Assembly: GCF_037126245.1 (NCBI RefSeq)
Contig: NZ_CP136925.1
Location: 922,001 to 986,000, forward strand
Direction: 5' to 3'
Length of the DNA stretch: 64,000 nt
Source: Mangrovimonas cancribranchiae
Lineage (GTDB): Bacteria > Bacteroidota > Bacteroidia > Flavobacteriales > Flavobacteriaceae
Part shown: positions 1-64,000 of the stretch, one piece after another
How positions within the stretch are numbered: position 1 is the stretch's first letter
Layout of the letters: each line of letters starts with the position of its first letter
Notes under the pieces: generated by a model
The model's input: the letters and a program-made list of their open reading frames with translations, nothing else
Database searches by the model: none
What the model was told of the DNA's origin: nothing
Position numbers and translations under genes: made by a program

Positions 1-234
1 AAGCCCTTGAGTTGTGCGACTATCTACATTAATTTTTTGTAGCATAGGAAAGCCAAAAGCAGCAGTTTTTCCTGTTCCTGTTTGTGCTAAAGCAACTAAG
101 TCTTGCTCTTCGTTTTCTTTGTTTAAAAGTGTTGGGATTGCTTTTTCTTGAACTTCACTAGGGGTTTCAAATCCTAAATCAGAAATAGCTTGTAATAGGT
201 CGTTATTAAGACCTAAATCTTGAAATGTGTTCAT
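1..234 (-). CDS. DEAD-box RNA helicase, N-terminal part (cut by window start)
   Basis: ATP-dependent RNA helicase of the DEAD-box family, probably acting in ribosome assembly or mRNA turnover in the cytoplasm. Only the first 78 residues are in the window; the reading frame runs off the left edge. Visible are the Q-motif region (phenylalanine then GFETPSEVQEKAIP, residues about 20-34) and motif I, AQTGTGKT (residues 50-57), the ATP-binding P-loop. The start follows the MNTFQDLGL pattern usual for these helicases. The 5' leader is long, over 100 nt from the predicted promoter, and contains a small hairpin (321-335), which is common for cold-responsive helicase genes. The family is certain; the exact paralogue is not, because motifs II-VI are missing. 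Confidence 0.93.
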   Translation of the reverse strand, partial: MNTFQDLGLNNDLLQAISDLGFETPSEVQEKAIPTLLNKENEEQDLVALAQTGTGKTAAFGFPMLQKINVDSRTTQGL

Positions 235-346
235 TTTGTTTTAATAAGTATTCGATTGTATGTTGTGGTGTTACCTAGAAGCGAATCGACATACTTAACC
301 TTAAAACTTCTTGTAACACATCCTCACCCTGAGGAATTTAAAGCGG

Positions 347-354
347 CAAAGATA
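347..354 (-). promoter_or_regulatory. Predicted -7 box of the helicase gene
   Basis: The minus strand reads TATCTTTG, a perfect match to the Bacteroidota -7 consensus TAnnTTTG. It would start transcription about 105 nt upstream of the helicase ATG. No clear TTTG -33 element is seen at the usual 19-21 nt spacing, so this rests on the -7 box alone. Confidence 0.45.
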
Positions 355-443
355 CGCTTTTATTATGAATATCTTTTTTTGAAACCTTTTTTTGTTTTTC
401 AAAGCGTAATTCATGTAATTTACACCCTGACAAAAGGAGTGTA

Positions 444-1456
444 ATGATTTCCAAAGAATTAAACGTAATATCAATTATAACTGTATTTGTTTTAAGCTTT
501 TTAGGTGCTCAGCAGAGTAATGCACAAATAATTAAAGATTCACTAAATATTATTGAAACAGTTGATACGCTTTTTATAGATCGCGATTTCTCTAATTATT
601 CACTACGGGTTTTTACAAATTACAAAGGGAGAACTTTAAAACTGAAGGATGATAATTCTAAATCGCGCTTTGTGCCTAATAACCGGCATGGAATAGGAAT
701 AGGGGTAGCTAACAGTAAAATGGTTTTAGATATAGCCTTTAATTTAAAAACAAAGAAAAAGAATGCTACAAAACGGTTTGATATGCAAGGCGCCACTATA
801 CTTGGTAAACATAACTATGTGAGCTTTTATTTGCAGTCTTACAAAGGGTTTTTAGCAAAAAATGATTTTGGCGAACCTTCGGTTTTTAGAGGGGATATCA
901 AATCGCTTACAGCTGGGTTTAATTATTTATACACATTATCTGAAATAGAGTTTTCGTATTCGCTTTTAAAAGCAGGATTAGCAAGAAAACATAAAAATGT
1001 TTATATAACTGGGGGATTGGGTGTTTTTGCTTTTTTGATTATTTCTCGGCAAACGAAGCTATTTTGCCACAACAGTATTACGAATATTATAGCAACCAAG
1101 GGCAAATAAAACGCTATAAAGGCATGGGGGCTGGTGTTTTAGGAGGGCTTTTGTCGGTTTTTGTGTTGCCAAAAAATATAATAGCATCTTGTAATCTTAT
1201 GCCTGGTGTTGCACTTATTAATAACCAAGTGGTTTTAAATAATGATGATGATTATCGCCCCAAAAAACCAATGCTTTATAAATTAGATTTTACACTTTCT
1301 TTAGGATATAACTTTAAGCGTTTTTATGTTAATTTAAGTTATGGTGGCGGAACTTACTTTACAAATTTAGGCCATGGCAATAAATATCATTCTAATATTT
1401 CTAACGCAAAATTAGCTGTTGGATATAAGCTTAAAAAGAAACGCGCTAAGCATTAG
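444..1456 (+). pseudogene. DUF4421-family outer-membrane-like protein, interrupted by a frameshift
   Basis: A secreted beta-rich protein of unknown function, resembling the flavobacterial DUF4421 family. The first reading frame (444-1109) starts with a signal peptide ending in SNAQ and is preceded by a rare good ribosome-binding site, AAAGGAG, 4 nt before the ATG. It leaves the family pattern after GGLGVFAF. The pattern resumes in the -1 frame as FDYFSANEAILPQQYY and continues to 1456. The switch lies in the T6 run at 1031-1036, so a single missing T restores a 338-residue protein of normal length. The sequence at the shift, T-TTT-TTG, is also a legal -1 slippery heptamer. A real mutation, a homopolymer sequencing error and programmed frameshifting are all possible. 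The family call is fairly secure; the pseudogene status is not. Confidence 0.65.
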
Positions 1457-1463
1457 TATAAGT

Positions 1464-2039
1464 TTAAATACGATTTAAAAAATCAACTAACTTATTGACA
1501 GCTTTTCCACGATGCCCAATTAGGTTTTTTTCTTCTAAAGACATTTCAGCAAATGTTTTGTTGTAACCTTCAGCTTTAAAAATAGGGTCGTAGCCAAAAC
1601 CTTTGTCGCCTTGCTTTTTAAGGGTGATTTCACCTTTGCAAATGCCCGTAAACGTATTGGTATTGCCATTTAAAATTAATGCGATTACGGTTTTAAACTG
1701 TGCCGTTCTATTGGTTTTTGTTTTAAGGTTGTCTAGTAGTTTGTTCATATTATCGTTAGCATTACGTTGCGGACCAGCATACCGTGCTGAGAAAACACCA
1801 GGATCGCCATCTAGCGCACTAACTTCTAAACCAGTATCATCGGCAAAACAATCGTATCCATAATGCTGTTTAATATATTCTACTTTTTGCAAAGCATTAC
1901 CTTTTATGGTATGTTGTGTTTCTGGAATATCTTCATTGCAACCTATATCTTTTAAACTTAATAATGTAATATGTTCGGGGATTAGTGTTTGAACTTCTTT
2001 TAGTTTATTTAGATTATTGGTGGCAAAAACAATTTTCAT
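1464..2039 (-). CDS. rdgB: Non-canonical purine NTP pyrophosphatase (RdgB/HAM1 family)
   Basis: Hydrolyses dITP, XTP and related deaminated purine nucleoside triphosphates to monophosphate and pyrophosphate, cleaning the nucleotide pool. At 191 aa it has the normal family length. Visible family motifs are the N-terminal FATNNLNKLKEV substrate loop (residues 5-16), the metal-binding stretch FADDTGLEV (about 65-73) and PGVFSARYAG, and the C-terminal GFGYDPIF and SHRGKA-type (here GHRGKA) nucleotide-binding motifs. It converges on the DUF4421 gene with only 7 nt between the stops. The function is assigned by family, with high confidence. Confidence 0.96.
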   Translation of the reverse strand: MKIVFATNNLNKLKEVQTLIPEHITLLSLKDIGCNEDIPETQHTIKGNALQKVEYIKQHYGYDCFADDTGLEVSALDGDPGVFSARYAGPQRNANDNMNKLLDNLKTKTNRTAQFKTVIALILNGNTNTFTGICKGEITLKKQGDKGFGYDPIFKAEGYNKTFAEMSLEEKNLIGHRGKAVNKLVDFLNRI

Positions 2040-2191
2040 GATAAAGAGTAAATTAGATGCTAAAAATATTAAAGAAAAATTTCAAAAACAGCTTGTATAA
2101 AAAATATTTTTTAATGTGATAATTCTCATGTTTTATTCTTATTTTAAGGATTACATTTGATGATATAAATAACCCTATAATCTTATAAGAT

Positions 2192-2491
2192 ATGACAATC
2201 AACATTAGATACGTAAACATGGATACGAGTGAGGCACTTTCTAGTTACACAGAAAAAAAGTTACACCCTTTAGCTAAAAAACATGAATTTATAATAGGTT
2301 GCGATGTAGCTTTTAAGTTAGATAATAACCAAAAAGAACAAGGACACATTTGTAATATGGAATTGAGTTTACCTGGGCCACGTATCTTTGCCACTTCAAC
2401 AGAGAAAAATTTTGAAATGGCAGTTAAAGAAACCATAAGTGATTTAGAAAAACAACTTAAAAAAAGAAAGCATATATTTAATACACATTAA
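2192..2491 (+). CDS. hpf: Ribosome hibernation promoting factor (short HPF/RaiA type)
   Basis: Small ribosome-associated protein that binds the 30S decoding channel and helps shut down or dimerise ribosomes in slow growth. The 99-residue length, the beta-alpha-beta-beta-beta-alpha pattern, the N-terminal INIRYVNMDTSEALSSYTE and the central lysine-rich segment fit the single-domain HPF/YfiA family. It lacks the C-terminal dimerisation domain of long HPF. It stands alone between divergent rdgB and a terminator (2516-2552), so it is probably monocistronic. The AT-rich upstream segment 2156-2185 may hold its promoter but matches the consensus poorly. Confidence 0.9.
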   Translation: MTINIRYVNMDTSEALSSYTEKKLHPLAKKHEFIIGCDVAFKLDNNQKEQGHICNMELSLPGPRIFATSTEKNFEMAVKETISDLEKQLKKRKHIFNTH

Positions 2492-2515
2492 TATACAAGT
2501 TTAATTTAAAAAATA

Positions 2516-2552
2516 AAGCCTTGTAGAGCCTATCCACTCTGCAAGGCTTTTT
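2516..2552 (+). terminator. Rho-independent terminator after hpf
   Basis: A 13-bp stem (2516-2528 pairing with 2537-2549, one G-T pair) with an 8-nt loop, ending in a run of Ts. It separates hpf from the peptidase gene. Confidence 0.9.
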
Positions 2553-2612
2553 AAATTGTTAAAGCTGTATAGAGAATTGTATATTTGTGTTAAACCAAAC
2601 TTGAAGTTTCCA

Positions 2613-4682
2613 ATGAAAAAAAAAGTATTTCCACTAGTCATTCTATTGCTTATGTTAAACTGTGAAAAGAAAAAAGATGTAAAAGACATTGAACTTGCAG
2701 CAGATAATCCGTTTAATGTAAAGCTAAACGAGCCTTTTGATTACGCTAAAGTTACTGGGCAATCTATAGTAGATTTTATCACTTTTGAGATTGAAGATAA
2801 CACAGCAGCTTTAGAAAGTATAAAAAAAGAAACCACTCCAAATTTTGACAATGTTGTGGCACCTTTTGATGCTATAATTAATAGCTTAAATCAAGCTGGG
2901 AGCAATGCTTTTATGTTGTATTGGACGTCAACCGATTCTTTAACTCGAGCCAAAGGATTAGAATATTCCCAAAAACTGGACTCACTAAACACAGTAATTT
3001 ATTCAGATAAGGCTCTATTCAACCAGTTTGAAAAAGTAGCTTCATTAGAAGACTACAATGCTTTAAGTGATAAGAAAAAACGACTTGTAGATGATACTAT
3101 TGATAAATTTAAGCAATCAGGTGTAAACTTAAGCGAGGAAGACTTGCGAAAATTTAAGACCCTAAGAGCCGAAATTACTGATTTAACATCTCAGTACTCA
3201 ACCAATATGAATACGGCAAACTTAGTGTTAGATCTAGATGAATCTGGCGCTGAAGGTTTACCGGATAGTTTTATAGATAAATTTAAAACCGAAGATGGGT
3301 TATATAAAATTCCAGTGCAACCATCAACACGGCAACCAGTAATGGAAAATGCTACAAAAGCTGAAACTAGAAAAGCCTATCAGGTGTTATATTCTACAAG
3401 AGGTACCGAAAAGAATATGGAAATTTTAGACCAATTGGTAGAAAAGCGCTATCAAATAGGTAAATTAATGGGTCACGATTCTTATGCAGGCTACAACTTG
3501 GTGCCTAAAATGGCCAAAAACCCAGAAACCGTTTGGAAGTTTATAAACGGATTGATAGCAGAATCTAAAGAAAAAGCTATTGCCGATATCGACGTTTTAA
3601 AAAATGCCAGAGAAAAATTAGATGGTATTGCTAAAGATCAAAAGCTAAATGCTTGGGATGTGTCTTATTACAACAACCAAATTTTAAAAAACAACTATCA
3701 AGTAGATAGTGAGAAAATACGTGAGTATTTACCTATGGAAGCATGTCTTGAAGGAATGTTTGATTTGTATCAAGAGTTATTAGGTGTTGAGTTTAAAAAA
3801 AATCAAGATGCATCAGTATGGCATGATGACGTTCAAGCCTATGAAGTCTACGCAGAAGGAAAACTAAGTGGACGCTTTTATTTAGACCTTTATCCACGAC
3901 CATTTAAAGAATCTTGGTTTTATGCTGTACCCCTTTCCACAGGTAAGCAAATGGAAAATGGTTATGAAGTGCCGGTTGCCATGATGTTGTGTAACTTTAC
4001 TAAACCAACCGAAGAGTTACCGTCGCTTATTACGCATGATGAATTAGAAACCTTATTCCATGAGTTTGGACATATTATGGACGGTATGTCCTATGAGGGC
4101 GAATTTAGCTTGCAGTCAGATTCTAAAACAGATTTTACAGAAGCTATGTCTCAAATATTTGAAAACTGGATTTGGGATTATAATATTTTAAGCTCGTTTG
4201 CCAAACATTATGAAACGGGCGAAGTGTTACCTAAGGAACTATTTGATAATATGGTAAAAGCCAAAAATGTATCGTCTGGATTAGCAGCTCAAAGCTCTTT
4301 AAGATTATGTACTTATGATATGAACTTGTACGACAAATACAATCCTGAAAACCCGTTTGATACCGACCAATTATGGAAAGATATAGATGCTCAATTAGGT
4401 GTAATGGATTGGTATATAGAGGGTACTCATCCGCAATCTTGTTGGATTCATATTAATACACACCCGGTATATTATTATGGTTATTTATGGTCCGAAGTGT
4501 ATGCGCAGGATATGTTTGCGGTTTTTGAAAAGAACGGATTACGAGACCAAGAAACAGGTGTAAAGTATAGAAAGCTAATATTAGCAAACGGAAGTCAAAG
4601 AGATGTAGAAGAAGCTGTTGAAGAGTTTTTAGGAAGACCAATGAATAATGAGGCTTACATTAAGAGTTTAGGATTAGAATAG
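2613..4682 (+). CDS. dcp: M3-family zinc peptidyl-dipeptidase, lipoprotein
   Basis: Zinc metallopeptidase of family M3 (Dcp/oligopeptidase A type) that trims short peptides, here probably in the periplasm or on a membrane surface. The start at 2613 is preferred over an in-frame start at 2556 because it gives MKKKVFPLVILLLMLNC, a lipoprotein signal with the lipid-acceptor Cys right after LMLN. The zinc site HEFGH is at residues 483-487, with the third ligand Glu in the following segment (DFTEAMSQIFE). The C-terminal substrate-binding GYLWSEVYAQDMF is also typical. At 689 aa it is normal for Dcp. The gene abuts convergent rlmH with no spacer. Confidence 0.93.
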   Translation: MKKKVFPLVILLLMLNCEKKKDVKDIELAADNPFNVKLNEPFDYAKVTGQSIVDFITFEIEDNTAALESIKKETTPNFDNVVAPFDAIINSLNQAGSNAFMLYWTSTDSLTRAKGLEYSQKLDSLNTVIYSDKALFNQFEKVASLEDYNALSDKKKRLVDDTIDKFKQSGVNLSEEDLRKFKTLRAEITDLTSQYSTNMNTANLVLDLDESGAEGLPDSFIDKFKTEDGLYKIPVQPSTRQPVMENATKAETRKAYQVLYSTRGTEKNMEILDQLVEKRYQIGKLMGHDSYAGYNLVPKMAKNPETVWKFINGLIAESKEKAIADIDVLKNAREKLDGIAKDQKLNAWDVSYYNNQILKNNYQVDSEKIREYLPMEACLEGMFDLYQELLGVEFKKNQDASVWHDDVQAYEVYAEGKLSGRFYLDLYPRPFKESWFYAVPLSTGKQMENGYEVPVAMMLCNFTKPTEELPSLITHDELETLFHEFGHIMDGMSYEGEFSLQSDSKTDFTEAMSQIFENWIWDYNILSSFAKHYETGEVLPKELFDNMVKAKNVSSGLAAQSSLRLCTYDMNLYDKYNPENPFDTDQLWKDIDAQLGVMDWYIEGTHPQSCWIHINTHPVYYYGYLWSEVYAQDMFAVFEKNGLRDQETGVKYRKLILANGSQRDVEEAVEEFLGRPMNNEAYIKSLGLE

Positions 4683-5156
4683 TTATTGATGATGATAAGG
4701 CTCGTTGCGTAGAATGGTAAAGCCGCGATAGAGTTGTTCAACAAAGAATAAGCGAATCATTTGATGGGAAAAGGTCATTTTACTTAATGACAGTTTCCCA
4801 TTCGCTTTTTTATACACTTCTTCAGAAAATCCAAAAGGACCACCAATAACAAAAACGAGTTGTTTAATACCAGAATTCATATGTTTTTGTAAATAGTTTG
4901 AAAATACAACAGAAGTCATTTGTTTACCATTTTCATCTAATAATACAAGAGCATCGGTAGAGGCTATTTTTTTTAAAATAAGCTCGCCTTCTTTTTGTTT
5001 TTGTTGGTTTTCAGAAAGAGTTTTACGGTTTTTAATATCAGGTATTATTTCAAACTCGAACTTAACATAAAAACCTAAGCGTTTTTGGTAATCGTTAATT
5101 AAGGTTTGTAATTGTTTATTATCTGTTTTGCCAACAGCTAGAAGTTTTATGTTCAT
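4683..5156 (-). CDS. rlmH: 23S rRNA (pseudouridine1915-N3)-methyltransferase RlmH
   Basis: SPOUT-class methyltransferase that methylates pseudouridine 1915 in helix 69 of 23S rRNA, using S-adenosylmethionine, on the assembled 70S ribosome. The 157-aa length and the knot motifs VLLDENGKQMTS, FVIGGPFGFSEEV and the C-terminal LSKMTFSHQMIRLFFVEQLYRG are diagnostic. It is transcribed towards the peptidase gene; the two genes are directly adjacent at their 3' ends. Confidence 0.97.
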   Translation of the reverse strand: MNIKLLAVGKTDNKQLQTLINDYQKRLGFYVKFEFEIIPDIKNRKTLSENQQKQKEGELILKKIASTDALVLLDENGKQMTSVVFSNYLQKHMNSGIKQLVFVIGGPFGFSEEVYKKANGKLSLSKMTFSHQMIRLFFVEQLYRGFTILRNEPYHHQ

Positions 5157-5307
5157 ACTACTAAATTAAAATGTAAAAATAATAGAAACTATTTGTTTGT
5201 CTATTTATTAAAATGAAAATTATATAGGCTAATTTTACTCAAATCTTGTTACACTCAAATAGAGTTAATACAAAATCAATTTGTAATTTAGCGTAAAAAC
5301 AAAACTT

Positions 5308-6165
5308 ATGATTTCCGAAGAACAATTTGATAAAGAAATAGAGCTAATCATATCCAATGCCGTTAGGGAAGATGTTGGCGATGGCGATCATAGCTCGTTA
5401 GCTTGTATTCCAAAGGATGCCGAAGGGCAAGCAAAACTACTGGTTAAAGACGAAGGTATAATTGCAGGGGTAGAGTTTGCAAAGCAAGTCTTTAAATATG
5501 TAGATAAAGGCTTGAAAATAAAAACATTTATTAAAGATGGACATAGTGTAAAATATGGCGATATTGTATTTTATGTACAAGGTTCTTCACAGTCCATTTT
5601 AAAAGCAGAACGTTTGGTGCTTAATGCCATGCAACGTATGAGTGCCATTGCCACTAAAACAAGACAGTTTGTAGATGTTTTAGAAGGCACTAAAACTAAT
5701 ATTTTAGACACAAGAAAAACCACGCCAGGTATTCGCGCTTTAGAAAAATGGGCTGTTAAAATAGGCGGTGGTGAAAACCATAGATTCGCTCTTTACGATA
5801 TGATTATGCTAAAAGATAATCATATTGACTTTGCAGGAGGCATTACCAAAGCTATTACTAAAACTCAAAACTATTTAAAAGAGCATCAAAAAGATTTAAA
5901 AATTATTGTTGAAGCACGCGATTTAGACGAGATAAAAGAAATTTTAAAGAGCGATGGCATTCATCGTATTTTAATAGATAACTTCAATTTTGAGGATACT
6001 AAAAAAGCGGTGCAACTTATTGGTGATAAATGTCAAACAGAATCTTCGGGAGGTATTACTTTAAAAACAGCAAGACAATATGCCGAGTGTGGTGTAGACT
6101 ATATTTCTTCGGGTGCATTAACACACTCGGTTTATAATATGGATTTAAGCTTAAAAGCGGTGTAA
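5308..6165 (+). CDS. nadC: Nicotinate-nucleotide pyrophosphorylase (carboxylating)
   Basis: Quinolinate phosphoribosyltransferase, converting quinolinate and PRPP to nicotinate mononucleotide, CO2 and pyrophosphate in de novo NAD synthesis. At 285 aa it is standard length. Visible motifs are EDVGDGDHSS near the N-terminus, the active-site stretch DTRKTTPGIRALEKWAV with its basic PRPP-binding residues, GGGENHR, LKDNH and the C-terminal ESSGGI...SSGALTHS phosphate-binding region. The YihY-type gene follows after only 3 nt, and priA after that, so the three may be one transcript. Confidence 0.97.
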   Translation: MISEEQFDKEIELIISNAVREDVGDGDHSSLACIPKDAEGQAKLLVKDEGIIAGVEFAKQVFKYVDKGLKIKTFIKDGHSVKYGDIVFYVQGSSQSILKAERLVLNAMQRMSAIATKTRQFVDVLEGTKTNILDTRKTTPGIRALEKWAVKIGGGENHRFALYDMIMLKDNHIDFAGGITKAITKTQNYLKEHQKDLKIIVEARDLDEIKEILKSDGIHRILIDNFNFEDTKKAVQLIGDKCQTESSGGITLKTARQYAECGVDYISSGALTHSVYNMDLSLKAV

Positions 6166-6168
6166 TGT

Positions 6169-7107
6169 ATGACCAAACCTATAGAGGATAAACTTGAAAA
6201 AATACCTGTATTAAATCTTGTGGTTAAATTTTTAAAAACAATTAAACTACCTGGTTTTGAAGGCCTGTCTTTATACGATTTACTAGAACTTTATATTATT
6301 GGTATAGCTAAAGGTGCTTTAACAACCCGTGCTAGTGCTATTGCGTTTAGTTTTTTTACGGCCTTGTTTCCGTTTTTATTATTTGTGTTAATTGTTATTC
6401 CGTATATTCCAATAGCTGATTTTAAAATTGATTTTCTTCGGTTTTTAAACTCGTTTTTACCACCAAGTACCTCCGATTTTTTCTTTCATAATATTTTTGA
6501 AAATATTGATAACACCCAACGTGGCGGATTATTATCATCGGTATTACTAGTATCGGTGTTTTTAATGGCAAATGGAATTAGTGCAGTATTTTCTGGGTTT
6601 GAAAATTCGTATCATGAACAATTATCGAGAAACGTTGTTAAACAATATTTATATGCTTTAGGTGTAGCGTTAATTCTAGCATTTCTTTTAATTCTTACAG
6701 TGCTGGTTTTAGGGTATTTTCAAATTTATGTTATAGGTAACTTAGAAAGTTATGGCGTTGTGAAAAATGTAGAGACCTGGATGATTATTGCAAAATATGG
6801 TTTTTTTGTTCTCATGGTATATTTAGCAACAGCTACTTTGTATTATTTTGGAACCAAGGAAGGAAAAGCCTCTAAGTTTTTCTCGATAGGAGCTGTATTA
6901 ACGACTGTTTTAATTATTATTACCTCGTATTTATTTGGTATTTATATCGAGAACTTTTCTAAGTACAACGAACTCTATGGATCTATAGGTGCTTTGCTTA
7001 TTCTACTGTTTTATTTATGGTTAAACTCCAATATTCTTCTTTTAGGTTACGAGCTAAACGCTTCTTTAAATCGCTTGCGTAAGATTAACGAAAAAAGTAT
7101 GTTTTAA
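6169..7107 (+). CDS. YihY/BrkB-family inner-membrane protein
   Basis: Polytopic membrane protein of the YihY (formerly mis-called RNase BN) family. The molecular role is not established. Of the 312 residues, the region from about 50 to 295 contains six hydrophobic segments, for example FFTALFPFLLFVLIVIPYI, SSVLLVSVFLMANGISAVF and IGALLILLFYLWLNSNILLL. The SRAAAIAF-like ASAIAFSFFTALFPF and the C-terminal W-x-N-S-N-I-LLLGYELNA are hallmarks. It sits between nadC and priA with spacers of 3 and 1 nt. Confidence 0.92.
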   Translation: MTKPIEDKLEKIPVLNLVVKFLKTIKLPGFEGLSLYDLLELYIIGIAKGALTTRASAIAFSFFTALFPFLLFVLIVIPYIPIADFKIDFLRFLNSFLPPSTSDFFFHNIFENIDNTQRGGLLSSVLLVSVFLMANGISAVFSGFENSYHEQLSRNVVKQYLYALGVALILAFLLILTVLVLGYFQIYVIGNLESYGVVKNVETWMIIAKYGFFVLMVYLATATLYYFGTKEGKASKFFSIGAVLTTVLIIITSYLFGIYIENFSKYNELYGSIGALLILLFYLWLNSNILLLGYELNASLNRLRKINEKSMF

Positions 7108-7108
7108 T

Positions 7109-9562
7109 ATGGCTAATTTTATCGATGTCATATTACCCATTCCGGTTCCTAATAAGTTTACGTATTTGGTTTCAGCAGCCGAGGCGCAATTTTTAACTCC
7201 AGGTGTAAGAGTATCGGTACCCTTTGGGAAAACTAAAATTTATACAGCTTTGGTTTACCAAATACATAACACACCACCTGAAGTTTACGAGCCCAAAGAA
7301 ATACATCAAATTTTAGATGATGCTCCCATAGTAACTAAGCAACAATTGGAGTTTTGGCATTGGACAGCGTCGTATTACATGTGTGCGGTAGGAGAAGTTA
7401 TGCGAGCCGCATTACCAAATGCTTTTTTATTGGAAAGTGAAACGGTAATTAGCGGTAAAACAGATGTTGTTTTAAAGGATTCCGAATTAAAAGATGATGA
7501 GTTTTTAGTGTACGAAGCACTTCAGCATCAAACGTCACTTAGTGTTCATGAGATTTCAAATATTTTAGATAAAAAAAATGTGCTTCCAGTCATTAAACGC
7601 CTACTAGAAAAAAAGGTGATTAATGTTCAGGAAGAAATATACGAAAAGTATAAGCCCAAGTTAGTTAGGTATGTTAAATTTCCTAAAACGTATCAATCTG
7701 ACAATGCTTTAAAAGATGTGTTAGATGGTTTAAGTCGAGCTCCAAAACAGCGAGACGTTGTCCTAACGTTATTTTCATTAATAGCAAAATCTAAAAAACC
7801 TATTAAGGTTAAAGAATTGATAAATGCAAGTCAATCCTCATCAGCTATTATTAAAACGTTAATAGACAAAGGAATTCTAGAGGCTTATTACCTAAAAACA
7901 GATAGAGTTCAGTTTACGGGAGAAAAAAAACAAAGCAACACATTTTTAAATGAGGCTCAAGAAACAGCTTTGAAAGCCATAAAAACAGCCTTCAATCATC
8001 ACCATACTGTGTTGTTACATGGGGTAACATCCTCAGGAAAAACAGAGATTTATGTTAAACTAATAGAGGGGCAAATACGAGACGGAAAACAAGTTTTATT
8101 TTTAGTGCCTGAAATTGCTTTAACAACACAGCTAGTAAATAGGCTACAAGGGTATTTTGGTGAAGAAGTAGCGGTATTTCACTCTAAGTACTCCACTAAC
8201 GAACGTGTTGAGGTTTGGAATCAGGTTTTAAAACAATCTTCAAAAGCTAAAATTATATTAGGTGCTAGGTCGTCCATTCTATTACCGTTTCAAAATTTGG
8301 GGTTGATTATTGTAGATGAAGAACACGAACAATCTTATAAACAATTTGATCCTGCACCACGCTATCATGCTAGAGATGCTGCTGTTGTGTTAGCCAACCA
8401 GTTTCAAGCAAAAATTCTTTTAGGTTCTGCGACACCTAGTTTGGAAAGTTATTTTAATGCCAAACAAGGAAAATACGGTTTAGTAGAGCTAAAGACAAGA
8501 TATAATGATGTTTTAATGCCAGAAATTGAACTTGTTGATATTAAAGACAAGCACAAGCGAAAGCGCATGACAGGCCATTTTAGCGATCGTTTAATAGAAG
8601 AAATGCAAGAAGCCTTAGAAGAAGGTTTTCAGATTATTTTATTTCAAAATCGTAGAGGGTTTTCACCTATTGTAGAGTGTACCACTTGCGGGCATTCACC
8701 ACAATGCCCTAATTGCGACGTTAGTTTAACATATCATAAGTTTAAAGGGCAATTGCGATGTCATTATTGTGGGTATTATTCTGTAATGCCTAAAACCTGT
8801 GATGCTTGCGGAAGCCCAGATTTGGATACTAAAGGATTTGGTACCGAGCAAGTCGCTAAAGAGGTTTCAGAAATTTTTCCTGAAACAAAAGTAGGACGCA
8901 TGGATCTTGATACTACACGCGGAAAATACGGTTATGAAAAAATAATTACGGCTTTCGAACAACAAGAAATCAATGTTCTTGTGGGAACACAAATGCTAAC
9001 CAAAGGGTTGGATTTTAGAAATGTGAAACTTGTGGGGATTATGAATGCTGATAATATGCTTAATTTTCCCGATTTTAGAGCTCACGAACGCAGTTTTCAG
9101 CTCATGTTACAAGTATCGGGTAGGGCAGGGCGAACAAAAGAACGTGGTAAAGTATTAATTCAAACCTATAATCCATATCATAATATTTTACAGCAAGTAT
9201 CAACCAATGCTTATACCGATATGTTTAAAGAGCAAATGGATGATAGGTATAATTTTAAATATCCGCCGGTATACCGATTAATTAAAATTACGTTTAAACA
9301 TCGCGATTATAATAGAGTTAATGAAGGTGCTAGTTGGTATGCAAAATCGTTACGAATGGTATTTAAAGATAATGTTCTGGGGCCAGAATTTCCTCCTGTA
9401 GCTAGAATTAGAAACCAATACATTAAGCATGTGTTATTAAAAATACCGCCTAAACAATCTTTAGCTAAAACTAAAGAAGCTATTGTTAAAGTTAACAATA
9501 GCTTCATGAGTGTTAAAACGTTTAGGTCGGTTAGGGTAATATTAAATGTTGATAATTACTAA
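7109..9562 (+). CDS. priA: Primosomal replication-restart helicase PriA
   Basis: DNA helicase that recognises stalled or repaired forks and reloads the replisome. The 817-residue protein has an N-terminal 3'-DNA-binding domain, a winged-helix segment, Walker A GVTSSGKTEIY (about residue 312), the DEAH-like DEEH box and GSATPSLES. Two cysteine clusters form the zinc-binding insertion (CTTCGHSPQCPNC, then CHYCGYYS with CDACGSPD). Motif V/VI are visible as GTQMLTKGLDF and QVSGRAGR. It is convergent with the LytTR gene, separated by 1 nt. Confidence 0.98.
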   Translation: MANFIDVILPIPVPNKFTYLVSAAEAQFLTPGVRVSVPFGKTKIYTALVYQIHNTPPEVYEPKEIHQILDDAPIVTKQQLEFWHWTASYYMCAVGEVMRAALPNAFLLESETVISGKTDVVLKDSELKDDEFLVYEALQHQTSLSVHEISNILDKKNVLPVIKRLLEKKVINVQEEIYEKYKPKLVRYVKFPKTYQSDNALKDVLDGLSRAPKQRDVVLTLFSLIAKSKKPIKVKELINASQSSSAIIKTLIDKGILEAYYLKTDRVQFTGEKKQSNTFLNEAQETALKAIKTAFNHHHTVLLHGVTSSGKTEIYVKLIEGQIRDGKQVLFLVPEIALTTQLVNRLQGYFGEEVAVFHSKYSTNERVEVWNQVLKQSSKAKIILGARSSILLPFQNLGLIIVDEEHEQSYKQFDPAPRYHARDAAVVLANQFQAKILLGSATPSLESYFNAKQGKYGLVELKTRYNDVLMPEIELVDIKDKHKRKRMTGHFSDRLIEEMQEALEEGFQIILFQNRRGFSPIVECTTCGHSPQCPNCDVSLTYHKFKGQLRCHYCGYYSVMPKTCDACGSPDLDTKGFGTEQVAKEVSEIFPETKVGRMDLDTTRGKYGYEKIITAFEQQEINVLVGTQMLTKGLDFRNVKLVGIMNADNMLNFPDFRAHERSFQLMLQVSGRAGRTKERGKVLIQTYNPYHNILQQVSTNAYTDMFKEQMDDRYNFKYPPVYRLIKITFKHRDYNRVNEGASWYAKSLRMVFKDNVLGPEFPPVARIRNQYIKHVLLKIPPKQSLAKTKEAIVKVNNSFMSVKTFRSVRVILNVDNY

Positions 9563-9563
9563 A

Positions 9564-10259
9564 CTAAATATTGTTTAAAGCGTCAACAAGTTGTGTTTTC
9601 TTATTTCTACTTAAAGGGATTTCGTAAGCGCCAACTTCTACGTTCTTGCTGTTAAATCTATCTATCTTATCTAGGTTTACAATATAAGATTTGTGTATTC
9701 TTAAAAACTTGCCTTCAGGTAATTCTTTTTCAAAAGCTTTCATAGTAGATAACACTACTAAACTTGTTTCTTCTGTAACCAGTTTAACGTAATCGCCAAG
9801 AGCTTCAATCCATTTAATGTCTTTAATGTAAACTTTTCTCTTTTTTAAATTACTTTTAACAAAAATGTGTTCGCCTTCTGTTTCATTAAAGTCCATTTTA
9901 AGCTTGTGTTGCTCTATGGCTTTATCTACAGCAGTATTAAAACGCTCTTTAGTAATGGGTTTGTGTAGGTAATCGGTGGCATCATAATTAAACGCTTTAA
10001 AAGCATATTCTGTTTTACCTGTTACAAAAATAATTTGGGGTTTATTATTAAGAACGTCTAATAGTTCAAAACCATTAAGTACAGGCATTTCAATATCCAA
10101 AAAGATTAAATCAACTTTATGGTTATTTAGGCCGTTTTTTGTTTCTAAGGCACTATTATATTCAGCGATTAAATTAAGAGACGGATGGTTTTCAATTAGC
10201 TTAACAATTGAAAGACGCTGTATTGCTGAATCGTCTACTACTACACAATTTAGAGTCAT
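9564..10259 (-). CDS. LytTR-family response regulator
   Basis: Two-component response regulator with an N-terminal receiver (residues about 3-118; phospho-acceptor Asp55 in LIFLDIEMP, conserved Lys in HKPITKERF) and a C-terminal LytTR DNA-binding domain (about 130-230; IKWIEALGDYVKLVT, FLRIHKSYIVNLDKI). In Bacteroidota such regulators usually pair with a LytS/YehU-type kinase, but no kinase is adjacent, so it is an orphan here. Two perfect 14-bp direct repeats lie just upstream and may be its own binding sites. Confidence 0.95.
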   Translation of the reverse strand: MTLNCVVVDDSAIQRLSIVKLIENHPSLNLIAEYNSALETKNGLNNHKVDLIFLDIEMPVLNGFELLDVLNNKPQIIFVTGKTEYAFKAFNYDATDYLHKPITKERFNTAVDKAIEQHKLKMDFNETEGEHIFVKSNLKKRKVYIKDIKWIEALGDYVKLVTEETSLVVLSTMKAFEKELPEGKFLRIHKSYIVNLDKIDRFNSKNVEVGAYEIPLSRNKKTQLVDALNNI

Positions 10260-10267
10260 AACATTAT

Positions 10268-10313
10268 AATATTTCGGTTAAGGTATCGACAATAGTACGA
10301 ATATTTCGGTTAA
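10268..10313 (-). promoter_or_regulatory. Pair of 14-bp direct repeats, candidate LytTR operator
   Basis: The sequence AATATTTCGGTTAA occurs at 10268-10281 and again, identically, at 10300-10313, an offset of 32 bp (about three helical turns) directly upstream of the LytTR regulator start. LytTR proteins bind direct repeats, so autoregulation is a reasonable inference. Confidence 0.5.
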
Positions 10314-10394
10314 AAACCAAAAAACATCGTTAAAATACTGTTTTTAACATATCTTTAACAGGTGAAACTTTCGGGATAATAAGATGGGATAAAG

Positions 10395-10425
10395 TTGTAA
10401 GATATAAATAAAATAATTATTTTTG
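10395..10425 (+). promoter_or_regulatory. Promoter of the rpsF-rpsR-rplI operon
   Basis: TTG at 10395-10397, a 20-nt spacer, then TATTTTTG at 10418-10425. This matches the Bacteroidota -33/-7 promoter (TTG / TAnnTTTG). Transcription would start about 25 nt before the rpsF ATG at 10457. Confidence 0.7.
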
Positions 10426-10456
10426 CACCCATTTTAACAATAAAATAGATTTTAAC

Positions 10457-10795
10457 ATGAATCATTATGAAACTGTTTTCATCTTGAATCCCGTTTTATC
10501 TGAAACACAGATAAAGGAAACAGTAAAGAAATACGAAGATTTTCTTGTTTCTAAAGGTGCAAAGATGATATCGAAAGAAGATTGGGGACTAAAAAAATTA
10601 GCTTACCCAATTCAAAACAAAAAAAGTGGTTTTTATCACTTATTTGAGTACACTGTACCAGGAGAAGCAATCTCTCAATTAGAGGTAGAGTTTAGACGTG
10701 ACGAGCGTTTTATGCGTTATTTAACTGTAAAACTAGACAAGCACGCTGTAGCTTGGGCTGAAGAAAGAAGAAAAAGAAACAAACAAAAAGCTTAA
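10457..10795 (+). CDS. rpsF: 30S ribosomal protein S6
   Basis: Small-subunit ribosomal protein that forms a heterodimer with S18 on the platform of the 30S subunit. The 112-residue sequence begins [16 protein letters not shown], contains [17 protein letters not shown] and [16 protein letters not shown], and ends in a basic tail, all typical of S6. It is the first gene of the compact operon rpsF-rpsR-rplI; unlike in E. coli there is no priB or ssb between the genes. Confidence 0.99.
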
Positions 10796-10797
10796 TT

Positions 10798-11097
10798 ATG
10801 TCAACATCTATTGAACAACAAGCAAAAGGAAAAAAAGACGGTGAGATTAGATATCTTACGCCGCTTAACATAGAAACTTCTAAAGAGAAGAAATACTGCC
10901 GTTTCAAGAAATACGGTATTAAGTATATCGATTATAAAGATCCAGAATTCTTATTACAATTTGTAAACGAACAAGGTAAAATTTTACCACGTCGTTTAAC
11001 TGGAACATCATTAAAATATCAAAGAAAAGTTTCTGTTGCTATTAAAAGAGCGCGTCATTTAGCGTTAATGCCATACGTGACAGATTTATTAAAATAA
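10798..11097 (+). CDS. rpsR: 30S ribosomal protein S18
   Basis: Small-subunit ribosomal protein, partner of S6. At 99 aa it shows the S18 core [23 protein letters not shown] (quoted in part: [12 protein letters not shown]) followed by [20 protein letters not shown]. It has an N-terminal extension carrying [11 protein letters not shown], as in other Flavobacteriia. It starts 2 nt after the rpsF stop. Confidence 0.99.
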
Positions 11098-11109
11098 AAT
11101 ATCATAACA

Positions 11110-11571
11110 ATGGAACTTATATTAAAACAAGACGTTGAGAATTTAGGATTTAAAGACGATATTGTAACAGTTAAGAGCGGTTATGGTAGAAACTTTTTAA
11201 TTCCTCAAGGGCACGCGGTTTTAGCAACATCTTCTGCAAAGAAAGTGTTAGCTGAAAACTTAAAGCAAAGAGCCTTTAAAGAAAAGAAAATTATCGAAGA
11301 AGCAGAAAAAACAGCAGAAGCTATTAAGGCATTAAACCTTAAAATTACAGCTAAAGCTACTGAAGGTGCTTCTGCAGGTGACAAGTTATTTGGTTCTGTA
11401 ACTAAATTAGACCTTGTTAGCGCATTCGAAAAAGAAGGACATACTGTTGATAAGAAATTTATCAGTATTGTAGGTGGAAACATTAAACGTTTAGGGCTTT
11501 ACTCAGCTGCTATTCGTTTACATCGTGAAGTAACCTTCGATATCGAGTTTGAGGTTATTCCAGAAAACTAA
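11110..11571 (+). CDS. rplI: 50S ribosomal protein L9
   Basis: Large-subunit protein at the base of the L1 stalk. The 153-residue sequence shows the N-terminal domain MELILKQDVENLGFKDD with GYGRNFLIPQGHAV, a long central helix (about residues 40-78) and the C-terminal domain including GDKLFGSVTKLDLV. It is the last gene of the operon and is followed by a strong terminator. Confidence 0.99.
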   Translation: MELILKQDVENLGFKDDIVTVKSGYGRNFLIPQGHAVLATSSAKKVLAENLKQRAFKEKKIIEEAEKTAEAIKALNLKITAKATEGASAGDKLFGSVTKLDLVSAFEKEGHTVDKKFISIVGGNIKRLGLYSAAIRLHREVTFDIEFEVIPEN

Positions 11572-11590
11572 ACAATAATTTCTATATAAA

Positions 11591-11619
11591 AAGCCTCAAC
11601 CTTAGTTGGGGCTTTTTTT
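11591..11619 (+). terminator. Rho-independent terminator of the rpsF operon
   Basis: A stem of about ten pairs (AAGCCTCAAC with GTTGGGGCTT, including a T-G pair), loop CTTA, followed by seven Ts. Confidence 0.92.
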
Positions 11620-11649
11620 ATTATTACATGTTCAAGAAAACAACATTTC

Positions 11650-12117
11650 ATGAAATACGCAAGACTAACAAAAGAACAGTTTGAAGAGTTAAACCAAGAG
11701 TTTATTAACTTTCTAGCTACACAATCTATTACTGCAGATGAGTGGGCAGATATTAAAACAAACAAACCAGAAGTAGCCGAGCAAGAGCTAGATGTGTTTA
11801 GCGATTTAGTTTGGGAGGGTGTTTTAAAGCAAGTAAACTATGTGGAACATATCTCGTCACAGCAAATGCATTTATTCCATTTTGCTGAAGAACATATGCA
11901 TGCTATTGCCATCAAGTTAAATAACGGTATTGATATTACAACCAGCGATGGGTATAATTGGTTACGTGAAAACTTAATGAATGATGAGGTAGAGTTTCAA
12001 CAAGCCAAGAAAAACTATTCAAACGATAGAAATGCTGATAAGTTTAAACTTATTCAGCAAGGAAGCAGTATTACAAAAGGCGATTTGTTTAAGTTTTTTG
12101 ATAACTTGATTAATTAA
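11650..12117 (+). CDS. DUF6495-like cytoplasmic protein of unknown function
   Basis: A 155-residue, acidic, mostly helical protein with no signal peptide or membrane segment. The opening KYARLTKEQFEELNQEFINF and ELDVFSDLVWEGVL resemble a short protein family conserved through Flavobacteriia (DUF6495 as I recall it; the number should be verified). It is bracketed by two terminators, so it is probably a single-gene transcript. No function can be given. Confidence 0.75.
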   Translation: MKYARLTKEQFEELNQEFINFLATQSITADEWADIKTNKPEVAEQELDVFSDLVWEGVLKQVNYVEHISSQQMHLFHFAEEHMHAIAIKLNNGIDITTSDGYNWLRENLMNDEVEFQQAKKNYSNDRNADKFKLIQQGSSITKGDLFKFFDNLIN

Positions 12118-12126
12118 TAAGTTTGT

Positions 12127-12157
12127 TAGTTCGCATATAGCCGAGAACTATTTTTTT
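12127..12157 (+). terminator. Terminator after the DUF6495-like gene
   Basis: A six-pair stem TAGTTC/GAACTA around a 12-nt loop, followed by seven Ts. The stem is short but well placed 10 nt after the stop codon. Confidence 0.65.
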
Positions 12158-12207
12158 GATAATTTTGTCTAATACTTAAAAAGACACCTGATTTTCCAGA
12201 CATAAAT

Positions 12208-13578
12208 ATGGCACAAAAACCAAGCATTCCTAAAGGTACCAGAGATTTTAACCCAGAACAAGTTGCTAAGCGTAACTATATTTTTAATACCATACAAACC
12301 CAGTTTGAGCGCTTTGGATTTCAACCTATAGAAACTCCAAGTTTTGAAAACTCCGACACCCTTATGGGGAAATATGGCGACGAAGGTGACCGACTCATTT
12401 TTAAAATTTTAAACTCAGGTGATTTTTTAAGAAAAGTAGAAGATTCACTTTACACCGAGAAGAATGCTACAAAATTAACACCCAAAATCTCTGAAAAAGC
12501 GCTTCGTTACGATTTAACAGTGCCGTTTGCACGTTATGTTGTTCAGCATCAAAACGACATAGAATTTCCATTTAAACGTTACCAAATGCAACCTGTTTGG
12601 CGCGCCGACAGACCACAAAAAGGACGTTTTAGAGAGTTTTATCAATGCGATGCCGATGTTGTTGGAAGTACATCGCTTTGGCAAGAAGTAGAGTTTGTGC
12701 AATTATACGACGCTGTATTTTCAGCCTTACAATTAGAAGGTGTTACCATAAAAATCAATAACCGTAAAATATTATCTGGAATAGCCGAAGTTATTGGAGC
12801 TAGCGATAAGTTAATCGATTTTACAGTCGCTTTAGATAAACTTGATAAAATAGGCGAGGAGAAAGTCAAAGAAGAGATGCTTGCTAAAGGTATTTCGGAA
12901 GAAGGCATTAATAAACTTCAACCACTTTTCGAGCTTAAAGGCGATTTTGCAACGCAAATACAGCAATTACAAGATATTTTAAGTGTTTCAGAAGAAGGAC
13001 AAAAAGGAATTGAGGAGCTTCAATTTATTAATACAGCCATAGCCGAACTTGGTTTACAAACGGCCAAGCTACAATTAGATGTTACTTTAGCGCGTGGTTT
13101 AAATTACTATACAGGTGCTATTTTTGAAGTAGCTGCTCCAGAAGGTGTTAAAATGGGCTCTATTGGTGGCGGCGGTAGATACGATGATCTTACAGGGATT
13201 TTTGGTCTTAAAAACATGAGTGGCGTTGGTATTAGTTTTGGCTTGGACAGAATTTATTTGGTTCTTGAAGAATTAAATTTGTTCCCCAATACGGTTAATA
13301 AAAATATTAAGGCGTTATTTATAAATTTTGGCGATAACGAAGCACTTTATGCTATCAAAGCCGTTAAAGCATTACGTAATCATAACATTAATACAGAGCT
13401 TTATCCAGATGCTGCCAAAATGGGTAAGCAAATGAAACACGCCGATAAAAGGCAAATTCCATATACTGTTTTAGTGGGTGAGAAGGAAATGGAAAGCTCA
13501 AAATATACTTTAAAACACATGGTTTCTGGAGAACAGGAACAGCTTAGTTTAGATGAACTTATTGCTAAATTAGCATAA
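12208..13578 (+). CDS. hisS: Histidine--tRNA ligase
   Basis: Class II aminoacyl-tRNA synthetase charging tRNA-His. The 456-residue sequence shows the N-terminal PKGTRDFNPEQ, motif 1 region LRYDLTVPFARYVV, motif 2 QPVWRADRPQKGRFREFYQC, the histidine-specific ARGLNYYTGAIFE and motif 3 GGGGRYDDL with GISFGLDRI. A C-terminal anticodon-binding domain follows (about residue 360 on). It is monocistronic, ending at a bidirectional terminator. Confidence 0.99.
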   Translation: MAQKPSIPKGTRDFNPEQVAKRNYIFNTIQTQFERFGFQPIETPSFENSDTLMGKYGDEGDRLIFKILNSGDFLRKVEDSLYTEKNATKLTPKISEKALRYDLTVPFARYVVQHQNDIEFPFKRYQMQPVWRADRPQKGRFREFYQCDADVVGSTSLWQEVEFVQLYDAVFSALQLEGVTIKINNRKILSGIAEVIGASDKLIDFTVALDKLDKIGEEKVKEEMLAKGISEEGINKLQPLFELKGDFATQIQQLQDILSVSEEGQKGIEELQFINTAIAELGLQTAKLQLDVTLARGLNYYTGAIFEVAAPEGVKMGSIGGGGRYDDLTGIFGLKNMSGVGISFGLDRIYLVLEELNLFPNTVNKNIKALFINFGDNEALYAIKAVKALRNHNINTELYPDAAKMGKQMKHADKRQIPYTVLVGEKEMESSKYTLKHMVSGEQEQLSLDELIAKLA

Positions 13579-13608
13579 AAAAAGGTCTCGTTTTTGCGAG
13601 ACCTTTTT
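13579..13608. terminator. Bidirectional terminator between hisS and the surface-protein array
   Basis: Perfect stem AAAAGGTCTCG/CGAGACCTTTT with a six-base loop, flanked by As on one side and Ts on the other, so it can serve both convergent genes. Confidence 0.92.
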
Positions 13609-13635
13609 GGTTGCATACCTTTTGTTAATAGGTGT

Positions 13636-16600
13636 TTAATTATTAACAAGTACTTTTTTAGTTATCGTATTATTATCGTTAGTGTTTACTTGAATTATAT
13701 ATGTTCCAGTACTTAATTGTTGTGTTTTAATTGTAGTTAATGTAGCTGTTTCTACATTATTGAACGTAAATAATTTTTGTCCAAGAATAGTTGTCATTTC
13801 AACTGATTCTACTGTAACTAGTTTTGGATTGTGAATAACAATACTTTGACTGTTGTTAGAATAATGCGCCTGTAAGTTGTTTGCATTAACTAAACTATCT
13901 TCTGTACTTAATGATTGATTAGCAAATGTAATTTCAAATCGGTCTAAGTATTCACCAGCATCTAAATAAAATTCATAACGACTTTCTCTTAAGTCGTGAT
14001 AAATACCTAATTCTTTATCATGTGCGTAAATATCAAGATGATCAGGAACGTTTTCAAGAATATCGATAGTAATGTTGTTTAACCCATTATCATCAGTGTG
14101 AATGCCTAAAGGTAAAATAGTACTCTGATTGATAGTATCAATTCCTTGAACCGTGTATTTGTCGTCATTTAACATCCAATACATGTCATCAATTTGGTCT
14201 TCGTTAGTAAGGCCATCAAATCCCCAATCAAAACCTTGAGAAGCTCGAGCGTCAACAGTTACTAATAATTGACGATGAATGGTGTTTACAGAGTTGAAAC
14301 CTATGCGTAATTTCATTCTGTTATCAACAGTTGTAGCTTGTTGTTGATTAGCACCATCATTTCTCATGAAAACTGAAGCTGATGTACCTTCTTTTTGAAA
14401 CACACGTTGTCCGTTATTAAAATTAATATCACCAGTTGAGTCGCCTGTAACAAAGAAGCCTTGACCAACAGGAATGTATCTTCCTGGCGTTTTAGTACCA
14501 GTACCTACTTGGGCAACGTCTGGATCTGGTGTACCCCAAGCAGCAGCAGGAACACCTCCAGCGAGGTTGTAAGTTCCGTAACCACCTTGGTATTCGGCTA
14601 GTACATGTGAACCGCCACCCCAGTGTTCCCAGAAATAAAGGGTTCCACTAATTAAGGCATCACCTTCTGGAGCAGATCCTGTATAATCTAAAGTTGGTCC
14701 GTTATCTAAAATAAATTGTTCGGCATCTATAGCAGAAGGGTATGGATTACCTACTAAATAGTCGTTTCCTGAGTTTAATGTAAGGTTAATATCGCCATTA
14801 TTTGGTTTACCATCAAAAACATAATTTTGTTCAAGTGATACGTTACCATTTGTGTTAGCAACTCCTTTCATGGTAAAACCTTCACCAGCTAAAATGGTTC
14901 CTGTATGTCTTACATGTTGCCATGATGAATAGTCGCCGCTTGGTAGGTTGCCAAATTTCCATAACCAATAACTAGCAATACTAACTGGGCTTGAAGAACT
15001 ACCATTATAGCCACCAACAAAATTAATATTTGTAGGAGAGGCAGAGTTTGTCCCGTCTTTTAAAATATTACTATTTAAACTATAACTGTAATTGTTAGGA
15101 TTTGCAGTTGTTGTTACACCAACAGGAGAACTCCAGTAGTTATATGTAAATAAGTCTCTAGTACCTTGTTGGTCTTTTTCTAAGTTACCTGTTGTGCCTA
15201 CAACCAAGTCGCTATTTAATGTTTGAATAAGTTGTGATTCGCCTTCTAAATCTATTTTTCCATCTAAATTTAGGTAATGCGATATGGTTATACCAAATCC
15301 AGTTTCGCTGGTGTTATCACCATTAACGGTTAATTCGTTGCTGTCAATCATTAGAGCTAACACATTTCTGTTGCCATTGTTTCCAGAGGCAAGGCTACTA
15401 TTGTCCATTGTTACATTATGATTGGTTTCAACAATATTCCAATCAACAGTAATCGAATTATCAACTATAGAATTGGCTCCTGGCATAGTTTGCACAGTTC
15501 CGTTTGTCCATGTTGTTGCGGTATCCCAATCGCCATTAGCTGTTGATTGGTAAGGTAATGGAGCCGTTTGTTTGTCAACAGTTCTTAAATGTCTTAAAGC
15601 ACCTTGATGCCCATTTCCAGATTCATCTTTAGTATTGGTATAAGTATATGTAGACATTGGATAATAACCAGCTAAGCTATTCCAAGGTAATGTGTTTACA
15701 TCATTTTTAGTAGGTGTAATACTTCTAGATTCGAAATAAGCTCCTTCAACAAAATTACTGTTTTCTAAAATTTCTTGGTTCATGATAAAATGAAGTTCAT
15801 CTAGAGATAAGGCCACATCCCAAACTCTTACTTCGTCTATATTTCCGTGAAAGAAAGCTTCAGGAGTATTTTTTGCTGCAGCACCAATATAAAATGAGTG
15901 GTTTGTGTTAGGTGGTGCCGATAGGCTTTGCGATGTAGATTCTACACCATCAATATACATGGTTGCATTACCACTATTATAAATAACAGCTATATGATGC
16001 CATTGATTTTCTGGTATAATAACATTAGAAGTTATGGTTTGTGTTCCTGAGTTACCCCAAGACATTTCGGCATAACCGCTATTGTTTATTTTTAAGTCGT
16101 AACCGTTGGTATAACTAGCATCTCGTTTGGATAAAATGGATGTATTTCCAGAATTGGTATCTCTTTTTACCCAGGCAGATATGGTAAATTCTGAGGAGTT
16201 TAAATCCAAGGCATCTTCCATATCGATATAATCTGTAGTACCGTTAAAGGCAATGGATCTAGTGTAAACTACTTCTGGAGCCCAACCAAAAGTAATGTAT
16301 TTTGTGCCATCAAAATCATAATCAGTGGTCAATGTGGCTTCTCCAAGTTCGTTGGTGGTTTCGGTCATTACCCTATAATCTGCAGTTGGACCAAAGTTTG
16401 GAGTATCTGAAATAAACATAAGATAACGTCCATCTGGTGGTGTTGCTGTTCGTATGGCGTTTTTGAGTATTTGGACTTCTACTGTAGGTATATCACCACC
16501 TCTTTCCACAACTTTCCAAGTTCTGGCAATACCATTAAACTCTACTTCAGTTTCTAAGGCAGGAGAGATATCTTCGCTCATATTAATTTGAACGGTAACT

Positions 16601-19188
16601 TGCGGACCATGTAAGCTTTCACCATCATTTCCCCACATCAAAAACTGTTTGTCACTAAATGTTGTACCATTATTGGTAATGTTTTCGTGGTTTGTGTCAT
16701 ATACTTGACTTAGTCCCATTGTTAAAACCCCTTGACTTCTATAGTTGTCGTCAAGGTCTGTATGGGAGTGTGTGGCAGTAGCATTATTGACACTTCTGGA
16801 TTGTTTTTGCAGCAATTCTGAGGCATCATCACGACCAATACCGGCAATGTCATAATTAAAGTTTTCAGCATCTGCATCCCATATTACGTTACCATCGCTG
16901 TCCACATAATCTTGAGATGTGCCATTTGAGCCAAGTGTGATACCGTACTTAATGCCCAAATAAGATTGAATACGATTACGTTCTTGCGTAAGATCAATGT
17001 CATTTTTTCTTGAATCATAAGTTATGATTTCAGCAATTCTGCCATCAAAGCTACCATCCCAATATTGACTGCGTCCTATCCAATAACGTGTGTTGTTCAC
17101 TCGTGCATATGCCTCTGGTTCATTGTCTACATTACCTACATTGTTGGCATTGAAATATAGCTCCATATTATCATTGATCGTATTCTCTCTAAAATTAACA
17201 ATGCCCACTTGGTTGTAATTGGTACCTGAATTTGTATCTGCACGGCCAAAACCTGTGCCCGGGTACTCATCAACGTCTGCATCTTCTCCGGTAGTTCCTA
17301 AGCAATATGTTAATCGTTCATTATAGACACGAGCAGAATAGGCACCATATCCAAAACCAGTTACATCTTCGTTGTATGTATTTCCAGAAGGGTCTGTACT
17401 GGTAAAGGTATCCAATGGAATCATACTGGTAGTAATTGTAGGGTCAGGGAATGCAACTATAAAGGCATCGCTACTATTGAATCCACCTGTACCCTTTAGT
17501 TCTTGTCTATCGCTGTTGATGTAAGTCATGTCAGACCAAGCTGTAGTATTGTCGTTTTGAAACTCAACAACGGGATTGAAGTTGATGTTTCTATTAACAT
17601 TGTGCATATACACGGGAGCCATAAAGTCTTCAACGGTTTCGGCATGGTTGCCTTTGCCTTTGTCGGCCCAAAAAGTAACATCTGTACCATCACCTGCGAT
17701 TGTTGAGCCATCTACGGTATTGGCTTTTAACCATAGGTCTAAGTTGCTTGCAACCCCGCCTGGACCATTGGTTGGCGAACAGTATGTTGTTCCTGTAATG
17801 GTAATGTTGTCTATATAGACATAATCACTACTGCCATTGGCATCATTTCGTAATCTAAATTGCGCGGTTGCACTTGCTGGAAAACTAAAATCATCCTTAA
17901 AGAGGGTAGCTGTTTTACTATGGAACGCGTTATTAATAAAGTCTCCTGTTTTGTTTAGTGAGGTACTGTACTCTCCTCTTCTATATTCAGAAACAGTCTG
18001 CCAGGAAGCAGAATTGTTCTCTCTATAGTCTATATAAAAAGTTTCATAAGAATCCATACCAGAGGCATAGAAAAAGAACTTTAGATCCACTTTGTCATAA
18101 TCTGACAAGCTAAACGAAGGGGAAATCGCTTGTCCATCTTCTCGTAGGCGTATGCTATAGTTCCCTGAGTAAGCTCTTGAACTATAGTTTTCTCTGCTAG
18201 CATTGCTATCAGATGTGTCCCAGCCTTGGTTGCCGCCTTCATAACTATAGTTGCCTAATACTGTCGATCCACACGGAGGGGGTGTAATTCCCGTTCCTTG
18301 AATGTTGAAATTGTAAGGATTCTCATCGCTATCATCGTTGGCAATGGAAACTGTGGCGCTTCTAAGTCCAAGAGCACTAGGCGCAAATTCTATGGCAAAT
18401 ACTGTATTGTTTCCTGCTGCTATTGTTGAAGCGGGTATGGTTGTGACTGTAAAATCTCCAGCGTGGGTACCACTAATGTTTACATAAGGAGAACTTCCGG
18501 TTAAATTTAAATCGTTGCTTCCGCCGAGGTTTTCAATTATAAAAATATTGTTGTTTGATCCGCCTGGATAGTTTACATTTCCAAAGTCGGTGTTGTCTGT
18601 AGGATCAGGAGTTATGTCGCCATCGTTTATGGTATTGCCGTTTCCTGTTATTTCAATTTCTTGAGCTGGGTTGGAAGCAATGAGGTTAACTGTATAATCT
18701 TCTGTTTCTCCATAATTGTAAGTTCCACAATTACTGGGTAGGTTGTTATACCTAACGATTACTCTCATTCTTGTAGATCCAGAAACAGCAGAAAGAGGAA
18801 CTGAAATATTTCCTGATGTTGAATAAATACTTGAAGGCCCTGTTGAGAAAGCAAGTTCACCAGAATCATTAAAATCATCATCACCATTCCAATCTATCCA
18901 TACTCTAAATCCAACAGGGTAATTGTTGGTTTTGTTAGCTTCTAAATTTAGAGTATAAGTTGTTCCTATATCTAAATCAGTACTTATTGCCGTATAATCA
19001 GAATAACCAGTTGTTGTGACTCCGTCACCTGTTGAGTTATTGATTGAGTTTAACTCAACTAAACCTATAGACATATAGTAGTCATTGTTTCCGGATGAGT
19101 TGCAATATTGAGAGTAAGCAGTGCTTGAAAATACAAGCACACTAATAAGCAGTAGGTACTTTGATACCTGTTGAGTATAATTTTTCAT
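13636..19188 (-). CDS. Giant secreted T9SS-exported protein (GEVED, choice-of-anchor, LamG domains)
   Basis: An 1850-residue cell-surface or secreted protein. In order: signal peptide (1-26, ending AYSQ); a GEVED-type domain (about 36-172, with FRVWIDWNGDDDFND and YGETEDYTV); a choice-of-anchor D/ASH-like beta domain (about 175-302); a MAM-like jelly roll (about 305-470); a long domain with LDLWLKANTVDGS and LGIKYGITL (about 478-790); a LamG/ConA-like domain (about 973-1140, FTISAWVKRD and GNIDEVRVWDVAL); a C-terminal module with VGNPYPSAIDA (about 1475); and a T9SS type A sorting domain (about 1775-1850). The last two modules are shared with the other array members. It probably binds carbohydrate or surfaces; no catalytic motif is seen. 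Confidence 0.9.
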   Translation of the reverse strand: MKNYTQQVSKYLLLISVLVFSSTAYSQYCNSSGNNDYYMSIGLVELNSINNSTGDGVTTTGYSDYTAISTDLDIGTTYTLNLEANKTNNYPVGFRVWIDWNGDDDFNDSGELAFSTGPSSIYSTSGNISVPLSAVSGSTRMRVIVRYNNLPSNCGTYNYGETEDYTVNLIASNPAQEIEITGNGNTINDGDITPDPTDNTDFGNVNYPGGSNNNIFIIENLGGSNDLNLTGSSPYVNISGTHAGDFTVTTIPASTIAAGNNTVFAIEFAPSALGLRSATVSIANDDSDENPYNFNIQGTGITPPPCGSTVLGNYSYEGGNQGWDTSDSNASRENYSSRAYSGNYSIRLREDGQAISPSFSLSDYDKVDLKFFFYASGMDSYETFYIDYRENNSASWQTVSEYRRGEYSTSLNKTGDFINNAFHSKTATLFKDDFSFPASATAQFRLRNDANGSSDYVYIDNITITGTTYCSPTNGPGGVASNLDLWLKANTVDGSTIAGDGTDVTFWADKGKGNHAETVEDFMAPVYMHNVNRNINFNPVVEFQNDNTTAWSDMTYINSDRQELKGTGGFNSSDAFIVAFPDPTITTSMIPLDTFTSTDPSGNTYNEDVTGFGYGAYSARVYNERLTYCLGTTGEDADVDEYPGTGFGRADTNSGTNYNQVGIVNFRENTINDNMELYFNANNVGNVDNEPEAYARVNNTRYWIGRSQYWDGSFDGRIAEIITYDSRKNDIDLTQERNRIQSYLGIKYGITLGSNGTSQDYVDSDGNVIWDADAENFNYDIAGIGRDDASELLQKQSRSVNNATATHSHTDLDDNYRSQGVLTMGLSQVYDTNHENITNNGTTFSDKQFLMWGNDGESLHGPQVTVQINMSEDISPALETEVEFNGIARTWKVVERGGDIPTVEVQILKNAIRTATPPDGRYLMFISDTPNFGPTADYRVMTETTNELGEATLTTDYDFDGTKYITFGWAPEVVYTRSIAFNGTTDYIDMEDALDLNSSEFTISAWVKRDTNSGNTSILSKRDASYTNGYDLKINNSGYAEMSWGNSGTQTITSNVIIPENQWHHIAVIYNSGNATMYIDGVESTSQSLSAPPNTNHSFYIGAAAKNTPEAFFHGNIDEVRVWDVALSLDELHFIMNQEILENSNFVEGAYFESRSITPTKNDVNTLPWNSLAGYYPMSTYTYTNTKDESGNGHQGALRHLRTVDKQTAPLPYQSTANGDWDTATTWTNGTVQTMPGANSIVDNSITVDWNIVETNHNVTMDNSSLASGNNGNRNVLALMIDSNELTVNGDNTSETGFGITISHYLNLDGKIDLEGESQLIQTLNSDLVVGTTGNLEKDQQGTRDLFTYNYWSSPVGVTTTANPNNYSYSLNSNILKDGTNSASPTNINFVGGYNGSSSSPVSIASYWLWKFGNLPSGDYSSWQHVRHTGTILAGEGFTMKGVANTNGNVSLEQNYVFDGKPNNGDINLTLNSGNDYLVGNPYPSAIDAEQFILDNGPTLDYTGSAPEGDALISGTLYFWEHWGGGSHVLAEYQGGYGTYNLAGGVPAAAWGTPDPDVAQVGTGTKTPGRYIPVGQGFFVTGDSTGDINFNNGQRVFQKEGTSASVFMRNDGANQQQATTVDNRMKLRIGFNSVNTIHRQLLVTVDARASQGFDWGFDGLTNEDQIDDMYWMLNDDKYTVQGIDTINQSTILPLGIHTDDNGLNNITIDILENVPDHLDIYAHDKELGIYHDLRESRYEFYLDAGEYLDRFEITFANQSLSTEDSLVNANNLQAHYSNNSQSIVIHNPKLVTVESVEMTTILGQKLFTFNNVETATLTTIKTQQLSTGTYIIQVNTNDNNTITKKVLVNN

Positions 19189-19227
19189 AAGCGGTTAAAT
19201 TTTAGTTTAGGACTAAAAATTATAGGA

Positions 19228-19280
19228 CAAACATAAACATCAATTCTGTGAAATGCAAATAAATTCGATGAAACGCAATT
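19228..19280 (-). promoter_or_regulatory. Promoter plus conserved upstream element of the 1850-aa gene
   Basis: On the minus strand: GCGTTTCATCGAAT (19276-19263), then TTTG (19259-19256), a 20-nt spacer and TATGTTTG (19235-19228), a perfect -7 box. The G of ATCG lies 38 bp upstream of the last base of the -7 box. A second, weaker copy of the element (TGCATTTCACAGAATT) overlaps the spacer. Similar elements precede the other array genes. Confidence 0.6.
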
Positions 19281-19383
19281 ATATAAGTGTAATTATTTGA
19301 TTTTGAGTTAAATATGAATTTAGGATTTTATGGTTTTAAATGTAAAATGTTTTTGTAAATATTTGACAGTCAATATGTAAATA

Positions 19384-19414
19384 AAAAAGGCTGTGGATGT
19401 CCACAACCTTTTTT
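19384..19414 (-). terminator. Terminator of the M14 peptidase gene
   Basis: A-rich flank, eight-pair GC-rich stem (GGTTGTGG with CCACAGCC on the minus strand, one T-G pair) and a T run, 22 nt beyond the stop codon. Confidence 0.88.
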
Positions 19415-19435
19415 ATAGGAAATAGGCTACAAAGC

Positions 19436-22400
19436 TTACTCAAACTTTATTAACTTTCTAAATACATACTCTTTTGTGGAAGTATTAGTTATTTTAATCA
19501 AGTAAAGTGCTTGCTCAAGATTGTCCAGGCCATATATTTCAAGCTTGTTGTTGTTGCTTTTCAGGCTTTTGTTGAACACAAGTCTTCCATTAATATCATA
19601 AATATCGACATTGAAGGAGTCATTGTTCAATCCATTTGGAAGTGTAACATACACAATGTCATTAAATGGGTTGGGGTAGATGCCCAAGTTTTTAATGGTA
19701 CTGCCTTTTATGTCCAAAGTCTCTTCTTCAACAGTAACTGTCGCATTACAATTAGAGCTGTTTCCACTGTGATCTGTTACAGTAAGAACTACATTGTTGT
19801 CTCCAATATCATTAGAGTCAAACATCGCAGGAGACACAGACAGAGAAGCAATGCCACAGTCATCACTAGATCCATTGTCAATATCACCAGCAGTGATGGT
19901 AACCGTTCCACCACTTAATGTTACGGTTATATCTTGAGTCATACAGATGGGGTCTACCGTATCTCCATCATTGTTTATATCCCAAGTACAAGTTGTAGTG
20001 TTGAAAGTTGTAGTTTCCCAACATTCCACACTTGGTTCGGTGGGTTGCGTTCCCAAGTTCTCCCATTCACACGATGAGGTGTTGAATTGGTAATCATCCC
20101 AACAGTTTGTTGCGGTTGGCTCGGTAGGTTGACTACCCAGGTTTTCCCATTCACAAGACGAGGTGTTGAACTGGTAATCATCCCAACAGTTTGTCGCGGT
20201 CGGTTCGGTGGGTTGCGTTCCCAAGTTCTCCCATTCACACGATGAGGTGTTGAATTGGTAATCATCCCAACAGTTTGTTGCGGTTGGTTCGGTGGGTTGC
20301 GTTCCTAGGTTCTCCCACTCACACGATGAGGTATTGAACTGGTAATCGTCCCAACAGTTGGTCGCAGTTGGTTCGGTGGGTTGCGTTCCCAAGTTCTCCC
20401 ATTCACACGATGTGGTGTTGAACAGGTAATCATCCCAACAGTTTGTTGCGGTTGGCTCGGTGGGTTGACTACCAAGGTTTTCCCATTCACAAGACGTGGT
20501 GTTGAACTGGTAATCATCCCAACAGTTTGTCGCGGTCGGTTCGGTGGGTTGCGTTCCCAAGTTCTCCCATTCACACGATGAGGTGTTGAATTGGTAATCA
20601 TCCCAACAGTTTGTTGCGGTTGGTTCGGTGGGTTGCGTTCCTAGGTTCTCCCACTCACACGATGAGGTATTGAACTGGTAATCGTCCCAACAGTTGGTCG
20701 CAGTTGGTTCGGTGGGTTGCGTTCCCAAGTTCTCCCATTCACACGATGTGGTGTTGAACAGGTAATCATCCCAACAGTTTGTTGCGGTTGGCTCGGTGGG
20801 TTGACTACCAAGGTTTTCCCATTCACAAGACGTGGTATTGAACTGGTAATCGTCCCAACAGTTTGTTGCGGTTGGCTCGGTGGGTTGACTGCCTAGGTTC
20901 TCCCATTCACACGATGAGGTGTTGAATTGGTAATTATCCCAACAGTTTGTCGCAGTTGGTTCGGTAGGTTGCGTCCCTAGGTTTTCCCATTCACACGATG
21001 AGGTGTTGAACTGGTAATCGTCCCAACAGTTTGTCGCAGTTGGTTCAGTAGGTTGACTGCCTAGGTTCTCCCATTCACAAGATGTGGTGTTGAACTGGTA
21101 ATCATCCCAACAGTTTGTTGCGGTTGGCTCGGTGGGTTGACTACCAAGGTTTTCCCATTCACAAGATGTGGTGTTGAACTGGTAATCGTCCCAACAGTTG
21201 GTCGCGGTTGGTTCGGTGGGTTGCGTTCCCAGGTTTTCCCAGGTACAAGTCGTATCATTATAAACAAAATTGTCCCAACAGTTTACAGCTGTAGGTTCAT
21301 CTTGTTGTGTTACGGTAACTGTAGCAGTACATATATCGGTTTGGCTATCGCCATCTGTTACTGTAAGTGTTACGTCTACAGGTGTTCCAACATTGTTACA
21401 ATCAAAAGTATCTATGTCAATACTATAGTCCGTGATAGCCACATCATCCGATGACCCATTGTCAATATCTGCAGCTACAATAGTTGCGCTTCCCGTTTCA
21501 TCCAGTTGCACGGTAATATTTTGACAAACGGCAGTTGGTGGCTCGGATCCTGCAACATCTGCAGTTAAATTAATTTGATCGATGGCCATGTCACTTCTGT
21601 AGCCATTACCTGTAAGTCCAACAAACCTAAGTTTTATGATTTGTCCGTCATAGAGGCTTAAATCGACGTCTTCCATCTCCCAAGCTGCACCATTTGAGCT
21701 TTGTTGTGGTCCTGAAAGTGTTGTAAGGTTGGTCCAGTTATTGCCATTGTCCAAGGTAACCTCCAAGGAAAGGTCCCCCATATCAGCTCCATGCATATGG
21801 TAGTAGAACGTGAAGTTCGCATTTTCATACCCATTTAAATCAAAACATGGGCTTACCAGGTATACCGTTGCACCGGAACCTAAATCGCCATTAGAGGCTT
21901 CGGTATAAAAGTAACTTCCTCCTTCAGTAAAATCATCGTCAGGCCCTGTTTGACTTGAAATGGTGCTACCAGAATTATGAGACCATTCACCATCATCACC
22001 AGTGCCTTGTGACCAGTCACCTATATTGGTATCCCAAGTTTCTGTATAGGGATAACTTACTATAGGAGTGCCTAAACAGGGTGCAGTATCTTCGGTTGTA
22101 AAGTTTTCTGAAGTACTGTAAGATGATGTAGCGGCAATACATCTTGTCGCTACCTGAACTTCATAATTTGTAGAGGGTTCCAAACCGTTTAAGTTGTATG
22201 TGTTTTCTGAAATGTCAGTAATTTCAGTCCAAGATGGTGCTCCAATTTCTCTATATCTAAGATCATATGTGGCTGAAGGAATGTCATTCCAGGATACTTC
22301 AGCTGTAAGTTGTGTAATATTTAAAACTGTCAATCCTGAAGGGGTTGTTGTCTCGCAAGGCACTTGTAGGCCAATGACTTTAAAGTCATCTACATAAAAT

Positions 22401-24739
22401 CCGTCAAGGTTTGCTGAATAGTTTTCAGTTTCATTGCTACCATCTGACCTGAACCTAAACCTAAATTGTACATTGGATGCATTATGTAGGGAGGAATTTG
22501 TGTTTTCATCAATGACTATTTCTTCCATGACCCAATTATCCATTTGATCACCATCATAGACTTGTCCGGAGCTATTGTTTTCTTGAAAACCATAGTAGGA
22601 ACTGCTTTTGTAAGCATGTGCATCATTGGTTTCATAAGTAGAGTTTGGCTTAGTATATTTTCCACAGACGGGAAACCAAGTTGAGCCATTGGTTGTCGCT
22701 AAAAGTTCAACAAAATCATAGTTTCGTTCTAAATCCCATTTTGCGTAAAACTGTACTAATACTTCATCAGATCCACTGAAATCATAAGAATTGATTGTGG
22801 TCAACGTGCTATTTGAATTATTACTATATGATGAAGAGGAAGTATTTCTGATTGATTGGGATCCTGACCAAGAAGAATTTGAGGTTGTGCTCCATTGTCC
22901 TGTTGCATCCCAGTTTGATGTTCCATCATTGTCAGGGTTGTCAGAAAATAAAACATTGGGCTGATAATACTTTTTATAATCAACATCATAAAATATATTT
23001 CCGCTGTCATCTTCCAATGTTACATTATATTCAACCTTTTCGTTGGGTTGAATGCCAGAATCAAGTGTAATTTGAGCTGTAACGTTATTTTGATCTAAAA
23101 CGCTCATTCCAGACAGGGTAGATGGAGAAATAATATTTGTAATGTTAGTTGATATTGGTGTAACTGTAAGTGTGAAATTACTTGATGTTTGACCAATTCT
23201 CTCAATTCCAAAAGTTAAATCTGATGTTAGGCTTGTGATGTCACTTTGAGTTAAGTCATGAAGTTTGGCGTATTTTCCACCATAATAAATATTCATTAAG
23301 TTGATGCGAACCATACGTTTTGCTATCTCGAAGATATTTGATGGTGTGGGCCAAAAACCACTTCCGCTAGCTTCAGAGCCATGGCCGTTTTCTGGTGTTG
23401 TTGCCAATATGTTTTGCCCAGAACCACTAGAACCATTAGAGTCTGGTGACCCGCCCAACATCCAATCGTCTGCAATTCCATTTGCAGGAGGAAGTACTAA
23501 GGCTCCAGAAACATAACGGTTGTAGCGTGTCATATCGGCATGCCATTCATGCATTTCGTCTTCGCGTCCAGACACATAAGTGTTGTTTCCACCATAAGGA
23601 TGTGGGATGGCGTTGGCATAAGTATGCTGCCATACGGCGGTTTTAAAGTTTCTTGATAAAACAAAATCTTCAATGATTTGTGTTTCTGGTTCTGATGCTG
23701 CAGATGGCCCTCTGTAGCCACTACTACTTGGTGAGCCAGATGATCCTGTTCCTGCACTTCCCCAGAAATAGTTAAAGTTTCTATTCAAGTCTACACCTCT
23801 ATTGTTATTGCTTGATGAAGTAGAACCAGAATCGTTGGTGTTTGGTCTCAAATTTTTTCTTTGTAATCCACCTCCACTAGGAGCAATGACTTCATTCCAC
23901 CTTAAACCATCTGGATTTACCACGGGGATGAAGTATAATTCATTGTTGTCTACAAGATTTTTTATAGCGGGATCAGAATCATAGTTTTCTAATATGTACC
24001 ACATAAAGAAAATATTGCCCATTAAAGCACCTACTTCTCTAGAGTGGATCATGGACGTGTGAAGTACTTGTGGTTTTGTGCCTTCTGCTGATCCTTGGTC
24101 ACCCGTAATCCTAACATAGTAGATGGTTTGTCCAGCCCATTGATCTGAAGCTCCTCCAGTAGTGTTTCCCCAAGTTGTTTGCCCACTAGGTGAGGCATCT
24201 AATCTTTCGGAGACTAAATTTGGATAAAGGGTATGCATATCATCAAGTTCGTCCATCACTTCATCTACGGTAAGGCATCCACCCATGCTTCCCAAGTTAA
24301 AATTTGCTGGCACGGCCCAATCCACTTCAGTACAACCTTGATATTGTAGATAGTTGTCTAAAACAATGTTTGTTGTAGAAGCTCTTTGTAGTGCTTGGTT
24401 TTGATTAGCACCTCTGGATTTTTCCAATTCTAATTCTTGAATGGCTTTGGGTAAGTCATTAACAGCACGATTCCTGTAGAATGGAGTGAGGTCGTTAATT
24501 AGTACTGTATAGGATATTCCTAATTGATCAATTTTTTCTAAGTCAGGTTCAGAGACTTCGACTTGAATGAAATTATTTTCAATAATGGCTCCGCATCTTA
24601 AGTCAATGCCTTCATTTGCCAACAAATCTATTGTAGGTTGTGAGGGTGACTGGATTTTAATTCGTTTGCCAGTTTGTCCATTAATAAGCTGTGATATTAC
24701 TAATGTAAATACCACAAGTAGGAGGGTAGATTTTTTCAT
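19436..24739 (-). CDS. Secreted M14 zinc carboxypeptidase with FN3 domain, 15-unit Cys/Trp repeat array and T9SS sorting domain
   Basis: A 1767-residue exported metallocarboxypeptidase. Signal peptide 1-22 (ending INGQ); a propeptide-like segment; the M14 catalytic domain at about 125-480 with zinc ligands in HSREVGA (about 231-237) and the later His of the WQHTY strand, plus the catalytic-Glu region TPENGHG...SGFWP (about 450); a beta domain; a fibronectin type III domain (about 800-880); a MAM-like domain (about 890-1060); an HYR-like domain; then 15 copies of a 28-residue unit NCWDDYQFNTTSCEWENLG... plus one degenerate copy (about 1153-1600); another HYR-like domain; and a T9SS type A domain (about 1685-1767). 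Each repeat has two Cys and two Trp and could be a disulfide-stiffened stalk. Peptidase identity is firm, the substrate unknown. Confidence 0.92.
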   Translation of the reverse strand: MKKSTLLLVVFTLVISQLINGQTGKRIKIQSPSQPTIDLLANEGIDLRCGAIIENNFIQVEVSEPDLEKIDQLGISYTVLINDLTPFYRNRAVNDLPKAIQELELEKSRGANQNQALQRASTTNIVLDNYLQYQGCTEVDWAVPANFNLGSMGGCLTVDEVMDELDDMHTLYPNLVSERLDASPSGQTTWGNTTGGASDQWAGQTIYYVRITGDQGSAEGTKPQVLHTSMIHSREVGALMGNIFFMWYILENYDSDPAIKNLVDNNELYFIPVVNPDGLRWNEVIAPSGGGLQRKNLRPNTNDSGSTSSSNNNRGVDLNRNFNYFWGSAGTGSSGSPSSSGYRGPSAASEPETQIIEDFVLSRNFKTAVWQHTYANAIPHPYGGNNTYVSGREDEMHEWHADMTRYNRYVSGALVLPPANGIADDWMLGGSPDSNGSSGSGQNILATTPENGHGSEASGSGFWPTPSNIFEIAKRMVRINLMNIYYGGKYAKLHDLTQSDITSLTSDLTFGIERIGQTSSNFTLTVTPISTNITNIISPSTLSGMSVLDQNNVTAQITLDSGIQPNEKVEYNVTLEDDSGNIFYDVDYKKYYQPNVLFSDNPDNDGTSNWDATGQWSTTSNSSWSGSQSIRNTSSSSYSNNSNSTLTTINSYDFSGSDEVLVQFYAKWDLERNYDFVELLATTNGSTWFPVCGKYTKPNSTYETNDAHAYKSSSYYGFQENNSSGQVYDGDQMDNWVMEEIVIDENTNSSLHNASNVQFRFRFRSDGSNETENYSANLDGFYVDDFKVIGLQVPCETTTPSGLTVLNITQLTAEVSWNDIPSATYDLRYREIGAPSWTEITDISENTYNLNGLEPSTNYEVQVATRCIAATSSYSTSENFTTEDTAPCLGTPIVSYPYTETWDTNIGDWSQGTGDDGEWSHNSGSTISSQTGPDDDFTEGGSYFYTEASNGDLGSGATVYLVSPCFDLNGYENANFTFYYHMHGADMGDLSLEVTLDNGNNWTNLTTLSGPQQSSNGAAWEMEDVDLSLYDGQIIKLRFVGLTGNGYRSDMAIDQINLTADVAGSEPPTAVCQNITVQLDETGSATIVAADIDNGSSDDVAITDYSIDIDTFDCNNVGTPVDVTLTVTDGDSQTDICTATVTVTQQDEPTAVNCWDNFVYNDTTCTWENLGTQPTEPTATNCWDDYQFNTTSCEWENLGSQPTEPTATNCWDDYQFNTTSCEWENLGSQPTEPTATNCWDDYQFNTSSCEWENLGTQPTEPTATNCWDNYQFNTSSCEWENLGSQPTEPTATNCWDDYQFNTTSCEWENLGSQPTEPTATNCWDDYLFNTTSCEWENLGTQPTEPTATNCWDDYQFNTSSCEWENLGTQPTEPTATNCWDDYQFNTSSCEWENLGTQPTEPTATNCWDDYQFNTTSCEWENLGSQPTEPTATNCWDDYLFNTTSCEWENLGTQPTEPTATNCWDDYQFNTSSCEWENLGTQPTEPTATNCWDDYQFNTSSCEWENLGTQPTEPTATNCWDDYQFNTSSCEWENLGSQPTEPTATNCWDDYQFNTSSCEWENLGTQPTEPSVECWETTTFNTTTCTWDINNDGDTVDPICMTQDITVTLSGGTVTITAGDIDNGSSDDCGIASLSVSPAMFDSNDIGDNNVVLTVTDHSGNSSNCNATVTVEEETLDIKGSTIKNLGIYPNPFNDIVYVTLPNGLNNDSFNVDIYDINGRLVFNKSLKSNNNKLEIYGLDNLEQALYLIKITNTSTKEYVFRKLIKFE
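20024..21283 (-). repeat. 15-unit 84-bp in-frame tandem repeat with a 336-bp higher-order period
   Basis: Fifteen 84-bp units encode a 28-residue motif with Cys2, Trp3, Cys13 and Trp15 fixed, and T/S, L/Q and S/T variants elsewhere. The order of variants in units 6-9 (about 20528-20863) is repeated exactly in units 10-13 (about 20192-20527), also at DNA level (for example the unusual CTAGGTTCTCCCACTC at both 20305 and 20641), showing a four-unit duplication. It is coding sequence, not a CRISPR array. Confidence 0.95.
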
Positions 24740-24781
24740 TTTAGCGGGTTTTAATTCAGTTTAAAGTTTTTGAATTCTGGG

Positions 24782-24846
24782 GCAATATATATAAAAAAAT
24801 TAAAAAATATCTATAAAAAGCAAAAAAATCCGATGAAACGCATTTT
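24782..24846 (-). promoter_or_regulatory. Conserved upstream element of the M14 peptidase gene
   Basis: The minus strand carries ATGCGTTTCATCGGAT followed by TTTTTTGCTTTTTATAGAT, nearly the same as upstream of the 272-aa gene. The likely -7 box (TATATTGC, 24789-24782) is imperfect, and the spacing to the element is about one helical turn longer than at the 1850-, 3110- and 2665-aa genes. Confidence 0.45.
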
Positions 24847-24858
24847 TGTAAATAAAAC

Positions 24859-24892
24859 CCTATTAAAAACTCATGTGGGATTTTTTAATAGG
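24859..24892 (-). terminator. Terminator overlapping the stop codon of the 272-aa gene
   Basis: An 11-pair stem CCTATTAAAAA/TTTTTAATAGG with an 11-base loop, followed on the minus strand by GGGTTTTATTT. The stop codon of the 272-aa gene lies inside the upstream arm. Confidence 0.65.
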
Positions 24893-25703
24893 CGTATAAT
24901 ATTTTCTTTGTAGAATGAGATTTTAGGTCAGTGGCGATAACAATAATTGGACCACTAGAAAATGTGTGCTTTAAACGAAATTTTGTTGTGTTTTGGTTTG
25001 GAATAATTTTTAAAACCTGTTGTCCTTGTAGGTTAAATAAATCTATTTGTTTTAATAAGTTAGGTGCTTTTACATAAAGTTCTTTAGTATGACTTAAATA
25101 TCTTATGTCGGTTTTTTCTAATAAAGGACTTTCGTCTGCTACAGATAAAAAATGTAAACCTTCTACATTACTAAAATTAATTTGAGATAAATCGTTAGTA
25201 AATGTGACAAAAAATCTATTGATATGATCGCCTTCATCTACAAAGTTTTCGTAATTGTAGTCGTTAATATGGGTAAAAGTATGATCTAAAGCATCAAATA
25301 TAAATACATTAATGGCTTGATTAAAGTTTTCTATAGAGCTTAATGAAATTTCAATATCGCCAGCATTAGATAAAAACATGCCTAAAGGGTATTGCTTACT
25401 AATATCAAAAGCACCAACGCCTTGAATAACATAAGGATTGTTATTTATCATCCAACTCATGTCGTCTGGGTAGTCATCTATATTAAGTGCATCGTAACCA
25501 TAATCAAAATCATCGCTTGCAGCGTTATTAGGCGTAAAACCTAATAGTAATTGCCTTACATATCCTTGCGGTGTTGTAAAGTTTATTCTAACTTTTTGAA
25601 TTTGATTTTGAACAATAACAGTATTGCTTTTTGCAGAAGTATTTATAGGTGAAAAAGCTAAAAGGCAAAATGCCATAAGGCATAAGTAGGTAGTTTTAAT
25701 CAT
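24885..25703 (-). CDS. Short secreted protein equal to the C-terminal module of the giant T9SS proteins
   Basis: A 272-residue exported protein. After a signal peptide (1-24, ending TSAK) the sequence goes straight into the module that otherwise forms the last 270-300 residues of the 3110- and 2665-aa proteins: KVRINFTTPQGYVRQLLLGF, FDYGYDALNIDDYPDDMSW, YVIQGVGAFD, INRFFVTFTND and a final beta domain (LYVKAPNLLKQIDLFNLQGQ) resembling a T9SS type A sorting signal, though its very end (STKKILYAY) is less canonical. It could be a decayed fragment of a larger paralogue, or a free module. It has its own element-bearing promoter, which argues for expression. Confidence 0.8.
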   Translation of the reverse strand: MIKTTYLCLMAFCLLAFSPINTSAKSNTVIVQNQIQKVRINFTTPQGYVRQLLLGFTPNNAASDDFDYGYDALNIDDYPDDMSWMINNNPYVIQGVGAFDISKQYPLGMFLSNAGDIEISLSSIENFNQAINVFIFDALDHTFTHINDYNYENFVDEGDHINRFFVTFTNDLSQINFSNVEGLHFLSVADESPLLEKTDIRYLSHTKELYVKAPNLLKQIDLFNLQGQQVLKIIPNQNTTKFRLKHTFSSGPIIVIATDLKSHSTKKILYAY

Positions 25704-25736
25704 TTTATTTGGGGTTAAATGAATTAATAGCTACAG

Positions 25737-25800
25737 CTAATATACAGAGTTATCTTTTAAATATCTATAAAAAGCAAAAAAAATCGATGAAATGCATTTT
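25737..25800 (-). promoter_or_regulatory. Conserved upstream element and promoter of the 272-aa gene
   Basis: The minus strand has ATGCATTTCATCGATT followed by TTTTTTGCTTTTTATAGAT, then a possible -7 box TATATTAG at 25744-25737 (element G to box end 48 bp). TAACTCTG at 25752-25745 is an alternative -7. Confidence 0.45.
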
Positions 25801-25812
25801 TTGAGTAGGGGT

Positions 25813-25853
25813 TATATAATAAAAGCAGGCCTATTAGCCTGCTTTTATTATAT
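25813..25853 (-). terminator. Terminator of the 3110-aa gene
   Basis: Perfect stem of at least 13 pairs (AATAAAAGCAGGC/GCCTGCTTTTATT), loop CTATTA, lying 14 nt beyond the stop codon; the A/T-rich ends make it usable in both directions. Confidence 0.93.
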
Positions 25854-25866
25854 ATGTATTTGACTG

Positions 25867-28800
25867 TTATTGTTTTATCACAATTTTTTTGTTAACTGTA
25901 ATTTGATTTGTTGTTAGAACCTTAATAATATAGCTGCCTTCAGATATATTATTAACAGGTAATTTAAACTCGTGTCCTAGTGGCGCATTTGTAGAGTTCC
26001 ATGAACGTACCGTTTGCCCTAGCATATTTACTAAGTATACTTGCTTTGTTTTAAGGTTTTGCGGTGTTTTTACATAAATCTCATCGGTAGATTGTAAGTA
26101 GTTAAGAACAATATTATGATGTGTTTCATTAATAACACTTAATGTTTGCTCTTCTTGGAATGTGATAAAAAATCTATCTTGATATATTCCTGCATCTAGG
26201 TTAATGTGGAAATTAGCATCGTTAATTCTTGAATAAGTACCTTGAAGCGCATCATAAACAAAAACATCTACACTTTCTTCAAAATTCTCTAGGTCATTTA
26301 GAGCAATATCAATTGGTCCTGAAGCTTCTAAATCTATAATAACAGGGTAGATGTTTTCTTCGTTAAAAGCACCCACACCTTGAATAACATATCTTTTACC
26401 TTCAATATCAAAAGACATATCATTAGGATAGCTATCAGAATTTTCGGCGTCATAGCCATAATCAAAACCATTGGTTGCAGTGTTATCTGGTGTAAACCCT
26501 AATAATAAGGGTCTAACAGCGCCTTCAGGAGAAATAAACTCTAGTCTAACTCGTTTAATAGCATTAGAGTCGGTTGTGTCTTCTGTTTGATTATTGGAAT
26601 TTTGATCTCTAAAAAATACCGAGCTACCAGAAGTTTCTTTAACAAAAACACGTTGACTATTATGAAATCTTACTTCATTCGATATTTGATCTGCTTGAGC
26701 AGCTGAGGTAACAAAGAAACCTTGTCCAACAGGAATATATCTGCCAGGAATATCTAAACTAGCATCGCCTACACCTGCAATATCTGGATGTGCTGTTGCG
26801 GGAACACCGCCTATTAAAGAGTAAGTAGCATAACCGCCTTGATAAGCTACAGTAACATGGGTATTATTAGTTGATGATTGCTTCCAAAAATACAATGCGC
26901 CATCAATACTACTTGAGGTGCCTGGATTTCCTCCAGGTAAATTATCTTTAATAAACTCATTAGCATCTATAGCAGATGGATATGGGTTTCCAATTAAAGT
27001 TTGATTGGTATTAGTTGGACCTGCAGTAACTGTATTGTTTGTAATAGAGCCGTTATTAGGTTGTCCTCTAAAAGAGTAGTTTTGGTTGGCTGTTGCAGCA
27101 CCACTACCTTTTAATGTGAATCCAAGCCCAACATTAAATGGTACGTTAGGTCCTTTACGTATCCAATCAGGATAATTATTTTCACCACCTTCAGAGAAAG
27201 AATAAATCCATCTACTACTTAATGTAACTGGAGATGTAGGACTTGCATTATAAGCATTTGTCCAGTTTACAGGACTATTACCATCGTGTAAAATTTGATT
27301 TAATCTATAGGTTTTACCTTCAGATGTGTTTAACGTACCAGTACTGCCACCAGTTGTAACTGGACTTCCCCAATAATTGTAATTAAATGCATTAGAAGAT
27401 CCTTGTTGGTCAATTTCTAAGTAACCTGAAGCACTATAATCTACATAGCTGTTATTTGTTTGAAATAATTGTGATTCATTTTCTAAATCTAAAATACCGT
27501 CTATTTTTAAATATCTTGAAACTAATAAGGAATCGTCGTCAATGGTGTATCTATTACTATCAACTAGTAAACCTAAAACAGCCGTGTTTCTGTTTGAAGT
27601 TACATTATGTTGGGTTCTAACAATATTCCAGTTTATAGGTGTATTATTGAGACCATTTGTATTTGGAGTTTGTTGCACATTACCATATAACCAAGTATTA
27701 ATTGTATCCCAATTACCGTTATTATTAGATATGTAAGGTAGGGGAGCAGTTTCATCTTGCAAAGACGTAATGTTTAATAATGATCCATTAATACTTCCTG
27801 AATTAGCTAATAGTACCCCAGCGTTTACATCGCTTGATTGATTCATTTGATAATAAGCATTTAAATCGCTCCAAGCTAAACCAGAAATATCAAGACCTAA
27901 TACAGAGCCTCTAACATTCACTCCATTTTGTTCAATTTCTTGGTTCATCATTTCCCTAATTTGAGCTGTTGTTAGGGTAACATCCCAAACTCGCAATTCA
28001 TCCAACCAGCCATTAAAGTGGTTTGTAGGCGTATTGTTATTACGATCCATAGCACCTAATAAGAATCGCATAGTATTTGTGTTAGGAGTACTGCCAGGAT
28101 TACTATTTAATTCAATACCATCTACATATAGCTTGTAAGTTGTACCATCAAAAGTTACTGCAGTATGGTACCATCTATTGGTCGTAAGTCCAGTAGCAGA
28201 GATTTGACCACCACCATTCCATCTAAACGATAAAGTACTGTTGGTCAGTCTTAGATCGTAACCTGTATTAAGATTATTGGCATTTCGTTTTGAGTAAATG
28301 GTTTGTAAGCCACTTAAAGCATTGGGCTTAATCCAAGTTTCAATACTAAATGCACTTGTTTGATTGAAGTTATTTTGAAATGAAACAACATCATCAACAC
28401 CATCAAAATCGATATTAGAGCCACAGTCTGGAAAGGTAACATTTGATATGGTAGCTTGAGAATCACTACAAGGAGAGATGTTATCTATAGTCCAAGTTAT
28501 ATCATATGTGCCACCACTTTCTCCTGTAAAGGTAGCGTTTGGATCATTGATATTGGAAAAGCTGAAGCTATGTCCACTGCTAGAAGTAGCACTCCATTCT
28601 CCTGTACTGTTGGCTTGAAGGTCAATAATAGCTGTACAATCTGATATGGTTGTTAAATTAGTTGCAGTAGCGCTAACATAAGGAATAATAGTATAGGTAA
28701 CACTATCTGAAACATCACTACAAGGTGCAAGAGCCGAATTTGTAGTATAAGTAAGTGTTACATTACCGTTTATAAGATCATTAGCTCCTAAAGTATAGAC

Positions 28801-31800
28801 AGCATTAGGGTTGTTATTGTTAAATGTACCATCACCAGATGATGACCAAGTAGCTGTCGTGCTTCCGCCTAATGTGGCGTTAAGCGTAATGATACCATCT
28901 GTTTCACATATTGTAGCATTGGTTCCAGCATCAACAACAGGTAATGGGTTTATTGTAACTAGTTTGTAATCTGTGGCTACACCACAAGGTCCAGCAGGGT
29001 TGTTGGTGGTGTATGTTAAGGTTACAGATCCATTCGTTATATCTGTAGCGCTAGGCGTATAAATACCCGCTGAAAAACTTCCCGTACCAGATGTGCTCCA
29101 ACTTGCCGAAGTGGCACTGCCTCCATAACTTGCACTTGATAATGATACCGTTTCTCCTTCACAAATAGTGACATCGTTTCCTGCATTAACAGTAGCCGAT
29201 GGATTAATGGTAATGACAACGGTGTCACTAACAGCACCACAAGGTCCAGCAGGATTATTGGTTGTATAGGTAAGTGTTGCACTACCATTTGCAATGTCTG
29301 TTGCGCCAGGTGTGTAGACATTTCCTGAGAAACTTCCATCACCAGCAGTAGACCAAGATGCAGAGGTGGCACTTCCGCCGTAGCTTGCCGAGGATAGGGT
29401 AACGGACTCGCCTTCGCATATGGTTTGATTAATACCAGCATAAACCGTAGGTAATGGATTAATGGTTACTACCATAGAGTCGCTGTCGCTAGGACATATG
29501 CCATCGCTAGGAGTGTTAGTTACTGTAAGTGTCACAGAACCATTAAAAATATCACCAGCACTTGGTGAATATGTGTTACCAGAGAAGTTACCTGACCCAG
29601 AAGTTGTCCATGTTACTACAGCGTTTGTTCCTGAATAAGTGGTTGAAGAAAGGTTAACGGTTTCTCCTTCACAAATTGTAATATCGTTAGGAGCGGTCAC
29701 TGAAATAGGTTCGTTTACAATAACACTTTCTGAAAGTGTATTGACGCAACCAACTCCATTGCTATTAGGTGCATTGGTATATTGAATACTTGTTAAGGTA
29801 TAAGTCCCAGCACCTAGACCAGGGAACGTTATTGTACCACTAGCACCAATGGTAAATGTACCTGCTGGGTTGCCATTAAAGTTATAGGAAACCGTTGTAT
29901 TAGGTGTTCCAGTTATTATTACATCATCTCCTCCACAAATGGTAGCTGGATTGGTAATCGTAGCTGTTGGACTTTCAATTACATAAACCTGCATAGTACT
30001 TACAATAGGGTCACAAGTTGGATTCCAAACATTATCTGAAATTAAGCTTATGGTAATAATATCTCCAGCTTGTGCGCCAGGAGGAAGTGTATATGTGCTT
30101 GTTTCAGAATATAAAGGTCTTGGAGGTGGATCTACCCATGTACCATAACAATTTCCCCAGAAATACAAACCATCACAATAAGGGTCTGGATCATAGGTTC
30201 CTACAGGAGAAAAACTTCCACCAGCTCCACTATCAGACCATTCCCATTCGTAGGCTTGTATGCCTCCGACATCTCCATCCATTATAACGGTAGGTGTGCC
30301 TTCACACACATAAATATCAGGACCTGCAGAGATAGGAGTGGAAGAATAACTAACTAATACTCTTAAAGAACGGGATGTGGAAGTACCACATGCATTACTT
30401 GCTGTTACTGTAATGTTTTGAAAAAATGTAACGGTTCCGGTTATTTCCACCTCTATTTGGTTCGTACCCTGTCCATTAGTTATAGTCATTGAACCTGGCA
30501 CGTTCCAATTGTAAGTTTCCACATTTGGGTCATCTGCAACATAATAGATAGCTGTACTTATGGGACATCCAAATGAACTAGGGCCATTGATACTTCCTGG
30601 TGTTGAAGGAATACCAGAATAAACCGTTATGGTACCGGTGGTAGTGGTAGTATTACAGCTGTTGTTTGCCGTTATGGTGTAGTCGAATGTACCACTTAAA
30701 CCATTATTAGGGTTTCCATTAATAACTAAATTACCAGTAGTTGAGTTGTAATTGTAATTAACTCCAGCAGGTAACCCTGTTACTGAGACAGATGATGCAT
30801 TGGAGATATTGAAATTTATGTTTTCAACAGTCCCAATAGGGTTTCCTCCAGTACGACAAACACTTTGATCGGCACTTGTTGAAAGCAGGGTTATGGAAGC
30901 ATTTGGGTTGACGGTTACGGTGATTGAATCATTATTTTCACAACCATTTACATCAGTTCCTGTGACTGTGTATGTATGAACTCCAACTGATGGTGTCAGG
31001 GGCACACCGTTTACAACACCGTTGTCCCACGTATAAGTCGAAGCCCCAGAGCCGGTTAAGGTTAAAGTATCACCTTCACATACAGTAATATTGGTATTAC
31101 TGCCATTTGCTTGTGCGGTTACTGTAGGTAACGGGTTAACAGTCATAGTCAAGCTCTCAGTTGCTGGCACTGGATTGGCACAAGTAGCATTAGACGTTAC
31201 ATCAACCGATATTATATCTCCATCGTTAATGGTTGACGAACTGTATGAATTGGTGTTTGATCCAACAGGAGTACCATTAAGATACCACTGGTATGTAGGC
31301 GATGATCCGCCATTAACAAGTCCAGTAATGAAAAATGTGAGATTATCTCCAGAACACGCTGGATTTGCCGAAGCATTTAAGGTATATGACACAGGTAAGG
31401 TTGGATTCACATCCATAGTTATGCTATTGCTAGCAACTGCTGTTGCACAAACGGAAGCATTGGATGTCATTTCTACATAAACCTGGTCGTTGTTTGTTAG
31501 CGTATTAGTTGTGTAGGTGCTGTTGTTATTTCCTACTGAACTTCCATTGACAAACCATTCATAATTTGGTGAGCTACCACCGTTATTAGGTGTAGCAGTG
31601 AAGGTAACGGCTTCACCATCACAAATAGGGTTGTTATTTACTGAAATATTTACCGATGCACCTTGTGCGGCATCAGTAACAGTAACCGTGGCATTGCAGT
31701 TATCAGTATTGCCTGAAGCATCTGTAACCGTTAAAGTCACAGTGTTGTTCCCTATGTCATTGCAATCAAAAGTATCTTGAGATAATGTTATACTTGCAAT

Positions 31801-34800
31801 AGAGCAATTATCAGTAGAACCATTATTAATATCAGATGTAGAAATAGTAGCAAGCCCCGTTGCAGGGTTTAGAGCAACAGTAAAATTTTGACAATTGGCA
31901 ACAGGAGCTTCATTATCTTCAACAGTAACTAGTTGCGTACACGTTGTTGTGTTACCATTTCCATCGGTTGCTGTCCAAGTAACTGTAGTGTCTCCAATAG
32001 GAAAAATACTTGGAGCATCATTGCTATATCCAGCACCACAATTATCGGTTACTGTTGGCGTACCTAAAGCCACACCGCTTGCTGTACACAGTCCTGTATC
32101 GGTATTAATAATGATATCTGAAGGACAAGTTATGCTTGGAGGCGTATTGTCAATCACCGTTACGGTCTGAGTACATTGCGCAGAGTTCCCTGAATTATCT
32201 GTTACTGTCCAGGTTACGGTTGTATTTCCTAAAGGAAAAGTGCTAGGTGCATTATTTGTTACTGTAGCTACACTACAATTATCATTGGTCGTGGGTGTTC
32301 CTAAGGTAACACTAGTTGCTTCACAATTTGCATTGGCATTAACCGTTACCGTTGATGGGCAAGTAATAGTTGGATTTTCGGTATCATTAACGATGACGTC
32401 AAATGAGCATGTTGTTGTATTGCCAGCAGTATCTTCAATTTCAAATGTATTTGTTGTTGTGCCAACAGGAAAAGGACTTCCAGAAGATAATCCGGAAATT
32501 TGGGTAATAGTAATGGAACCACAGTTATCAGAGCCGGTTGGCATTGTATATGAGACAACAGCAGAACAAAGACCTGAGTCATTAGTTGTCGTTATATTAC
32601 TAGGACACGATATAGTTGGTGCCGTAGTATCATCAATGACCACATTTTGCGTTTGTGTTGAAGAGTTTCCGTTGCCATCATCATAAGTCCACGTGATGGT
32701 GTAAGAACCTTGTGCGTTGTAAGTTAGCGGATCAGTAGTCGTTGCAGTGATGGTTCCCTCACAGTTGTCCGTAGCGGTTGGAGCCGTAATAGTTGCGGAA
32801 CATTCTGCTGTGATATCAGTTAAACTAGCAACATCAGGTACTGGCGCTGAGATATCGTCCACGATGACGTTTTGTGTGACATCGATATCATTGCCGTTGC
32901 CGTCATCAAAGTTCCACGTGATGGTATAAGTTCCTTGTGTGTTGTAAGTTAAAGGATCGGATGTTGTTCCAGAAATGGTCGCGCCACAATTATCGGTAGT
33001 TGTAGGAATGGTGGCCGTTGCCGAACATTCACCAGTAACATCGGGAAGCGTAGGTATATCGGGATCGGTCACATCATCAATCTCCACATTTTGCGTTTGT
33101 GTTGAAGAGTTTCCGTTGCCATCATCATAAGTCCACGTGATGGTGTAAGAACCTTGTGCGTTGTAAGTTAGCGGATCAGTAGTCGTTGCAGTGATGGTTC
33201 CCTCACAGTTGTCCGTTGCGGTAGGAGCCGTAATAGTTGCGGAACATTCTGCTGTGATACCAGTTAAACTAGCAACATCAGGTACTGGCGCTGAGGTATC
33301 GTCCACGATGACGTTTTGTGTGACATCGATATCATTGCCGTTGCCGTCATCAAAGTTCCACGTGATGGTATAAGTTCCTTGTGTGTTGTAAGTTAAAGGA
33401 TCGGATGTTGTTCCAGAAATGGTCGCGCCACAATTATCGGTAGTTGTAGGAATGGTGGCCGTTGCCGAACATTCACCAGTAACATCGGTAAGCGTAGGTA
33501 TGTCGGGAGTTGTTGTATCATCAATGACCACATTTTGCGTTTGTGTTGAAGAGTTTCCATTACCATCATCATAAGTCCAAGTGATGGTGTAAGAACCTTG
33601 TGCGTTGTAAGTGAGCGGATCAGTAGTTGTTGCAGTGATGGTTCCCTCACAGTTGTCCGTTGCTGTTGGAGCGGTTATTGTGGTCGAACATTCTGCTGTG
33701 ATATCAGCTAAACTAGCAACATCAGGTACTGGCGCTGAGATATCGTCCACGATGACGTTTTGTGTGACATCGATGTCGTTGCCGTTGCCGTCATCAAAGT
33801 TCCAAGTGATGGTATAAGTTCCTTGTGTGTTGTAAGTTAAAGGATCGGATGTTGTTCCAGAAATGGTCGCGCCACAATTGTCGGTAGTTGTAGGAATGGT
33901 AGCCGTTGCCGAACATTCACCAGTAACATCGGCAAGCGTAGGTATATCGGGATCGGTCACATCATCAATCTCCACATTTTGCGTTTGTGTTGAAGAGTTT
34001 CCATTACCATCATCATAAGTCCAAGTGATGGTGTAAGAACCTTGTGCGTTGTAAGTTAGCGGATCAGTAGTCGTTGCAGTGATGGTTCCCTCACAGTTGT
34101 CCGTTGCGGTAGGAGCCGTAATAGTTGCGGAACATTCTGCTGTGATACCAGTTAAACTAGCAACATCAGGTACTGGCGCTGAGGTATCGTCCACGATGAC
34201 GTTTTGTGTGACATCGATGTCGTTGCCGTTGCCGTCATCAAAGTTCCAAGTGATGGTATAAGTTCCTTGTATGTTGTAAGTTAAAGGATCGGATGTTGTT
34301 CCAGAAATGGTCGCGCCACAATTATCGGTAGTTGTAGGAATGGTGGCCGTTGCCGAACATTCACCAGTAACATCGGTAAGCGTAGGTATGTCGGGAGTTG
34401 TTGTATCATCAATGACCACATTTTGCGTTTGTGTTGAAGAGTTTCCATTACCATCATCATAAGTCCACGTGATGGTGTAAGAACCTTGTGCGTTGTAAGT
34501 GAGCGGATCAGTAGTTGTTGCAGTGATGGTTCCCTCACAGTTGTCCGTTGCTGTTGGAGCGGTTATTGTGGTCGAACATTCTGCTGTGATATCAGCTAAA
34601 CTAGAAACATCAGGTACTGGCGCGGTACTATCATCATAGTTGTAGGTCTGTGGTACAGAAATGGAGTTTCCGTTACCATCATCAAACGTCCAGTTAATAA
34701 TACTGCTACCACCTTGAACAAAGGTAAGTGTATCTGTTGTTGTGCCTGTAATCATTCCTGTACACGCATCTGTTGTTGTAGGAGCTGTTAGTGTTCCGTT

Positions 34801-35199
34801 GCAATCGACAGTTATAGGGGATAACGAGGGCGGGGTTGGTGGGGCGTTATCTTCAACGGTCACTGTGAAACTACAGGTGTTTCCAGTTGGTAAACCTGTA
34901 GAAGTCACGCGTTCTTCAAAAGTTAATGTGGTTTCACCTAATGGAAAAAAATCTCCAGAGGTCAATCCTGTTCCATCTATTTGAACTATTTCATGAGCAG
35001 GGTCATCAGAAGTAGGGATTGTAAAATTGATTATAGCACCACAAGTGTCTGGATCTGTATTTTGAGTAATATCACTCGGACAGCCAATAATATTGAGTTG
35101 AGCTGTTTTTGAATCTATTAGTTTTGTATTGGTTGAAATACCATAGCTTACTAAGCTAAATATAATAACAGTTATGATGGATAGGTATATTTTTTTCAT
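25867..35199 (-). CDS. Giant T9SS-exported adhesin-like protein with nine HYR-like repeats and LamG domain (3110 aa)
   Basis: Largest protein of the window. Signal peptide (about 1-20), one HYR-type domain, then nine alternating HYR-like repeats (residues about 193-859), in which a 75-residue type A and a 73-residue type B unit alternate. Several HYR domains follow (about 860-1160; TITCPSTVTVNANANCEA and similar), then Ig/PKD-like domains (about 1160-2260; repeated TICEGETVSLSSASYGG), a LamG domain (about 2263-2430; FSIETWIKPN, FNGWLDELRVWDVTL), the array's shared C-terminal module (GNPYPSAIDANEF at about 2745) and a T9SS type A sorting domain (about 3035-3110). No enzyme motif is visible. 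A role in adhesion, gliding or biofilm is inference from architecture. Confidence 0.9.
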   Translation of the reverse strand: MKKIYLSIITVIIFSLVSYGISTNTKLIDSKTAQLNIIGCPSDITQNTDPDTCGAIINFTIPTSDDPAHEIVQIDGTGLTSGDFFPLGETTLTFEERVTSTGLPTGNTCSFTVTVEDNAPPTPPSLSPITVDCNGTLTAPTTTDACTGMITGTTTDTLTFVQGGSSIINWTFDDGNGNSISVPQTYNYDDSTAPVPDVSSLADITAECSTTITAPTATDNCEGTITATTTDPLTYNAQGSYTITWTYDDGNGNSSTQTQNVVIDDTTTPDIPTLTDVTGECSATATIPTTTDNCGATISGTTSDPLTYNIQGTYTITWNFDDGNGNDIDVTQNVIVDDTSAPVPDVASLTGITAECSATITAPTATDNCEGTITATTTDPLTYNAQGSYTITWTYDDGNGNSSTQTQNVEIDDVTDPDIPTLADVTGECSATATIPTTTDNCGATISGTTSDPLTYNTQGTYTITWNFDDGNGNDIDVTQNVIVDDISAPVPDVASLADITAECSTTITAPTATDNCEGTITATTTDPLTYNAQGSYTITWTYDDGNGNSSTQTQNVVIDDTTTPDIPTLTDVTGECSATATIPTTTDNCGATISGTTSDPLTYNTQGTYTITWNFDDGNGNDIDVTQNVIVDDTSAPVPDVASLTGITAECSATITAPTATDNCEGTITATTTDPLTYNAQGSYTITWTYDDGNGNSSTQTQNVEIDDVTDPDIPTLPDVTGECSATATIPTTTDNCGATISGTTSDPLTYNTQGTYTITWNFDDGNGNDIDVTQNVIVDDISAPVPDVASLTDITAECSATITAPTATDNCEGTITATTTDPLTYNAQGSYTITWTYDDGNGNSSTQTQNVVIDDTTAPTISCPSNITTTNDSGLCSAVVSYTMPTGSDNCGSITITQISGLSSGSPFPVGTTTNTFEIEDTAGNTTTCSFDVIVNDTENPTITCPSTVTVNANANCEATSVTLGTPTTNDNCSVATVTNNAPSTFPLGNTTVTWTVTDNSGNSAQCTQTVTVIDNTPPSITCPSDIIINTDTGLCTASGVALGTPTVTDNCGAGYSNDAPSIFPIGDTTVTWTATDGNGNTTTCTQLVTVEDNEAPVANCQNFTVALNPATGLATISTSDINNGSTDNCSIASITLSQDTFDCNDIGNNTVTLTVTDASGNTDNCNATVTVTDAAQGASVNISVNNNPICDGEAVTFTATPNNGGSSPNYEWFVNGSSVGNNNSTYTTNTLTNNDQVYVEMTSNASVCATAVASNSITMDVNPTLPVSYTLNASANPACSGDNLTFFITGLVNGGSSPTYQWYLNGTPVGSNTNSYSSSTINDGDIISVDVTSNATCANPVPATESLTMTVNPLPTVTAQANGSNTNITVCEGDTLTLTGSGASTYTWDNGVVNGVPLTPSVGVHTYTVTGTDVNGCENNDSITVTVNPNASITLLSTSADQSVCRTGGNPIGTVENINFNISNASSVSVTGLPAGVNYNYNSTTGNLVINGNPNNGLSGTFDYTITANNSCNTTTTTGTITVYSGIPSTPGSINGPSSFGCPISTAIYYVADDPNVETYNWNVPGSMTITNGQGTNQIEVEITGTVTFFQNITVTASNACGTSTSRSLRVLVSYSSTPISAGPDIYVCEGTPTVIMDGDVGGIQAYEWEWSDSGAGGSFSPVGTYDPDPYCDGLYFWGNCYGTWVDPPPRPLYSETSTYTLPPGAQAGDIITISLISDNVWNPTCDPIVSTMQVYVIESPTATITNPATICGGDDVIITGTPNTTVSYNFNGNPAGTFTIGASGTITFPGLGAGTYTLTSIQYTNAPNSNGVGCVNTLSESVIVNEPISVTAPNDITICEGETVNLSSTTYSGTNAVVTWTTSGSGNFSGNTYSPSAGDIFNGSVTLTVTNTPSDGICPSDSDSMVVTINPLPTVYAGINQTICEGESVTLSSASYGGSATSASWSTAGDGSFSGNVYTPGATDIANGSATLTYTTNNPAGPCGAVSDTVVITINPSATVNAGNDVTICEGETVSLSSASYGGSATSASWSTSGTGSFSAGIYTPSATDITNGSVTLTYTTNNPAGPCGVATDYKLVTINPLPVVDAGTNATICETDGIITLNATLGGSTTATWSSSGDGTFNNNNPNAVYTLGANDLINGNVTLTYTTNSALAPCSDVSDSVTYTIIPYVSATATNLTTISDCTAIIDLQANSTGEWSATSSSGHSFSFSNINDPNATFTGESGGTYDITWTIDNISPCSDSQATISNVTFPDCGSNIDFDGVDDVVSFQNNFNQTSAFSIETWIKPNALSGLQTIYSKRNANNLNTGYDLRLTNSTLSFRWNGGGQISATGLTTNRWYHTAVTFDGTTYKLYVDGIELNSNPGSTPNTNTMRFLLGAMDRNNNTPTNHFNGWLDELRVWDVTLTTAQIREMMNQEIEQNGVNVRGSVLGLDISGLAWSDLNAYYQMNQSSDVNAGVLLANSGSINGSLLNITSLQDETAPLPYISNNNGNWDTINTWLYGNVQQTPNTNGLNNTPINWNIVRTQHNVTSNRNTAVLGLLVDSNRYTIDDDSLLVSRYLKIDGILDLENESQLFQTNNSYVDYSASGYLEIDQQGSSNAFNYNYWGSPVTTGGSTGTLNTSEGKTYRLNQILHDGNSPVNWTNAYNASPTSPVTLSSRWIYSFSEGGENNYPDWIRKGPNVPFNVGLGFTLKGSGAATANQNYSFRGQPNNGSITNNTVTAGPTNTNQTLIGNPYPSAIDANEFIKDNLPGGNPGTSSSIDGALYFWKQSSTNNTHVTVAYQGGYATYSLIGGVPATAHPDIAGVGDASLDIPGRYIPVGQGFFVTSAAQADQISNEVRFHNSQRVFVKETSGSSVFFRDQNSNNQTEDTTDSNAIKRVRLEFISPEGAVRPLLLGFTPDNTATNGFDYGYDAENSDSYPNDMSFDIEGKRYVIQGVGAFNEENIYPVIIDLEASGPIDIALNDLENFEESVDVFVYDALQGTYSRINDANFHINLDAGIYQDRFFITFQEEQTLSVINETHHNIVLNYLQSTDEIYVKTPQNLKTKQVYLVNMLGQTVRSWNSTNAPLGHEFKLPVNNISEGSYIIKVLTTNQITVNKKIVIKQ
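32623..34623 (-). repeat. Nine HYR-like units in an alternating A-B array, 444-bp pair and 888-bp higher-order period
   Basis: Five A units (225 bp each, consensus core ITAECSATITAPTATDNCEG) and four B units (219 bp, VTGECSATATIPTTTDNCGA) alternate A-B-A-B-A-B-A-B-A and fill exactly 2001 bp. Variants show that A1B1A2B2 was duplicated to give A3B3A4B4: stretches 888 bp apart are almost identical, down to synonymous sites. Confidence 0.95.
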
Positions 35200-35302
35200 A
35201 GACCTTCTAGAGTATATTGTTGTTTTACAGTGTATTTGTGAACACTGTAAATGGTTTGCGTTAAAATATGTTGCTATTAGTTGTAAAGGGTGCTAAGGGA
35301 GA

Positions 35303-35352
35303 CAAATGTACTGTAATAAGTTTTTGAGTTTAAAAAAAATCGATAAAGCGTT
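35303..35352 (-). promoter_or_regulatory. Promoter plus upstream element of the 3110-aa gene
   Basis: The minus strand reads ACGCTTTATCGATTTT (35351-35336 approximately), then TACATTTG at 35310-35303, a perfect -7 box. Element G to -7 end is 38 bp, identical to the 1850- and 2665-aa genes. The leader to the ATG is about 95 nt. Confidence 0.55.
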
Positions 35353-35385
35353 TTTTTATTAGTCGAAGCTATAAATAGCTTTTTA

Positions 35386-35420
35386 TTATATAGCCACATG
35401 ATAATCATGTGGCTATATAC
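35386..35420 (-). terminator. Terminator/palindrome after the 2665-aa gene
   Basis: Nearly perfect palindrome centred at about 35402 (arm GCCACATGAT) extended by TATATA pairs, 24 nt beyond the stop of the 2665-aa gene. The T run is weak, so termination is likely but not certain. Confidence 0.65.
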
Positions 35421-35443
35421 GTATGCTTAATATATGTATGTTA

Positions 35444-38400
35444 TTATTGTTTTATAATAACCTTTTTGTTTACGGAATGATTGTTATTGCTTAAAACTTT
35501 AATAATGTAACTACCTTCCGATATGTTTCTTACAGGAATTTTTAGTTCTTGTGATATGGTTTTGTTTGTTGCATTCCAAGTGAAAACGGTTTGTCCTAGT
35601 AGGTTGATTAATTGCACCTGTTTTGTTAAAATACCTTGTGGTGTTTTTACATAAATTTCGTTGGTTGATTGTAAATAGTTAACCATGATATTTTGATGGG
35701 CTTCATCAATAATACTTAAGGTAGAATCGTTCTCAAAAGTAATATAAAACCTATTGGAATACTCTCCAGAGTCTAGATGCATTTCAAAAGGCATATTATT
35801 TATGTTGCTGTAAGTGCCAGTTAAAATATCGTATACAAACACATTTACTTCTTGATTAAAGTTTTCTAATGATTCTAATTCAATTTTAACTAATCCTGTG
35901 TGTTCCACGAATATTGAAACCGGGAATTGGTGAGAGGAATCAAAATCACCAACACCTTGAATCGTATATTTTTCGTTTTCAATTAACCATGACATATCAC
36001 TATTTGTAGATTCGTCTGTATTTCTTCCATCAAAAGCATAATCTACATTGTAAGTTGCAAGGTTGTTAGGTACAAAGCCTAATAATAGTGGTCTTTTCCC
36101 ATTTTCAGGGCTTAAAAAGTTTAAACGAACTCGTTTTACAGGATCATTACTAAACATCGTGTTTGATGTTGTACTACTTGTATTGTTGGTGTTTGCTTGT
36201 CTAATAAAAATTGAGCCATCGTAAGAATCTGCTGTATGAGCTTCTGTTTTATATACACGCTGACTATTTTTAAAAACTACTTCACCATTATTAGTTCCTG
36301 CTTCAACATAGAATCCTTGTGCTACAGGAATATATCTTTCTGGAATTTTTGTGCCGTTATTACTTGCAATAAGGTCTGGGTGTTGTACAGCACCTACACC
36401 ACCAGTAAAGTTAAGAGCAGCATAACCACCTTCGTAAAGTTCTGTAACGTGAGTAGCATTTGATGTATAATGTTCCCAGAAGTATAATGTACCTGTAATA
36501 CTATTTTGATTATCTAATATAAAAGCTCTACTATCAATTGCTGATGGATAAGGGTTACCAACTAAAGATTGTTGAGAGGCTGTGATTCCTGAAACAATAG
36601 TACCATTGTTAGGTTTTCCTACAAAAACATAATTTTGTTCGGTATTACTGGTATTTCCACTACCTTTCATGGTAAACCCTAAACCAATAGGAATACTTCC
36701 TGTATTACTTTTATATTCCCAATCGGCATACGAATTAGCAGGATTGTTAACGTAAGCATATAACCATCGTCTACTTACTTGAGCTGGATTACTTGCTGAA
36801 GCTGTGTAATTTCCAGTCCAATTTAGGTATCTGTTTATTGGATTATCAACAGTCGTGGTTCCATCTCTTAAAACATCTCCTATGCTAAAGGTGTTTATGG
36901 TATTATTATTACTATCTAAAGAAGCATTGTTAGGAGCCACAGGCGATCCCCAATAATTATAATTGAAAGGATTGGTTGTACCTTGTTGATCGCGTTCTAA
37001 ATACCCTAAACTACTATTGTTAAATATACTTTCGTTAAACTGGTAAGTAGTGTAAACATCTGGAGTTGTGTTATCATTATCATCATTATAATAACTGTAA
37101 TATCGTTTTTGAATTAATTGCGACTCGCCAACTAAATCTATTTTACCATCAAGATCTAAATAATGAGTTACCCATAACATTTGTCCCGTATTAGTTTCGT
37201 CTTGTGGCGACCCTGGATTTGAAACAGTAACTTCGCCATTATTAACGAGTAAGCCTAATAATGTAATGTCTTGGTTGTGAGTTGAAATATTATGAGAAAT
37301 ACTTACAATATTCCAATCTATTGGTTCTCCATTAATTCCATTGCTATTAGGCGTATCCCAAACGTCAAAGAATGTCCAAGTATTATCGGTACCCCAAGAT
37401 TGGTTAGCAACTCTAGTGGTGTAAGGTAACGGTGCGGTTTGTTGTTGACTGGTGGTAATATTTCTTAATCGACCACTAACACCTTTGTAGGGTGATAAAT
37501 CCCCACATAATAAGTTCATACGATAATATCCAACCAAGTTACTCCATAATAAAGGGTTATCTTCAATACCATCATTATTTAAATCTGGTCCATAAATTTT
37601 AGTTGGTATAACAGTTCCGCCAACATCGCTACCTAACGCAACAATTTCTTGATTCATCATTTGGCGTATATGTTCTACAGATAAGGCTTTATTCCAAATT
37701 CTTAACTCATCCAACCATCCATGGAAGTAGTTTATAGGCGTACTTGTTGAGGACGCATCCATAGCTCCTAAAAGAGCTTTGATGTTACTGTCTGACAGTT
37801 CTGGAGCTGAACCGTTAGCTGAATCGATAGGAATACCATCTACATATAGTGTATAAAGTGCCCCATCGAAGGTAATAGCAAGATGATACCAACGGTCTGT
37901 GTTGATAGTATAACTTCCTGAAGATACAGTGCCAGAATCAACCAGGTTATACCATTTAAATTCAACTATACCATTAACAATGTTTATAGCATAACCATTA
38001 TTGTTGTTATTGGCGTCTTTTCTAGAAAAAACAGTTTTTGTATTAGTAATAGAATGTGGTTTTACCCATACTTCTATACTAAATGAATTATTTAAATTAT
38101 AGTTGTTTTTGAAAGATACAAAGTCATTGGTTCCATCAAAATCAACTCTAGGGCAGTCTTTTATGGTAACTGTAATATCATCAAAACAACCATTTGCTAG
38201 CGTCCATCTTAAAGTATAAGTTCCTGGATCTGCAGTGAAAGTAGCGTCTGGATCAGAAATACTCGAAAATAACGCATTGGTACCGCAAGATTCAAAACTA
38301 GAACTCTCAATAGACCATTGTCCTGTTATTCCAGTACCAGGATAATCTGTGTCTCCAGCAGCAATATCTGGCACCGTATATAGATTGTTAACCCAAGCCC

Positions 38401-41400
38401 CTTTATTATAGTTTTCGACAGCTGTTATGGTGTTGTCATAAGCGTTTAATTGTAAAGCGTTTTCACCACACTCACTATTTAATGGTGTATAATCTTGACC
38501 TGCGTAGGCCAAACTTGTATGAATGTCTATAAAGTTAGTACCATCATTATTATTTGTTCTACAACCGTTAACTAAAGTGGTTACACCAAAAGTTCTAATA
38601 CCTGGCGTAATAGGTGTTACTGTTGCAGAGGTTCCTACAGCAATAACATTATTATCTTCGTCGGTCCATTCTAGTTCATCATCAACTTGAGCATAAGCAA
38701 ATCCAACTCTGTCTACAGCCCATCCGCTAGCTAAAGTATTAGCATTATTTCCATTTCCAGAACAATTTATATTATTAGGATTGGGAAATGTAGAGTCTGT
38801 AATCGTACCACAGTCGGTATTACTACCATAAAATTTAAACATAACACGTAATCCAGAAAGTCCTGCATATGGGCCTAAGTTTAAAGAAGCGGGTAACATT
38901 CTAGGAGATGTTTGCCCAATGCATCTGTTACCTTGGCCAGAGGCTAAAATAACTCCAGATGTGGTTGTTCCTCCAGAAGTAGAATCGAAATCGTAATTTT
39001 CAATTGTTGATAGTTGCACAGTATAAGTGGCACCAGAATCGAATGATAACCAAATTTCTCCGCGTCCACCATTACAAAAATAAAAACTAGTTTCAAAGTT
39101 TAGTATAGCCTCACTAGACGTCATGCCAATTGTACTAAATACAGGTGTTTCCAAAGTGGTATAATTGGCAACTCCATTGGCCATGGCAAATTTGGTGTTA
39201 TCATTTGTGTCATAATTTATACCACTGAAAATTCTATTGTTATTAGAGTTAGTTTCTTTCCAAGTAGGCTGGTTAGTGTTGTTTCCGCTGGCAGGGAAAT
39301 CACCATCTACACCATCTACACGCCAACCATCTGGTTGTGCATAATTAAACTCACCACCTTCTCCAAATTGCCCGTTTGGTTGATCGAAAAAACTTTCGGC
39401 GCTAATTGATACAAAGTCATTTAAACAGATATTAAGTTCTGTATGATCTACAATTATTGGTGGTTCATCAGGTGGTAAAAATCGAATATATGCTTCAGCA
39501 GAAGTTTGTGTCACAGATGCATTATCAGGATCTTGTAAGACTAATCTAACGAAAGTGTCCATGGTAACATCCAATAGGGTATAAGTAAGTATTCCTGCTG
39601 TGTTAGGTATTTGTGTCCATGTTTCACCATTATCGGTTGAGTATTCCCACCATAAAACATCTGATGCTTGTAAATTATAGGTTCCTACAGGATGAAGTGT
39701 TAGTTCGATATCTCTTGGATCGCTTAAATCTCCTGGACAAGCCGTTACCTCAATTAGAGAACTAGGAGGTTGTGGGTTGTCTGGTACTGGATTAACAATT
39801 TCTCCTGTTAAATGAGTAAATAGATTTTTAGGAGGTTCTACTGTTACGTTTGCTGTACAGGTATTTGTATTGCCATTAGAATCAACAGCCGTTAAAGTTG
39901 TTGTTGTAGTATATAATAAGCCATTTGCAGCTTCTGGGAATACACTTGGAGATACCGTTAATGATGCAATCCCGCAAGCATCGTATGAACCATTATCAAT
40001 ATCTGAAGCTTGAATGGTAGCTTCTCTTGTAATGGCATCAATAACGACTACATAATCACTACATAGCATGGTTGGAGCTGTATCATCTACAACCGTAATT
40101 GTTGCAGTACAACTATCGCTATTTCCTGCATTGTCGTAAACGGTAAATGTTACGGTATTTGGTCCTACATCACTACAACTAAATGAATTTGGAGTTACTG
40201 TCATATTAGCAATACTACAGTTGTCAGTGGATCCATTATTTAAATTAGTAGCGGCAACTGTTATTGTACCATTAGAACTTAACACAGCAGTATAATCTTG
40301 ACATACTGCAGTAGGGGCTTGATTATCTGAAGGAATAACATCAAAAGTACAAGTACTTGTTCTATTAGAATCATCAACGGCTGTAATGGTAACTGTAACA
40401 GCTCCATAAATAACATCGCCTGCAGATGGTGTTTGCGTAATAGTAACATTGTTGTCGCAGTTATCATAAGCACTTACTAAACTTGTATAATCTTGAAGCG
40501 TAAAATTACAATTGGTATCATAAGATACATTTTGGTCTCCTATACAGTTTATAATAGGATCTTCATTATCAATTACCGTTATAATTTGATCACACTGCGA
40601 TGTATTTCCAGCTACATCAGTAGCATGCCATGTTATTGTTGTATTACCAACTGGATAGATATAGGTGTTAGGGTTAATTTCAGACCCATTAATTTCAGCA
40701 TATACGTCATCAATGCTACAATTATCATTTGCAGTTAATGCCCCCACAAAAGCAGTTGTACTACAATTGCCTGTCCCGTCTTGACTTGTGTTTATAGTAA
40801 TATCACTAGGACAAGTAATACTTGGGTTTTCATTATCATTAACCGTTACTGTAAACGAACATGTTGTGGAGTTTCCTCCAACATCGGTTATTTGGAATGT
40901 ATTTGTAGTTGTTCCTACTGGAAAAGCACTGCCAGAAGCTAAACCAGCAATTTGTGTAATACTTTGAATTCCACAATTATCATTACCTGAAGGTGTAGTG
41001 TAAGTAACAACTGCAGAACATATACCTATATCATTAGTTGTCGTAATATCACTAGGACAAGTTATAGTAGGATTTGTAATATCAGTAATAACTACATTCT
41101 GATTTTGTGTTGAAGTATTTCCATTACCATCCTCATAGGTCCATGTTACAACCGTAGTTCCTTGTGTTGTAATGGGTAAAGTTGCATTATGAGTTACCGT
41201 TACAGCAGTACAGTTATCGGTAGCTGATGGCGGCGTTAACGCCGTGACTTCACATTGCGCTGTGATATCACCTAAAGAAGCTACATCAGGTGTTGGCGTA
41301 GTGTCATCATTTATAATAACATTCTGATTTTGCGTTGAAGTATTACCATTACCATCTTCATAGGTCCATGTTACAACCGTAGTTCCTTGTGTTGTAATGG

Positions 41401-43441
41401 GTAAAGAAGCATTATGAATTACCGTTACAGTTGTACAGTTATCGGTAGCTGACGGCGGCGTTAACGCCGTGACTTCACATTGTGCTGTAATATCACCTAA
41501 AGAAGCTGTATCAGGCGTTGGCGCAGTATTATCATTTATAATAACATTCTGATTTTGTGTTGAAGTATTACCATTACCATCCTCATAGGTCCATGTTACA
41601 ACCGTAGTTCCTTGTGTTGTAATGGGTAAAGAAGCATTATGAATTACCGTTACAGTTGTACAGTTATCGGTAGCTGACGGTGGCGTTAACGCCGTGACTT
41701 CACATTGTGCTGTAATATCACCTAAAGAAGCCGTATCAGGCGTTGGCGCGGTGTCATCATTTATAATAACATTCTGATTTTGTGTTGAAGTATTACCATT
41801 ACCATCCTCATAGGTCCATGTTACAACCGTAGTTCCTTGTGTTGTAATGGGTAAAGAAGCATTATGAATTACCGTTACAGTTGTACAGTTATCGGTAGCT
41901 GACGGCGGCGTTAACGCCGTGACTTCACATTGTGCTGTAATATCACCTAAAGAAGCTGTATCAGGCGTTGGCGCAGTATTATCATTTATAATAACATTCT
42001 GATTTTGTGTTGAAGTATTACCATTACCATCCTCATAGGTCCATGTTACAACCGTAGTTCCTTGTGTTGTAATGGGTAAAGAAGCATTATGAATTACCGT
42101 TACAGTTGTACAGTTATCGGTAGCTGACGGTGGCGTTAACGCCGTGACTTCACATTGTGCTGTAATATCACCTAAAGAAGCCGTATCAGGCGTTGGCGCG
42201 GTGTCATCATTTATAATAACATTCTGATTTTGTGTTGAAGTATTACCATTACCATCTTCATAGGTCCATGTTACAACCGTAGTTCCTTGTGTTGTAATAG
42301 GTAAAGAAGCATTATGAGTTACCGTTACAGCAGTACAGTTATCGGTAGCTGACGGTGGCGTTAATGCCGTGACTTCACATTGTGCTGTAATATCACCTAA
42401 AGAAGCCGTATCAGGCGTTGGCGCGGTGTCATCATTTATAATAACATTCTGATTTTGTGTTGAAGTATTACCATTACCATCTTCATAGGTCCATGTTACA
42501 ACCGTAGTTCCTTGTGTTGTAATAGGTAAAGAAGCATTATGAGTTACCGTTACAGCAGTACAGTTATCGGTAGCTGATGGTGGCGTTAATGCGGTCACTT
42601 CACATTGCGCTGTGATATTGCTTAAAGTAGCTGTATCAGGCGTTGGCGGTGTGTTATCAAGTACTGTTACAATAGTGGTACAAGAATCTGTTTGTCCAAG
42701 GCTATCTTCGGCTGTAAGTGTGACTGTGACTGGTGTTCCAATATTGGAGCAATCAAAGGTATCGATATCTAGGCTTAGCGTTGGTGTATCAAAATCATCA
42801 TTAGATCCATCATTAATATCACCAGTTGTAATTGAGGCATTTCCTGAGGCATCTAAATATACAGTTAAGGTGCTAATGCAATTAGCAACAGGTGGGTTAT
42901 CTGCTCTAAAGGTAGCTGTGTAATTTCCACCACCGTTATTGGAGTAAAGGGTGAAGTCTGTTATATTATCACTATTAGAATCCCCATCTGCATGGGTGTA
43001 CACTTCAATATAATAATCACCTGAAGGTAATCCATTTCTCAAATCTATATTTGCTGCAGTTGATTGCCATAATTGGTTTTGACAACCAGCACTAGCACCA
43101 GGAATACCTGAATTATAAAAAATTTCAGTAGAAGAGAATGCAGGTGGTACTGAGGCTATGGGGTAAACACGATAATTTAGCCATCCGTTTAGAATGTTAT
43201 CTGAACCACATTTATACGTTTTATTTTCTCCGCCGTTTAATAGTAATTGTTGGCTTTGTGTAAAAATCCCTAGATTATTACTACCGAAGTCGGGATTCCC
43301 AGTGGTGGCATCTAAATCGTAATAAGTGTTTCCTGAGCCAGTATCTAAAACAATATAGCTTTCAAATATCCCCGATTGCCCATAAGAGTTATAAAGGGAT
43401 ATGAAAACACACACAATTAGGTGTAGGTAAAACTTTTTCAT
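35444..43441 (-). CDS. Giant T9SS-exported adhesin-like protein with seven HYR-like repeats and LamG domain (2665 aa)
   Basis: Paralogue of the 3110-aa protein. Signal peptide 1-21 (ending NSYGQ), an N-terminal beta domain (about 30-180), an HYR-like domain, seven 75-residue HYR-like repeats (about 265-789), further HYR domains (to about 1200), a region with KETNSNNNRIFSGINYD and a jelly-roll pattern (about 1350-1600), a LamG domain (about 1764-1930; FSIEVWVKPHS, HGWLDELRIWNKAL), the shared C-terminal module (GNPYPSAIDSRAF) and a T9SS type A domain. The last 90 residues are very close to those of the 3110-aa protein (for example NYLQST-EIYVKTPQ and ISEGSYIIKVL), indicating recent duplication or gene conversion. 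Its role is inferred to be adhesion or surface structure. Confidence 0.9.
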   Translation of the reverse strand: MKKFYLHLIVCVFISLYNSYGQSGIFESYIVLDTGSGNTYYDLDATTGNPDFGSNNLGIFTQSQQLLLNGGENKTYKCGSDNILNGWLNYRVYPIASVPPAFSSTEIFYNSGIPGASAGCQNQLWQSTAANIDLRNGLPSGDYYIEVYTHADGDSNSDNITDFTLYSNNGGGNYTATFRADNPPVANCISTLTVYLDASGNASITTGDINDGSNDDFDTPTLSLDIDTFDCSNIGTPVTVTLTAEDSLGQTDSCTTIVTVLDNTPPTPDTATLSNITAQCEVTALTPPSATDNCTAVTVTHNASLPITTQGTTVVTWTYEDGNGNTSTQNQNVIINDDTAPTPDTASLGDITAQCEVTALTPPSATDNCTAVTVTHNASLPITTQGTTVVTWTYEDGNGNTSTQNQNVIINDDTAPTPDTASLGDITAQCEVTALTPPSATDNCTTVTVIHNASLPITTQGTTVVTWTYEDGNGNTSTQNQNVIINDNTAPTPDTASLGDITAQCEVTALTPPSATDNCTTVTVIHNASLPITTQGTTVVTWTYEDGNGNTSTQNQNVIINDDTAPTPDTASLGDITAQCEVTALTPPSATDNCTTVTVIHNASLPITTQGTTVVTWTYEDGNGNTSTQNQNVIINDNTAPTPDTASLGDITAQCEVTALTPPSATDNCTTVTVIHNASLPITTQGTTVVTWTYEDGNGNTSTQNQNVIINDDTTPTPDVASLGDITAQCEVTALTPPSATDNCTAVTVTHNATLPITTQGTTVVTWTYEDGNGNTSTQNQNVVITDITNPTITCPSDITTTNDIGICSAVVTYTTPSGNDNCGIQSITQIAGLASGSAFPVGTTTNTFQITDVGGNSTTCSFTVTVNDNENPSITCPSDITINTSQDGTGNCSTTAFVGALTANDNCSIDDVYAEINGSEINPNTYIYPVGNTTITWHATDVAGNTSQCDQIITVIDNEDPIINCIGDQNVSYDTNCNFTLQDYTSLVSAYDNCDNNVTITQTPSAGDVIYGAVTVTITAVDDSNRTSTCTFDVIPSDNQAPTAVCQDYTAVLSSNGTITVAATNLNNGSTDNCSIANMTVTPNSFSCSDVGPNTVTFTVYDNAGNSDSCTATITVVDDTAPTMLCSDYVVVIDAITREATIQASDIDNGSYDACGIASLTVSPSVFPEAANGLLYTTTTTLTAVDSNGNTNTCTANVTVEPPKNLFTHLTGEIVNPVPDNPQPPSSLIEVTACPGDLSDPRDIELTLHPVGTYNLQASDVLWWEYSTDNGETWTQIPNTAGILTYTLLDVTMDTFVRLVLQDPDNASVTQTSAEAYIRFLPPDEPPIIVDHTELNICLNDFVSISAESFFDQPNGQFGEGGEFNYAQPDGWRVDGVDGDFPASGNNTNQPTWKETNSNNNRIFSGINYDTNDNTKFAMANGVANYTTLETPVFSTIGMTSSEAILNFETSFYFCNGGRGEIWLSFDSGATYTVQLSTIENYDFDSTSGGTTTSGVILASGQGNRCIGQTSPRMLPASLNLGPYAGLSGLRVMFKFYGSNTDCGTITDSTFPNPNNINCSGNGNNANTLASGWAVDRVGFAYAQVDDELEWTDEDNNVIAVGTSATVTPITPGIRTFGVTTLVNGCRTNNNDGTNFIDIHTSLAYAGQDYTPLNSECGENALQLNAYDNTITAVENYNKGAWVNNLYTVPDIAAGDTDYPGTGITGQWSIESSSFESCGTNALFSSISDPDATFTADPGTYTLRWTLANGCFDDITVTIKDCPRVDFDGTNDFVSFKNNYNLNNSFSIEVWVKPHSITNTKTVFSRKDANNNNNGYAINIVNGIVEFKWYNLVDSGTVSSGSYTINTDRWYHLAITFDGALYTLYVDGIPIDSANGSAPELSDSNIKALLGAMDASSTSTPINYFHGWLDELRIWNKALSVEHIRQMMNQEIVALGSDVGGTVIPTKIYGPDLNNDGIEDNPLLWSNLVGYYRMNLLCGDLSPYKGVSGRLRNITTSQQQTAPLPYTTRVANQSWGTDNTWTFFDVWDTPNSNGINGEPIDWNIVSISHNISTHNQDITLLGLLVNNGEVTVSNPGSPQDETNTGQMLWVTHYLDLDGKIDLVGESQLIQKRYYSYYNDDNDNTTPDVYTTYQFNESIFNNSSLGYLERDQQGTTNPFNYNYWGSPVAPNNASLDSNNNTINTFSIGDVLRDGTTTVDNPINRYLNWTGNYTASASNPAQVSRRWLYAYVNNPANSYADWEYKSNTGSIPIGLGFTMKGSGNTSNTEQNYVFVGKPNNGTIVSGITASQQSLVGNPYPSAIDSRAFILDNQNSITGTLYFWEHYTSNATHVTELYEGGYAALNFTGGVGAVQHPDLIASNNGTKIPERYIPVAQGFYVEAGTNNGEVVFKNSQRVYKTEAHTADSYDGSIFIRQANTNNTSSTTSNTMFSNDPVKRVRLNFLSPENGKRPLLLGFVPNNLATYNVDYAFDGRNTDESTNSDMSWLIENEKYTIQGVGDFDSSHQFPVSIFVEHTGLVKIELESLENFNQEVNVFVYDILTGTYSNINNMPFEMHLDSGEYSNRFYITFENDSTLSIIDEAHQNIMVNYLQSTNEIYVKTPQGILTKQVQLINLLGQTVFTWNATNKTISQELKIPVRNISEGSYIIKVLSNNNHSVNKKVIIKQ
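41075..42649 (-). repeat. Seven 225-bp in-frame HYR-like repeats
   Basis: Seven units of exactly 225 bp (75 residues, core DITAQCEVTALTPPSATDNC) fill 1575 bp. Units 3-6 alternate two sub-variants (NDNT/NDDT ends), so the array also shows a 450-bp higher-order period. Copies are almost identical at synonymous positions. Confidence 0.95.
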
Positions 43442-43513
43442 ATCAAACAGTTTTAAGCGTAAGTAGATTGGTAAATTTGATTTTTGCTATTAATCTAACT
43501 GTGAGGGAGTAAA

Positions 43514-43561
43514 CAAATATAAAAGAGGTGTGTTATGTATGTGTAAATATTCGTTTAAATG
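43514..43561 (-). promoter_or_regulatory. Promoter plus diverged upstream element of the 2665-aa gene
   Basis: The minus strand has ACATTTAAACGAATATTT and, 38 bp from the element G to the box end, TATATTTG at 43521-43514, a perfect -7 box. The element is the most diverged of the five, but the spacing is the same. Confidence 0.45.
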
Positions 43562-43665
43562 TAGTATTTGTCTTTTAAATGTAAAAAAAATATGTAGTAA
43601 TGGTCTGTAAATCAGTAATAAAAAATATTAACAGGGATGTTTGATTAAAAAATTATAGAAATTTA

Positions 43666-44121
43666 TTATTCGGTTCTCATTTTTCCTGTAATATCATCTA
43701 TTTTAATAAAAAAAACGACAGGCAAACTATCTTTTGTAGCTTTACTAGAAAATTGACTTATAAAATCTAATGTTCTGTGTTCTTTTACAGAAATTAAGTT
43801 TTTAACCCCTAATGAAAAATCATGAAGGTATGCTTTGGCTTCACTACGATCGATTTCGTTATAAGTTCCATGAACGACAATAGATTTCCAGTGGTTAATT
43901 GCCGTTATCTCAGAAACCTCCATAGCTACTTTTGTATGCCTTCTCATAGCTGTTATTTTATGGCCTACATTTGAGTAGCCTATAATAATATTATCAGTTT
44001 TATTGTAGAAATAAGTTATAGGCGCAATAAATGGCCGGTTTTCATAAATGTAGGCCAAATGGCCAATACAATTTCTTTCAAGAATAATGTGTCGTTCCTG
44101 GGGATGTAATGTTGTAATCAT
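43666..44121 (-). CDS. Pyridoxamine 5'-phosphate oxidase-like flavin-binding protein
   Basis: A 151-residue protein of the split-barrel FMN-binding superfamily (PNPOx-like, NimA/Rv-type). The pattern ERNCIGHLAYIYENRPFIAPI, then YSNVGHKITAMRRHTKVAMEV, is typical of these small flavin or F420 binding proteins, where the first segment contacts the flavin phosphate. Members reduce small molecules or bind haem or flavin, so a specific substrate cannot be named. It is divergent from the mla operon and shares a 156-bp upstream region that contains an FNR-like palindrome (44213-44226). On this side the palindrome is farther from the promoter, so co-regulation is uncertain. Confidence 0.85.
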   Translation of the reverse strand: MITTLHPQERHIILERNCIGHLAYIYENRPFIAPITYFYNKTDNIIIGYSNVGHKITAMRRHTKVAMEVSEITAINHWKSIVVHGTYNEIDRSEAKAYLHDFSLGVKNLISVKEHRTLDFISQFSSKATKDSLPVVFFIKIDDITGKMRTE

Positions 44122-44212
44122 TATTTTTTTAATTAGAACAAAATATTAATAACTAAAGATACTAATTACTTCTAATAAAGCCATTTAAAAAGGCTATTAT
44201 CAGGTGTGCTTT

Positions 44213-44256
44213 ATGATATATATCATTTTACCCACTAGAATATTACAATAACTTTG
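44213..44256 (+). promoter_or_regulatory. FNR/FixK-like box and -7 box of the mla operon
   Basis: Perfect 14-bp palindrome ATGATATATATCAT at 44213-44226 (TGAT-N4-ATCA core centred at 44219.5) and TAACTTTG at 44249-44256. The centre lies 36.5 bp before the last base of the -7 box, which places it near -43 relative to the predicted start of transcription, as for class II activators. Confidence 0.75.
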
Positions 44257-44277
44257 ATATTGGATGTTACAAAGTCT

Positions 44278-45060
44278 ATGTCAGGATTAAACACAACAAG
44301 AGCAAAATTAAACGCCTTTTTAATAGAAATAGGTGAGTTGTCTTACTTTACCTCACGGTTTTTTAAGGAAGCCTTTAAACGCCCATTCGAGTTTAAGGAA
44401 TTTTTGTACCAATGTTATAATATAGGAAACCGTTCTCTTTTATTAGTAGGCGTAACGGGATTTATAATAGGATTAGTATTAACACTGCAAACGCGTCCTA
44501 CATTAATGGATTTTGGAGCCGTTTCTTGGATGCCATCTATGGTTGGCATTTCTATAGTAAGAGAAATAGGACCTATTATAACAGCTTTGGTTTGTGCAGG
44601 TAAAATAAGTTCTGGTATTGGTGCCGAATTGGGTTCTATGCGAGTTACCGAACAAATCGATGCCATGGAGGTTTCGGGTACAAACCCATTTAAGTACTTG
44701 GTTGTAACCCGTGTTTTGGCCGTAACATTAATGTTACCATTGTTAGTGATTTTTGGTGATGCTATAGCGTTATTTGGTTCGTTTTTAGTCGAGAATGTCA
44801 AAGGAAATGTCTCTTTTACGCTATATTTTAATCAAGTGTTTAATGCTTTAGAATTTGGCGATATTATTCCTGCCACGATAAAATCGTTCTTTTTTGGATT
44901 AGCCATAGGTCTTGTTGGGTGTTTTAAAGGCTATTTTTCAACTAAAGGGACTGCTGGTGTAGGAAAAGCAGCAAATTCAGCTGTAGTATTCACCTCCTTA
45001 TTGTTATTTATTATCGATTTTATTGCTGTTTTTGTAACCGATATTTTTTATGATTTATGA
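44278..45060 (+). CDS. mlaE: MlaE-family phospholipid ABC transporter permease
   Basis: Inner-membrane permease of the Mla/MCE lipid transport system, which moves phospholipids between inner and outer membranes. The 260-residue protein has several membrane helices (LLLVGVTGFIIGLVLTLQ, VVTRVLAVTLMLPLLVIF, VVFTSLLLFIIDFIAVF) and the MlaE signature around IGPIITALVCAGKISSGIGAELGSM (in part). The ATG at 44278 is chosen; a TTG at 44254 would lie inside the -7 box. It overlaps the ATPase gene by 4 nt (ATGA), so the two are translationally coupled. The upstream FNR-like box suggests stress control of envelope lipid transport. Confidence 0.93.
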   Translation: MSGLNTTRAKLNAFLIEIGELSYFTSRFFKEAFKRPFEFKEFLYQCYNIGNRSLLLVGVTGFIIGLVLTLQTRPTLMDFGAVSWMPSMVGISIVREIGPIITALVCAGKISSGIGAELGSMRVTEQIDAMEVSGTNPFKYLVVTRVLAVTLMLPLLVIFGDAIALFGSFLVENVKGNVSFTLYFNQVFNALEFGDIIPATIKSFFFGLAIGLVGCFKGYFSTKGTAGVGKAANSAVVFTSLLLFIIDFIAVFVTDIFYDL

Positions 45061-45818
45061 AAGATGAAGCAACTATAACATCCCGAGAATTAGTTCTTGA
45101 AATAAAAGACTTACACAAAAGCTTTGGTGATAACCATGTGCTTAATGGATTTAATATGAAGCTTTATCAAGGTGAAAACCTGGTGATTATGGGGAAATCT
45201 GGATCTGGTAAATCAGTTATGATAAAATGTTTAGTAGGCTTAATGGAAGCCGATAAAGGTACCATTACTGTTATGGATAATGACATTACAAAACTAGATC
45301 AAAAATCGCTAGATGTATTACGAGCCGATATAGGGTTTTTATTTCAGGGTAGTGCCCTTTACGACTCTATGACGGTAAGAGAAAATTTAGAATTCCCATT
45401 ACGTCGGCATAAAAGAGCATTTAAAAATCATAATAATACAGAAAAACTGGTTGTTGAAGCCCTAAAAAATGTAGGATTGGAGCACACTATTGATTTAATG
45501 CCATCCGAGTTGTCTGGCGGTATGAAACGTCGTGTAGCACTAGCAAGAACACTTATTCTACAACCTAAAATTATTTTATACGATGAGCCAACAAGTGGAT
45601 TAGACCCAATTACTGCCAAAGAAATTATTATTTTAATGCAAGATATTCAAAAAACGTATGGTACATCGTCGCTTATTATAACCCACGATGTAGATTGTGC
45701 ACGGGTAATTTCAGATAGAATGATTTTATTAATAGATGGCGTAGACTATGCTAAAGGAACTTTTAAAGAATTATCGGCCTCTAACGACCCCAAAATTAAA
45801 GCCTTTTTTAAACAATAA
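45057..45818 (+). CDS. mlaF: MlaF-family ABC transporter ATP-binding protein
   Basis: ATPase that powers the Mla lipid transporter. The 253-residue sequence has Walker A GKSGSGKS (46-53), Q-loop LFQGSALYDSMTV, signature LSGGMKRR, Walker B IILYDEPTSGLDP and the switch His in ITHDVDCA. It lies between permease and MCE protein genes in the usual order mlaE-mlaF-mlaD. No mlaB, mlaC or mlaA gene is nearby; many Bacteroidota lack them at this locus. Confidence 0.95.
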   Translation: MKDEATITSRELVLEIKDLHKSFGDNHVLNGFNMKLYQGENLVIMGKSGSGKSVMIKCLVGLMEADKGTITVMDNDITKLDQKSLDVLRADIGFLFQGSALYDSMTVRENLEFPLRRHKRAFKNHNNTEKLVVEALKNVGLEHTIDLMPSELSGGMKRRVALARTLILQPKIILYDEPTSGLDPITAKEIIILMQDIQKTYGTSSLIITHDVDCARVISDRMILLIDGVDYAKGTFKELSASNDPKIKAFFKQ

Positions 45819-45860
45819 TAACCTAGTTGAAACAAACAAAATATAACAAAAACTAATGCC

Positions 45861-46850
45861 ATGAAAAATACAAGTTCACAAAAATTGCGGTTAGGCGGGT
45901 TTGTTATAATTGGTACTATACTATTTATTGCCGCAGTGTATTTAGTTGGCCAAAAGCAAGATATGTTTAAAAAAACCTTTGCCATAAGTGCCTATTTTCA
46001 GAATGTAAATGGTTTGCAAAATGGGAATAATGTGCGGTATTCTGGCATAGATATAGGTACTGTAAAAAACATTACCATGATAAACGACTCTACTATAAAA
46101 GTAGAAATGACTATAGATGAAAAAATAATAAAACACATAAAAAAAGATGCTATAGCAACCATTGGTTCCGATGGGTTAGTAGGTAACATGATTGTTAATA
46201 TTGTACCAGGAAAAGGTAATGAAACAACCATTAGTAATGGCGATATCATAGAATCTTACAGTAAAATAGGCGCCGATGACATTTTAAATACCTTAAGTGT
46301 TGGTTCGGAAAATGCTGCCATACTTACAGCCGATTTATTAAAAATTACCGATGCCATGACGCAAGGAAAAGGCACACTAGGCGTCTTGTTAAACGATACC
46401 ATTATGGCTCAAGAATTACAGCAATCTATTACGAATTTAAAGACAGCTAGCTATGGTGCTACCAAATCGATAAATGAGCTCCAAGCTATTATTACATCAT
46501 TAAAAACTGATGATAATACGGTTTTAGGAATGCTTATAAACGATTCTATTTCTGGAGAAAAATTAAAATCTATTGTCTATAATTTAGAATCTTCAAGTGT
46601 AGAAATTGATACTATTCTAGGGAATATAAATACTGTGGTTAACGAATTTAATACTAGTGAAGGTGCCTATAATTACATTGTAAAAGATACTAGTTTGGTT
46701 AATAGTTTACAATCTACATTGAAAAACATTAATGAAGGAACCAATAAGTTTAACCAAAACATGGAAGCTCTAAAACACAACTTTTTAACACGAGGATATT
46801 TTAGAAAATTAGAAAGACAGGCTAAACGAGATGCAAAAAAAGACAATTAA
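45861..46850 (+). CDS. mlaD: MlaD-family (MCE) substrate-binding protein
   Basis: Membrane-anchored MCE-domain protein that forms the hexameric lipid-binding ring of the Mla transporter in the periplasm. The 329-residue protein has one N-terminal membrane helix (about 12-30), one MCE domain (about 38-116; FQNVNGLQNGNNVRYSGIDI and NIVPGKG) and a long helical C-terminal part (about 150-320) that may extend the channel. The gene starts 42 nt after mlaF and ends 9 nt from the convergent cbpM. Confidence 0.94.
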   Translation: MKNTSSQKLRLGGFVIIGTILFIAAVYLVGQKQDMFKKTFAISAYFQNVNGLQNGNNVRYSGIDIGTVKNITMINDSTIKVEMTIDEKIIKHIKKDAIATIGSDGLVGNMIVNIVPGKGNETTISNGDIIESYSKIGADDILNTLSVGSENAAILTADLLKITDAMTQGKGTLGVLLNDTIMAQELQQSITNLKTASYGATKSINELQAIITSLKTDDNTVLGMLINDSISGEKLKSIVYNLESSSVEIDTILGNINTVVNEFNTSEGAYNYIVKDTSLVNSLQSTLKNINEGTNKFNQNMEALKHNFLTRGYFRKLERQAKRDAKKDN

Positions 46851-46859
46851 ATGGGATGA

Positions 46860-47153
46860 CTAATCTTCAAAACGATGTAATTTGTTTTTAAGGGTTTGTA
46901 TTTCGTCTTGTAGCGATTCTATTTGTTTTAATAGATGGTGAATAGCATCTATACCTTCAAAGTTTATTTCTAAGTCGTAATGTAGTCGAATCATCTTTTC
47001 TACATGGTATAATTGCGTAGTTTTTAAATAGGTGTTGTTATTTGTACTTATAACTTCAATGAGTTCATAATCATGTAATTCATGTATAAACGTTACCGGA
47101 ACTTGATGAAGTGTACAGAACTTCTTAACAGAAATTAAGTTTGCTTTATCCAT
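46860..47153 (-). CDS. cbpM: Chaperone modulator CbpM-like protein
   Basis: A 97-residue protein in the position and size of CbpM, the anti-chaperone that binds the J-domain of CbpA and modulates it. The N-terminal SVKKFCTLHQVPVTFIHELHDYELIEV resembles a MerR-type winged helix (quoted parts: FCTLHQVPVTFIHELHDY), and the C-terminal part (LKQIESLQDEIQTLKNKL) is a coiled coil. It overlaps cbpA by 8 nt. The assignment rests on this pairing plus the sequence pattern. Confidence 0.85.
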   Translation of the reverse strand: MDKANLISVKKFCTLHQVPVTFIHELHDYELIEVISTNNNTYLKTTQLYHVEKMIRLHYDLEINFEGIDAIHHLLKQIESLQDEIQTLKNKLHRFED

Positions 47154-48042
47154 GGTGTCTTATTTTTTCAAGTTCTTTAAATAAGGCTTTTTCTTTATCG
47201 GTAAGGTTTTTTGGAGTTACAATATTGTAAGTCACATATAAATTACCAAAAACACCTTCTTTTTTATATTTAGGAAATCCTTTTCCTTTAAGTTTTACCG
47301 TTGTTCCATTTTGGGTTTCGGGTTTTACAGTAAGTTTTGCTTTTCCATCAAAAGTGTTAATAGTTATATCGCCTCCTAAAATAGCTTTGTATAAGTCTAG
47401 ATCTACTTTGGTGTGTAAGTTGTCGCCGTCACGTTTAAAATGGGTATTGTTTATAATGGTAAACCGAATGTATAAATCGCCATTTGGGCCGCCGTTTATA
47501 CCTTTGCCGCCGTGTCCTTTAATTTTTATAACTTGTCCATTTTCAATACCAGCTGGAATAGTAATACGAATGTTTTTATTGTTAATTGTTAAGGTGCGTT
47601 TATGTGTGGTAAATACATCTTTTAGCTGAAGTTGCAATTCAGCATTATAATCTTGCCCTCTAAATTTTACTTGTCTGCCTTGTGTGCCAGAAGTTCGTCC
47701 ACCAAACATAGATTCGAAAAAATCTGAAAAATCGCCTTGTGCGTTATCTCCAAAATCTGAATACGTGTTTTGTTGCGTGTATTGTTGTTGCTGTTTAGCG
47801 TTTTCTATGTCGTCGGCATGTTTCCAGTGCTCACCATAAGCGTCGTATTTTTTACGATGTTCGGGGTTGCCTAAAACTTCATTGGCTTCGTTAATTTCTT
47901 TAAAGCGTTTTTCGGCTTCTTTGTCGTTAGGGTTTAAGTCTGGATGATATTTACGAGCTAATTTCCGATAGGCATTTTTAATGTCTTTTTCGGTGGCGGT
48001 TTTAGGGATTCCTAAAATTTTATAATAGTCTATAAAAGCCAT
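47146..48042 (-). CDS. cbpA: CbpA-type J-domain co-chaperone (DnaJ without zinc finger)
   Basis: Hsp40 co-chaperone that stimulates DnaK ATPase. The 298-residue protein has a J-domain (1-70, HPD triad at 33-35), a G/F-poor linker, and two DnaJ C-terminal substrate-binding domains (about 120-290; KIKGHGGKGINGGPNGDLYI). It lacks the CxxCxGxG zinc fingers of true DnaJ, which is the CbpA type. The start codon overlaps the stop of the 70-aa gene upstream (TAATG), and cbpM overlaps its end, giving a three-gene coupled unit. Confidence 0.95.
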   Translation of the reverse strand: MAFIDYYKILGIPKTATEKDIKNAYRKLARKYHPDLNPNDKEAEKRFKEINEANEVLGNPEHRKKYDAYGEHWKHADDIENAKQQQQYTQQNTYSDFGDNAQGDFSDFFESMFGGRTSGTQGRQVKFRGQDYNAELQLQLKDVFTTHKRTLTINNKNIRITIPAGIENGQVIKIKGHGGKGINGGPNGDLYIRFTIINNTHFKRDGDNLHTKVDLDLYKAILGGDITINTFDGKAKLTVKPETQNGTTVKLKGKGFPKYKKEGVFGNLYVTYNIVTPKNLTDKEKALFKELEKIRHHG

Positions 48043-48254
48043 TATTTTTTATGGTGTGTTTTTATATACTGTTTTAATATTTGTTTTAAACTCTCTAGGT
48101 AATCTTCTAGAGCTTTTATGCTAATTCTTGGTTGCGTGTTATAGTTAATAGATACTGGTGTTTCATCTAAAACACTATAAAGTTCTGGATAGTTGATTTC
48201 TATGTTTGTGGTAAGTTTAACTATTTGATTTTGTATATTTTGTAACGTTTTCAT
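48042..48254 (-). CDS. Small protein coupled to cbpA, function unknown
   Basis: A 70-residue soluble protein, MKTLQNIQNQIVKLTTNIE at its start and rich in helix-formers. It has no recognised domain. It is first in the unit 70-aa gene, cbpA, cbpM, with the TAATG overlap suggesting translational coupling. The strict gene order suggests a role linked to the chaperone pair, but this is inference only. Confidence 0.7.
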   Translation of the reverse strand: MKTLQNIQNQIVKLTTNIEINYPELYSVLDETPVSINYNTQPRISIKALEDYLESLKQILKQYIKTHHKK

Positions 48255-48374
48255 GACATTTAATTTTTACAGTTATAAATGTGCTAGGTTTAACTTAAGT
48301 ATGTTGCAAAAAAATGGTTGATTTGTTTTAACTTGCTTGTAGTGTTTTATATATTAAAAATACTGATTTTTTGT

Positions 48375-48989
48375 TTAATTTTCAATTTGTGTTAGGGTCC
48401 ATTTGTTGTTTTTTCCTTTAATAGCGTATAAGGTGTTTGAAATGCGTTTTGAATTAATTTCTGGTGGTGTTCTTAAAAAATCTTTGTCTACAGATACATT
48501 TGTTCCATCAGGGTTTATGTAAAGTATATTTTTACCATCAGGGGTAATTACAACTTCAAAATATTTATGATAAACCACATTTTTCTCTAAAATATCATTT
48601 CGTCCTACGATTTCTTTTTGTAGTTTTAAAACAATAGCTTTTCCGTCTTTAAAGGTTGTCGCATTTAAAAACTGAGGCTCGATAATGGTGTTTCCCAATT
48701 TGTCTATATAGCCAAAATAGGTTATGCCGTTTTTAGTGGTTTTAATCAGGCATCTTTTGCTGTTAAACATTGGGTAATTGCCATCTTCTGTGTTTGTGCT
48801 AACCAAATCTGTTCTAAAATTAATAACTAAATCGCCTTCTGTATTTATAAAAGCCCATTGGTTATTCTTTTTAATGGCAATCATGTTTTCATGAGCAGGA
48901 GATATGTAATCAATATCTTCAATAGATTGCGAGAATGTTGAGGCAGTACTTAGCATTATGATTAAAAGTAGGATGACAGTATTTTTCAT
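48375..48989 (-). CDS. Secreted WG-repeat-like protein
   Basis: A 204-residue exported protein with a signal peptide (1-20, STASTFSQ) and WG-repeat features: NNQWAFINTEGDLVI and YFGYIDKLGNTIIEPQF, where the W/Y-G/A-(F/Y)-I-(D/N) pattern repeats about every 40-50 residues. WG repeats are common in Bacteroidota surface proteins of unknown function. It is the third minus-strand gene downstream of the FNR-like box at 49909-49922 and might be co-transcribed, with a 63-nt gap. Confidence 0.75.
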   Translation of the reverse strand: MKNTVILLLIIMLSTASTFSQSIEDIDYISPAHENMIAIKKNNQWAFINTEGDLVINFRTDLVSTNTEDGNYPMFNSKRCLIKTTKNGITYFGYIDKLGNTIIEPQFLNATTFKDGKAIVLKLQKEIVGRNDILEKNVVYHKYFEVVITPDGKNILYINPDGTNVSVDKDFLRTPPEINSKRISNTLYAIKGKNNKWTLTQIEN

Positions 48990-49052
48990 GATTATTTATT
49001 TTATAGATTATTATATAAAAAATAGTTTGCCCGATTTCTCTTAAGGAACAAA

Positions 49053-49448
49053 CTAGTCGCTTTCCAGTCCTTTTATAACAGCTTGTAGTTTATTAGAGAC
49101 ACTTTTAGCAATAGTTTCAAGAGCATTATTTTTAACAGATTGCATAGATTCTATAGGGTTAACAGCGGCAACTTCAATAGTGTTGTTGTCAACTTCTTGA
49201 ATAATAACATTGCAAGGGAGTAGGGTGCCAATTTTATTTTCTGCCTGAAGTGCTTTATATGCAAATGTTGGGTTGCAAGCCCCAAGAATTTTGTATTTGT
49301 TAAAATTGACATCTAATTTTTTCTTTAACGTTTGTTGGATATCAATTTCTGTAAGAACACCAAACCCTTGTTCTTGTAGTAAAGCTGTTGTTTTATCGAT
49401 TACAGTATTAAAATCGCCCTTTACAATTGTGCTAAAATAATAACTCAT
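49053..49448 (-). CDS. DUF302 domain protein
   Basis: A 131-residue protein of the DUF302 family, with the characteristic start YYFSTIVKGDFNTVIDKTTALLQEQGFGVL (in part: DFNTVIDKTTALLQEQGF), then KILGACNPTFAYKALQ and GTLLPCNVIIQE. The family is a small alpha/beta fold, often next to stress or metal genes, with unknown biochemical function. It overlaps the preceding gene by 4 nt and belongs to the transcript starting near 49873. Confidence 0.9.
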   Translation of the reverse strand: MSYYFSTIVKGDFNTVIDKTTALLQEQGFGVLTEIDIQQTLKKKLDVNFNKYKILGACNPTFAYKALQAENKIGTLLPCNVIIQEVDNNTIEVAAVNPIESMQSVKNNALETIAKSVSNKLQAVIKGLESD

Positions 49449-49861
49449 GATGTTGTAATGTTTAAATCTATACTCAGTTTTGCTAGTAGCATTAATTCCG
49501 ATTTGTTTTTACCTGAAAAACTCTCGGCAATGGCCTGTGCTGTTTTAAAGATTAGTTGTTTTACTTTTTTAGTAAAAAGGTGTTCTTGTTCCTGTTTATA
49601 GGCAATAAAATCGTTGTAATATGTTGTACTATTTTGATGTTCATTATTAATAAGCCAATCAAAAACTATGGCAATTTGGTAAGCGGCATCGGTGCCAAAT
49701 TCATCTTCTAAATCATCAACAGAAAGCCATTCTTTTTTTACAAGCTTTTTAAGTTCATTTATTTCCTGTTCGCGAACAGTTTTATCTACTGCAGCAACGG
49801 CATAAAATAGTTTTCCTAAATTTTGGTAAAACCGTAAACTCATTGTTTTTTCTGCTTTCAT
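49445..49861 (-). CDS. Possible TerB-like helical protein
   Basis: A 138-residue soluble, all-helical protein. LGKLFYAVAAVDKTVREQEINEL resembles the opening of TerB/tellurite-resistance-like domains (A-A-D-G-x-v-xxxE in TerB, here AAVDKTVREQE; quoted in parts). This is a weak match, so the function is open. It is the first gene after the FNR-like box at 49909-49922, with a predicted leader of about 12 nt, and overlaps the DUF302 gene. Confidence 0.65.
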   Translation of the reverse strand: MKAEKTMSLRFYQNLGKLFYAVAAVDKTVREQEINELKKLVKKEWLSVDDLEDEFGTDAAYQIAIVFDWLINNEHQNSTTYYNDFIAYKQEQEHLFTKKVKQLIFKTAQAIAESFSGKNKSELMLLAKLSIDLNITTS

Positions 49862-49878
49862 TTTTATCGTATTTAATA

Positions 49879-49922
49879 CTAAGTTACTACTTATAAGATA
49901 TTTAGAGTATGATAAAAATCAT
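49879..49922 (-). promoter_or_regulatory. FNR/FixK-like box and -7 box of the TerB-like/DUF302 operon
   Basis: Palindrome ATGATAAAAATCAT at 49909-49922 with perfect TGAT/ATCA arms (the A4 spacer is not symmetric), centre 49915.5, and on the minus strand TAACTTAG at 49886-49879, one mismatch from TAnnTTTG. Centre-to-box-end distance is 36.5 bp, the same as at the mla promoter. Confidence 0.7.
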
Positions 49923-50015
49923 GTATAAAGTGTTAAGAGGCAGTTTTTTGTTTTTTAGTGGTTGTTTTTCTTAAGGATTTTAAGTAAATTTAAAAACGCA
50001 TTTTATTAACCCAAC

Positions 50016-51233
50016 ATGCTTCAAAAAGATCAAGACATCTTTAAAGTCCTTTTGGAATCTATTTCGGAAGGTGTCATTATCGTAGATGATTGTCAACGTA
50101 TTGTTGAAGTTAACGCTGCCACAGAAAAGATGTTTGGTTACCGTAAAGAAGAGCTGCTAAAACAACCTCTTAGTGTTTTAATTCCTAATCAATATCATAA
50201 AGGCCATAAAGCTCATTTTGATGGTTTTATGAAACAACAAGAACGCCGTCAAATGGGGCAAGGAAGAGACATTTATGGTGCTTGTAAAAATGGCGATATA
50301 TTCCCTATGGAAGCGGGTTTAAACCCTTTTACCATTTATGGAAAAAAATATGTTATGGCTTTGGTTATTGATATTTCAATGCGAAAAAAGCAAGAACAAA
50401 AAATTAAAACTTTAAATGAAAATTTAGAAGATAAGGTCGTGCAAAGAACTCAGGAGTTAAATAAGATGATTCTTGAACTAAAAGCAGAAAACGAAAAACG
50501 TATTAAAGCAGAGGCTAAAGCAAAATCAGCACTTAAAAGAGAGAAAGAGCTTAATGATTTGAAAACAAAGTTTTTATCGTTGGTTTCGCATGAGTTTAAA
50601 ACCCCTTTAAGTGGTATTTTAACGTCTACTATGCTGTTGAGTAAATACCAATTAACCGACCAACAAGAAAAGCGCGATAAGCATATTAAAACCATATCGG
50701 ATAAAGTACATTATCTTAATAATATTTTAAACGACTTTTTAACTTTAGAAAAGCTGGAAAAAGGAAAACTTAAATATAACCCAACAACGTTTAAGTTAAG
50801 TAAAGTAGTAAACGAGGTGGTTTATAATGCCAATATGTTGTTAAAAGACGGTCAAAAAATTAACTATCCAGAAGGCATAGATGCTTTTTCGTTATATCAA
50901 GATGAGAAAATTGTAGAGCTAGCCTTATCCAATTTGGTTAATAACGCTATAAAGTATTCATCAGAGCATACAGAAATAGATATAGCCATTACTCAAGATA
51001 GCCAAAAAACAGTGTTTCAAGTAAAAGATAATGGTATTGGTATTCCCAAAAAAGATCAGAAGAATATATTTAACCGTTATTTCAGAGCTGAAAATGCTTT
51101 ATTAACACAAGGAACGGGTATTGGACTTAACATTGTTAAAGACCATATGAAAAACTTAAAAGGGAAAATATATTTTAATAGTGTAGAACACAAAGGAACT
51201 GTTTTTACCATTGAACTGCCAAATAGTGTATAA
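50016..51233 (+). CDS. Soluble PAS-domain sensor histidine kinase
   Basis: A 405-residue cytoplasmic kinase with no membrane segment. PAS domain at about 5-120, a coiled-coil linker (about 125-188), a HisKA dimerisation domain with phospho-acceptor His192 in LVSHEFKTPLSGI, and an HATPase domain (N box ALSNLVNNAIKYSSE, G1 KDNGIGIP, G2 GTGIGLNIVK). In the PAS domain His64 and Arg84 are 20 residues apart, as are the haem-ligating His200 and the O2-binding Arg220 of Bradyrhizobium FixL. The surrounding MGQGRDIYGACKNGDIFPME is also common in PAS domains not shown to bind haem, so oxygen sensing is a hypothesis. It is followed after 2 nt by its regulator. Confidence 0.93.
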   Translation: MLQKDQDIFKVLLESISEGVIIVDDCQRIVEVNAATEKMFGYRKEELLKQPLSVLIPNQYHKGHKAHFDGFMKQQERRQMGQGRDIYGACKNGDIFPMEAGLNPFTIYGKKYVMALVIDISMRKKQEQKIKTLNENLEDKVVQRTQELNKMILELKAENEKRIKAEAKAKSALKREKELNDLKTKFLSLVSHEFKTPLSGILTSTMLLSKYQLTDQQEKRDKHIKTISDKVHYLNNILNDFLTLEKLEKGKLKYNPTTFKLSKVVNEVVYNANMLLKDGQKINYPEGIDAFSLYQDEKIVELALSNLVNNAIKYSSEHTEIDIAITQDSQKTVFQVKDNGIGIPKKDQKNIFNRYFRAENALLTQGTGIGLNIVKDHMKNLKGKIYFNSVEHKGTVFTIELPNSV

Positions 51234-51235
51234 TT

Positions 51236-52282
51236 ATGAAAACAGTATTGTTAATAGAAGACGATGCAATTTTAAGAGAAAACACGTCGGAATTATTAGA
51301 GCTTTCAAACTATAATGTAATTGCAGCGCCAAATGGGAAAATAGGTGTAGAAAAAGCCATAACACACCTGCCAGATATTATTGTTTGTGATATTCTTATG
51401 CCTAAAATGGATGGTTATGGTGTTTTACAAGAATTAACGCGGCACGACACAACTAAATATATCCCATTTGTTTTTTTATCAGCAAAAACAGAGCGACAAG
51501 ATGTAAGAAAAGGCATGAATATGGGGGCTGATGATTACCTAACAAAGCCTTTTGAAGAAGATGAACTTATAAATACAATTGAAAGTCGAATAGCTAAATC
51601 TGCTATATTAAAAGAGGAGCGAGAAGTTCCGGAAGTTAATACGCCCGAAGATAACATAAGAGATTTAAATGATTTAAAGAACTTTTTAGACGATAACGGA
51701 ACTCTTTTTAAGTATAAAAAAGATACTGTTTTTTATAGAGAAGGCGATCATTCCAATTATATGTATTTAATAACTAAAGGTGTTGTAAAATGCCACAAAA
51801 TAGACGAACAAGGTAAAGAGCTAACTACGGCCTTATATAAAGAAGACGATTTATTTGGTTATACATCTTTTACTCAAAACATACCTTATCAAGAAACAGC
51901 AACAGCGGTTAAAGATCTAGAAATGGTAGGTGTTTCTATAAACGACCTTAAAAATGTTTTAACACAAAACCATGAAGTTACCTTAGCTCTTATACAGTTG
52001 TTAACAGACGACCTAAAAGGTATAAAAGAACAATTGTTGCAAATGGCGTATAGTTCTGTACATAAAAAAACAGCAGCTACTATTTTAAAATTTGCTGAAA
52101 AACTAAATCGTAAACCAGACGATCCGATAAGTATTTCACGAAGCGACTTAGCTAGTGTTGCTGGCATTGCTACCGAAACGTTAATTAGAACCATGTCCAA
52201 GTTTAAAAAAGAAGGCATTATAGAAATAGAAGGTAGGAATATTAAAATTCTAGATATTCAAAAGCTGCAATTCATGTATTAA
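51236..52282 (+). CDS. Receiver-CRP/FNR fusion transcription regulator
   Basis: A 348-residue fusion of a phospho-receiver (1-122; D9, D10, phospho-acceptor D52, S82, K104) with a cyclic-nucleotide-binding-like beta barrel (about 145-255; FYREGDHSNYMYLITKGVV) and a CRP-type winged helix (about 270-345). The recognition helix ATETLIRTMSKFKKEG has Glu314 and Arg318 where CRP and FNR use Glu and Arg to read the G and A of their half-sites. No N-terminal cysteine cluster like that of FNR is present, so it would get its signal through phosphorylation by the adjacent kinase. It is the best candidate to bind the TGAT-N4-ATCA boxes of the island. Confidence 0.93.
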   Translation: MKTVLLIEDDAILRENTSELLELSNYNVIAAPNGKIGVEKAITHLPDIIVCDILMPKMDGYGVLQELTRHDTTKYIPFVFLSAKTERQDVRKGMNMGADDYLTKPFEEDELINTIESRIAKSAILKEEREVPEVNTPEDNIRDLNDLKNFLDDNGTLFKYKKDTVFYREGDHSNYMYLITKGVVKCHKIDEQGKELTTALYKEDDLFGYTSFTQNIPYQETATAVKDLEMVGVSINDLKNVLTQNHEVTLALIQLLTDDLKGIKEQLLQMAYSSVHKKTAATILKFAEKLNRKPDDPISISRSDLASVAGIATETLIRTMSKFKKEGIIEIEGRNIKILDIQKLQFMY

Positions 52283-52307
52283 TTTTTTTAAGATAAACAC
52301 CATAGTT

Positions 52308-52351
52308 ATGACTAATATCATGTTATGATATTCTTGTTAGAATTAGATTTG
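52308..52351 (+). promoter_or_regulatory. FNR/FixK-like box and -7 box of usp1
   Basis: TGACTAATATCA (one mismatch from TGAT-N4-ATCA) at 52309-52320 flanked by A and T as in the other sites, and TAGATTTG at 52344-52351, a perfect -7 box. Centre-to-box-end distance 36.5 bp. A second overlapping inverted repeat (AATATCAT...ATGATATT, 52314-52332) is also present. Confidence 0.68.
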
Positions 52352-52373
52352 CTTGTGTAAAGAGAATTTTTAC

Positions 52374-53219
52374 ATGAAAAACATTCTATTCTTAACAGAT
52401 TTTTCTGAGAACTCATGGAATGCCTTGACGTTTGGGTTAGACTTTTTCGCTGATAGCGAATGCAGTTTTTATTTGCTTCATGTTAGTAATATTAACCCTT
52501 TTAAACAAACCAGTTCAACTTCTAAACCAAATCAAGAAACTGTTGAAAATGTATATATTAAGCCTGCTAAAAAGCAATTAAGAGCAGTTTTAAAACGAAT
52601 CACTAAAGAATATCCTCACAACAATAACCATAGATTTTACACACTTACAGATTATGGTTTTTTTATAGAATCTGTACGAAAGCATGTGTTTGAAAAAAAC
52701 ATAGATCTCATAATTATGGGGACTCAAGGAGTCTCAGGATTAAAAGAATACATACTAGGAAGTAATACAGGTAATATTATAACCAAAGTTAAATGTTCTA
52801 CACTTGTCGTGCCAGAACATGCCACATATTTAAAACCAAAAGAAATAGCATTCCCTACAGACTTTGCCTTATCAAATGATATTAGAATTTTACAACCCAT
52901 TGCAGATATATTAAGTACTAAAAATTCTAATTTAAAAATACTTCATATAGGTTATAAGGAAGACCAGTTAAATGTAGGTCAAAAGGCATGTAAAGAGCTG
53001 TTTGATGATTTTTTTGAAGAGTTTAGTCATAGCTATCATTTTTTAAACTCCAATAAACAAGTCGAAGATGGTATACAATACTTTATTGAATGTAACCATA
53101 TAGATATGATGATTATGGTCGCTAAAAACCTAAATTATTTTCAGCAAATTTTGTTTCATTCTAAAACAGAACGAATAAGCTATCATACAACTATTCCTTT
53201 TTATGTAATACATGAATAA
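52374..53219 (+). CDS. Tandem-domain universal stress protein (first copy)
   Basis: A 281-residue UspA-type protein with two Usp domains (about 1-145 and 150-281). The first opens MKNILFLTDFSENSWNAL and has the ATP-binding signature G-x2-G-x9-G-S in GTQGVSGLKEYILGS; the second lacks the glycine motif and is degenerate. The ATG at 52374 is chosen over an upstream TTG at 52353 that lies next to the -7 box and gives no Usp sequence. Such proteins accumulate in growth arrest, low oxygen or energy stress. The gene has its own FNR-like promoter. Confidence 0.93.
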   Translation: MKNILFLTDFSENSWNALTFGLDFFADSECSFYLLHVSNINPFKQTSSTSKPNQETVENVYIKPAKKQLRAVLKRITKEYPHNNNHRFYTLTDYGFFIESVRKHVFEKNIDLIIMGTQGVSGLKEYILGSNTGNIITKVKCSTLVVPEHATYLKPKEIAFPTDFALSNDIRILQPIADILSTKNSNLKILHIGYKEDQLNVGQKACKELFDDFFEEFSHSYHFLNSNKQVEDGIQYFIECNHIDMMIMVAKNLNYFQQILFHSKTERISYHTTIPFYVIHE

Positions 53220-53242
53220 ACTAATTTAGGTATAAGGTTTAA

Positions 53243-53286
53243 CTGATATATATCATTTTATAAATGATGTAATTAGCGTACTTTAG
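53243..53286 (+). promoter_or_regulatory. FNR/FixK-like box and -7 box in front of a non-coding transcript
   Basis: Perfect palindrome TGATATATATCA at 53244-53255 and TACTTTAG at 53279-53286 (one mismatch from TAnnTTTG), again exactly 36.5 bp from palindrome centre to box end. No gene follows for almost 500 bp. Confidence 0.68.
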
Positions 53287-53376
53287 TACTAGTTAAAAAC
53301 GTTCCTTGAATTACAGAAAAACTTAAACAAATATAGGTCTATAATTTGTGAGATTTATAGATCATATTTAGAGCTT

Positions 53377-53463
53377 ATGCTTATTATTTACTTTGATTTT
53401 TTTAATAACAGTTTTAGTAATAAAAATGAGGTTAAAATAACCGATTTAGATAATAACCATTAA
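53377..53463 (+). CDS. Possible 28-aa small protein
   Basis: ATG to TAA open frame of 28 codons inside the candidate small RNA, with a hydrophobic start (MLIIYFDFFNN) and a charged end (KNEVKITDLDNNH). It has no clear ribosome-binding site and no homologue that I recognise. It may be a chance frame. Confidence 0.25.
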   Translation: MLIIYFDFFNNSFSNKNEVKITDLDNNH

Positions 53464-53474
53464 ACTCTTGTTAG

Positions 53475-53507
53475 GAAACAGGAGGTTTTAGGCTTCCTGT
53501 TTCTTTT
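53475..53507 (+). terminator. Terminator of the first candidate small RNA
   Basis: An 11-pair stem GAAACAGGAGG/CTTCCTGTTTC (one G-T pair), 7-base loop, followed by TTTT. Confidence 0.85.
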
Positions 53508-53637
53508 AAAAAAACAAGCCTTAGTTACCAATTGCAGTGATTAAGGAGGTTGTGAAGATATTTAAATGTTGTTGAATTACGGTTCTTTAACAATTTAAAA
53601 TCTTCTGGAACGGGAAGTTAAAGCTTCCCGTTTTTTG
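53508..53637 (+). ncRNA. Second candidate small RNA or extension of the first
   Basis: The 130 bp between the two terminators ends with a hairpin that resembles the first one (TCTT...GGAA-C-GG, loop, CTTCC-GTT and Ts), as if the unit had been duplicated. It contains AAGGAGG at 53543-53549. No good promoter is visible, so it may arise by readthrough or processing. The 5' end is unknown and the start given is arbitrary. Confidence 0.35.
53609..53637 (+). terminator. Second terminator in the usp1-usp2 gap
   Basis: Perfect nine-pair stem AACGGGAAG/CTTCCCGTT, 6-base loop, followed by four more Ts and G and Ts. Confidence 0.9.
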
Positions 53638-53691
53638 TTTTTAAACATATCACTTTTAAGTGTATACTAAAATATCATTAAGCACTATAAT

Positions 53692-53735
53692 CTGATATAT
53701 GTCATGGTTTTCCTTCTATTTAGGTTGTATTTTTA
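53692..53735 (+). promoter_or_regulatory. FNR/FixK-like box and -7 box of the usp2 operon
   Basis: TGATATATGTCA at 53693-53704 (one mismatch) and TATTTTTA at 53728-53735 (last base differs from the TAnnTTTG consensus). Centre-to-box-end distance 36.5 bp. The start codon of usp2 lies 33 nt beyond the box. Confidence 0.65.
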
Positions 53736-53768
53736 AACTGTTAATCAAACAATTAAAGGATAATTCTA

Positions 53769-54617
53769 ATGAGAAAAATATTAATTCCAACAGATTTTTC
53801 AGATAACGCCATGAACGCTATAAAATATGCTGTAGAGCTGTTTAAATATGACGTTAGTAAAGTTTTTTTCATGCATGCTTATCAAGATGATATCTATACG
53901 AGTAGTTCTTTAGTTAATAGAAATGTATTAGAGGAAATAACAAGCATGGTAAGTAATGAATCAAAAGCTAAATTAGAAGAGACGCTAAAACAGGTTCGTC
54001 ACCTATCTCCAAACCCTAAACATTCCTATCATATAATATCTGTAAACGGTTTACTTGTAGATGAAGTAGATGCCATTGTAGATAAAGAAAACATAGATAT
54101 TATTGTTATGGGAACACGAGGCAAAACTAACGATAGAAGTATAACCTTTGGCAGCCATACGTTACAAGTATTAAAGTATGTTCAATGTCCAGTTTTAGCC
54201 ATACCCGAAAATTATACTTACACCCAACCCAAACATATTTTATTTCCCACCAATTATTTAATTCCTTACAAAAGAAGAGAGTTAAAATTATTATGCGAAT
54301 TAGCATCGCCTTATAGATCTATAATAGATATGCTATACATATCTAAAACAACCCACCTTTCCATTAGGCAAGAAGACAATCAAACATTTATAAAAGAAGA
54401 ATTATGTAGAAGCCCTATTAATTTTAAAACCATAGAAAGTAAAAACATTATAAAAACCATATACAGTTATATAGAAGACGAAGGTGTAGATATGTTGGTT
54501 ATGGTTAATACAAGACATTCGTTTTTAGAAAATATGCTGTTTAAATCTACCATAGATGAAATAAGCCTACAAATAAACATTCCGTTTTTAGCATTACAAA
54601 ACATACGACGTTATTGA
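53769..54617 (+). CDS. Tandem-domain universal stress protein (second copy)
   Basis: A 282-residue protein with two Usp domains. The first has MRKILIPTDFSDNAMNAIKY and the ATP-binding signature GTRGKTNDRSITFGS (G-x2-G-x9-G-S); the second is degenerate. It is the first gene of a probable operon running through usp3, a 135-aa protein, the ATP-cone nuclease, the MBL nuclease and a coiled-coil protein (53769-58644), with gaps of 16, 47, 55, 11 and 10 nt. Confidence 0.93.
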   Translation: MRKILIPTDFSDNAMNAIKYAVELFKYDVSKVFFMHAYQDDIYTSSSLVNRNVLEEITSMVSNESKAKLEETLKQVRHLSPNPKHSYHIISVNGLLVDEVDAIVDKENIDIIVMGTRGKTNDRSITFGSHTLQVLKYVQCPVLAIPENYTYTQPKHILFPTNYLIPYKRRELKLLCELASPYRSIIDMLYISKTTHLSIRQEDNQTFIKEELCRSPINFKTIESKNIIKTIYSYIEDEGVDMLVMVNTRHSFLENMLFKSTIDEISLQINIPFLALQNIRRY

Positions 54618-54633
54618 TTAAAAAAACAAAGCC

Positions 54634-55479
54634 ATGAAAACAATACTCTTACCAACAGATTTTTCGGAGAACTCATGGAATGCCATAGTATATACACTAC
54701 AGCTTTTCAAGAACAATACATGCACATTTCATTTATTACACACATACACCCCCGTTATTTTACAATATGATTATCAAAGTGTAGGGGCTTCTCAATATGG
54801 CTTAGCCGATGCGATGAAAAGTACTTCTGAAATGCAACTACAAGCCTTGTTAGAAAGAATAAAAGGTAAGTTTAATAACCCTAAACATACCTTTTTAACA
54901 TCGGCAGCTTTTAATACGTTAACTCTAGAAATCGAATCGCTTTACAACGGTAACGCTATAGATATAATTGCTATGGGAACAAAAGGCACATCTGGTGTTA
55001 AAGGCGTTTTGTTTGGATCTAATACCGTACATGTTTTAAATAATGCAAAATGCCCCGTATTGGCTATACCAAGCGATTTTTCTTATGAAGAACCTCATGA
55101 AATACTGTTTCCATCAGATTACGAAGTCGATTTTAAAGCAAGCCAGATAAAACCTATTGTAGATATTGCAAACATGTATGGTGCAAGAGTAAATATTTTA
55201 CACGTCAATTATGGAGAGGATTTAACCGAGCTACAAGATAAAAACCGTAACACATTAGAAGGCTTTTTTACATCTGTAGCCCATCTTTTTCACGATATAA
55301 AAAACAAAAGTGTGGCTAGCGCTATTTCAGATTTTCAATTAAAAGCTCGTGTAAATTTATTAGTCATGTTAAATAACAAACATTCTTTTTTCGAGAACAT
55401 ATTTTTTAAATCAAAAATTAATCAAATAGGCTTTCATTTAAATATTCCTTTTTTAGTTATTCCATCAAAAGTATCGTGA
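54634..55479 (+). CDS. Tandem-domain universal stress protein (third copy)
   Basis: A 281-residue Usp protein with two domains; the opening MKTILLPTDFSENSWNAIVY is close to usp1 and the ATP-binding signature is GTKGTSGVKGVLFGS. The C-terminal domain keeps the shared ending VNLLVMLNNKHSFFENI...KINQIGFHLNIPFLVI (in parts), also found in usp2, showing that the copies arose by duplication. It follows usp2 by 16 nt. Confidence 0.93.
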   Translation: MKTILLPTDFSENSWNAIVYTLQLFKNNTCTFHLLHTYTPVILQYDYQSVGASQYGLADAMKSTSEMQLQALLERIKGKFNNPKHTFLTSAAFNTLTLEIESLYNGNAIDIIAMGTKGTSGVKGVLFGSNTVHVLNNAKCPVLAIPSDFSYEEPHEILFPSDYEVDFKASQIKPIVDIANMYGARVNILHVNYGEDLTELQDKNRNTLEGFFTSVAHLFHDIKNKSVASAISDFQLKARVNLLVMLNNKHSFFENIFFKSKINQIGFHLNIPFLVIPSKVS

Positions 55480-55526
55480 AATAAGGTCATGAAGGTCTGT
55501 AGTATAATAATTAAAAACACGTCATT

Positions 55527-55934
55527 ATGAAAAATGTAGGCATTTGGTTAGATAAAGAAAAAGCCCTTATTGTAACGGTTAAGGGGGACGATGAAACTTT
55601 AAATTCTGTTCCTTCAAATATCGAGAACTTTCATGTTCATGGTGGTTCAGGGTCACGTTTTAAAGGAGGTCCGCAAGATGTTGTGCAAGATAGTAAGTAT
55701 TTAGAGCGCGAGAAACATCAATTAAAACAGTATTTTAAAACTATAGTTGAAAGTGTAAATACCGCCGATGCTTTGGTTGTTTTTGGTCCAGCTGAAACAA
55801 AAGATAAATTCATTAAAGAAGTCCAACAAAACTACAAACCACTTACTGCCAAAATAAAAGAGGTGAAAAAGACCGATAGCATGACAGACAATCAGTTAAA
55901 AGCTTTGGTAAGAGACTATTTTAAGTCTAATTAA
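55527..55934 (+). CDS. eRF1-domain-3-like / host-attachment-like small protein
   Basis: A 135-residue soluble protein starting MKNVGIWLDKEKALIVTV, with FHVHGGSGSRFKGGPQDV and ADALVVFGPAETKDKF. This pattern (IWLD-x-x-x-A, a basic glycine-rich middle, a GP(A/G)E(T/A)K motif) is found in small bacterial proteins related to the third domain of release factor eRF1/Pelota, sometimes annotated as host attachment proteins. Ribosome rescue or binding is conceivable but unproven. It lies within the usp2 operon. Confidence 0.65.
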   Translation: MKNVGIWLDKEKALIVTVKGDDETLNSVPSNIENFHVHGGSGSRFKGGPQDVVQDSKYLEREKHQLKQYFKTIVESVNTADALVVFGPAETKDKFIKEVQQNYKPLTAKIKEVKKTDSMTDNQLKALVRDYFKSN

Positions 55935-55989
55935 TATAAATAAGGTGTCGTTGACCCCCTATTTGTTTTAACCTCTTTTTTAATGTAAT

Positions 55990-56832
55990 ATGGGATTAGA
56001 AAATTTTGATATTATAAAATCATCAGGTGAAAAAGTTAGATTTTCATTAGATAAGTTACGGGCTTCACTAAAACCTACAGGAGCCGATGCGCATACTATA
56101 AACCAAATTTTAGACAAAGTAGGCGAGGAGTTATACCAAGGTATTTCAACAAAAGAAATTTATAATAGAGCATTTGCGCTCTTAAAAAAAGAGAAAAGTC
56201 ATTTTGCATCTAAGTACAAATTAAAAAAAGCCATTTACGAGTTAGGACCAACAGGGTTTCCTTTTGAACGGTTTGTTAGTGCTATTTTACAATATTCTGG
56301 CTATAAAACTCAAGTTGGTAAAATAATACAAGGCCAATGTGTTAAACACGAAATAGATATTGTTGCTTACAAAAACAATAAAACAACTATTATAGAATGT
56401 AAATTCCATAGTGATCGTGGTTTAAACTGTAATGTTAAAATTCCTCTATATATAAACTCTCGTTATCAAGATGTAAAATCAAATTGGTATAAACATGCCA
56501 AAAAAACAACGCAGCTAACAAAAGGTTGGGTGGTAACCAACACACGATTTACAGAAGATGCGTTACAGTATGGCAAGTGTTGTGGGTTGCAATTAATGAG
56601 TTGGAATTATCCCAAAAACGATAGTTTAAAAGATAGGATAGATCGGTTAGGACTTTATCCAATAACCGTATCAACATTACTTACCAATAGAGAAAAGCAG
56701 TTTTTATTAAGTCGCGATGTGGTGCTTTGTAGAGAATTAATAAATGACAGGTTTTATTTAGATCATTTAGGTGTTTCTGAGGGAAGGAAAGACAAAATTT
56801 TAAATGAAATAATGCAACTATGCGCTGTTTAA
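55990..56832 (+). CDS. ATP-cone domain fused to an Mrr-type restriction-endonuclease-like domain
   Basis: A 280-residue fusion. Residues 5-88 are an ATP-cone (IIKSSGEKVRFSLDKLRASL, YQGISTKEIY), the nucleotide-sensing module of ribonucleotide reductases. Residues about 92-200 are a PD-(D/E)xK nuclease fold of the Mrr type, with D123, E136 and K138 in EIDIVAYKNN and IIECKFH. The C-terminal part (about 225-280) looks like a helix-hairpin-helix tail. No methyltransferase or specificity subunit is near, so it is not an ordinary restriction system; nucleotide-gated DNA cleavage or repair under energy stress is a better guess. It is a member of the usp2 operon. Confidence 0.85.
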   Translation: MGLENFDIIKSSGEKVRFSLDKLRASLKPTGADAHTINQILDKVGEELYQGISTKEIYNRAFALLKKEKSHFASKYKLKKAIYELGPTGFPFERFVSAILQYSGYKTQVGKIIQGQCVKHEIDIVAYKNNKTTIIECKFHSDRGLNCNVKIPLYINSRYQDVKSNWYKHAKKTTQLTKGWVVTNTRFTEDALQYGKCCGLQLMSWNYPKNDSLKDRIDRLGLYPITVSTLLTNREKQFLLSRDVVLCRELINDRFYLDHLGVSEGRKDKILNEIMQLCAV

Positions 56833-56843
56833 AATAATTAGTT

Positions 56844-58217
56844 ATGGAAAACTTTGTTAGAATTAACTTTTTAGGCGCCTCTGGTGTTGTTACAGGATCG
56901 AAGTTTCTTTTAGAAACATCGGAGCAAAACATCATGATAGATTGTGGGATGTTTCAAGGTCTAAAAGCCCTTAGAGAACTTAATTGGGAAAACTTGCCTA
57001 TTCATGTCGCATCTATAGATGTTGTTTTGCTTACACATGGTCATTTAGATCATGTAGGTTATTTACCACGACTAGTTAAACAAGGGTTTCAAGGAAAAAT
57101 TATAGGAACAGCACCAACCTTAGCTATAGCCGAAATTATACTAAAAGATAGTGCGAAAATTCAAGAAGAAGAAGCCAAAAAAGCGAATAAAGAACATTAC
57201 TCAAAACACCAGCCAGCATTACCCTTTTATACAGTAGAAGAAGCCGAGAAAACCATTGCCTTATTTCAAGTAGAAATAGAAAATAAATGGATGAGTCTTT
57301 CAGAACATATTTTATACCGATTTCAGTATAACGGACACATTATTGGCGCCACATTTATTGAATTGGATATTAATGGAAAGCGTTTTGTATTCTCAGGCGA
57401 TATAGGTAGACGTGATGATTATTTATTAAACGATCCTAAAAAACCCCAATGGGCAGATTTTTTATTTATAGAGAGTACTTATGGTAATAAATTACACCCC
57501 AAAGAAGATGTAGAAGATATGCTATCAACTATAATTACCGACACGCTTTACAAAAAAGGAACACTCGTTATTCCAAGTTTTGCTGTAGAACGCTTGCAAA
57601 CACTTATGTATATTTTATGGCAGTTATATAAAAAAAACAAGATTCCAAACATTCCCATTTTTGTAGACAGCCCTATGGGAAATAATGTGTTAGACGTATT
57701 TAAACGCTTTCCAAAATGGCATAAATTATCACCAGAAGCCTATAATAGTATGTGTGATCACATTAATATTGTACAAAGCTATAAAGAAACCTGGGAAACC
57801 ATCGACGACCCCAGAGCAAAAATAGTCATTGCCGGAAGTGGTATGGTTACAGGAGGACGTGTTCTTACCTATTTACAGCAATTAATAGACGTCCCTACAA
57901 CAACCGTCTTGCTTGTAGGATACCAAGCAGAAGGCACTCGCGGCAGGCAACTTTTAGAAGGTGCTCATGAAATACGTTTTTTTGGAAAATACTATCCTGT
58001 AAAAGCCACGATAAAAAGTATAGAAAGCTTATCAGCACATGCCGATCAAGACGACTTGCTTAATTGGATGAGCCACATTAAAAATATACCAGAAAACGTT
58101 TACCTTATACACGGCGAACCAACAGCGCTAGATGCTTTTAGAGTAAAAATAGAAACTGTTTATCGTTGGCATGTTACTATTCCTAAACTAACCGATGTTG
58201 ACAAAGTTATCATTTAA
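56844..58217 (+). CDS. Metallo-beta-lactamase/beta-CASP ribonuclease-like protein
   Basis: A 457-residue RNA-processing-type nuclease of the YSH1/CPSF-like group. Zinc motif HGHLDH (H65, H67, D69, H70), further metal ligands in FSGDIGR, the beta-CASP motifs FIESTYGN, PSFAVERLQ and AGSGMVTGGR, and the RMMBL-like end SLSAHADQDDLL with LIHGEP. There is no KH domain as in the archaeal enzymes. It starts 11 nt after the ATP-cone nuclease. In stress operons such enzymes probably act on RNA, but the substrate is not known. Confidence 0.93.
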   Translation: MENFVRINFLGASGVVTGSKFLLETSEQNIMIDCGMFQGLKALRELNWENLPIHVASIDVVLLTHGHLDHVGYLPRLVKQGFQGKIIGTAPTLAIAEIILKDSAKIQEEEAKKANKEHYSKHQPALPFYTVEEAEKTIALFQVEIENKWMSLSEHILYRFQYNGHIIGATFIELDINGKRFVFSGDIGRRDDYLLNDPKKPQWADFLFIESTYGNKLHPKEDVEDMLSTIITDTLYKKGTLVIPSFAVERLQTLMYILWQLYKKNKIPNIPIFVDSPMGNNVLDVFKRFPKWHKLSPEAYNSMCDHINIVQSYKETWETIDDPRAKIVIAGSGMVTGGRVLTYLQQLIDVPTTTVLLVGYQAEGTRGRQLLEGAHEIRFFGKYYPVKATIKSIESLSAHADQDDLLNWMSHIKNIPENVYLIHGEPTALDAFRVKIETVYRWHVTIPKLTDVDKVII

Positions 58218-58227
58218 TACCATAGCC

Positions 58228-58644
58228 ATGAAAACTAATATCACTTACAGAAGTTATAATACCGATAAAACCTTAGAAGAATTACAATACAATATAAACA
58301 CTTGTAAAATACGACTAGAGAATACCAAAGCAGAAATTGTGTTTTATGAGTTTATTTTAAGTGCTCCCATGTATAAAAACTCAGTTATCAATTTATTTGA
58401 AACACTTCAACAGTTTAAAACAAAACTACAAGAACTAGAACGACAAGGCTTACAACTTATAGAAGATATAAATGCACATGTAAATCAAATAGCGAAAAAA
58501 AACGAATGTGAAGATGTGATGTGTGATAATTACTTTCTACAACATCATGATAATTTAGAACGAAAAGCACATAATTTTTTTACCGAATTAAGCACTCTTA
58601 AAAGCGCTATGTTTGATTATTTGAAAAGTGTCATAAAAGTCTGA
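58228..58644 (+). CDS. Coiled-coil protein, paralogue of the gene after hsp20
   Basis: A 138-residue helical protein. The ATG at 58228 is chosen over an upstream one at 58195 that overlaps the nuclease gene. It consists of helices with heptad-like hydrophobic spacing (ELQYNINTCKIRLENTKAEI, LQQFKTKLQELERQGLQLIE) and ends LKSAMFDYLKSVIKV. The 147-aa protein at 59280 has the same layout and a similar end (LKSHLFNVVKRVIKEQ), so the two are probably paralogues placed on either side of hsp20. Function unknown; it may be a structural or chaperone-associated partner. Confidence 0.75.
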   Translation: MKTNITYRSYNTDKTLEELQYNINTCKIRLENTKAEIVFYEFILSAPMYKNSVINLFETLQQFKTKLQELERQGLQLIEDINAHVNQIAKKNECEDVMCDNYFLQHHDNLERKAHNFFTELSTLKSAMFDYLKSVIKV

Positions 58645-58681
58645 TTAATTTGTGTTAAATGTTTGTTTTTCAGTGATGTAA

Positions 58682-58725
58682 ATGATAAAAGTCATTTTAA
58701 AAAACATACATATTACTTAATTTAA
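58682..58725 (+). promoter_or_regulatory. FNR/FixK-like box in front of hsp20
   Basis: TGATAAAAGTCA at 58683-58694 (one mismatch), flanked by A and T. At the standard 36.5-bp distance lies TAATTTAA (58718-58725), a weak -7 match; TAATGTTG at 58723-58730 is an alternative. Weakest of the six. Confidence 0.5.
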
Positions 58726-58760
58726 TGTTGTAAAATAAGTTTAACCAAAATATTATAATT

Positions 58761-59213
58761 ATGTCACTTATTAAATTTAACAACAGACGTCCATTGTTAC
58801 CTTCATGGACTAACGATGGCTTGAAAAGCTTTTTAAGTAGCGATGATTTTTTTAATAACGATTTCTTTGAAGAAGATAGTTTAATGCCTGCCATGAATGT
58901 AAAAGAGCATGATCGCGACTTTGAAATAGAGTTTGCAGCTCCAGGCTTTACTAAAAAAGATTTTGAAGTCACTATCGACGAAGGTGTGCTTAATGTATGC
59001 GGTGAAAAAAAACACGAGAAGGAAGAACAAGACGAAGCGTATACTAGAAAAGAGTTTAGTTACAATTCGTTTAAAAGATCTTTAAGTTTACCAAACTCGG
59101 TTAATACAGACCAAGATATTAAAGCCATTTATAAAGATGGTATTTTAAAATTACACCTTCAAAAGAAAGAGGAAGCCAAAACGCCTCCTAAAAAAGTTAT
59201 TGAAGTACTTTAA
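58761..59213 (+). CDS. Small heat shock protein Hsp20
   Basis: A 150-residue alpha-crystallin-type holdase. The alpha-crystallin domain spans about 45-140 (MNVKEHDRDFEIEFAAPGFTKKDFEV in parts: EFAAPGFTKKDFEV, VLNVCGEKK, FKRSLSLPNSV, IYKDGILKLHLQKK), followed by a short basic tail. It prevents aggregation of unfolded proteins without ATP and fits with cbpA and cbpM in the same island. It has its own upstream FNR-like box. Confidence 0.95.
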   Translation: MSLIKFNNRRPLLPSWTNDGLKSFLSSDDFFNNDFFEEDSLMPAMNVKEHDRDFEIEFAAPGFTKKDFEVTIDEGVLNVCGEKKHEKEEQDEAYTRKEFSYNSFKRSLSLPNSVNTDQDIKAIYKDGILKLHLQKKEEAKTPPKKVIEVL

Positions 59214-59220
59214 AACGATT

Positions 59221-59257
59221 AAAGCAAAAAGTAGTACAACATACTGCTTTTTGCTTT
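59221..59257 (+). terminator. Hairpin between hsp20 and the second coiled-coil gene
   Basis: A 16-pair stem (AAAGCAAAAAGTAGTA with TACTGCTTTTTGCTTT, one T-G pair) with a 5-base loop. No T run follows beyond the stem, so it may be an attenuator or a partial terminator. Confidence 0.55.
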
Positions 59258-59279
59258 ATCAATTAAACAATTAAGAACA

Positions 59280-59723
59280 ATGAATGCAACATACACCCAA
59301 GCCAAGTATGTAGAGTGGTTAAGCCCAGAGGAGATTCATAAAAACACCAACGATTGGCTTTCCGAGTTACAGTTTGTACAAGAAGAACAACAGTTTTTTA
59401 AAAACTTAATTAAAGACTATACGCTACAACTTACCGCTTCTAAATACTTTGACGAAAGCAAAGCTATAGTAACCAAATTAGATGCTATGTGTGATGAAAC
59501 CACTAACTTAATAAAGCTAGTACAAACGCATAGTAACAAACTTGAAATAGTAGTAGATAAAGTAGATCAACTTAAAGAGGAAGAGAATTACAAAGACGAA
59601 CACAGACAGCTTATTTTAAAAGTACACGATTTTTTGAAAAAAAATAAAGCTCTAAAATCGCATTTATTCAATGTTGTAAAACGTGTTATTAAAGAACAAA
59701 ACCAAAAGAAGTTAATAGGTTAG
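59280..59723 (+). CDS. Coiled-coil protein, paralogue of the 138-aa protein
   Basis: A 147-residue all-helical protein (FVQEEQQFFKNLIKDYTLQL, NKLEIVVDKVDQLKEEENY) with the same size and C-terminal pattern as the protein at 58228. It follows hsp20 after a hairpin and may be co-transcribed at a lower level. No domain is recognised. Confidence 0.75.
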   Translation: MNATYTQAKYVEWLSPEEIHKNTNDWLSELQFVQEEQQFFKNLIKDYTLQLTASKYFDESKAIVTKLDAMCDETTNLIKLVQTHSNKLEIVVDKVDQLKEEENYKDEHRQLILKVHDFLKKNKALKSHLFNVVKRVIKEQNQKKLIG

Positions 59724-59751
59724 TTCTTGGTTGACTAAAAAGCTTAAAAAG

Positions 59752-59776
59752 CTCTGTATTGTGCAGAGTTTTTTTT
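59752..59776 (+). terminator. Terminator closing the stress island
   Basis: Stem CTCTG/CAGAG (extended by A-T pairs on the 5' side), 7-base loop and eight Ts. It sits at the convergent border with the SnoaL-like lipoprotein gene. Confidence 0.8.
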
Positions 59777-60293
59777 ATTTATCTAATTTATTAAGAGGTG
59801 AGTGGTGTTCATGAACAATTCTCCAACCATTATCTGTTTTTAAAAATAACAAAGTCATTTGATCGTTAATAATTGCTGAGTCTTCTCCAAATTTAAGATG
59901 AAAATCTGTATGAGTTGTTACATTGGCAACATCTCCGTAGACAGCGATTTTTGTATCGTTCATATTAAATTTTAAGATTTCTGTTACCGAGCCAAAAACA
60001 CTTCTTTCAAGTTCTTCGTTTTCTTTTGCTCCATTTCTAATTTCCCCATTTTTAAATTCAGTAAACTTAGGACTATAGGCATGAAACGAGATTAATTTGT
60101 CGAGATCACCATCTTTTACACTTTGACTAATGCTATCTAGAGTCGCCCTTATTTCCTGTTTGGCTTCTGAAAAGTCATCGTTTAAAAGGTCTATTTTTAT
60201 TTCTTCTACTTCTGTTTTTTTCTCTTTTTCTTTACAGCTGGTTATTATAATTGCAAAAATGATAACCATTGCTAAAGTTAATCTAGTCTTCAT
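59775..60293 (-). CDS. SnoaL/DUF4440-like lipoprotein
   Basis: A 172-residue lipoprotein (signal MKTRLTLAMVIIFAIIITSC, lipid-acceptor Cys20) with a charged linker and an NTF2-like cone fold: EIRATLDSISQSVKDGDLDKLISFHAY (in part), then VFGSVTEILKFNM, ANVTTHTDFHLKF and the final WRIVHEHHSPL, the classic ending of SnoaL-like/DUF4440 proteins. It is probably anchored in a membrane and faces the periplasm. Ligand unknown. Confidence 0.85.
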   Translation of the reverse strand: MKTRLTLAMVIIFAIIITSCKEKEKKTEVEEIKIDLLNDDFSEAKQEIRATLDSISQSVKDGDLDKLISFHAYSPKFTEFKNGEIRNGAKENEELERSVFGSVTEILKFNMNDTKIAVYGDVANVTTHTDFHLKFGEDSAIINDQMTLLFLKTDNGWRIVHEHHSPLNKLDK

Positions 60294-60671
60294 GATTTTG
60301 TAATGTATTGATTAGTAGATAACTATGAGTTACAAAAAATAAGGCAATTAGATTGGTTAAAATGTTTTTTATTGTGAATTAAAGGAGGTTTTAATTGTCT
60401 AACAGCTCTGTTCCTTAGTGTCTTCTCGTCAAAATGTGCGCGTTTGACGTATAATTTAATGATTTTTTAGTGTTATTTGCTGTATTAACAACTTTTGCAG
60501 CTATTTTAGAAGGAATGTTAAAACCGGTTTTTAATAAATTTGGTTTTTTCTCAAACTGTGTTCTAAATCGTGTTCATTTCCGTGTTCAAAATGTAATAAA
60601 AACGTTTAATAAACACATAAAAAAAACGGTTTAGCGAACCTAAACCGTTTATTTTGAAATGATTACATTTG
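60294..60671. other. Gene-free chromosomal flank of the tRNA fragment
   Basis: About 380 bp without a convincing gene. It holds three copies of GTGTTC exactly 12 bp apart (60558, 60570, 60582) and the minus-strand terminator at 60624-60650. A minus-strand frame without ATG (60606 to 60415) could be the end of an old gene, but nothing in it is recognised. Confidence 0.6.
60624..60650 (-). terminator. Terminator facing away from the tRNA fragment
   Basis: Perfect 11-pair stem AAACGGTTTAG/CTAAACCGTTT with a 5-base loop, followed on the minus strand by eight Ts. It is placed where the terminator of a tRNA gene reading leftwards would be. Confidence 0.9.
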
Positions 60672-60713
60672 TAGCGAGACCGAGATTTGAACTCGGGACC
60701 TCCGGGTTATGAA
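60672..60713 (-). pseudogene. 3' half of a tRNA-Met(CAU) gene, probable attachment site
   Basis: On the minus strand the 42 nt form a precise tRNA 3' half: anticodon loop TTCATAA, stem strand CCCGG, variable loop AGGTC, T-arm CCGAG-TTCAAAT-CTCGG, acceptor strand TCTCGCT and discriminator A. Homology stops at the anticodon loop; to the right the sequence (TTATATAATG) has no D-arm or acceptor strand. Such 3' halves are left where a tyrosine-recombinase element has integrated into a tRNA gene. CAU could be tRNA-Met or tRNA-Ile2. Confidence 0.82.
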
Positions 60714-60908
60714 CTTATATAATGTGTTCAAAACCAGTCATTTACTGGTGTTTTGAGCTAAAATATTTAAAATCGTGTTCTAAAACGAGTTTAGATTCTT
60801 GTTAAAAAATCAGTTGTCATAAAAGTACTATTTTTTTGTGAAAAAAATGAATTGTCATTAGAATTTTAGTGAACAAATTTTTAGCAATTTGATTGAAAAG
60901 TGACACGA

Positions 60909-60942
60909 TTTGTAGTCAAATTACATACAATTTGACTACAAA
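60909..60942. repeat. Perfect 14-bp inverted repeat, 6-bp loop
   Basis: TTTGTAGTCAAATT at 60909-60922 and its exact complement at 60929-60942, with a loop ACATAC. It is not followed by a T run, so it is not a usual terminator. It lies 200 bp inside the presumed element, between the attachment site and the first gene. Confidence 0.8.
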
Positions 60943-61014
60943 AGAAGTCGCTACCCTTGGTGAGATTTTGGGTGATATTATATATTTTGTTTCTTGTTCT
61001 TTCAAAGACTTCTT

Positions 61015-61683
61015 TTATGGACAAGAAAAGTACTTGTTAATCATATAAGTCGAAATAGGCCTTAAAGTATTACCCGTTTTAGGGTGAAGACCATGAGAGG
61101 TAAATAGTTCAACATTGCCATTTTTTGTTTTGTGATACCATACCTTAGGACTACCATCTTCATTAAAAAAAGTTGTATTACAGTTTGGGTTTTTAATTAA
61201 TTTAAAGCGTAAAATCCTTTCTTCTTTGTATAGCTTAAGTTGTTTAAGTTCATACTTTTTTGTGTCAAAATCTACCTCTTCGTAATGATCTTCCACCCAA
61301 ACCATCCAGCGTTGTTTTGTAACACTTTGATATATGATTATAGATAAAGCTCCTAAAATAAAAAAGACGACTACAATCCAGGTTCTCTTATTTGTAAGCT
61401 TTCTAGGTTTTACTTGGGTAGTTTTTGATACTCCTTTAATATAACCTTCGTAATCAGTATAACCTAAATATTGACAAAGTGATTTTAAAACATGCGGTCG
61501 TAGTTCTATAGGCTCCTCTGCTTTAACTTTTCTAAGTAAGTCTCTTAAACGTCTTTCTCCAAAAGGCTCATTACTTATTTCTTGAATTTTATCAGAAAGA
61601 TAAGTTGATAAGCGGGTTATTGTTTCTGTGCCTGTGTCCTTCTTAGCCTTATTAAAAGCTAATTCTAAAATGTCATTATGCAT
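61015..61683 (-). CDS. Membrane-anchored protein of unknown function
   Basis: A 222-residue protein with a soluble helical N-terminal part (1-98; GERRLRDLLRKVKAEEPIEL and YLGYTDYEGYIKGV), one membrane helix (about 104-122, TWIVVVFFILGALSIIIY) and a C-terminal domain with two cysteines (LIKNPNCNTTFFNEDG and the terminal YFSCP). The N-terminal half, a helical cytoplasmic part joined to a membrane helix, resembles small flavobacterial proteins seen on accessory DNA. I do not recognise a named family. The 700-bp gap upstream of its stop and the divergent lipoprotein gene isolate it. Confidence 0.7.
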   Translation of the reverse strand: MHNDILELAFNKAKKDTGTETITRLSTYLSDKIQEISNEPFGERRLRDLLRKVKAEEPIELRPHVLKSLCQYLGYTDYEGYIKGVSKTTQVKPRKLTNKRTWIVVVFFILGALSIIIYQSVTKQRWMVWVEDHYEEVDFDTKKYELKQLKLYKEERILRFKLIKNPNCNTTFFNEDGSPKVWYHKTKNGNVELFTSHGLHPKTGNTLRPISTYMINKYFSCP

Positions 61684-61901
61684 AAGTTAAGATTGATTAA
61701 CGAGGTTAAAACTAATAAAACTTAAGGAAATAGTTTTCCAAAGAATTTCCATGATATATCCGTAGCTCTTCCAAAGTTTCCAGATCCAGTTTTTGTCATT
61801 TGTGTGGTTGTTAGTCCAACCATTTGTCTAGCGTTTGTAAAAGAAGGAAGCTTTTACGGCATTAGATGTCTTCCTAAATGATTGGATTAGCAATGTAAGA
61901 G

Positions 61902-61923
61902 CCTGTCTTAATAGTGAGACAGG
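61902..61923 (+). other. Hairpin in the leader of the small lipoprotein gene
   Basis: Seven-pair stem CCTGTCT/AGACAGG with an 8-base loop, 26 nt before the ATG at 61950. With no T run after it, it looks like a structured 5' leader rather than a terminator. Confidence 0.5.
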
Positions 61924-61949
61924 AAAACATTGTCTAAAAAATCATACAG

Positions 61950-62138
61950 ATGAAAACAAAACTTCTTATATGTTTACTAGGATTGTTTGCTATAGTATTA
62001 CAATCATGTGATCCAGAGCCAATTTCTCAATCAGAAGCCCAAAGCACAACAGAGTGTTGTGATGAGGATGGAGATATTATTCCGCCACCACCTCCACCAC
62101 CAGATGATGGTGATGATGAAAATGAAATAACACCATAG
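61950..62138 (+). CDS. Small lipoprotein with polyproline and acidic tail
   Basis: A 62-residue lipoprotein: signal MKTKLLICLLGLFAIVLQSC with acceptor Cys20, then a Ser/Thr/Gln-rich stretch, a Cys pair (ECCDEDGD), seven consecutive prolines and an Asp/Glu tail (DDGDDENEITP). It has no enzymatic domain. The proline run may act as a rigid spacer and the acidic tail as a calcium or protein contact; both are guesses. It ends before a terminator and is not in the same transcript as the vWA gene. Confidence 0.8.
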   Translation: MKTKLLICLLGLFAIVLQSCDPEPISQSEAQSTTECCDEDGDIIPPPPPPPDDGDDENEITP

Positions 62139-62152
62139 TATTTATTAAGATT

Positions 62153-62194
62153 AGGGGTATTGTTCAATATTGGTGTAAATGCCCCTATTTTTTT
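62153..62194 (+). terminator. Terminator after the small lipoprotein
   Basis: A nine-pair stem AGGGGTATT/AATGCCCCT (one T-G pair), 16-base loop, followed by ATTTTTTT. A second small hairpin AAAACC-GTAA-GGTTTT with Ts follows at 62205-62223. Confidence 0.85.
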
Positions 62195-62234
62195 GCGTTA
62201 CGGAAAACCGTAAGGTTTTTTTTATCAATATGTT

Positions 62235-62242
62235 TAGGTTTG
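62235..62242 (+). promoter_or_regulatory. -7 box of the vWA operon
   Basis: TAGGTTTG, a perfect TAnnTTTG. It overlaps a TTG (62240) that could be misread as the start codon of the vWA gene; transcription would begin near 62249, so the ATG at 62273 is the better start. Confidence 0.65.
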
Positions 62243-62272
62243 TTTTATAACCCCAACAAGATCCTTAAGTTA

Positions 62273-63298
62273 ATGTTTAAAATAATTCTTTCTATTTCAT
62301 TATTCCTTTGCCATTTCATAGGGTTAGGACAAGATTTCAAAAGAGAACAACGTATTTACATGCTTGACATAACAAAGTCAATGTGGGGAGGGGATGGTTC
62401 AGGAAATATTTTTAAGGAAGTTAAAAAGGCACTCTACAAAGGAATTGAAGATATTAGGGATCCTGAGACCGTTGTTAAAATAATACCTTTTCAAGCAACT
62501 CATACATATTCAGAACTTGAAAACTGGACTTTTAAGGCTGGAGATAAAGCTTCTTTTCTTGAGGCCAAAAAAACAATAGATAACTATTCTATAAAAAATG
62601 TTCCTGGTGGATATACAGACATTTATTCTGCATTAGAAACAGCGAAAAACAATATTGATTCCGATAGAGTTAACTATATATTTTTGTTAACAGACGGTAA
62701 TCAATCACCAATTCCTAGTGCCACTAAAGAAACAAGTAAAATTGATTTTAGTGAAGAAGATTTGAAAATATCTCTTGATAATTGGTGTAATTTTTCAAGT
62801 AAAAGTGAATCTCACCTTTTTTACGTTATGCTCTCTAAAACAGCATTAAACAAACCTATTATAAACATTATAAAAAAACAGTGTAACGCTTATTCAGTAG
62901 AAGGAACGAATATGAACATTGCTTTTATCAAACCATATTCTAATAATATAAAAGTAAATCTACACGATAATCCGAAAAACTTTGAAATCGAATTAAATGC
63001 AAACAATTGGGATTACATAAAAGGCCAGATATTCTTGAAAATTAACTTAAAAAATAATTCAATATTTGAAGTTGTCGAGAATGATATCAAAGTTGAAAAT
63101 AAAAAAATTGTTGTTAGACTAAAAACAAAAAACAACTCTACTTTTGAAGCTCTTCGTAAAAATTTACCAATAGAGTCAATTATCCCCTTAACTCTTTCTA
63201 CAGATAATAATTTAAAAATTTTAAACCCAGTTATCAATTTAGTAATTAGAAATAAGAAAGAAAGAGTTTTAACCCTAGAATTTGTAGAAAATGAATAA
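62273..63298 (+). CDS. Secreted von Willebrand factor A domain protein
   Basis: A 341-residue exported protein: signal peptide (1-20, FLCHFIGLGQ), vWA domain (about 26-215) with metal-site motif D32-x-T34-x-S36 (MLDITKSMWG), the Thr/Asp of GGYTDIYSAL and LLTDGNQSP, followed by a beta-rich C-terminal half (about 225-341). The first motif has Thr in place of the usual second Ser, which still binds metal in other members. It probably mediates metal-dependent protein contacts at the cell surface or in the periplasm. It overlaps the next gene by 8 nt, so the two are likely partners. Confidence 0.88.
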   Translation: MFKIILSISLFLCHFIGLGQDFKREQRIYMLDITKSMWGGDGSGNIFKEVKKALYKGIEDIRDPETVVKIIPFQATHTYSELENWTFKAGDKASFLEAKKTIDNYSIKNVPGGYTDIYSALETAKNNIDSDRVNYIFLLTDGNQSPIPSATKETSKIDFSEEDLKISLDNWCNFSSKSESHLFYVMLSKTALNKPIINIIKKQCNAYSVEGTNMNIAFIKPYSNNIKVNLHDNPKNFEIELNANNWDYIKGQIFLKINLKNNSIFEVVENDIKVENKKIVVRLKTKNNSTFEALRKNLPIESIIPLTLSTDNNLKILNPVINLVIRNKKERVLTLEFVENE

Positions 63299-64000
63299 AA
63301 CCCTTACCATTTTACTAGCTTCTTTATTATTCTTTTTTAACTGTCAAAAAGAAGATTCTTTTCAAGGGGAAACTACTAATTTTGGAGTTGTTGAATACTA
63401 TCAACCATTTTTATTTTGCAAATGTGACACTATTACATTATCGAAATCACTTAGGTTTAATTTTAATGACTATTCATTAGAAAAATCATCTTCAGCTACC
63501 ATCAAATTTGTCGGCGAATTTCAAAAAGAAATAAGAGATAAAAGTTTACAACTTTATATCAACGACAATAAAGTAATAGACAATACTTTCACTATAAACA
63601 GTAAAAATGCTAAAACGGGAACTTTAAAATTGGGGCTGAAACTGCTTCCTAACTACCCTGAAGGTTATACGTCTGGTTTTATTTCAGTTGCACAACATAG
63701 CCTGGATTTAATAAACAATAATGACCTCAATACATCAAACGAAACAAGAATTTTTAAATGGGAGGCTGAGCACAAGCTCATAATGAACCCATTAAAAAAA
63801 GCCTTAATTATTGTTTTTACATTTATTTCTTCAGCATTAATTATCTGGTTTCTTTTTTTGAGAAATAAAATTTATCCAAAATTTAAAAAAGGAAGAATTC
63901 AAATTTTATCACCTTACTTTGGAAGTGTCCTCCTAAACAGGAATATTAAACTTATCATTCTTACAAGTTCTCCCAAAAAACAAAAATATTTTAATAAGGT
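63291..64000 (+). CDS. Lipoprotein with a membrane helix, partial (cut by window end)
   Basis: An open frame of at least 236 codons that runs past the right edge. It starts MNKTLTILLASLLFFFNC, a lipoprotein signal with acceptor Cys18; residues about 20-160 are a beta-rich extracytoplasmic domain (containing CKCDTITLSKSL); a membrane helix at about 172-191 (ALIIVFTFISSALIIWFLFL) is followed by a basic cytoplasmic part (KIYPKFKKGRIQIL). An exported domain followed by a membrane helix and cytoplasmic tail suggests signal transfer across the inner membrane, perhaps with the vWA protein. If it is inserted as a membrane protein, the Cys may not be lipidated. No family is recognised. Confidence 0.8.
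   Translation, partial: MNKTLTILLASLLFFFNCQKEDSFQGETTNFGVVEYYQPFLFCKCDTITLSKSLRFNFNDYSLEKSSSATIKFVGEFQKEIRDKSLQLYINDNKVIDNTFTINSKNAKTGTLKLGLKLLPNYPEGYTSGFISVAQHSLDLINNNDLNTSNETRIFKWEAEHKLIMNPLKKALIIVFTFISSALIIWFLFLRNKIYPKFKKGRIQILSPYFGSVLLNRNIKLIILTSSPKKQKYFNK

Follow-up and report, generated by a model that had tools for sequence, protein, structure and literature searches.

A variant FNR/FixK-type site and two candidate regulators suggest a low-oxygen regulon in Flavobacteriaceae

The systems closest to the locus described here are the FixL-FixJ-FixK cascade of rhizobia and Caulobacter, with cbb3 oxidase genes (fixNOQP/GHIS) among its targets, and the regulators FNR of Escherichia coli and ANR of Pseudomonas, which act from the class II position and have hemN and cbb3-type targets. 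E. coli additionally possesses an FNR-dependent small RNA, FnrS. Marine waters are rich in flavobacteria, several of which carry a cbb3 oxidase and nosZ. Excerpts from published work describe an hFixL-FxkR-FixK cascade (PMC7888657) and the Myxococcus xanthus NmpRSTU oxygen regulon (PMC11841059). The latter converges in content, in that it includes cbb3 oxidase and HemN and that universal stress proteins come up in the discussion, but differs in its NtrC-like regulator, sigma54 promoters and box. In Flavobacterium psychrophilum, cbb3 oxidase and haem synthesis are up under oxygen limitation, and the main text of that study contains no occurrence of Fnr, Crp or FixL (PMC9723704). No description of a flavobacterial low-oxygen regulon was present among the matches listed in our literature search.

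An initial annotation of the 64,000-nucleotide stretch of Mangrovimonas cancribranchiae DNA analysed here (the window) had proposed that six TGAT-N4-ATCA-type palindromes, at a constant distance from the promoter, define a stress regulon. Motif search located all six in intergenic DNA (Table 1), three without mismatch (44214, 49910 and 53244) and three with one mismatch (52309, 53693 and 58683). In every case 36.5 bp separate the palindrome centre from the last base of a -7-like box, leaving a gap of 23 bp before the box. Of the 11 TGAYN4RTCA palindromes in the window, six are intergenic (with ATG frames of at least 60 aa masked as genes) and five intragenic; TANNTT follows at 23 bp in 6/6 of the former and 0/5 of the latter, the box position of the intragenic palindrome at 17517 being occupied by TCGTTTTG, without TA. 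Intergenic DNA constitutes ~9% of the window. The annotation overlooked a seventh intergenic site, with a mismatch in one arm (site 7 in Table 1). The palindrome at 49910 was also considered as the promoter of the kinase operon and rejected, since the plus strand has no -7-like box at the 23-bp spacing; the box lies on the minus strand only, facing hyp138-DUF302. The flavobacterial -7 box TAnnTTTG, shared with F. psychrophilum, is placed at -12 to -5 in PMC9723704; combined with the distance of 36.5 bp in 6/6 sites, this puts the palindrome centre at -41.5, in agreement with the class II placement originally suggested.

Table 1. Predicted regulatory sites and neighbouring genes in the window
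Feature	Position	Strand	Details
Site 7	2117..2159	+	TGATAATTCTCA...TACATTTG (palindrome word TGATAATTCTCAT); one arm mismatch; intergenic, before HPF/S30AE gene
HPF/S30AE-type ribosome hibernation protein	2192..2491	+	99 aa; PF02482, E 1.5e-16
Site 1	44214..44256	+	ATGATATATATCAT box + TAACTTTG; before mlaEFD; predicted +1 ~44261, mlaE start 44281
mlaE-mlaF-mlaD-type lipid transporter genes	44281..46850	+	PF02405, PF00005, PF02470
DUF302 protein	49053..49448	-	PF03625
hyp138	49445..49861	-	no Pfam match
Site 2	49879..49921	-	palindrome 49910-49921, box TAACTTAG 49886-49879; before hyp138-DUF302
FixL-like histidine kinase	50016..51233	+	PAS-HisKA-HATPase, 405 aa; domain matches, Foldseek
Response regulator RR (REC-FixK)	51236..52282	+	receiver + CRP sensor fold + HTH_Crp, 348 aa
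Site 3	52309..52351	+	TGACTAATATCAT + TAGATTTG; before usp1
usp1 universal stress protein	52374..53219	+	PF00582
Site 4	53244..53286	+	TGATATATATCAT + TACTTTAG; before non-coding RNA
Non-coding RNA	53291..53642	+	two hairpin units (53473-53505, 53607-53634); start predicted, end by terminator
Site 5	53693..53735	+	TGATATATGTCAT + TATTTTTA; before usp2-usp3-hyp135-ATPcone-MBL
usp2	53769..54617	+	
usp3	54634..55479	+	
hyp135	55527..55934	+	weak eRF1_2-like match, below Pfam cut-off
ATP-cone/Mrr-type nuclease-like protein (ATPcone)	55990..56832	+	ATP-cone match just below cut-off
beta-CASP metallo-beta-lactamase RNase-like protein (MBL)	56844..58217	+	
Site 6	58683..58725	+	TGATAAAAGTCAT + TAATTTAA; before hsp20
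hsp20 (alpha-crystallin)	58761..59213	+	PF00011

In the kinase encoded among these sites, His64 and Arg84 align with the proximal His and distal Arg of the FixL PAS domain, and HisKA (PF00512) is present. The haem His is conserved in 20 and the distal Arg in 15 of 21 aligned kinases (His missing in one, Arg in six), and a simple regular expression applied to 80 named loci gave a rough count: both residues in 54, His alone in 11 and no motif found in 15. The PAS domain matches 14 PDB sequences, of which 13 are FixL or DosP/EcDOS and the remaining one, 10jx, is titled haem-binding; Foldseek also finds a resemblance of the PAS model to LOV domains. The neighbouring RR consists of a receiver, cNMP_binding and HTH_Crp_2, rather than the receiver and LuxR-type HTH of a FixJ. 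Its CRP part matches FNR and FixK2, the NCBIfam FixK model is matched below cut-off, and the receiver fusion is atypical for FixK, a CRP/FNR protein that lacks Fe-S cysteines. The locus resembles the FixL-FixJ-FixK and hFixL-FxkR-FixK cascades in its putative haem-PAS kinase, receiver and CRP/FNR-type activator, in the TGAT-N4-ATCA core and in the cbb3 genes among its predicted targets. Unlike in these cascades, the receiver and CRP/FNR parts reside in one protein, so that a single step would replace the J-to-K cascade; the phylum and the outer box base also differ, and stress genes and a non-coding RNA are among the predicted targets.

RR, which the annotation had put forward as the activator, is indeed a CRP/FNR-type protein, but it carries a receiver and is not the only candidate, given that genomes lacking it carry sites. 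A homologue of FNR is encoded beside the cbb3 genes. It has the CRP sensor fold and HTH_Crp (PF00027, PF13545), and its best match is the NCBIfam Fnr model, with a score of 96, below the cut-off of 228. In FNR regulators four cysteines ligate a [4Fe-4S] cluster. Like E. coli FNR and ANR, the homologue has N-terminal cysteines: Cys 4, 7, 29 and 106 are found in the M. cancribranchiae protein and in those of L059 and L066, with a CX2C-X21-C spacing that differs from that of E. coli FNR, and the homologue is probably an Fe-S protein. The recognition residues E..IR are common to RR and the FNR homologue, with Ile at the position of FNR Ser-212, a residue of the recognition helix (PMC4505428). Both proteins, the receiver-CRP fusion beside the FixL-like kinase and the FNR homologue, probably read the box.

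The box itself shares its core with that of FNR and ANR but is not the TTGAT-N4-ATCAA sequence that had been assumed; its consensus reads [AC]TGAY-N4-RTCAT, without the outer T/A pair of the FNR box. Among 168 sites, 98% have T at position +12 and 5% have T at -1. All 35 distinct site words from loci with RR and without the FNR homologue carry T at +12, as do 12/12 from loci with the converse combination; among palindromes without a -7 box the figure is 26/64. A division of half-sites between the regulators (TGAC..GTCA for FNR, TGAT..ATCA for the receiver-CRP protein) was expected because, in RR loci linked to cco, TGAC starts 5/5 of the sites that precede the ccoS-sized gene. It was rejected as unsupported by counts over 149 genomes, the excess ratio of the T/C half-site preference being 1.94 in genomes with RR vs 2.63 in those without; in the latter, 4/5 sites before the ccoS-sized gene start with TGAT.

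The non-coding transcript predicted in the annotation is also supported. Its hairpin units covary, and comparison of loci supports its membership in a conserved, often tandem RNA family, with the units repeated up to four times. The unit alignment used (A3) replaced a 9-region alignment with a poor 5' end; three of the nine regions (L060, L064 and L069) gave no units. Rfam yielded no match above the gathering score in positions 53200-53800 of the window (best 24.1 bits vs a cut-off of 58.7) and 0 matches in loci L068, L070, L079 and L080. A peptide gene was rejected, as the longest ATG frames in 12 regions span 11-57 codons and are mutually unlike by eye. Matches of the RNA model at E 1e-3 to 1e-2, from seven genomes without a better match, were judged to be chance, a site being present at 0/7 loci. 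Further model matches were seen elsewhere in training genomes (e.g. G061 near 550k, G133:C1 and G121 near 3.24 Mb). The arrangement, with an FNR-type box immediately ahead of a gene for a structured RNA, is analogous to FnrS; unlike FnrS, the RNA has repeated hairpin units, and the loci searched gave no Rfam match.

Could the palindrome-box pairs have arisen by chance? AT-rich promoters often hold TGAT/ATCA and TAnnTT, and 69 palindromes with at most one mismatch occur in the window; yet TGAYN4RTCA-N23-TANNTT occurs six times in positions 44001-59000, compared with a mean of 0.019 and a maximum of 1 in 1000 dinucleotide shuffles. In the whole genome (3,085,202 bp) the full pattern has 19 matches vs three for the reversed-pattern control, which is not the random outcome that would have undermined the annotation. 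A one-mismatch pattern proved too loose (53 matches vs 37 in the control). An own-genome scan gave 15 exact matches, one of them (L019) intragenic. Loci of 20 relatives contain 86 pairs at 23 bp vs 0-7 at other spacings, and the 80 named loci 240 vs a mean of 4.3. The exact spacing is kept before orthologous genes in many genera, which argues that the pairs are not random. A site precedes mlaE in L054, L058 and L072 (in L090 it falls inside the frame as called), and in the 20 relatives' loci there are nine site rows upstream of hyp138 and six upstream of hsp20. The usp gene adjoining RR is preceded by a site in 18/20 loci (exceptions L063 and L072), and in 75 of the 80 named loci a site occurs downstream of RR at a distance of no more than 400 bp (present in L205, none in L219). 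Upstream regions of HPF orthologues, our own included, have the 23-bp pair in 20/30 cases, other spacings in 0-3/30 and a perfect TGAYN4RTCA in 16/30. Already contradicted by the spacing histograms, chance retains a negligible probability.

Which regulator uses the sites was approached through 149 genomes, of which 66 have an RR orthologue (E<1e-75) and 91 an FNR orthologue (E<=1e-40), weaker homologues being counted as absent. Matches per Mb, grouped irrespective of phylogeny and leaving aside other CRP/FNR paralogues of the genomes with RR only, amount to 10.27 vs 0.79 in the reversed control with both proteins (n=36), 7.36 vs 0.78 with RR only (n=30), 4.96 vs 1.02 with FNR only (n=55) and 2.65 vs 1.09 with neither (n=28), the last being a 2.4-fold excess in which 89/178 matches come from G048, G147 and G138 (the first two 82% and 73% complete). 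RR as the sole regulator was rejected, because genomes without it carry sites. In these, a site precedes the usp2/hyp135-ATPcone set in 3/3 genomes that keep the ATPcone gene, so the box does not require RR, and the ccoS-sized gene in 5/5 genomes examined. Together with the counts for FNR only, this would fit a model in which FNR alone acts at all boxes and the receiver-CRP protein is a weak modulator or controls something else; the excess in the 30 genomes with RR only, the clustering of sites around RR and the shared contact residues make this distinctly improbable. It is unlikely, though slightly less so, that the regulon is real but its signal is not oxygen, with the PAS domain sensing NO, redox or light, or acting as a structural relay, in a starvation or general stress regulon. 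The usp, hsp20, HPF and Mla genes, the LOV domains among the structural matches and the non-universal distal Arg favour such a reading, against which stand the near-invariant haem His, the identity of the PDB matches and the downstream genes cbb3, bd, nosZ and hemN. The proposed stress regulon is too narrow: elsewhere in the genome sites precede cbb3 oxidase, cytochrome c/nosZ, hemN and Prx/cydA genes, which makes low oxygen the likeliest signal, and a regulon reaching cbb3, cytochrome bd, nosZ, hemN and HPF makes it a better guess than generic stress.

We therefore favour, with good though not full confidence, a low-oxygen regulon of FNR/FixK type that is widespread in Flavobacteriaceae, with the sites as its class II activator boxes. 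A CRP/FNR-type dimer bound to the variant box at -41.5 would recruit sigmaA RNA polymerase to the TAnnTTTG-type -7 box. Two inputs may converge on this one box, the FixL-like haem-PAS kinase phosphorylating the receiver-CRP regulator (both from 50016-52282) and the putative Fe-S FNR homologue. Low oxygen would then turn on high-affinity respiration (cbb3, bd), nosZ and hemN, along with genes for protection (usp, hsp20, HPF, Mla lipid transport, DUF302 and nuclease-like proteins) and the structured RNA. From their spacing, usp2-usp3-hyp135-ATPcone-MBL may form an operon; the ATPcone gene co-occurs with RR. A row of cco-like genes adjoins RR, usp and FNR in 5/20 relatives' loci, cco being named from gene size and order only. 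An evenly balanced conjecture goes further: Bacteroidota would possess a one-step switch from haem kinase to phospho-FNR (FixL to receiver-FixK) that shares the variant box with an Fe-S FNR. A single promoter architecture would then receive input from two independent oxygen sensors, whose thresholds perhaps differ, and the output would include a previously unnamed family of tandemly repeated structured RNAs as the flavobacterial equivalent of FnrS.

The evidence suggests that in flavobacteria two related switch proteins use these sites in the response to low oxygen. The altered outer base and the Ser-to-Ile contact residue provide a handle for a specificity test, and the natural two-by-two distribution of the regulators is a basis for studying how a single site can serve two oxygen sensors. 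Now at hand are a testable box with its promoter geometry, two candidates for the sensors, a list of genes among which are nosZ and one for ribosome hibernation, and an RNA gene that is conserved.

The six palindromes (TGAYN4RTCA) proposed in the initial annotation were all confirmed, as was the claim that the palindrome centre is in every case 36.5 bp from the final base of a -7-like box (TANNTT). The gap between the two elements is 23 bp. Five of the sites are oriented rightward and the one at 49910 leftward. The palindromic word occurs 11 times in the window, where intergenic DNA accounts for 9%; all six intergenic copies and none of the five intragenic ones are followed by the box. Between 44001 and 59000 the complete pattern TGAYN4RTCA-N23-TANNTT was observed six times, compared with a mean of 0.019 and a maximum of 1 in 1000 dinucleotide shuffles. 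Genome-wide, where the annotation had considered that such pairs might occur at random, the pattern matched 19 times versus 3 times for its reversed version. The absence of sites from other intergenic DNA held for the perfect class, all 6 intergenic members of which are those originally noted, and not for one-mismatch sites, a seventh being located at 2117.

Features discussed in the text (window coordinates unless a locus or contig is named)
Feature	Location	Details
Six palindrome sites	44214, 49910, 52309, 53244, 53693, 58683	Upstream of mlaEFD, hyp138-DUF302, usp1, RNA gene, usp2-usp3-hyp135-ATPcone-MBL, hsp20
Seventh site, one arm mismatch	2117 (with gene, 2117-2491)	Upstream of HPF/S30AE gene (PF02482)
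FixL-like PAS kinase	50016-51233 (+)	
Receiver-CRP response regulator	51236-52282 (+)	
Predicted non-coding RNA	53291-53642 (+)	Between usp1 and usp2
CbpM-like, DnaJ and 70-aa protein genes	46860-48254 (-)	No site seen before dnaJ or hyp70 here
Secreted-looking repetitive protein	35444-43441	2665 aa; numerous near-identical repeats
One-mismatch site, own genome	G000:C1:1805957-1805997	Between divergent FNR and ccoI-like genes
CRP-like protein, own genome	L022 1048-1683 (G000:C1 near 1034.6k)	212 aa; then TSUP-like membrane protein, MBL-like gene (named by eye)
Tandem RNA units, relatives	L068 7250-7890; L079 11155-11800; L080 7600-8640	3-4 hairpin units behind one site; extra U-tailed hairpin after the units in L079, L080

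The spacing is conserved in relatives. In 20 loci, taken as 19.5-kb neighbourhoods around the regulator gene, 86 pairs were found at 23 bp and 0–7 at each other spacing from 5 to 59. A set of 80 named loci from genera including Tenacibaculum, Kordia, Winogradskyella and Aquimarina, at least three of which come from genomes shared with the other genome set (G088, G096, G101), contained 240 pairs with the 23-bp spacing and 25 with one of 24 bp, against a mean of 4.3 over the other spacings. Orthologues of the HPF gene (E≤1e-20) are present in 31 of the 60 genomes searched; the 23-bp pair is present in 20 of the 30 upstream regions fetched, a set that includes our own, and in 16 of these 20 the palindrome is a perfect TGAYN4RTCA; other spacings are represented in 0–3 of the 30. 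In relatives, sites also precede dnaJ or hyp70 (L068, L069, L070, L079, L080, L089).

Class II activators bind near -41.5. Since the sigmaA -7 box lies at -12 to -5 in Flavobacterium psychrophilum, according to PMC9723704, the palindrome centre would also be placed at -41.5. Across 168 sites from 40 loci the consensus reads [AC]TGAT-WWWT-ATCAT, and position +12 is T in 98% of them; this T is found in 26 of 64 palindromes lacking the -7 box. All six window sites start with A or C and end in TCAT. The E..IR residues are shared by all 21 aligned receiver-CRP proteins and the three FNR homologue sequences read. Ile in place of FNR Ser-212 is consistent with the outer base differing from that of the FNR box (TTGAT-N4-ATCAA), and may be its cause.

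Two regulators probably read the box. The kinase preceding the receiver-CRP protein has a PAS domain for which 13 of 14 PDB sequence matches are FixL or DosP/EcDOS, the remaining one being 10jx. By alignment, residue 64 of the kinase corresponds to the haem His and residue 84 to the distal Arg (kept in 20 and 15 of 21 aligned kinases, respectively), and the phospho-Asp of the receiver-CRP protein is kept in 21 of 21. The predicted structure (pLDDT 79.8) resembles the haem domains of FixL and DosP and also LOV domains, the top match of the model being a blue-light receptor. The receiver-CRP regulator was detected in 32 of 198 genomes of the phylum (E≤1e-60), all of one class. Four genomes encode two copies: G110 (L056/L077), G121 (L066/L078), G061 (L062/L079) and G133 (L065/L080); L056, L066 and L062 adjoin cco-like genes, and L077, L079 and L080 lie in a usp/ATPcone cluster.

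The other candidate is an FNR homologue whose cysteines include a CxxC pair, Cys29 and Cys106. Its gene adjoins P-type ATPase and cbb3 oxidase genes, and the protein is among four PF13545 matches in the genome, one of them below cut-off. The one-mismatch site beside its gene possibly reflects autoregulation. The CRP-like protein of L022 is possibly a regulator of sulfur metabolism. The kinase, receiver-CRP, usp and FNR genes adjoin a cco-like row, named from gene sizes and order alone, in five of the 20 relatives (L056, L057, L059, L062, L066).

We compared site frequencies with those of the reversed control in 149 genomes of 148 genera. The rates per Mb were 10.27/0.79 with both regulators (n=36), 7.36/0.78 with receiver-CRP only (n=30), 4.96/1.02 with FNR only (n=55) and 2.65/1.09 with neither (n=28; 1.66/1.01 in the 11 of at least 2.6 Mb). 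Enrichment therefore accompanies either regulator, as a correlation that ignores phylogeny. By hand count, 49 of 52 genomes with the ATP-cone gene (E<1e-100) have receiver-CRP; in the other three (G066, G107, G008) a site precedes that gene set. A half-site test did not separate receiver-CRP from FNR.

In relatives, the stretch separating usp1 from usp2 contains a geneless site followed by units ending in GAAACAGGAAG-loop-CTTCCTGTTTC-type hairpins; where tandem, these are mostly 175–200 nt apart, with at most four in a row. Aligning 27 units drawn from 12 genomes, tandem units of one genome being non-independent, gave 13 base pairs, eight with compensatory changes. At E≤0.01 the covariance model matched 30 of the 149 genomes, including the 12 training genomes. 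A same-strand site lies within 750 bp upstream in eight of 11 non-training loci with E<1e-3 (G006 and G051 have no site, G037 a downstream one only) and in none of seven with E of 1e-3 to 1e-2. Units were also found in four of the 80 named loci, searched with 3-kb flanks, all four having an upstream site; one of them, L186, is from a training genome. Rfam gave no match in the loci searched, and no conserved reading frame was seen in the RNA regions. By analogy, one might guess at an FnrS-like post-transcriptional role.

In F. psychrophilum, oxygen limitation induces cbb3 and haem synthesis, and Fnr, Crp and FixL do not occur in the main text of that study (PMC9723704); Flavobacteriales CRP/FNR homologues have been placed near MalR, according to PMC8510549. 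No description of such a regulon in Flavobacteria was found among the matches listed in a search of non-subscription papers.

The 19 genomic matches comprise the six window sites and 13 elsewhere. Three intragenic ones (L003, L004, L019) look like chance occurrences, and two (L013, L017), without T at +12, are doubtful. The remaining eight precede a small gene followed by a CcoN-CcoO fusion, a cytochrome c gene itself upstream of Sec-type nosZ, hemN, peroxiredoxin-cydA, a gene whose product has weak, below-cut-off similarity to sulfide:quinone reductase, and three genes encoding a CBS protein, a Thioredoxin_9 protein and a short-chain dehydrogenase, respectively. Because this predicted target content resembles that of ANR/FNR/FixK regulons, low oxygen would be the likeliest signal for the regulon.
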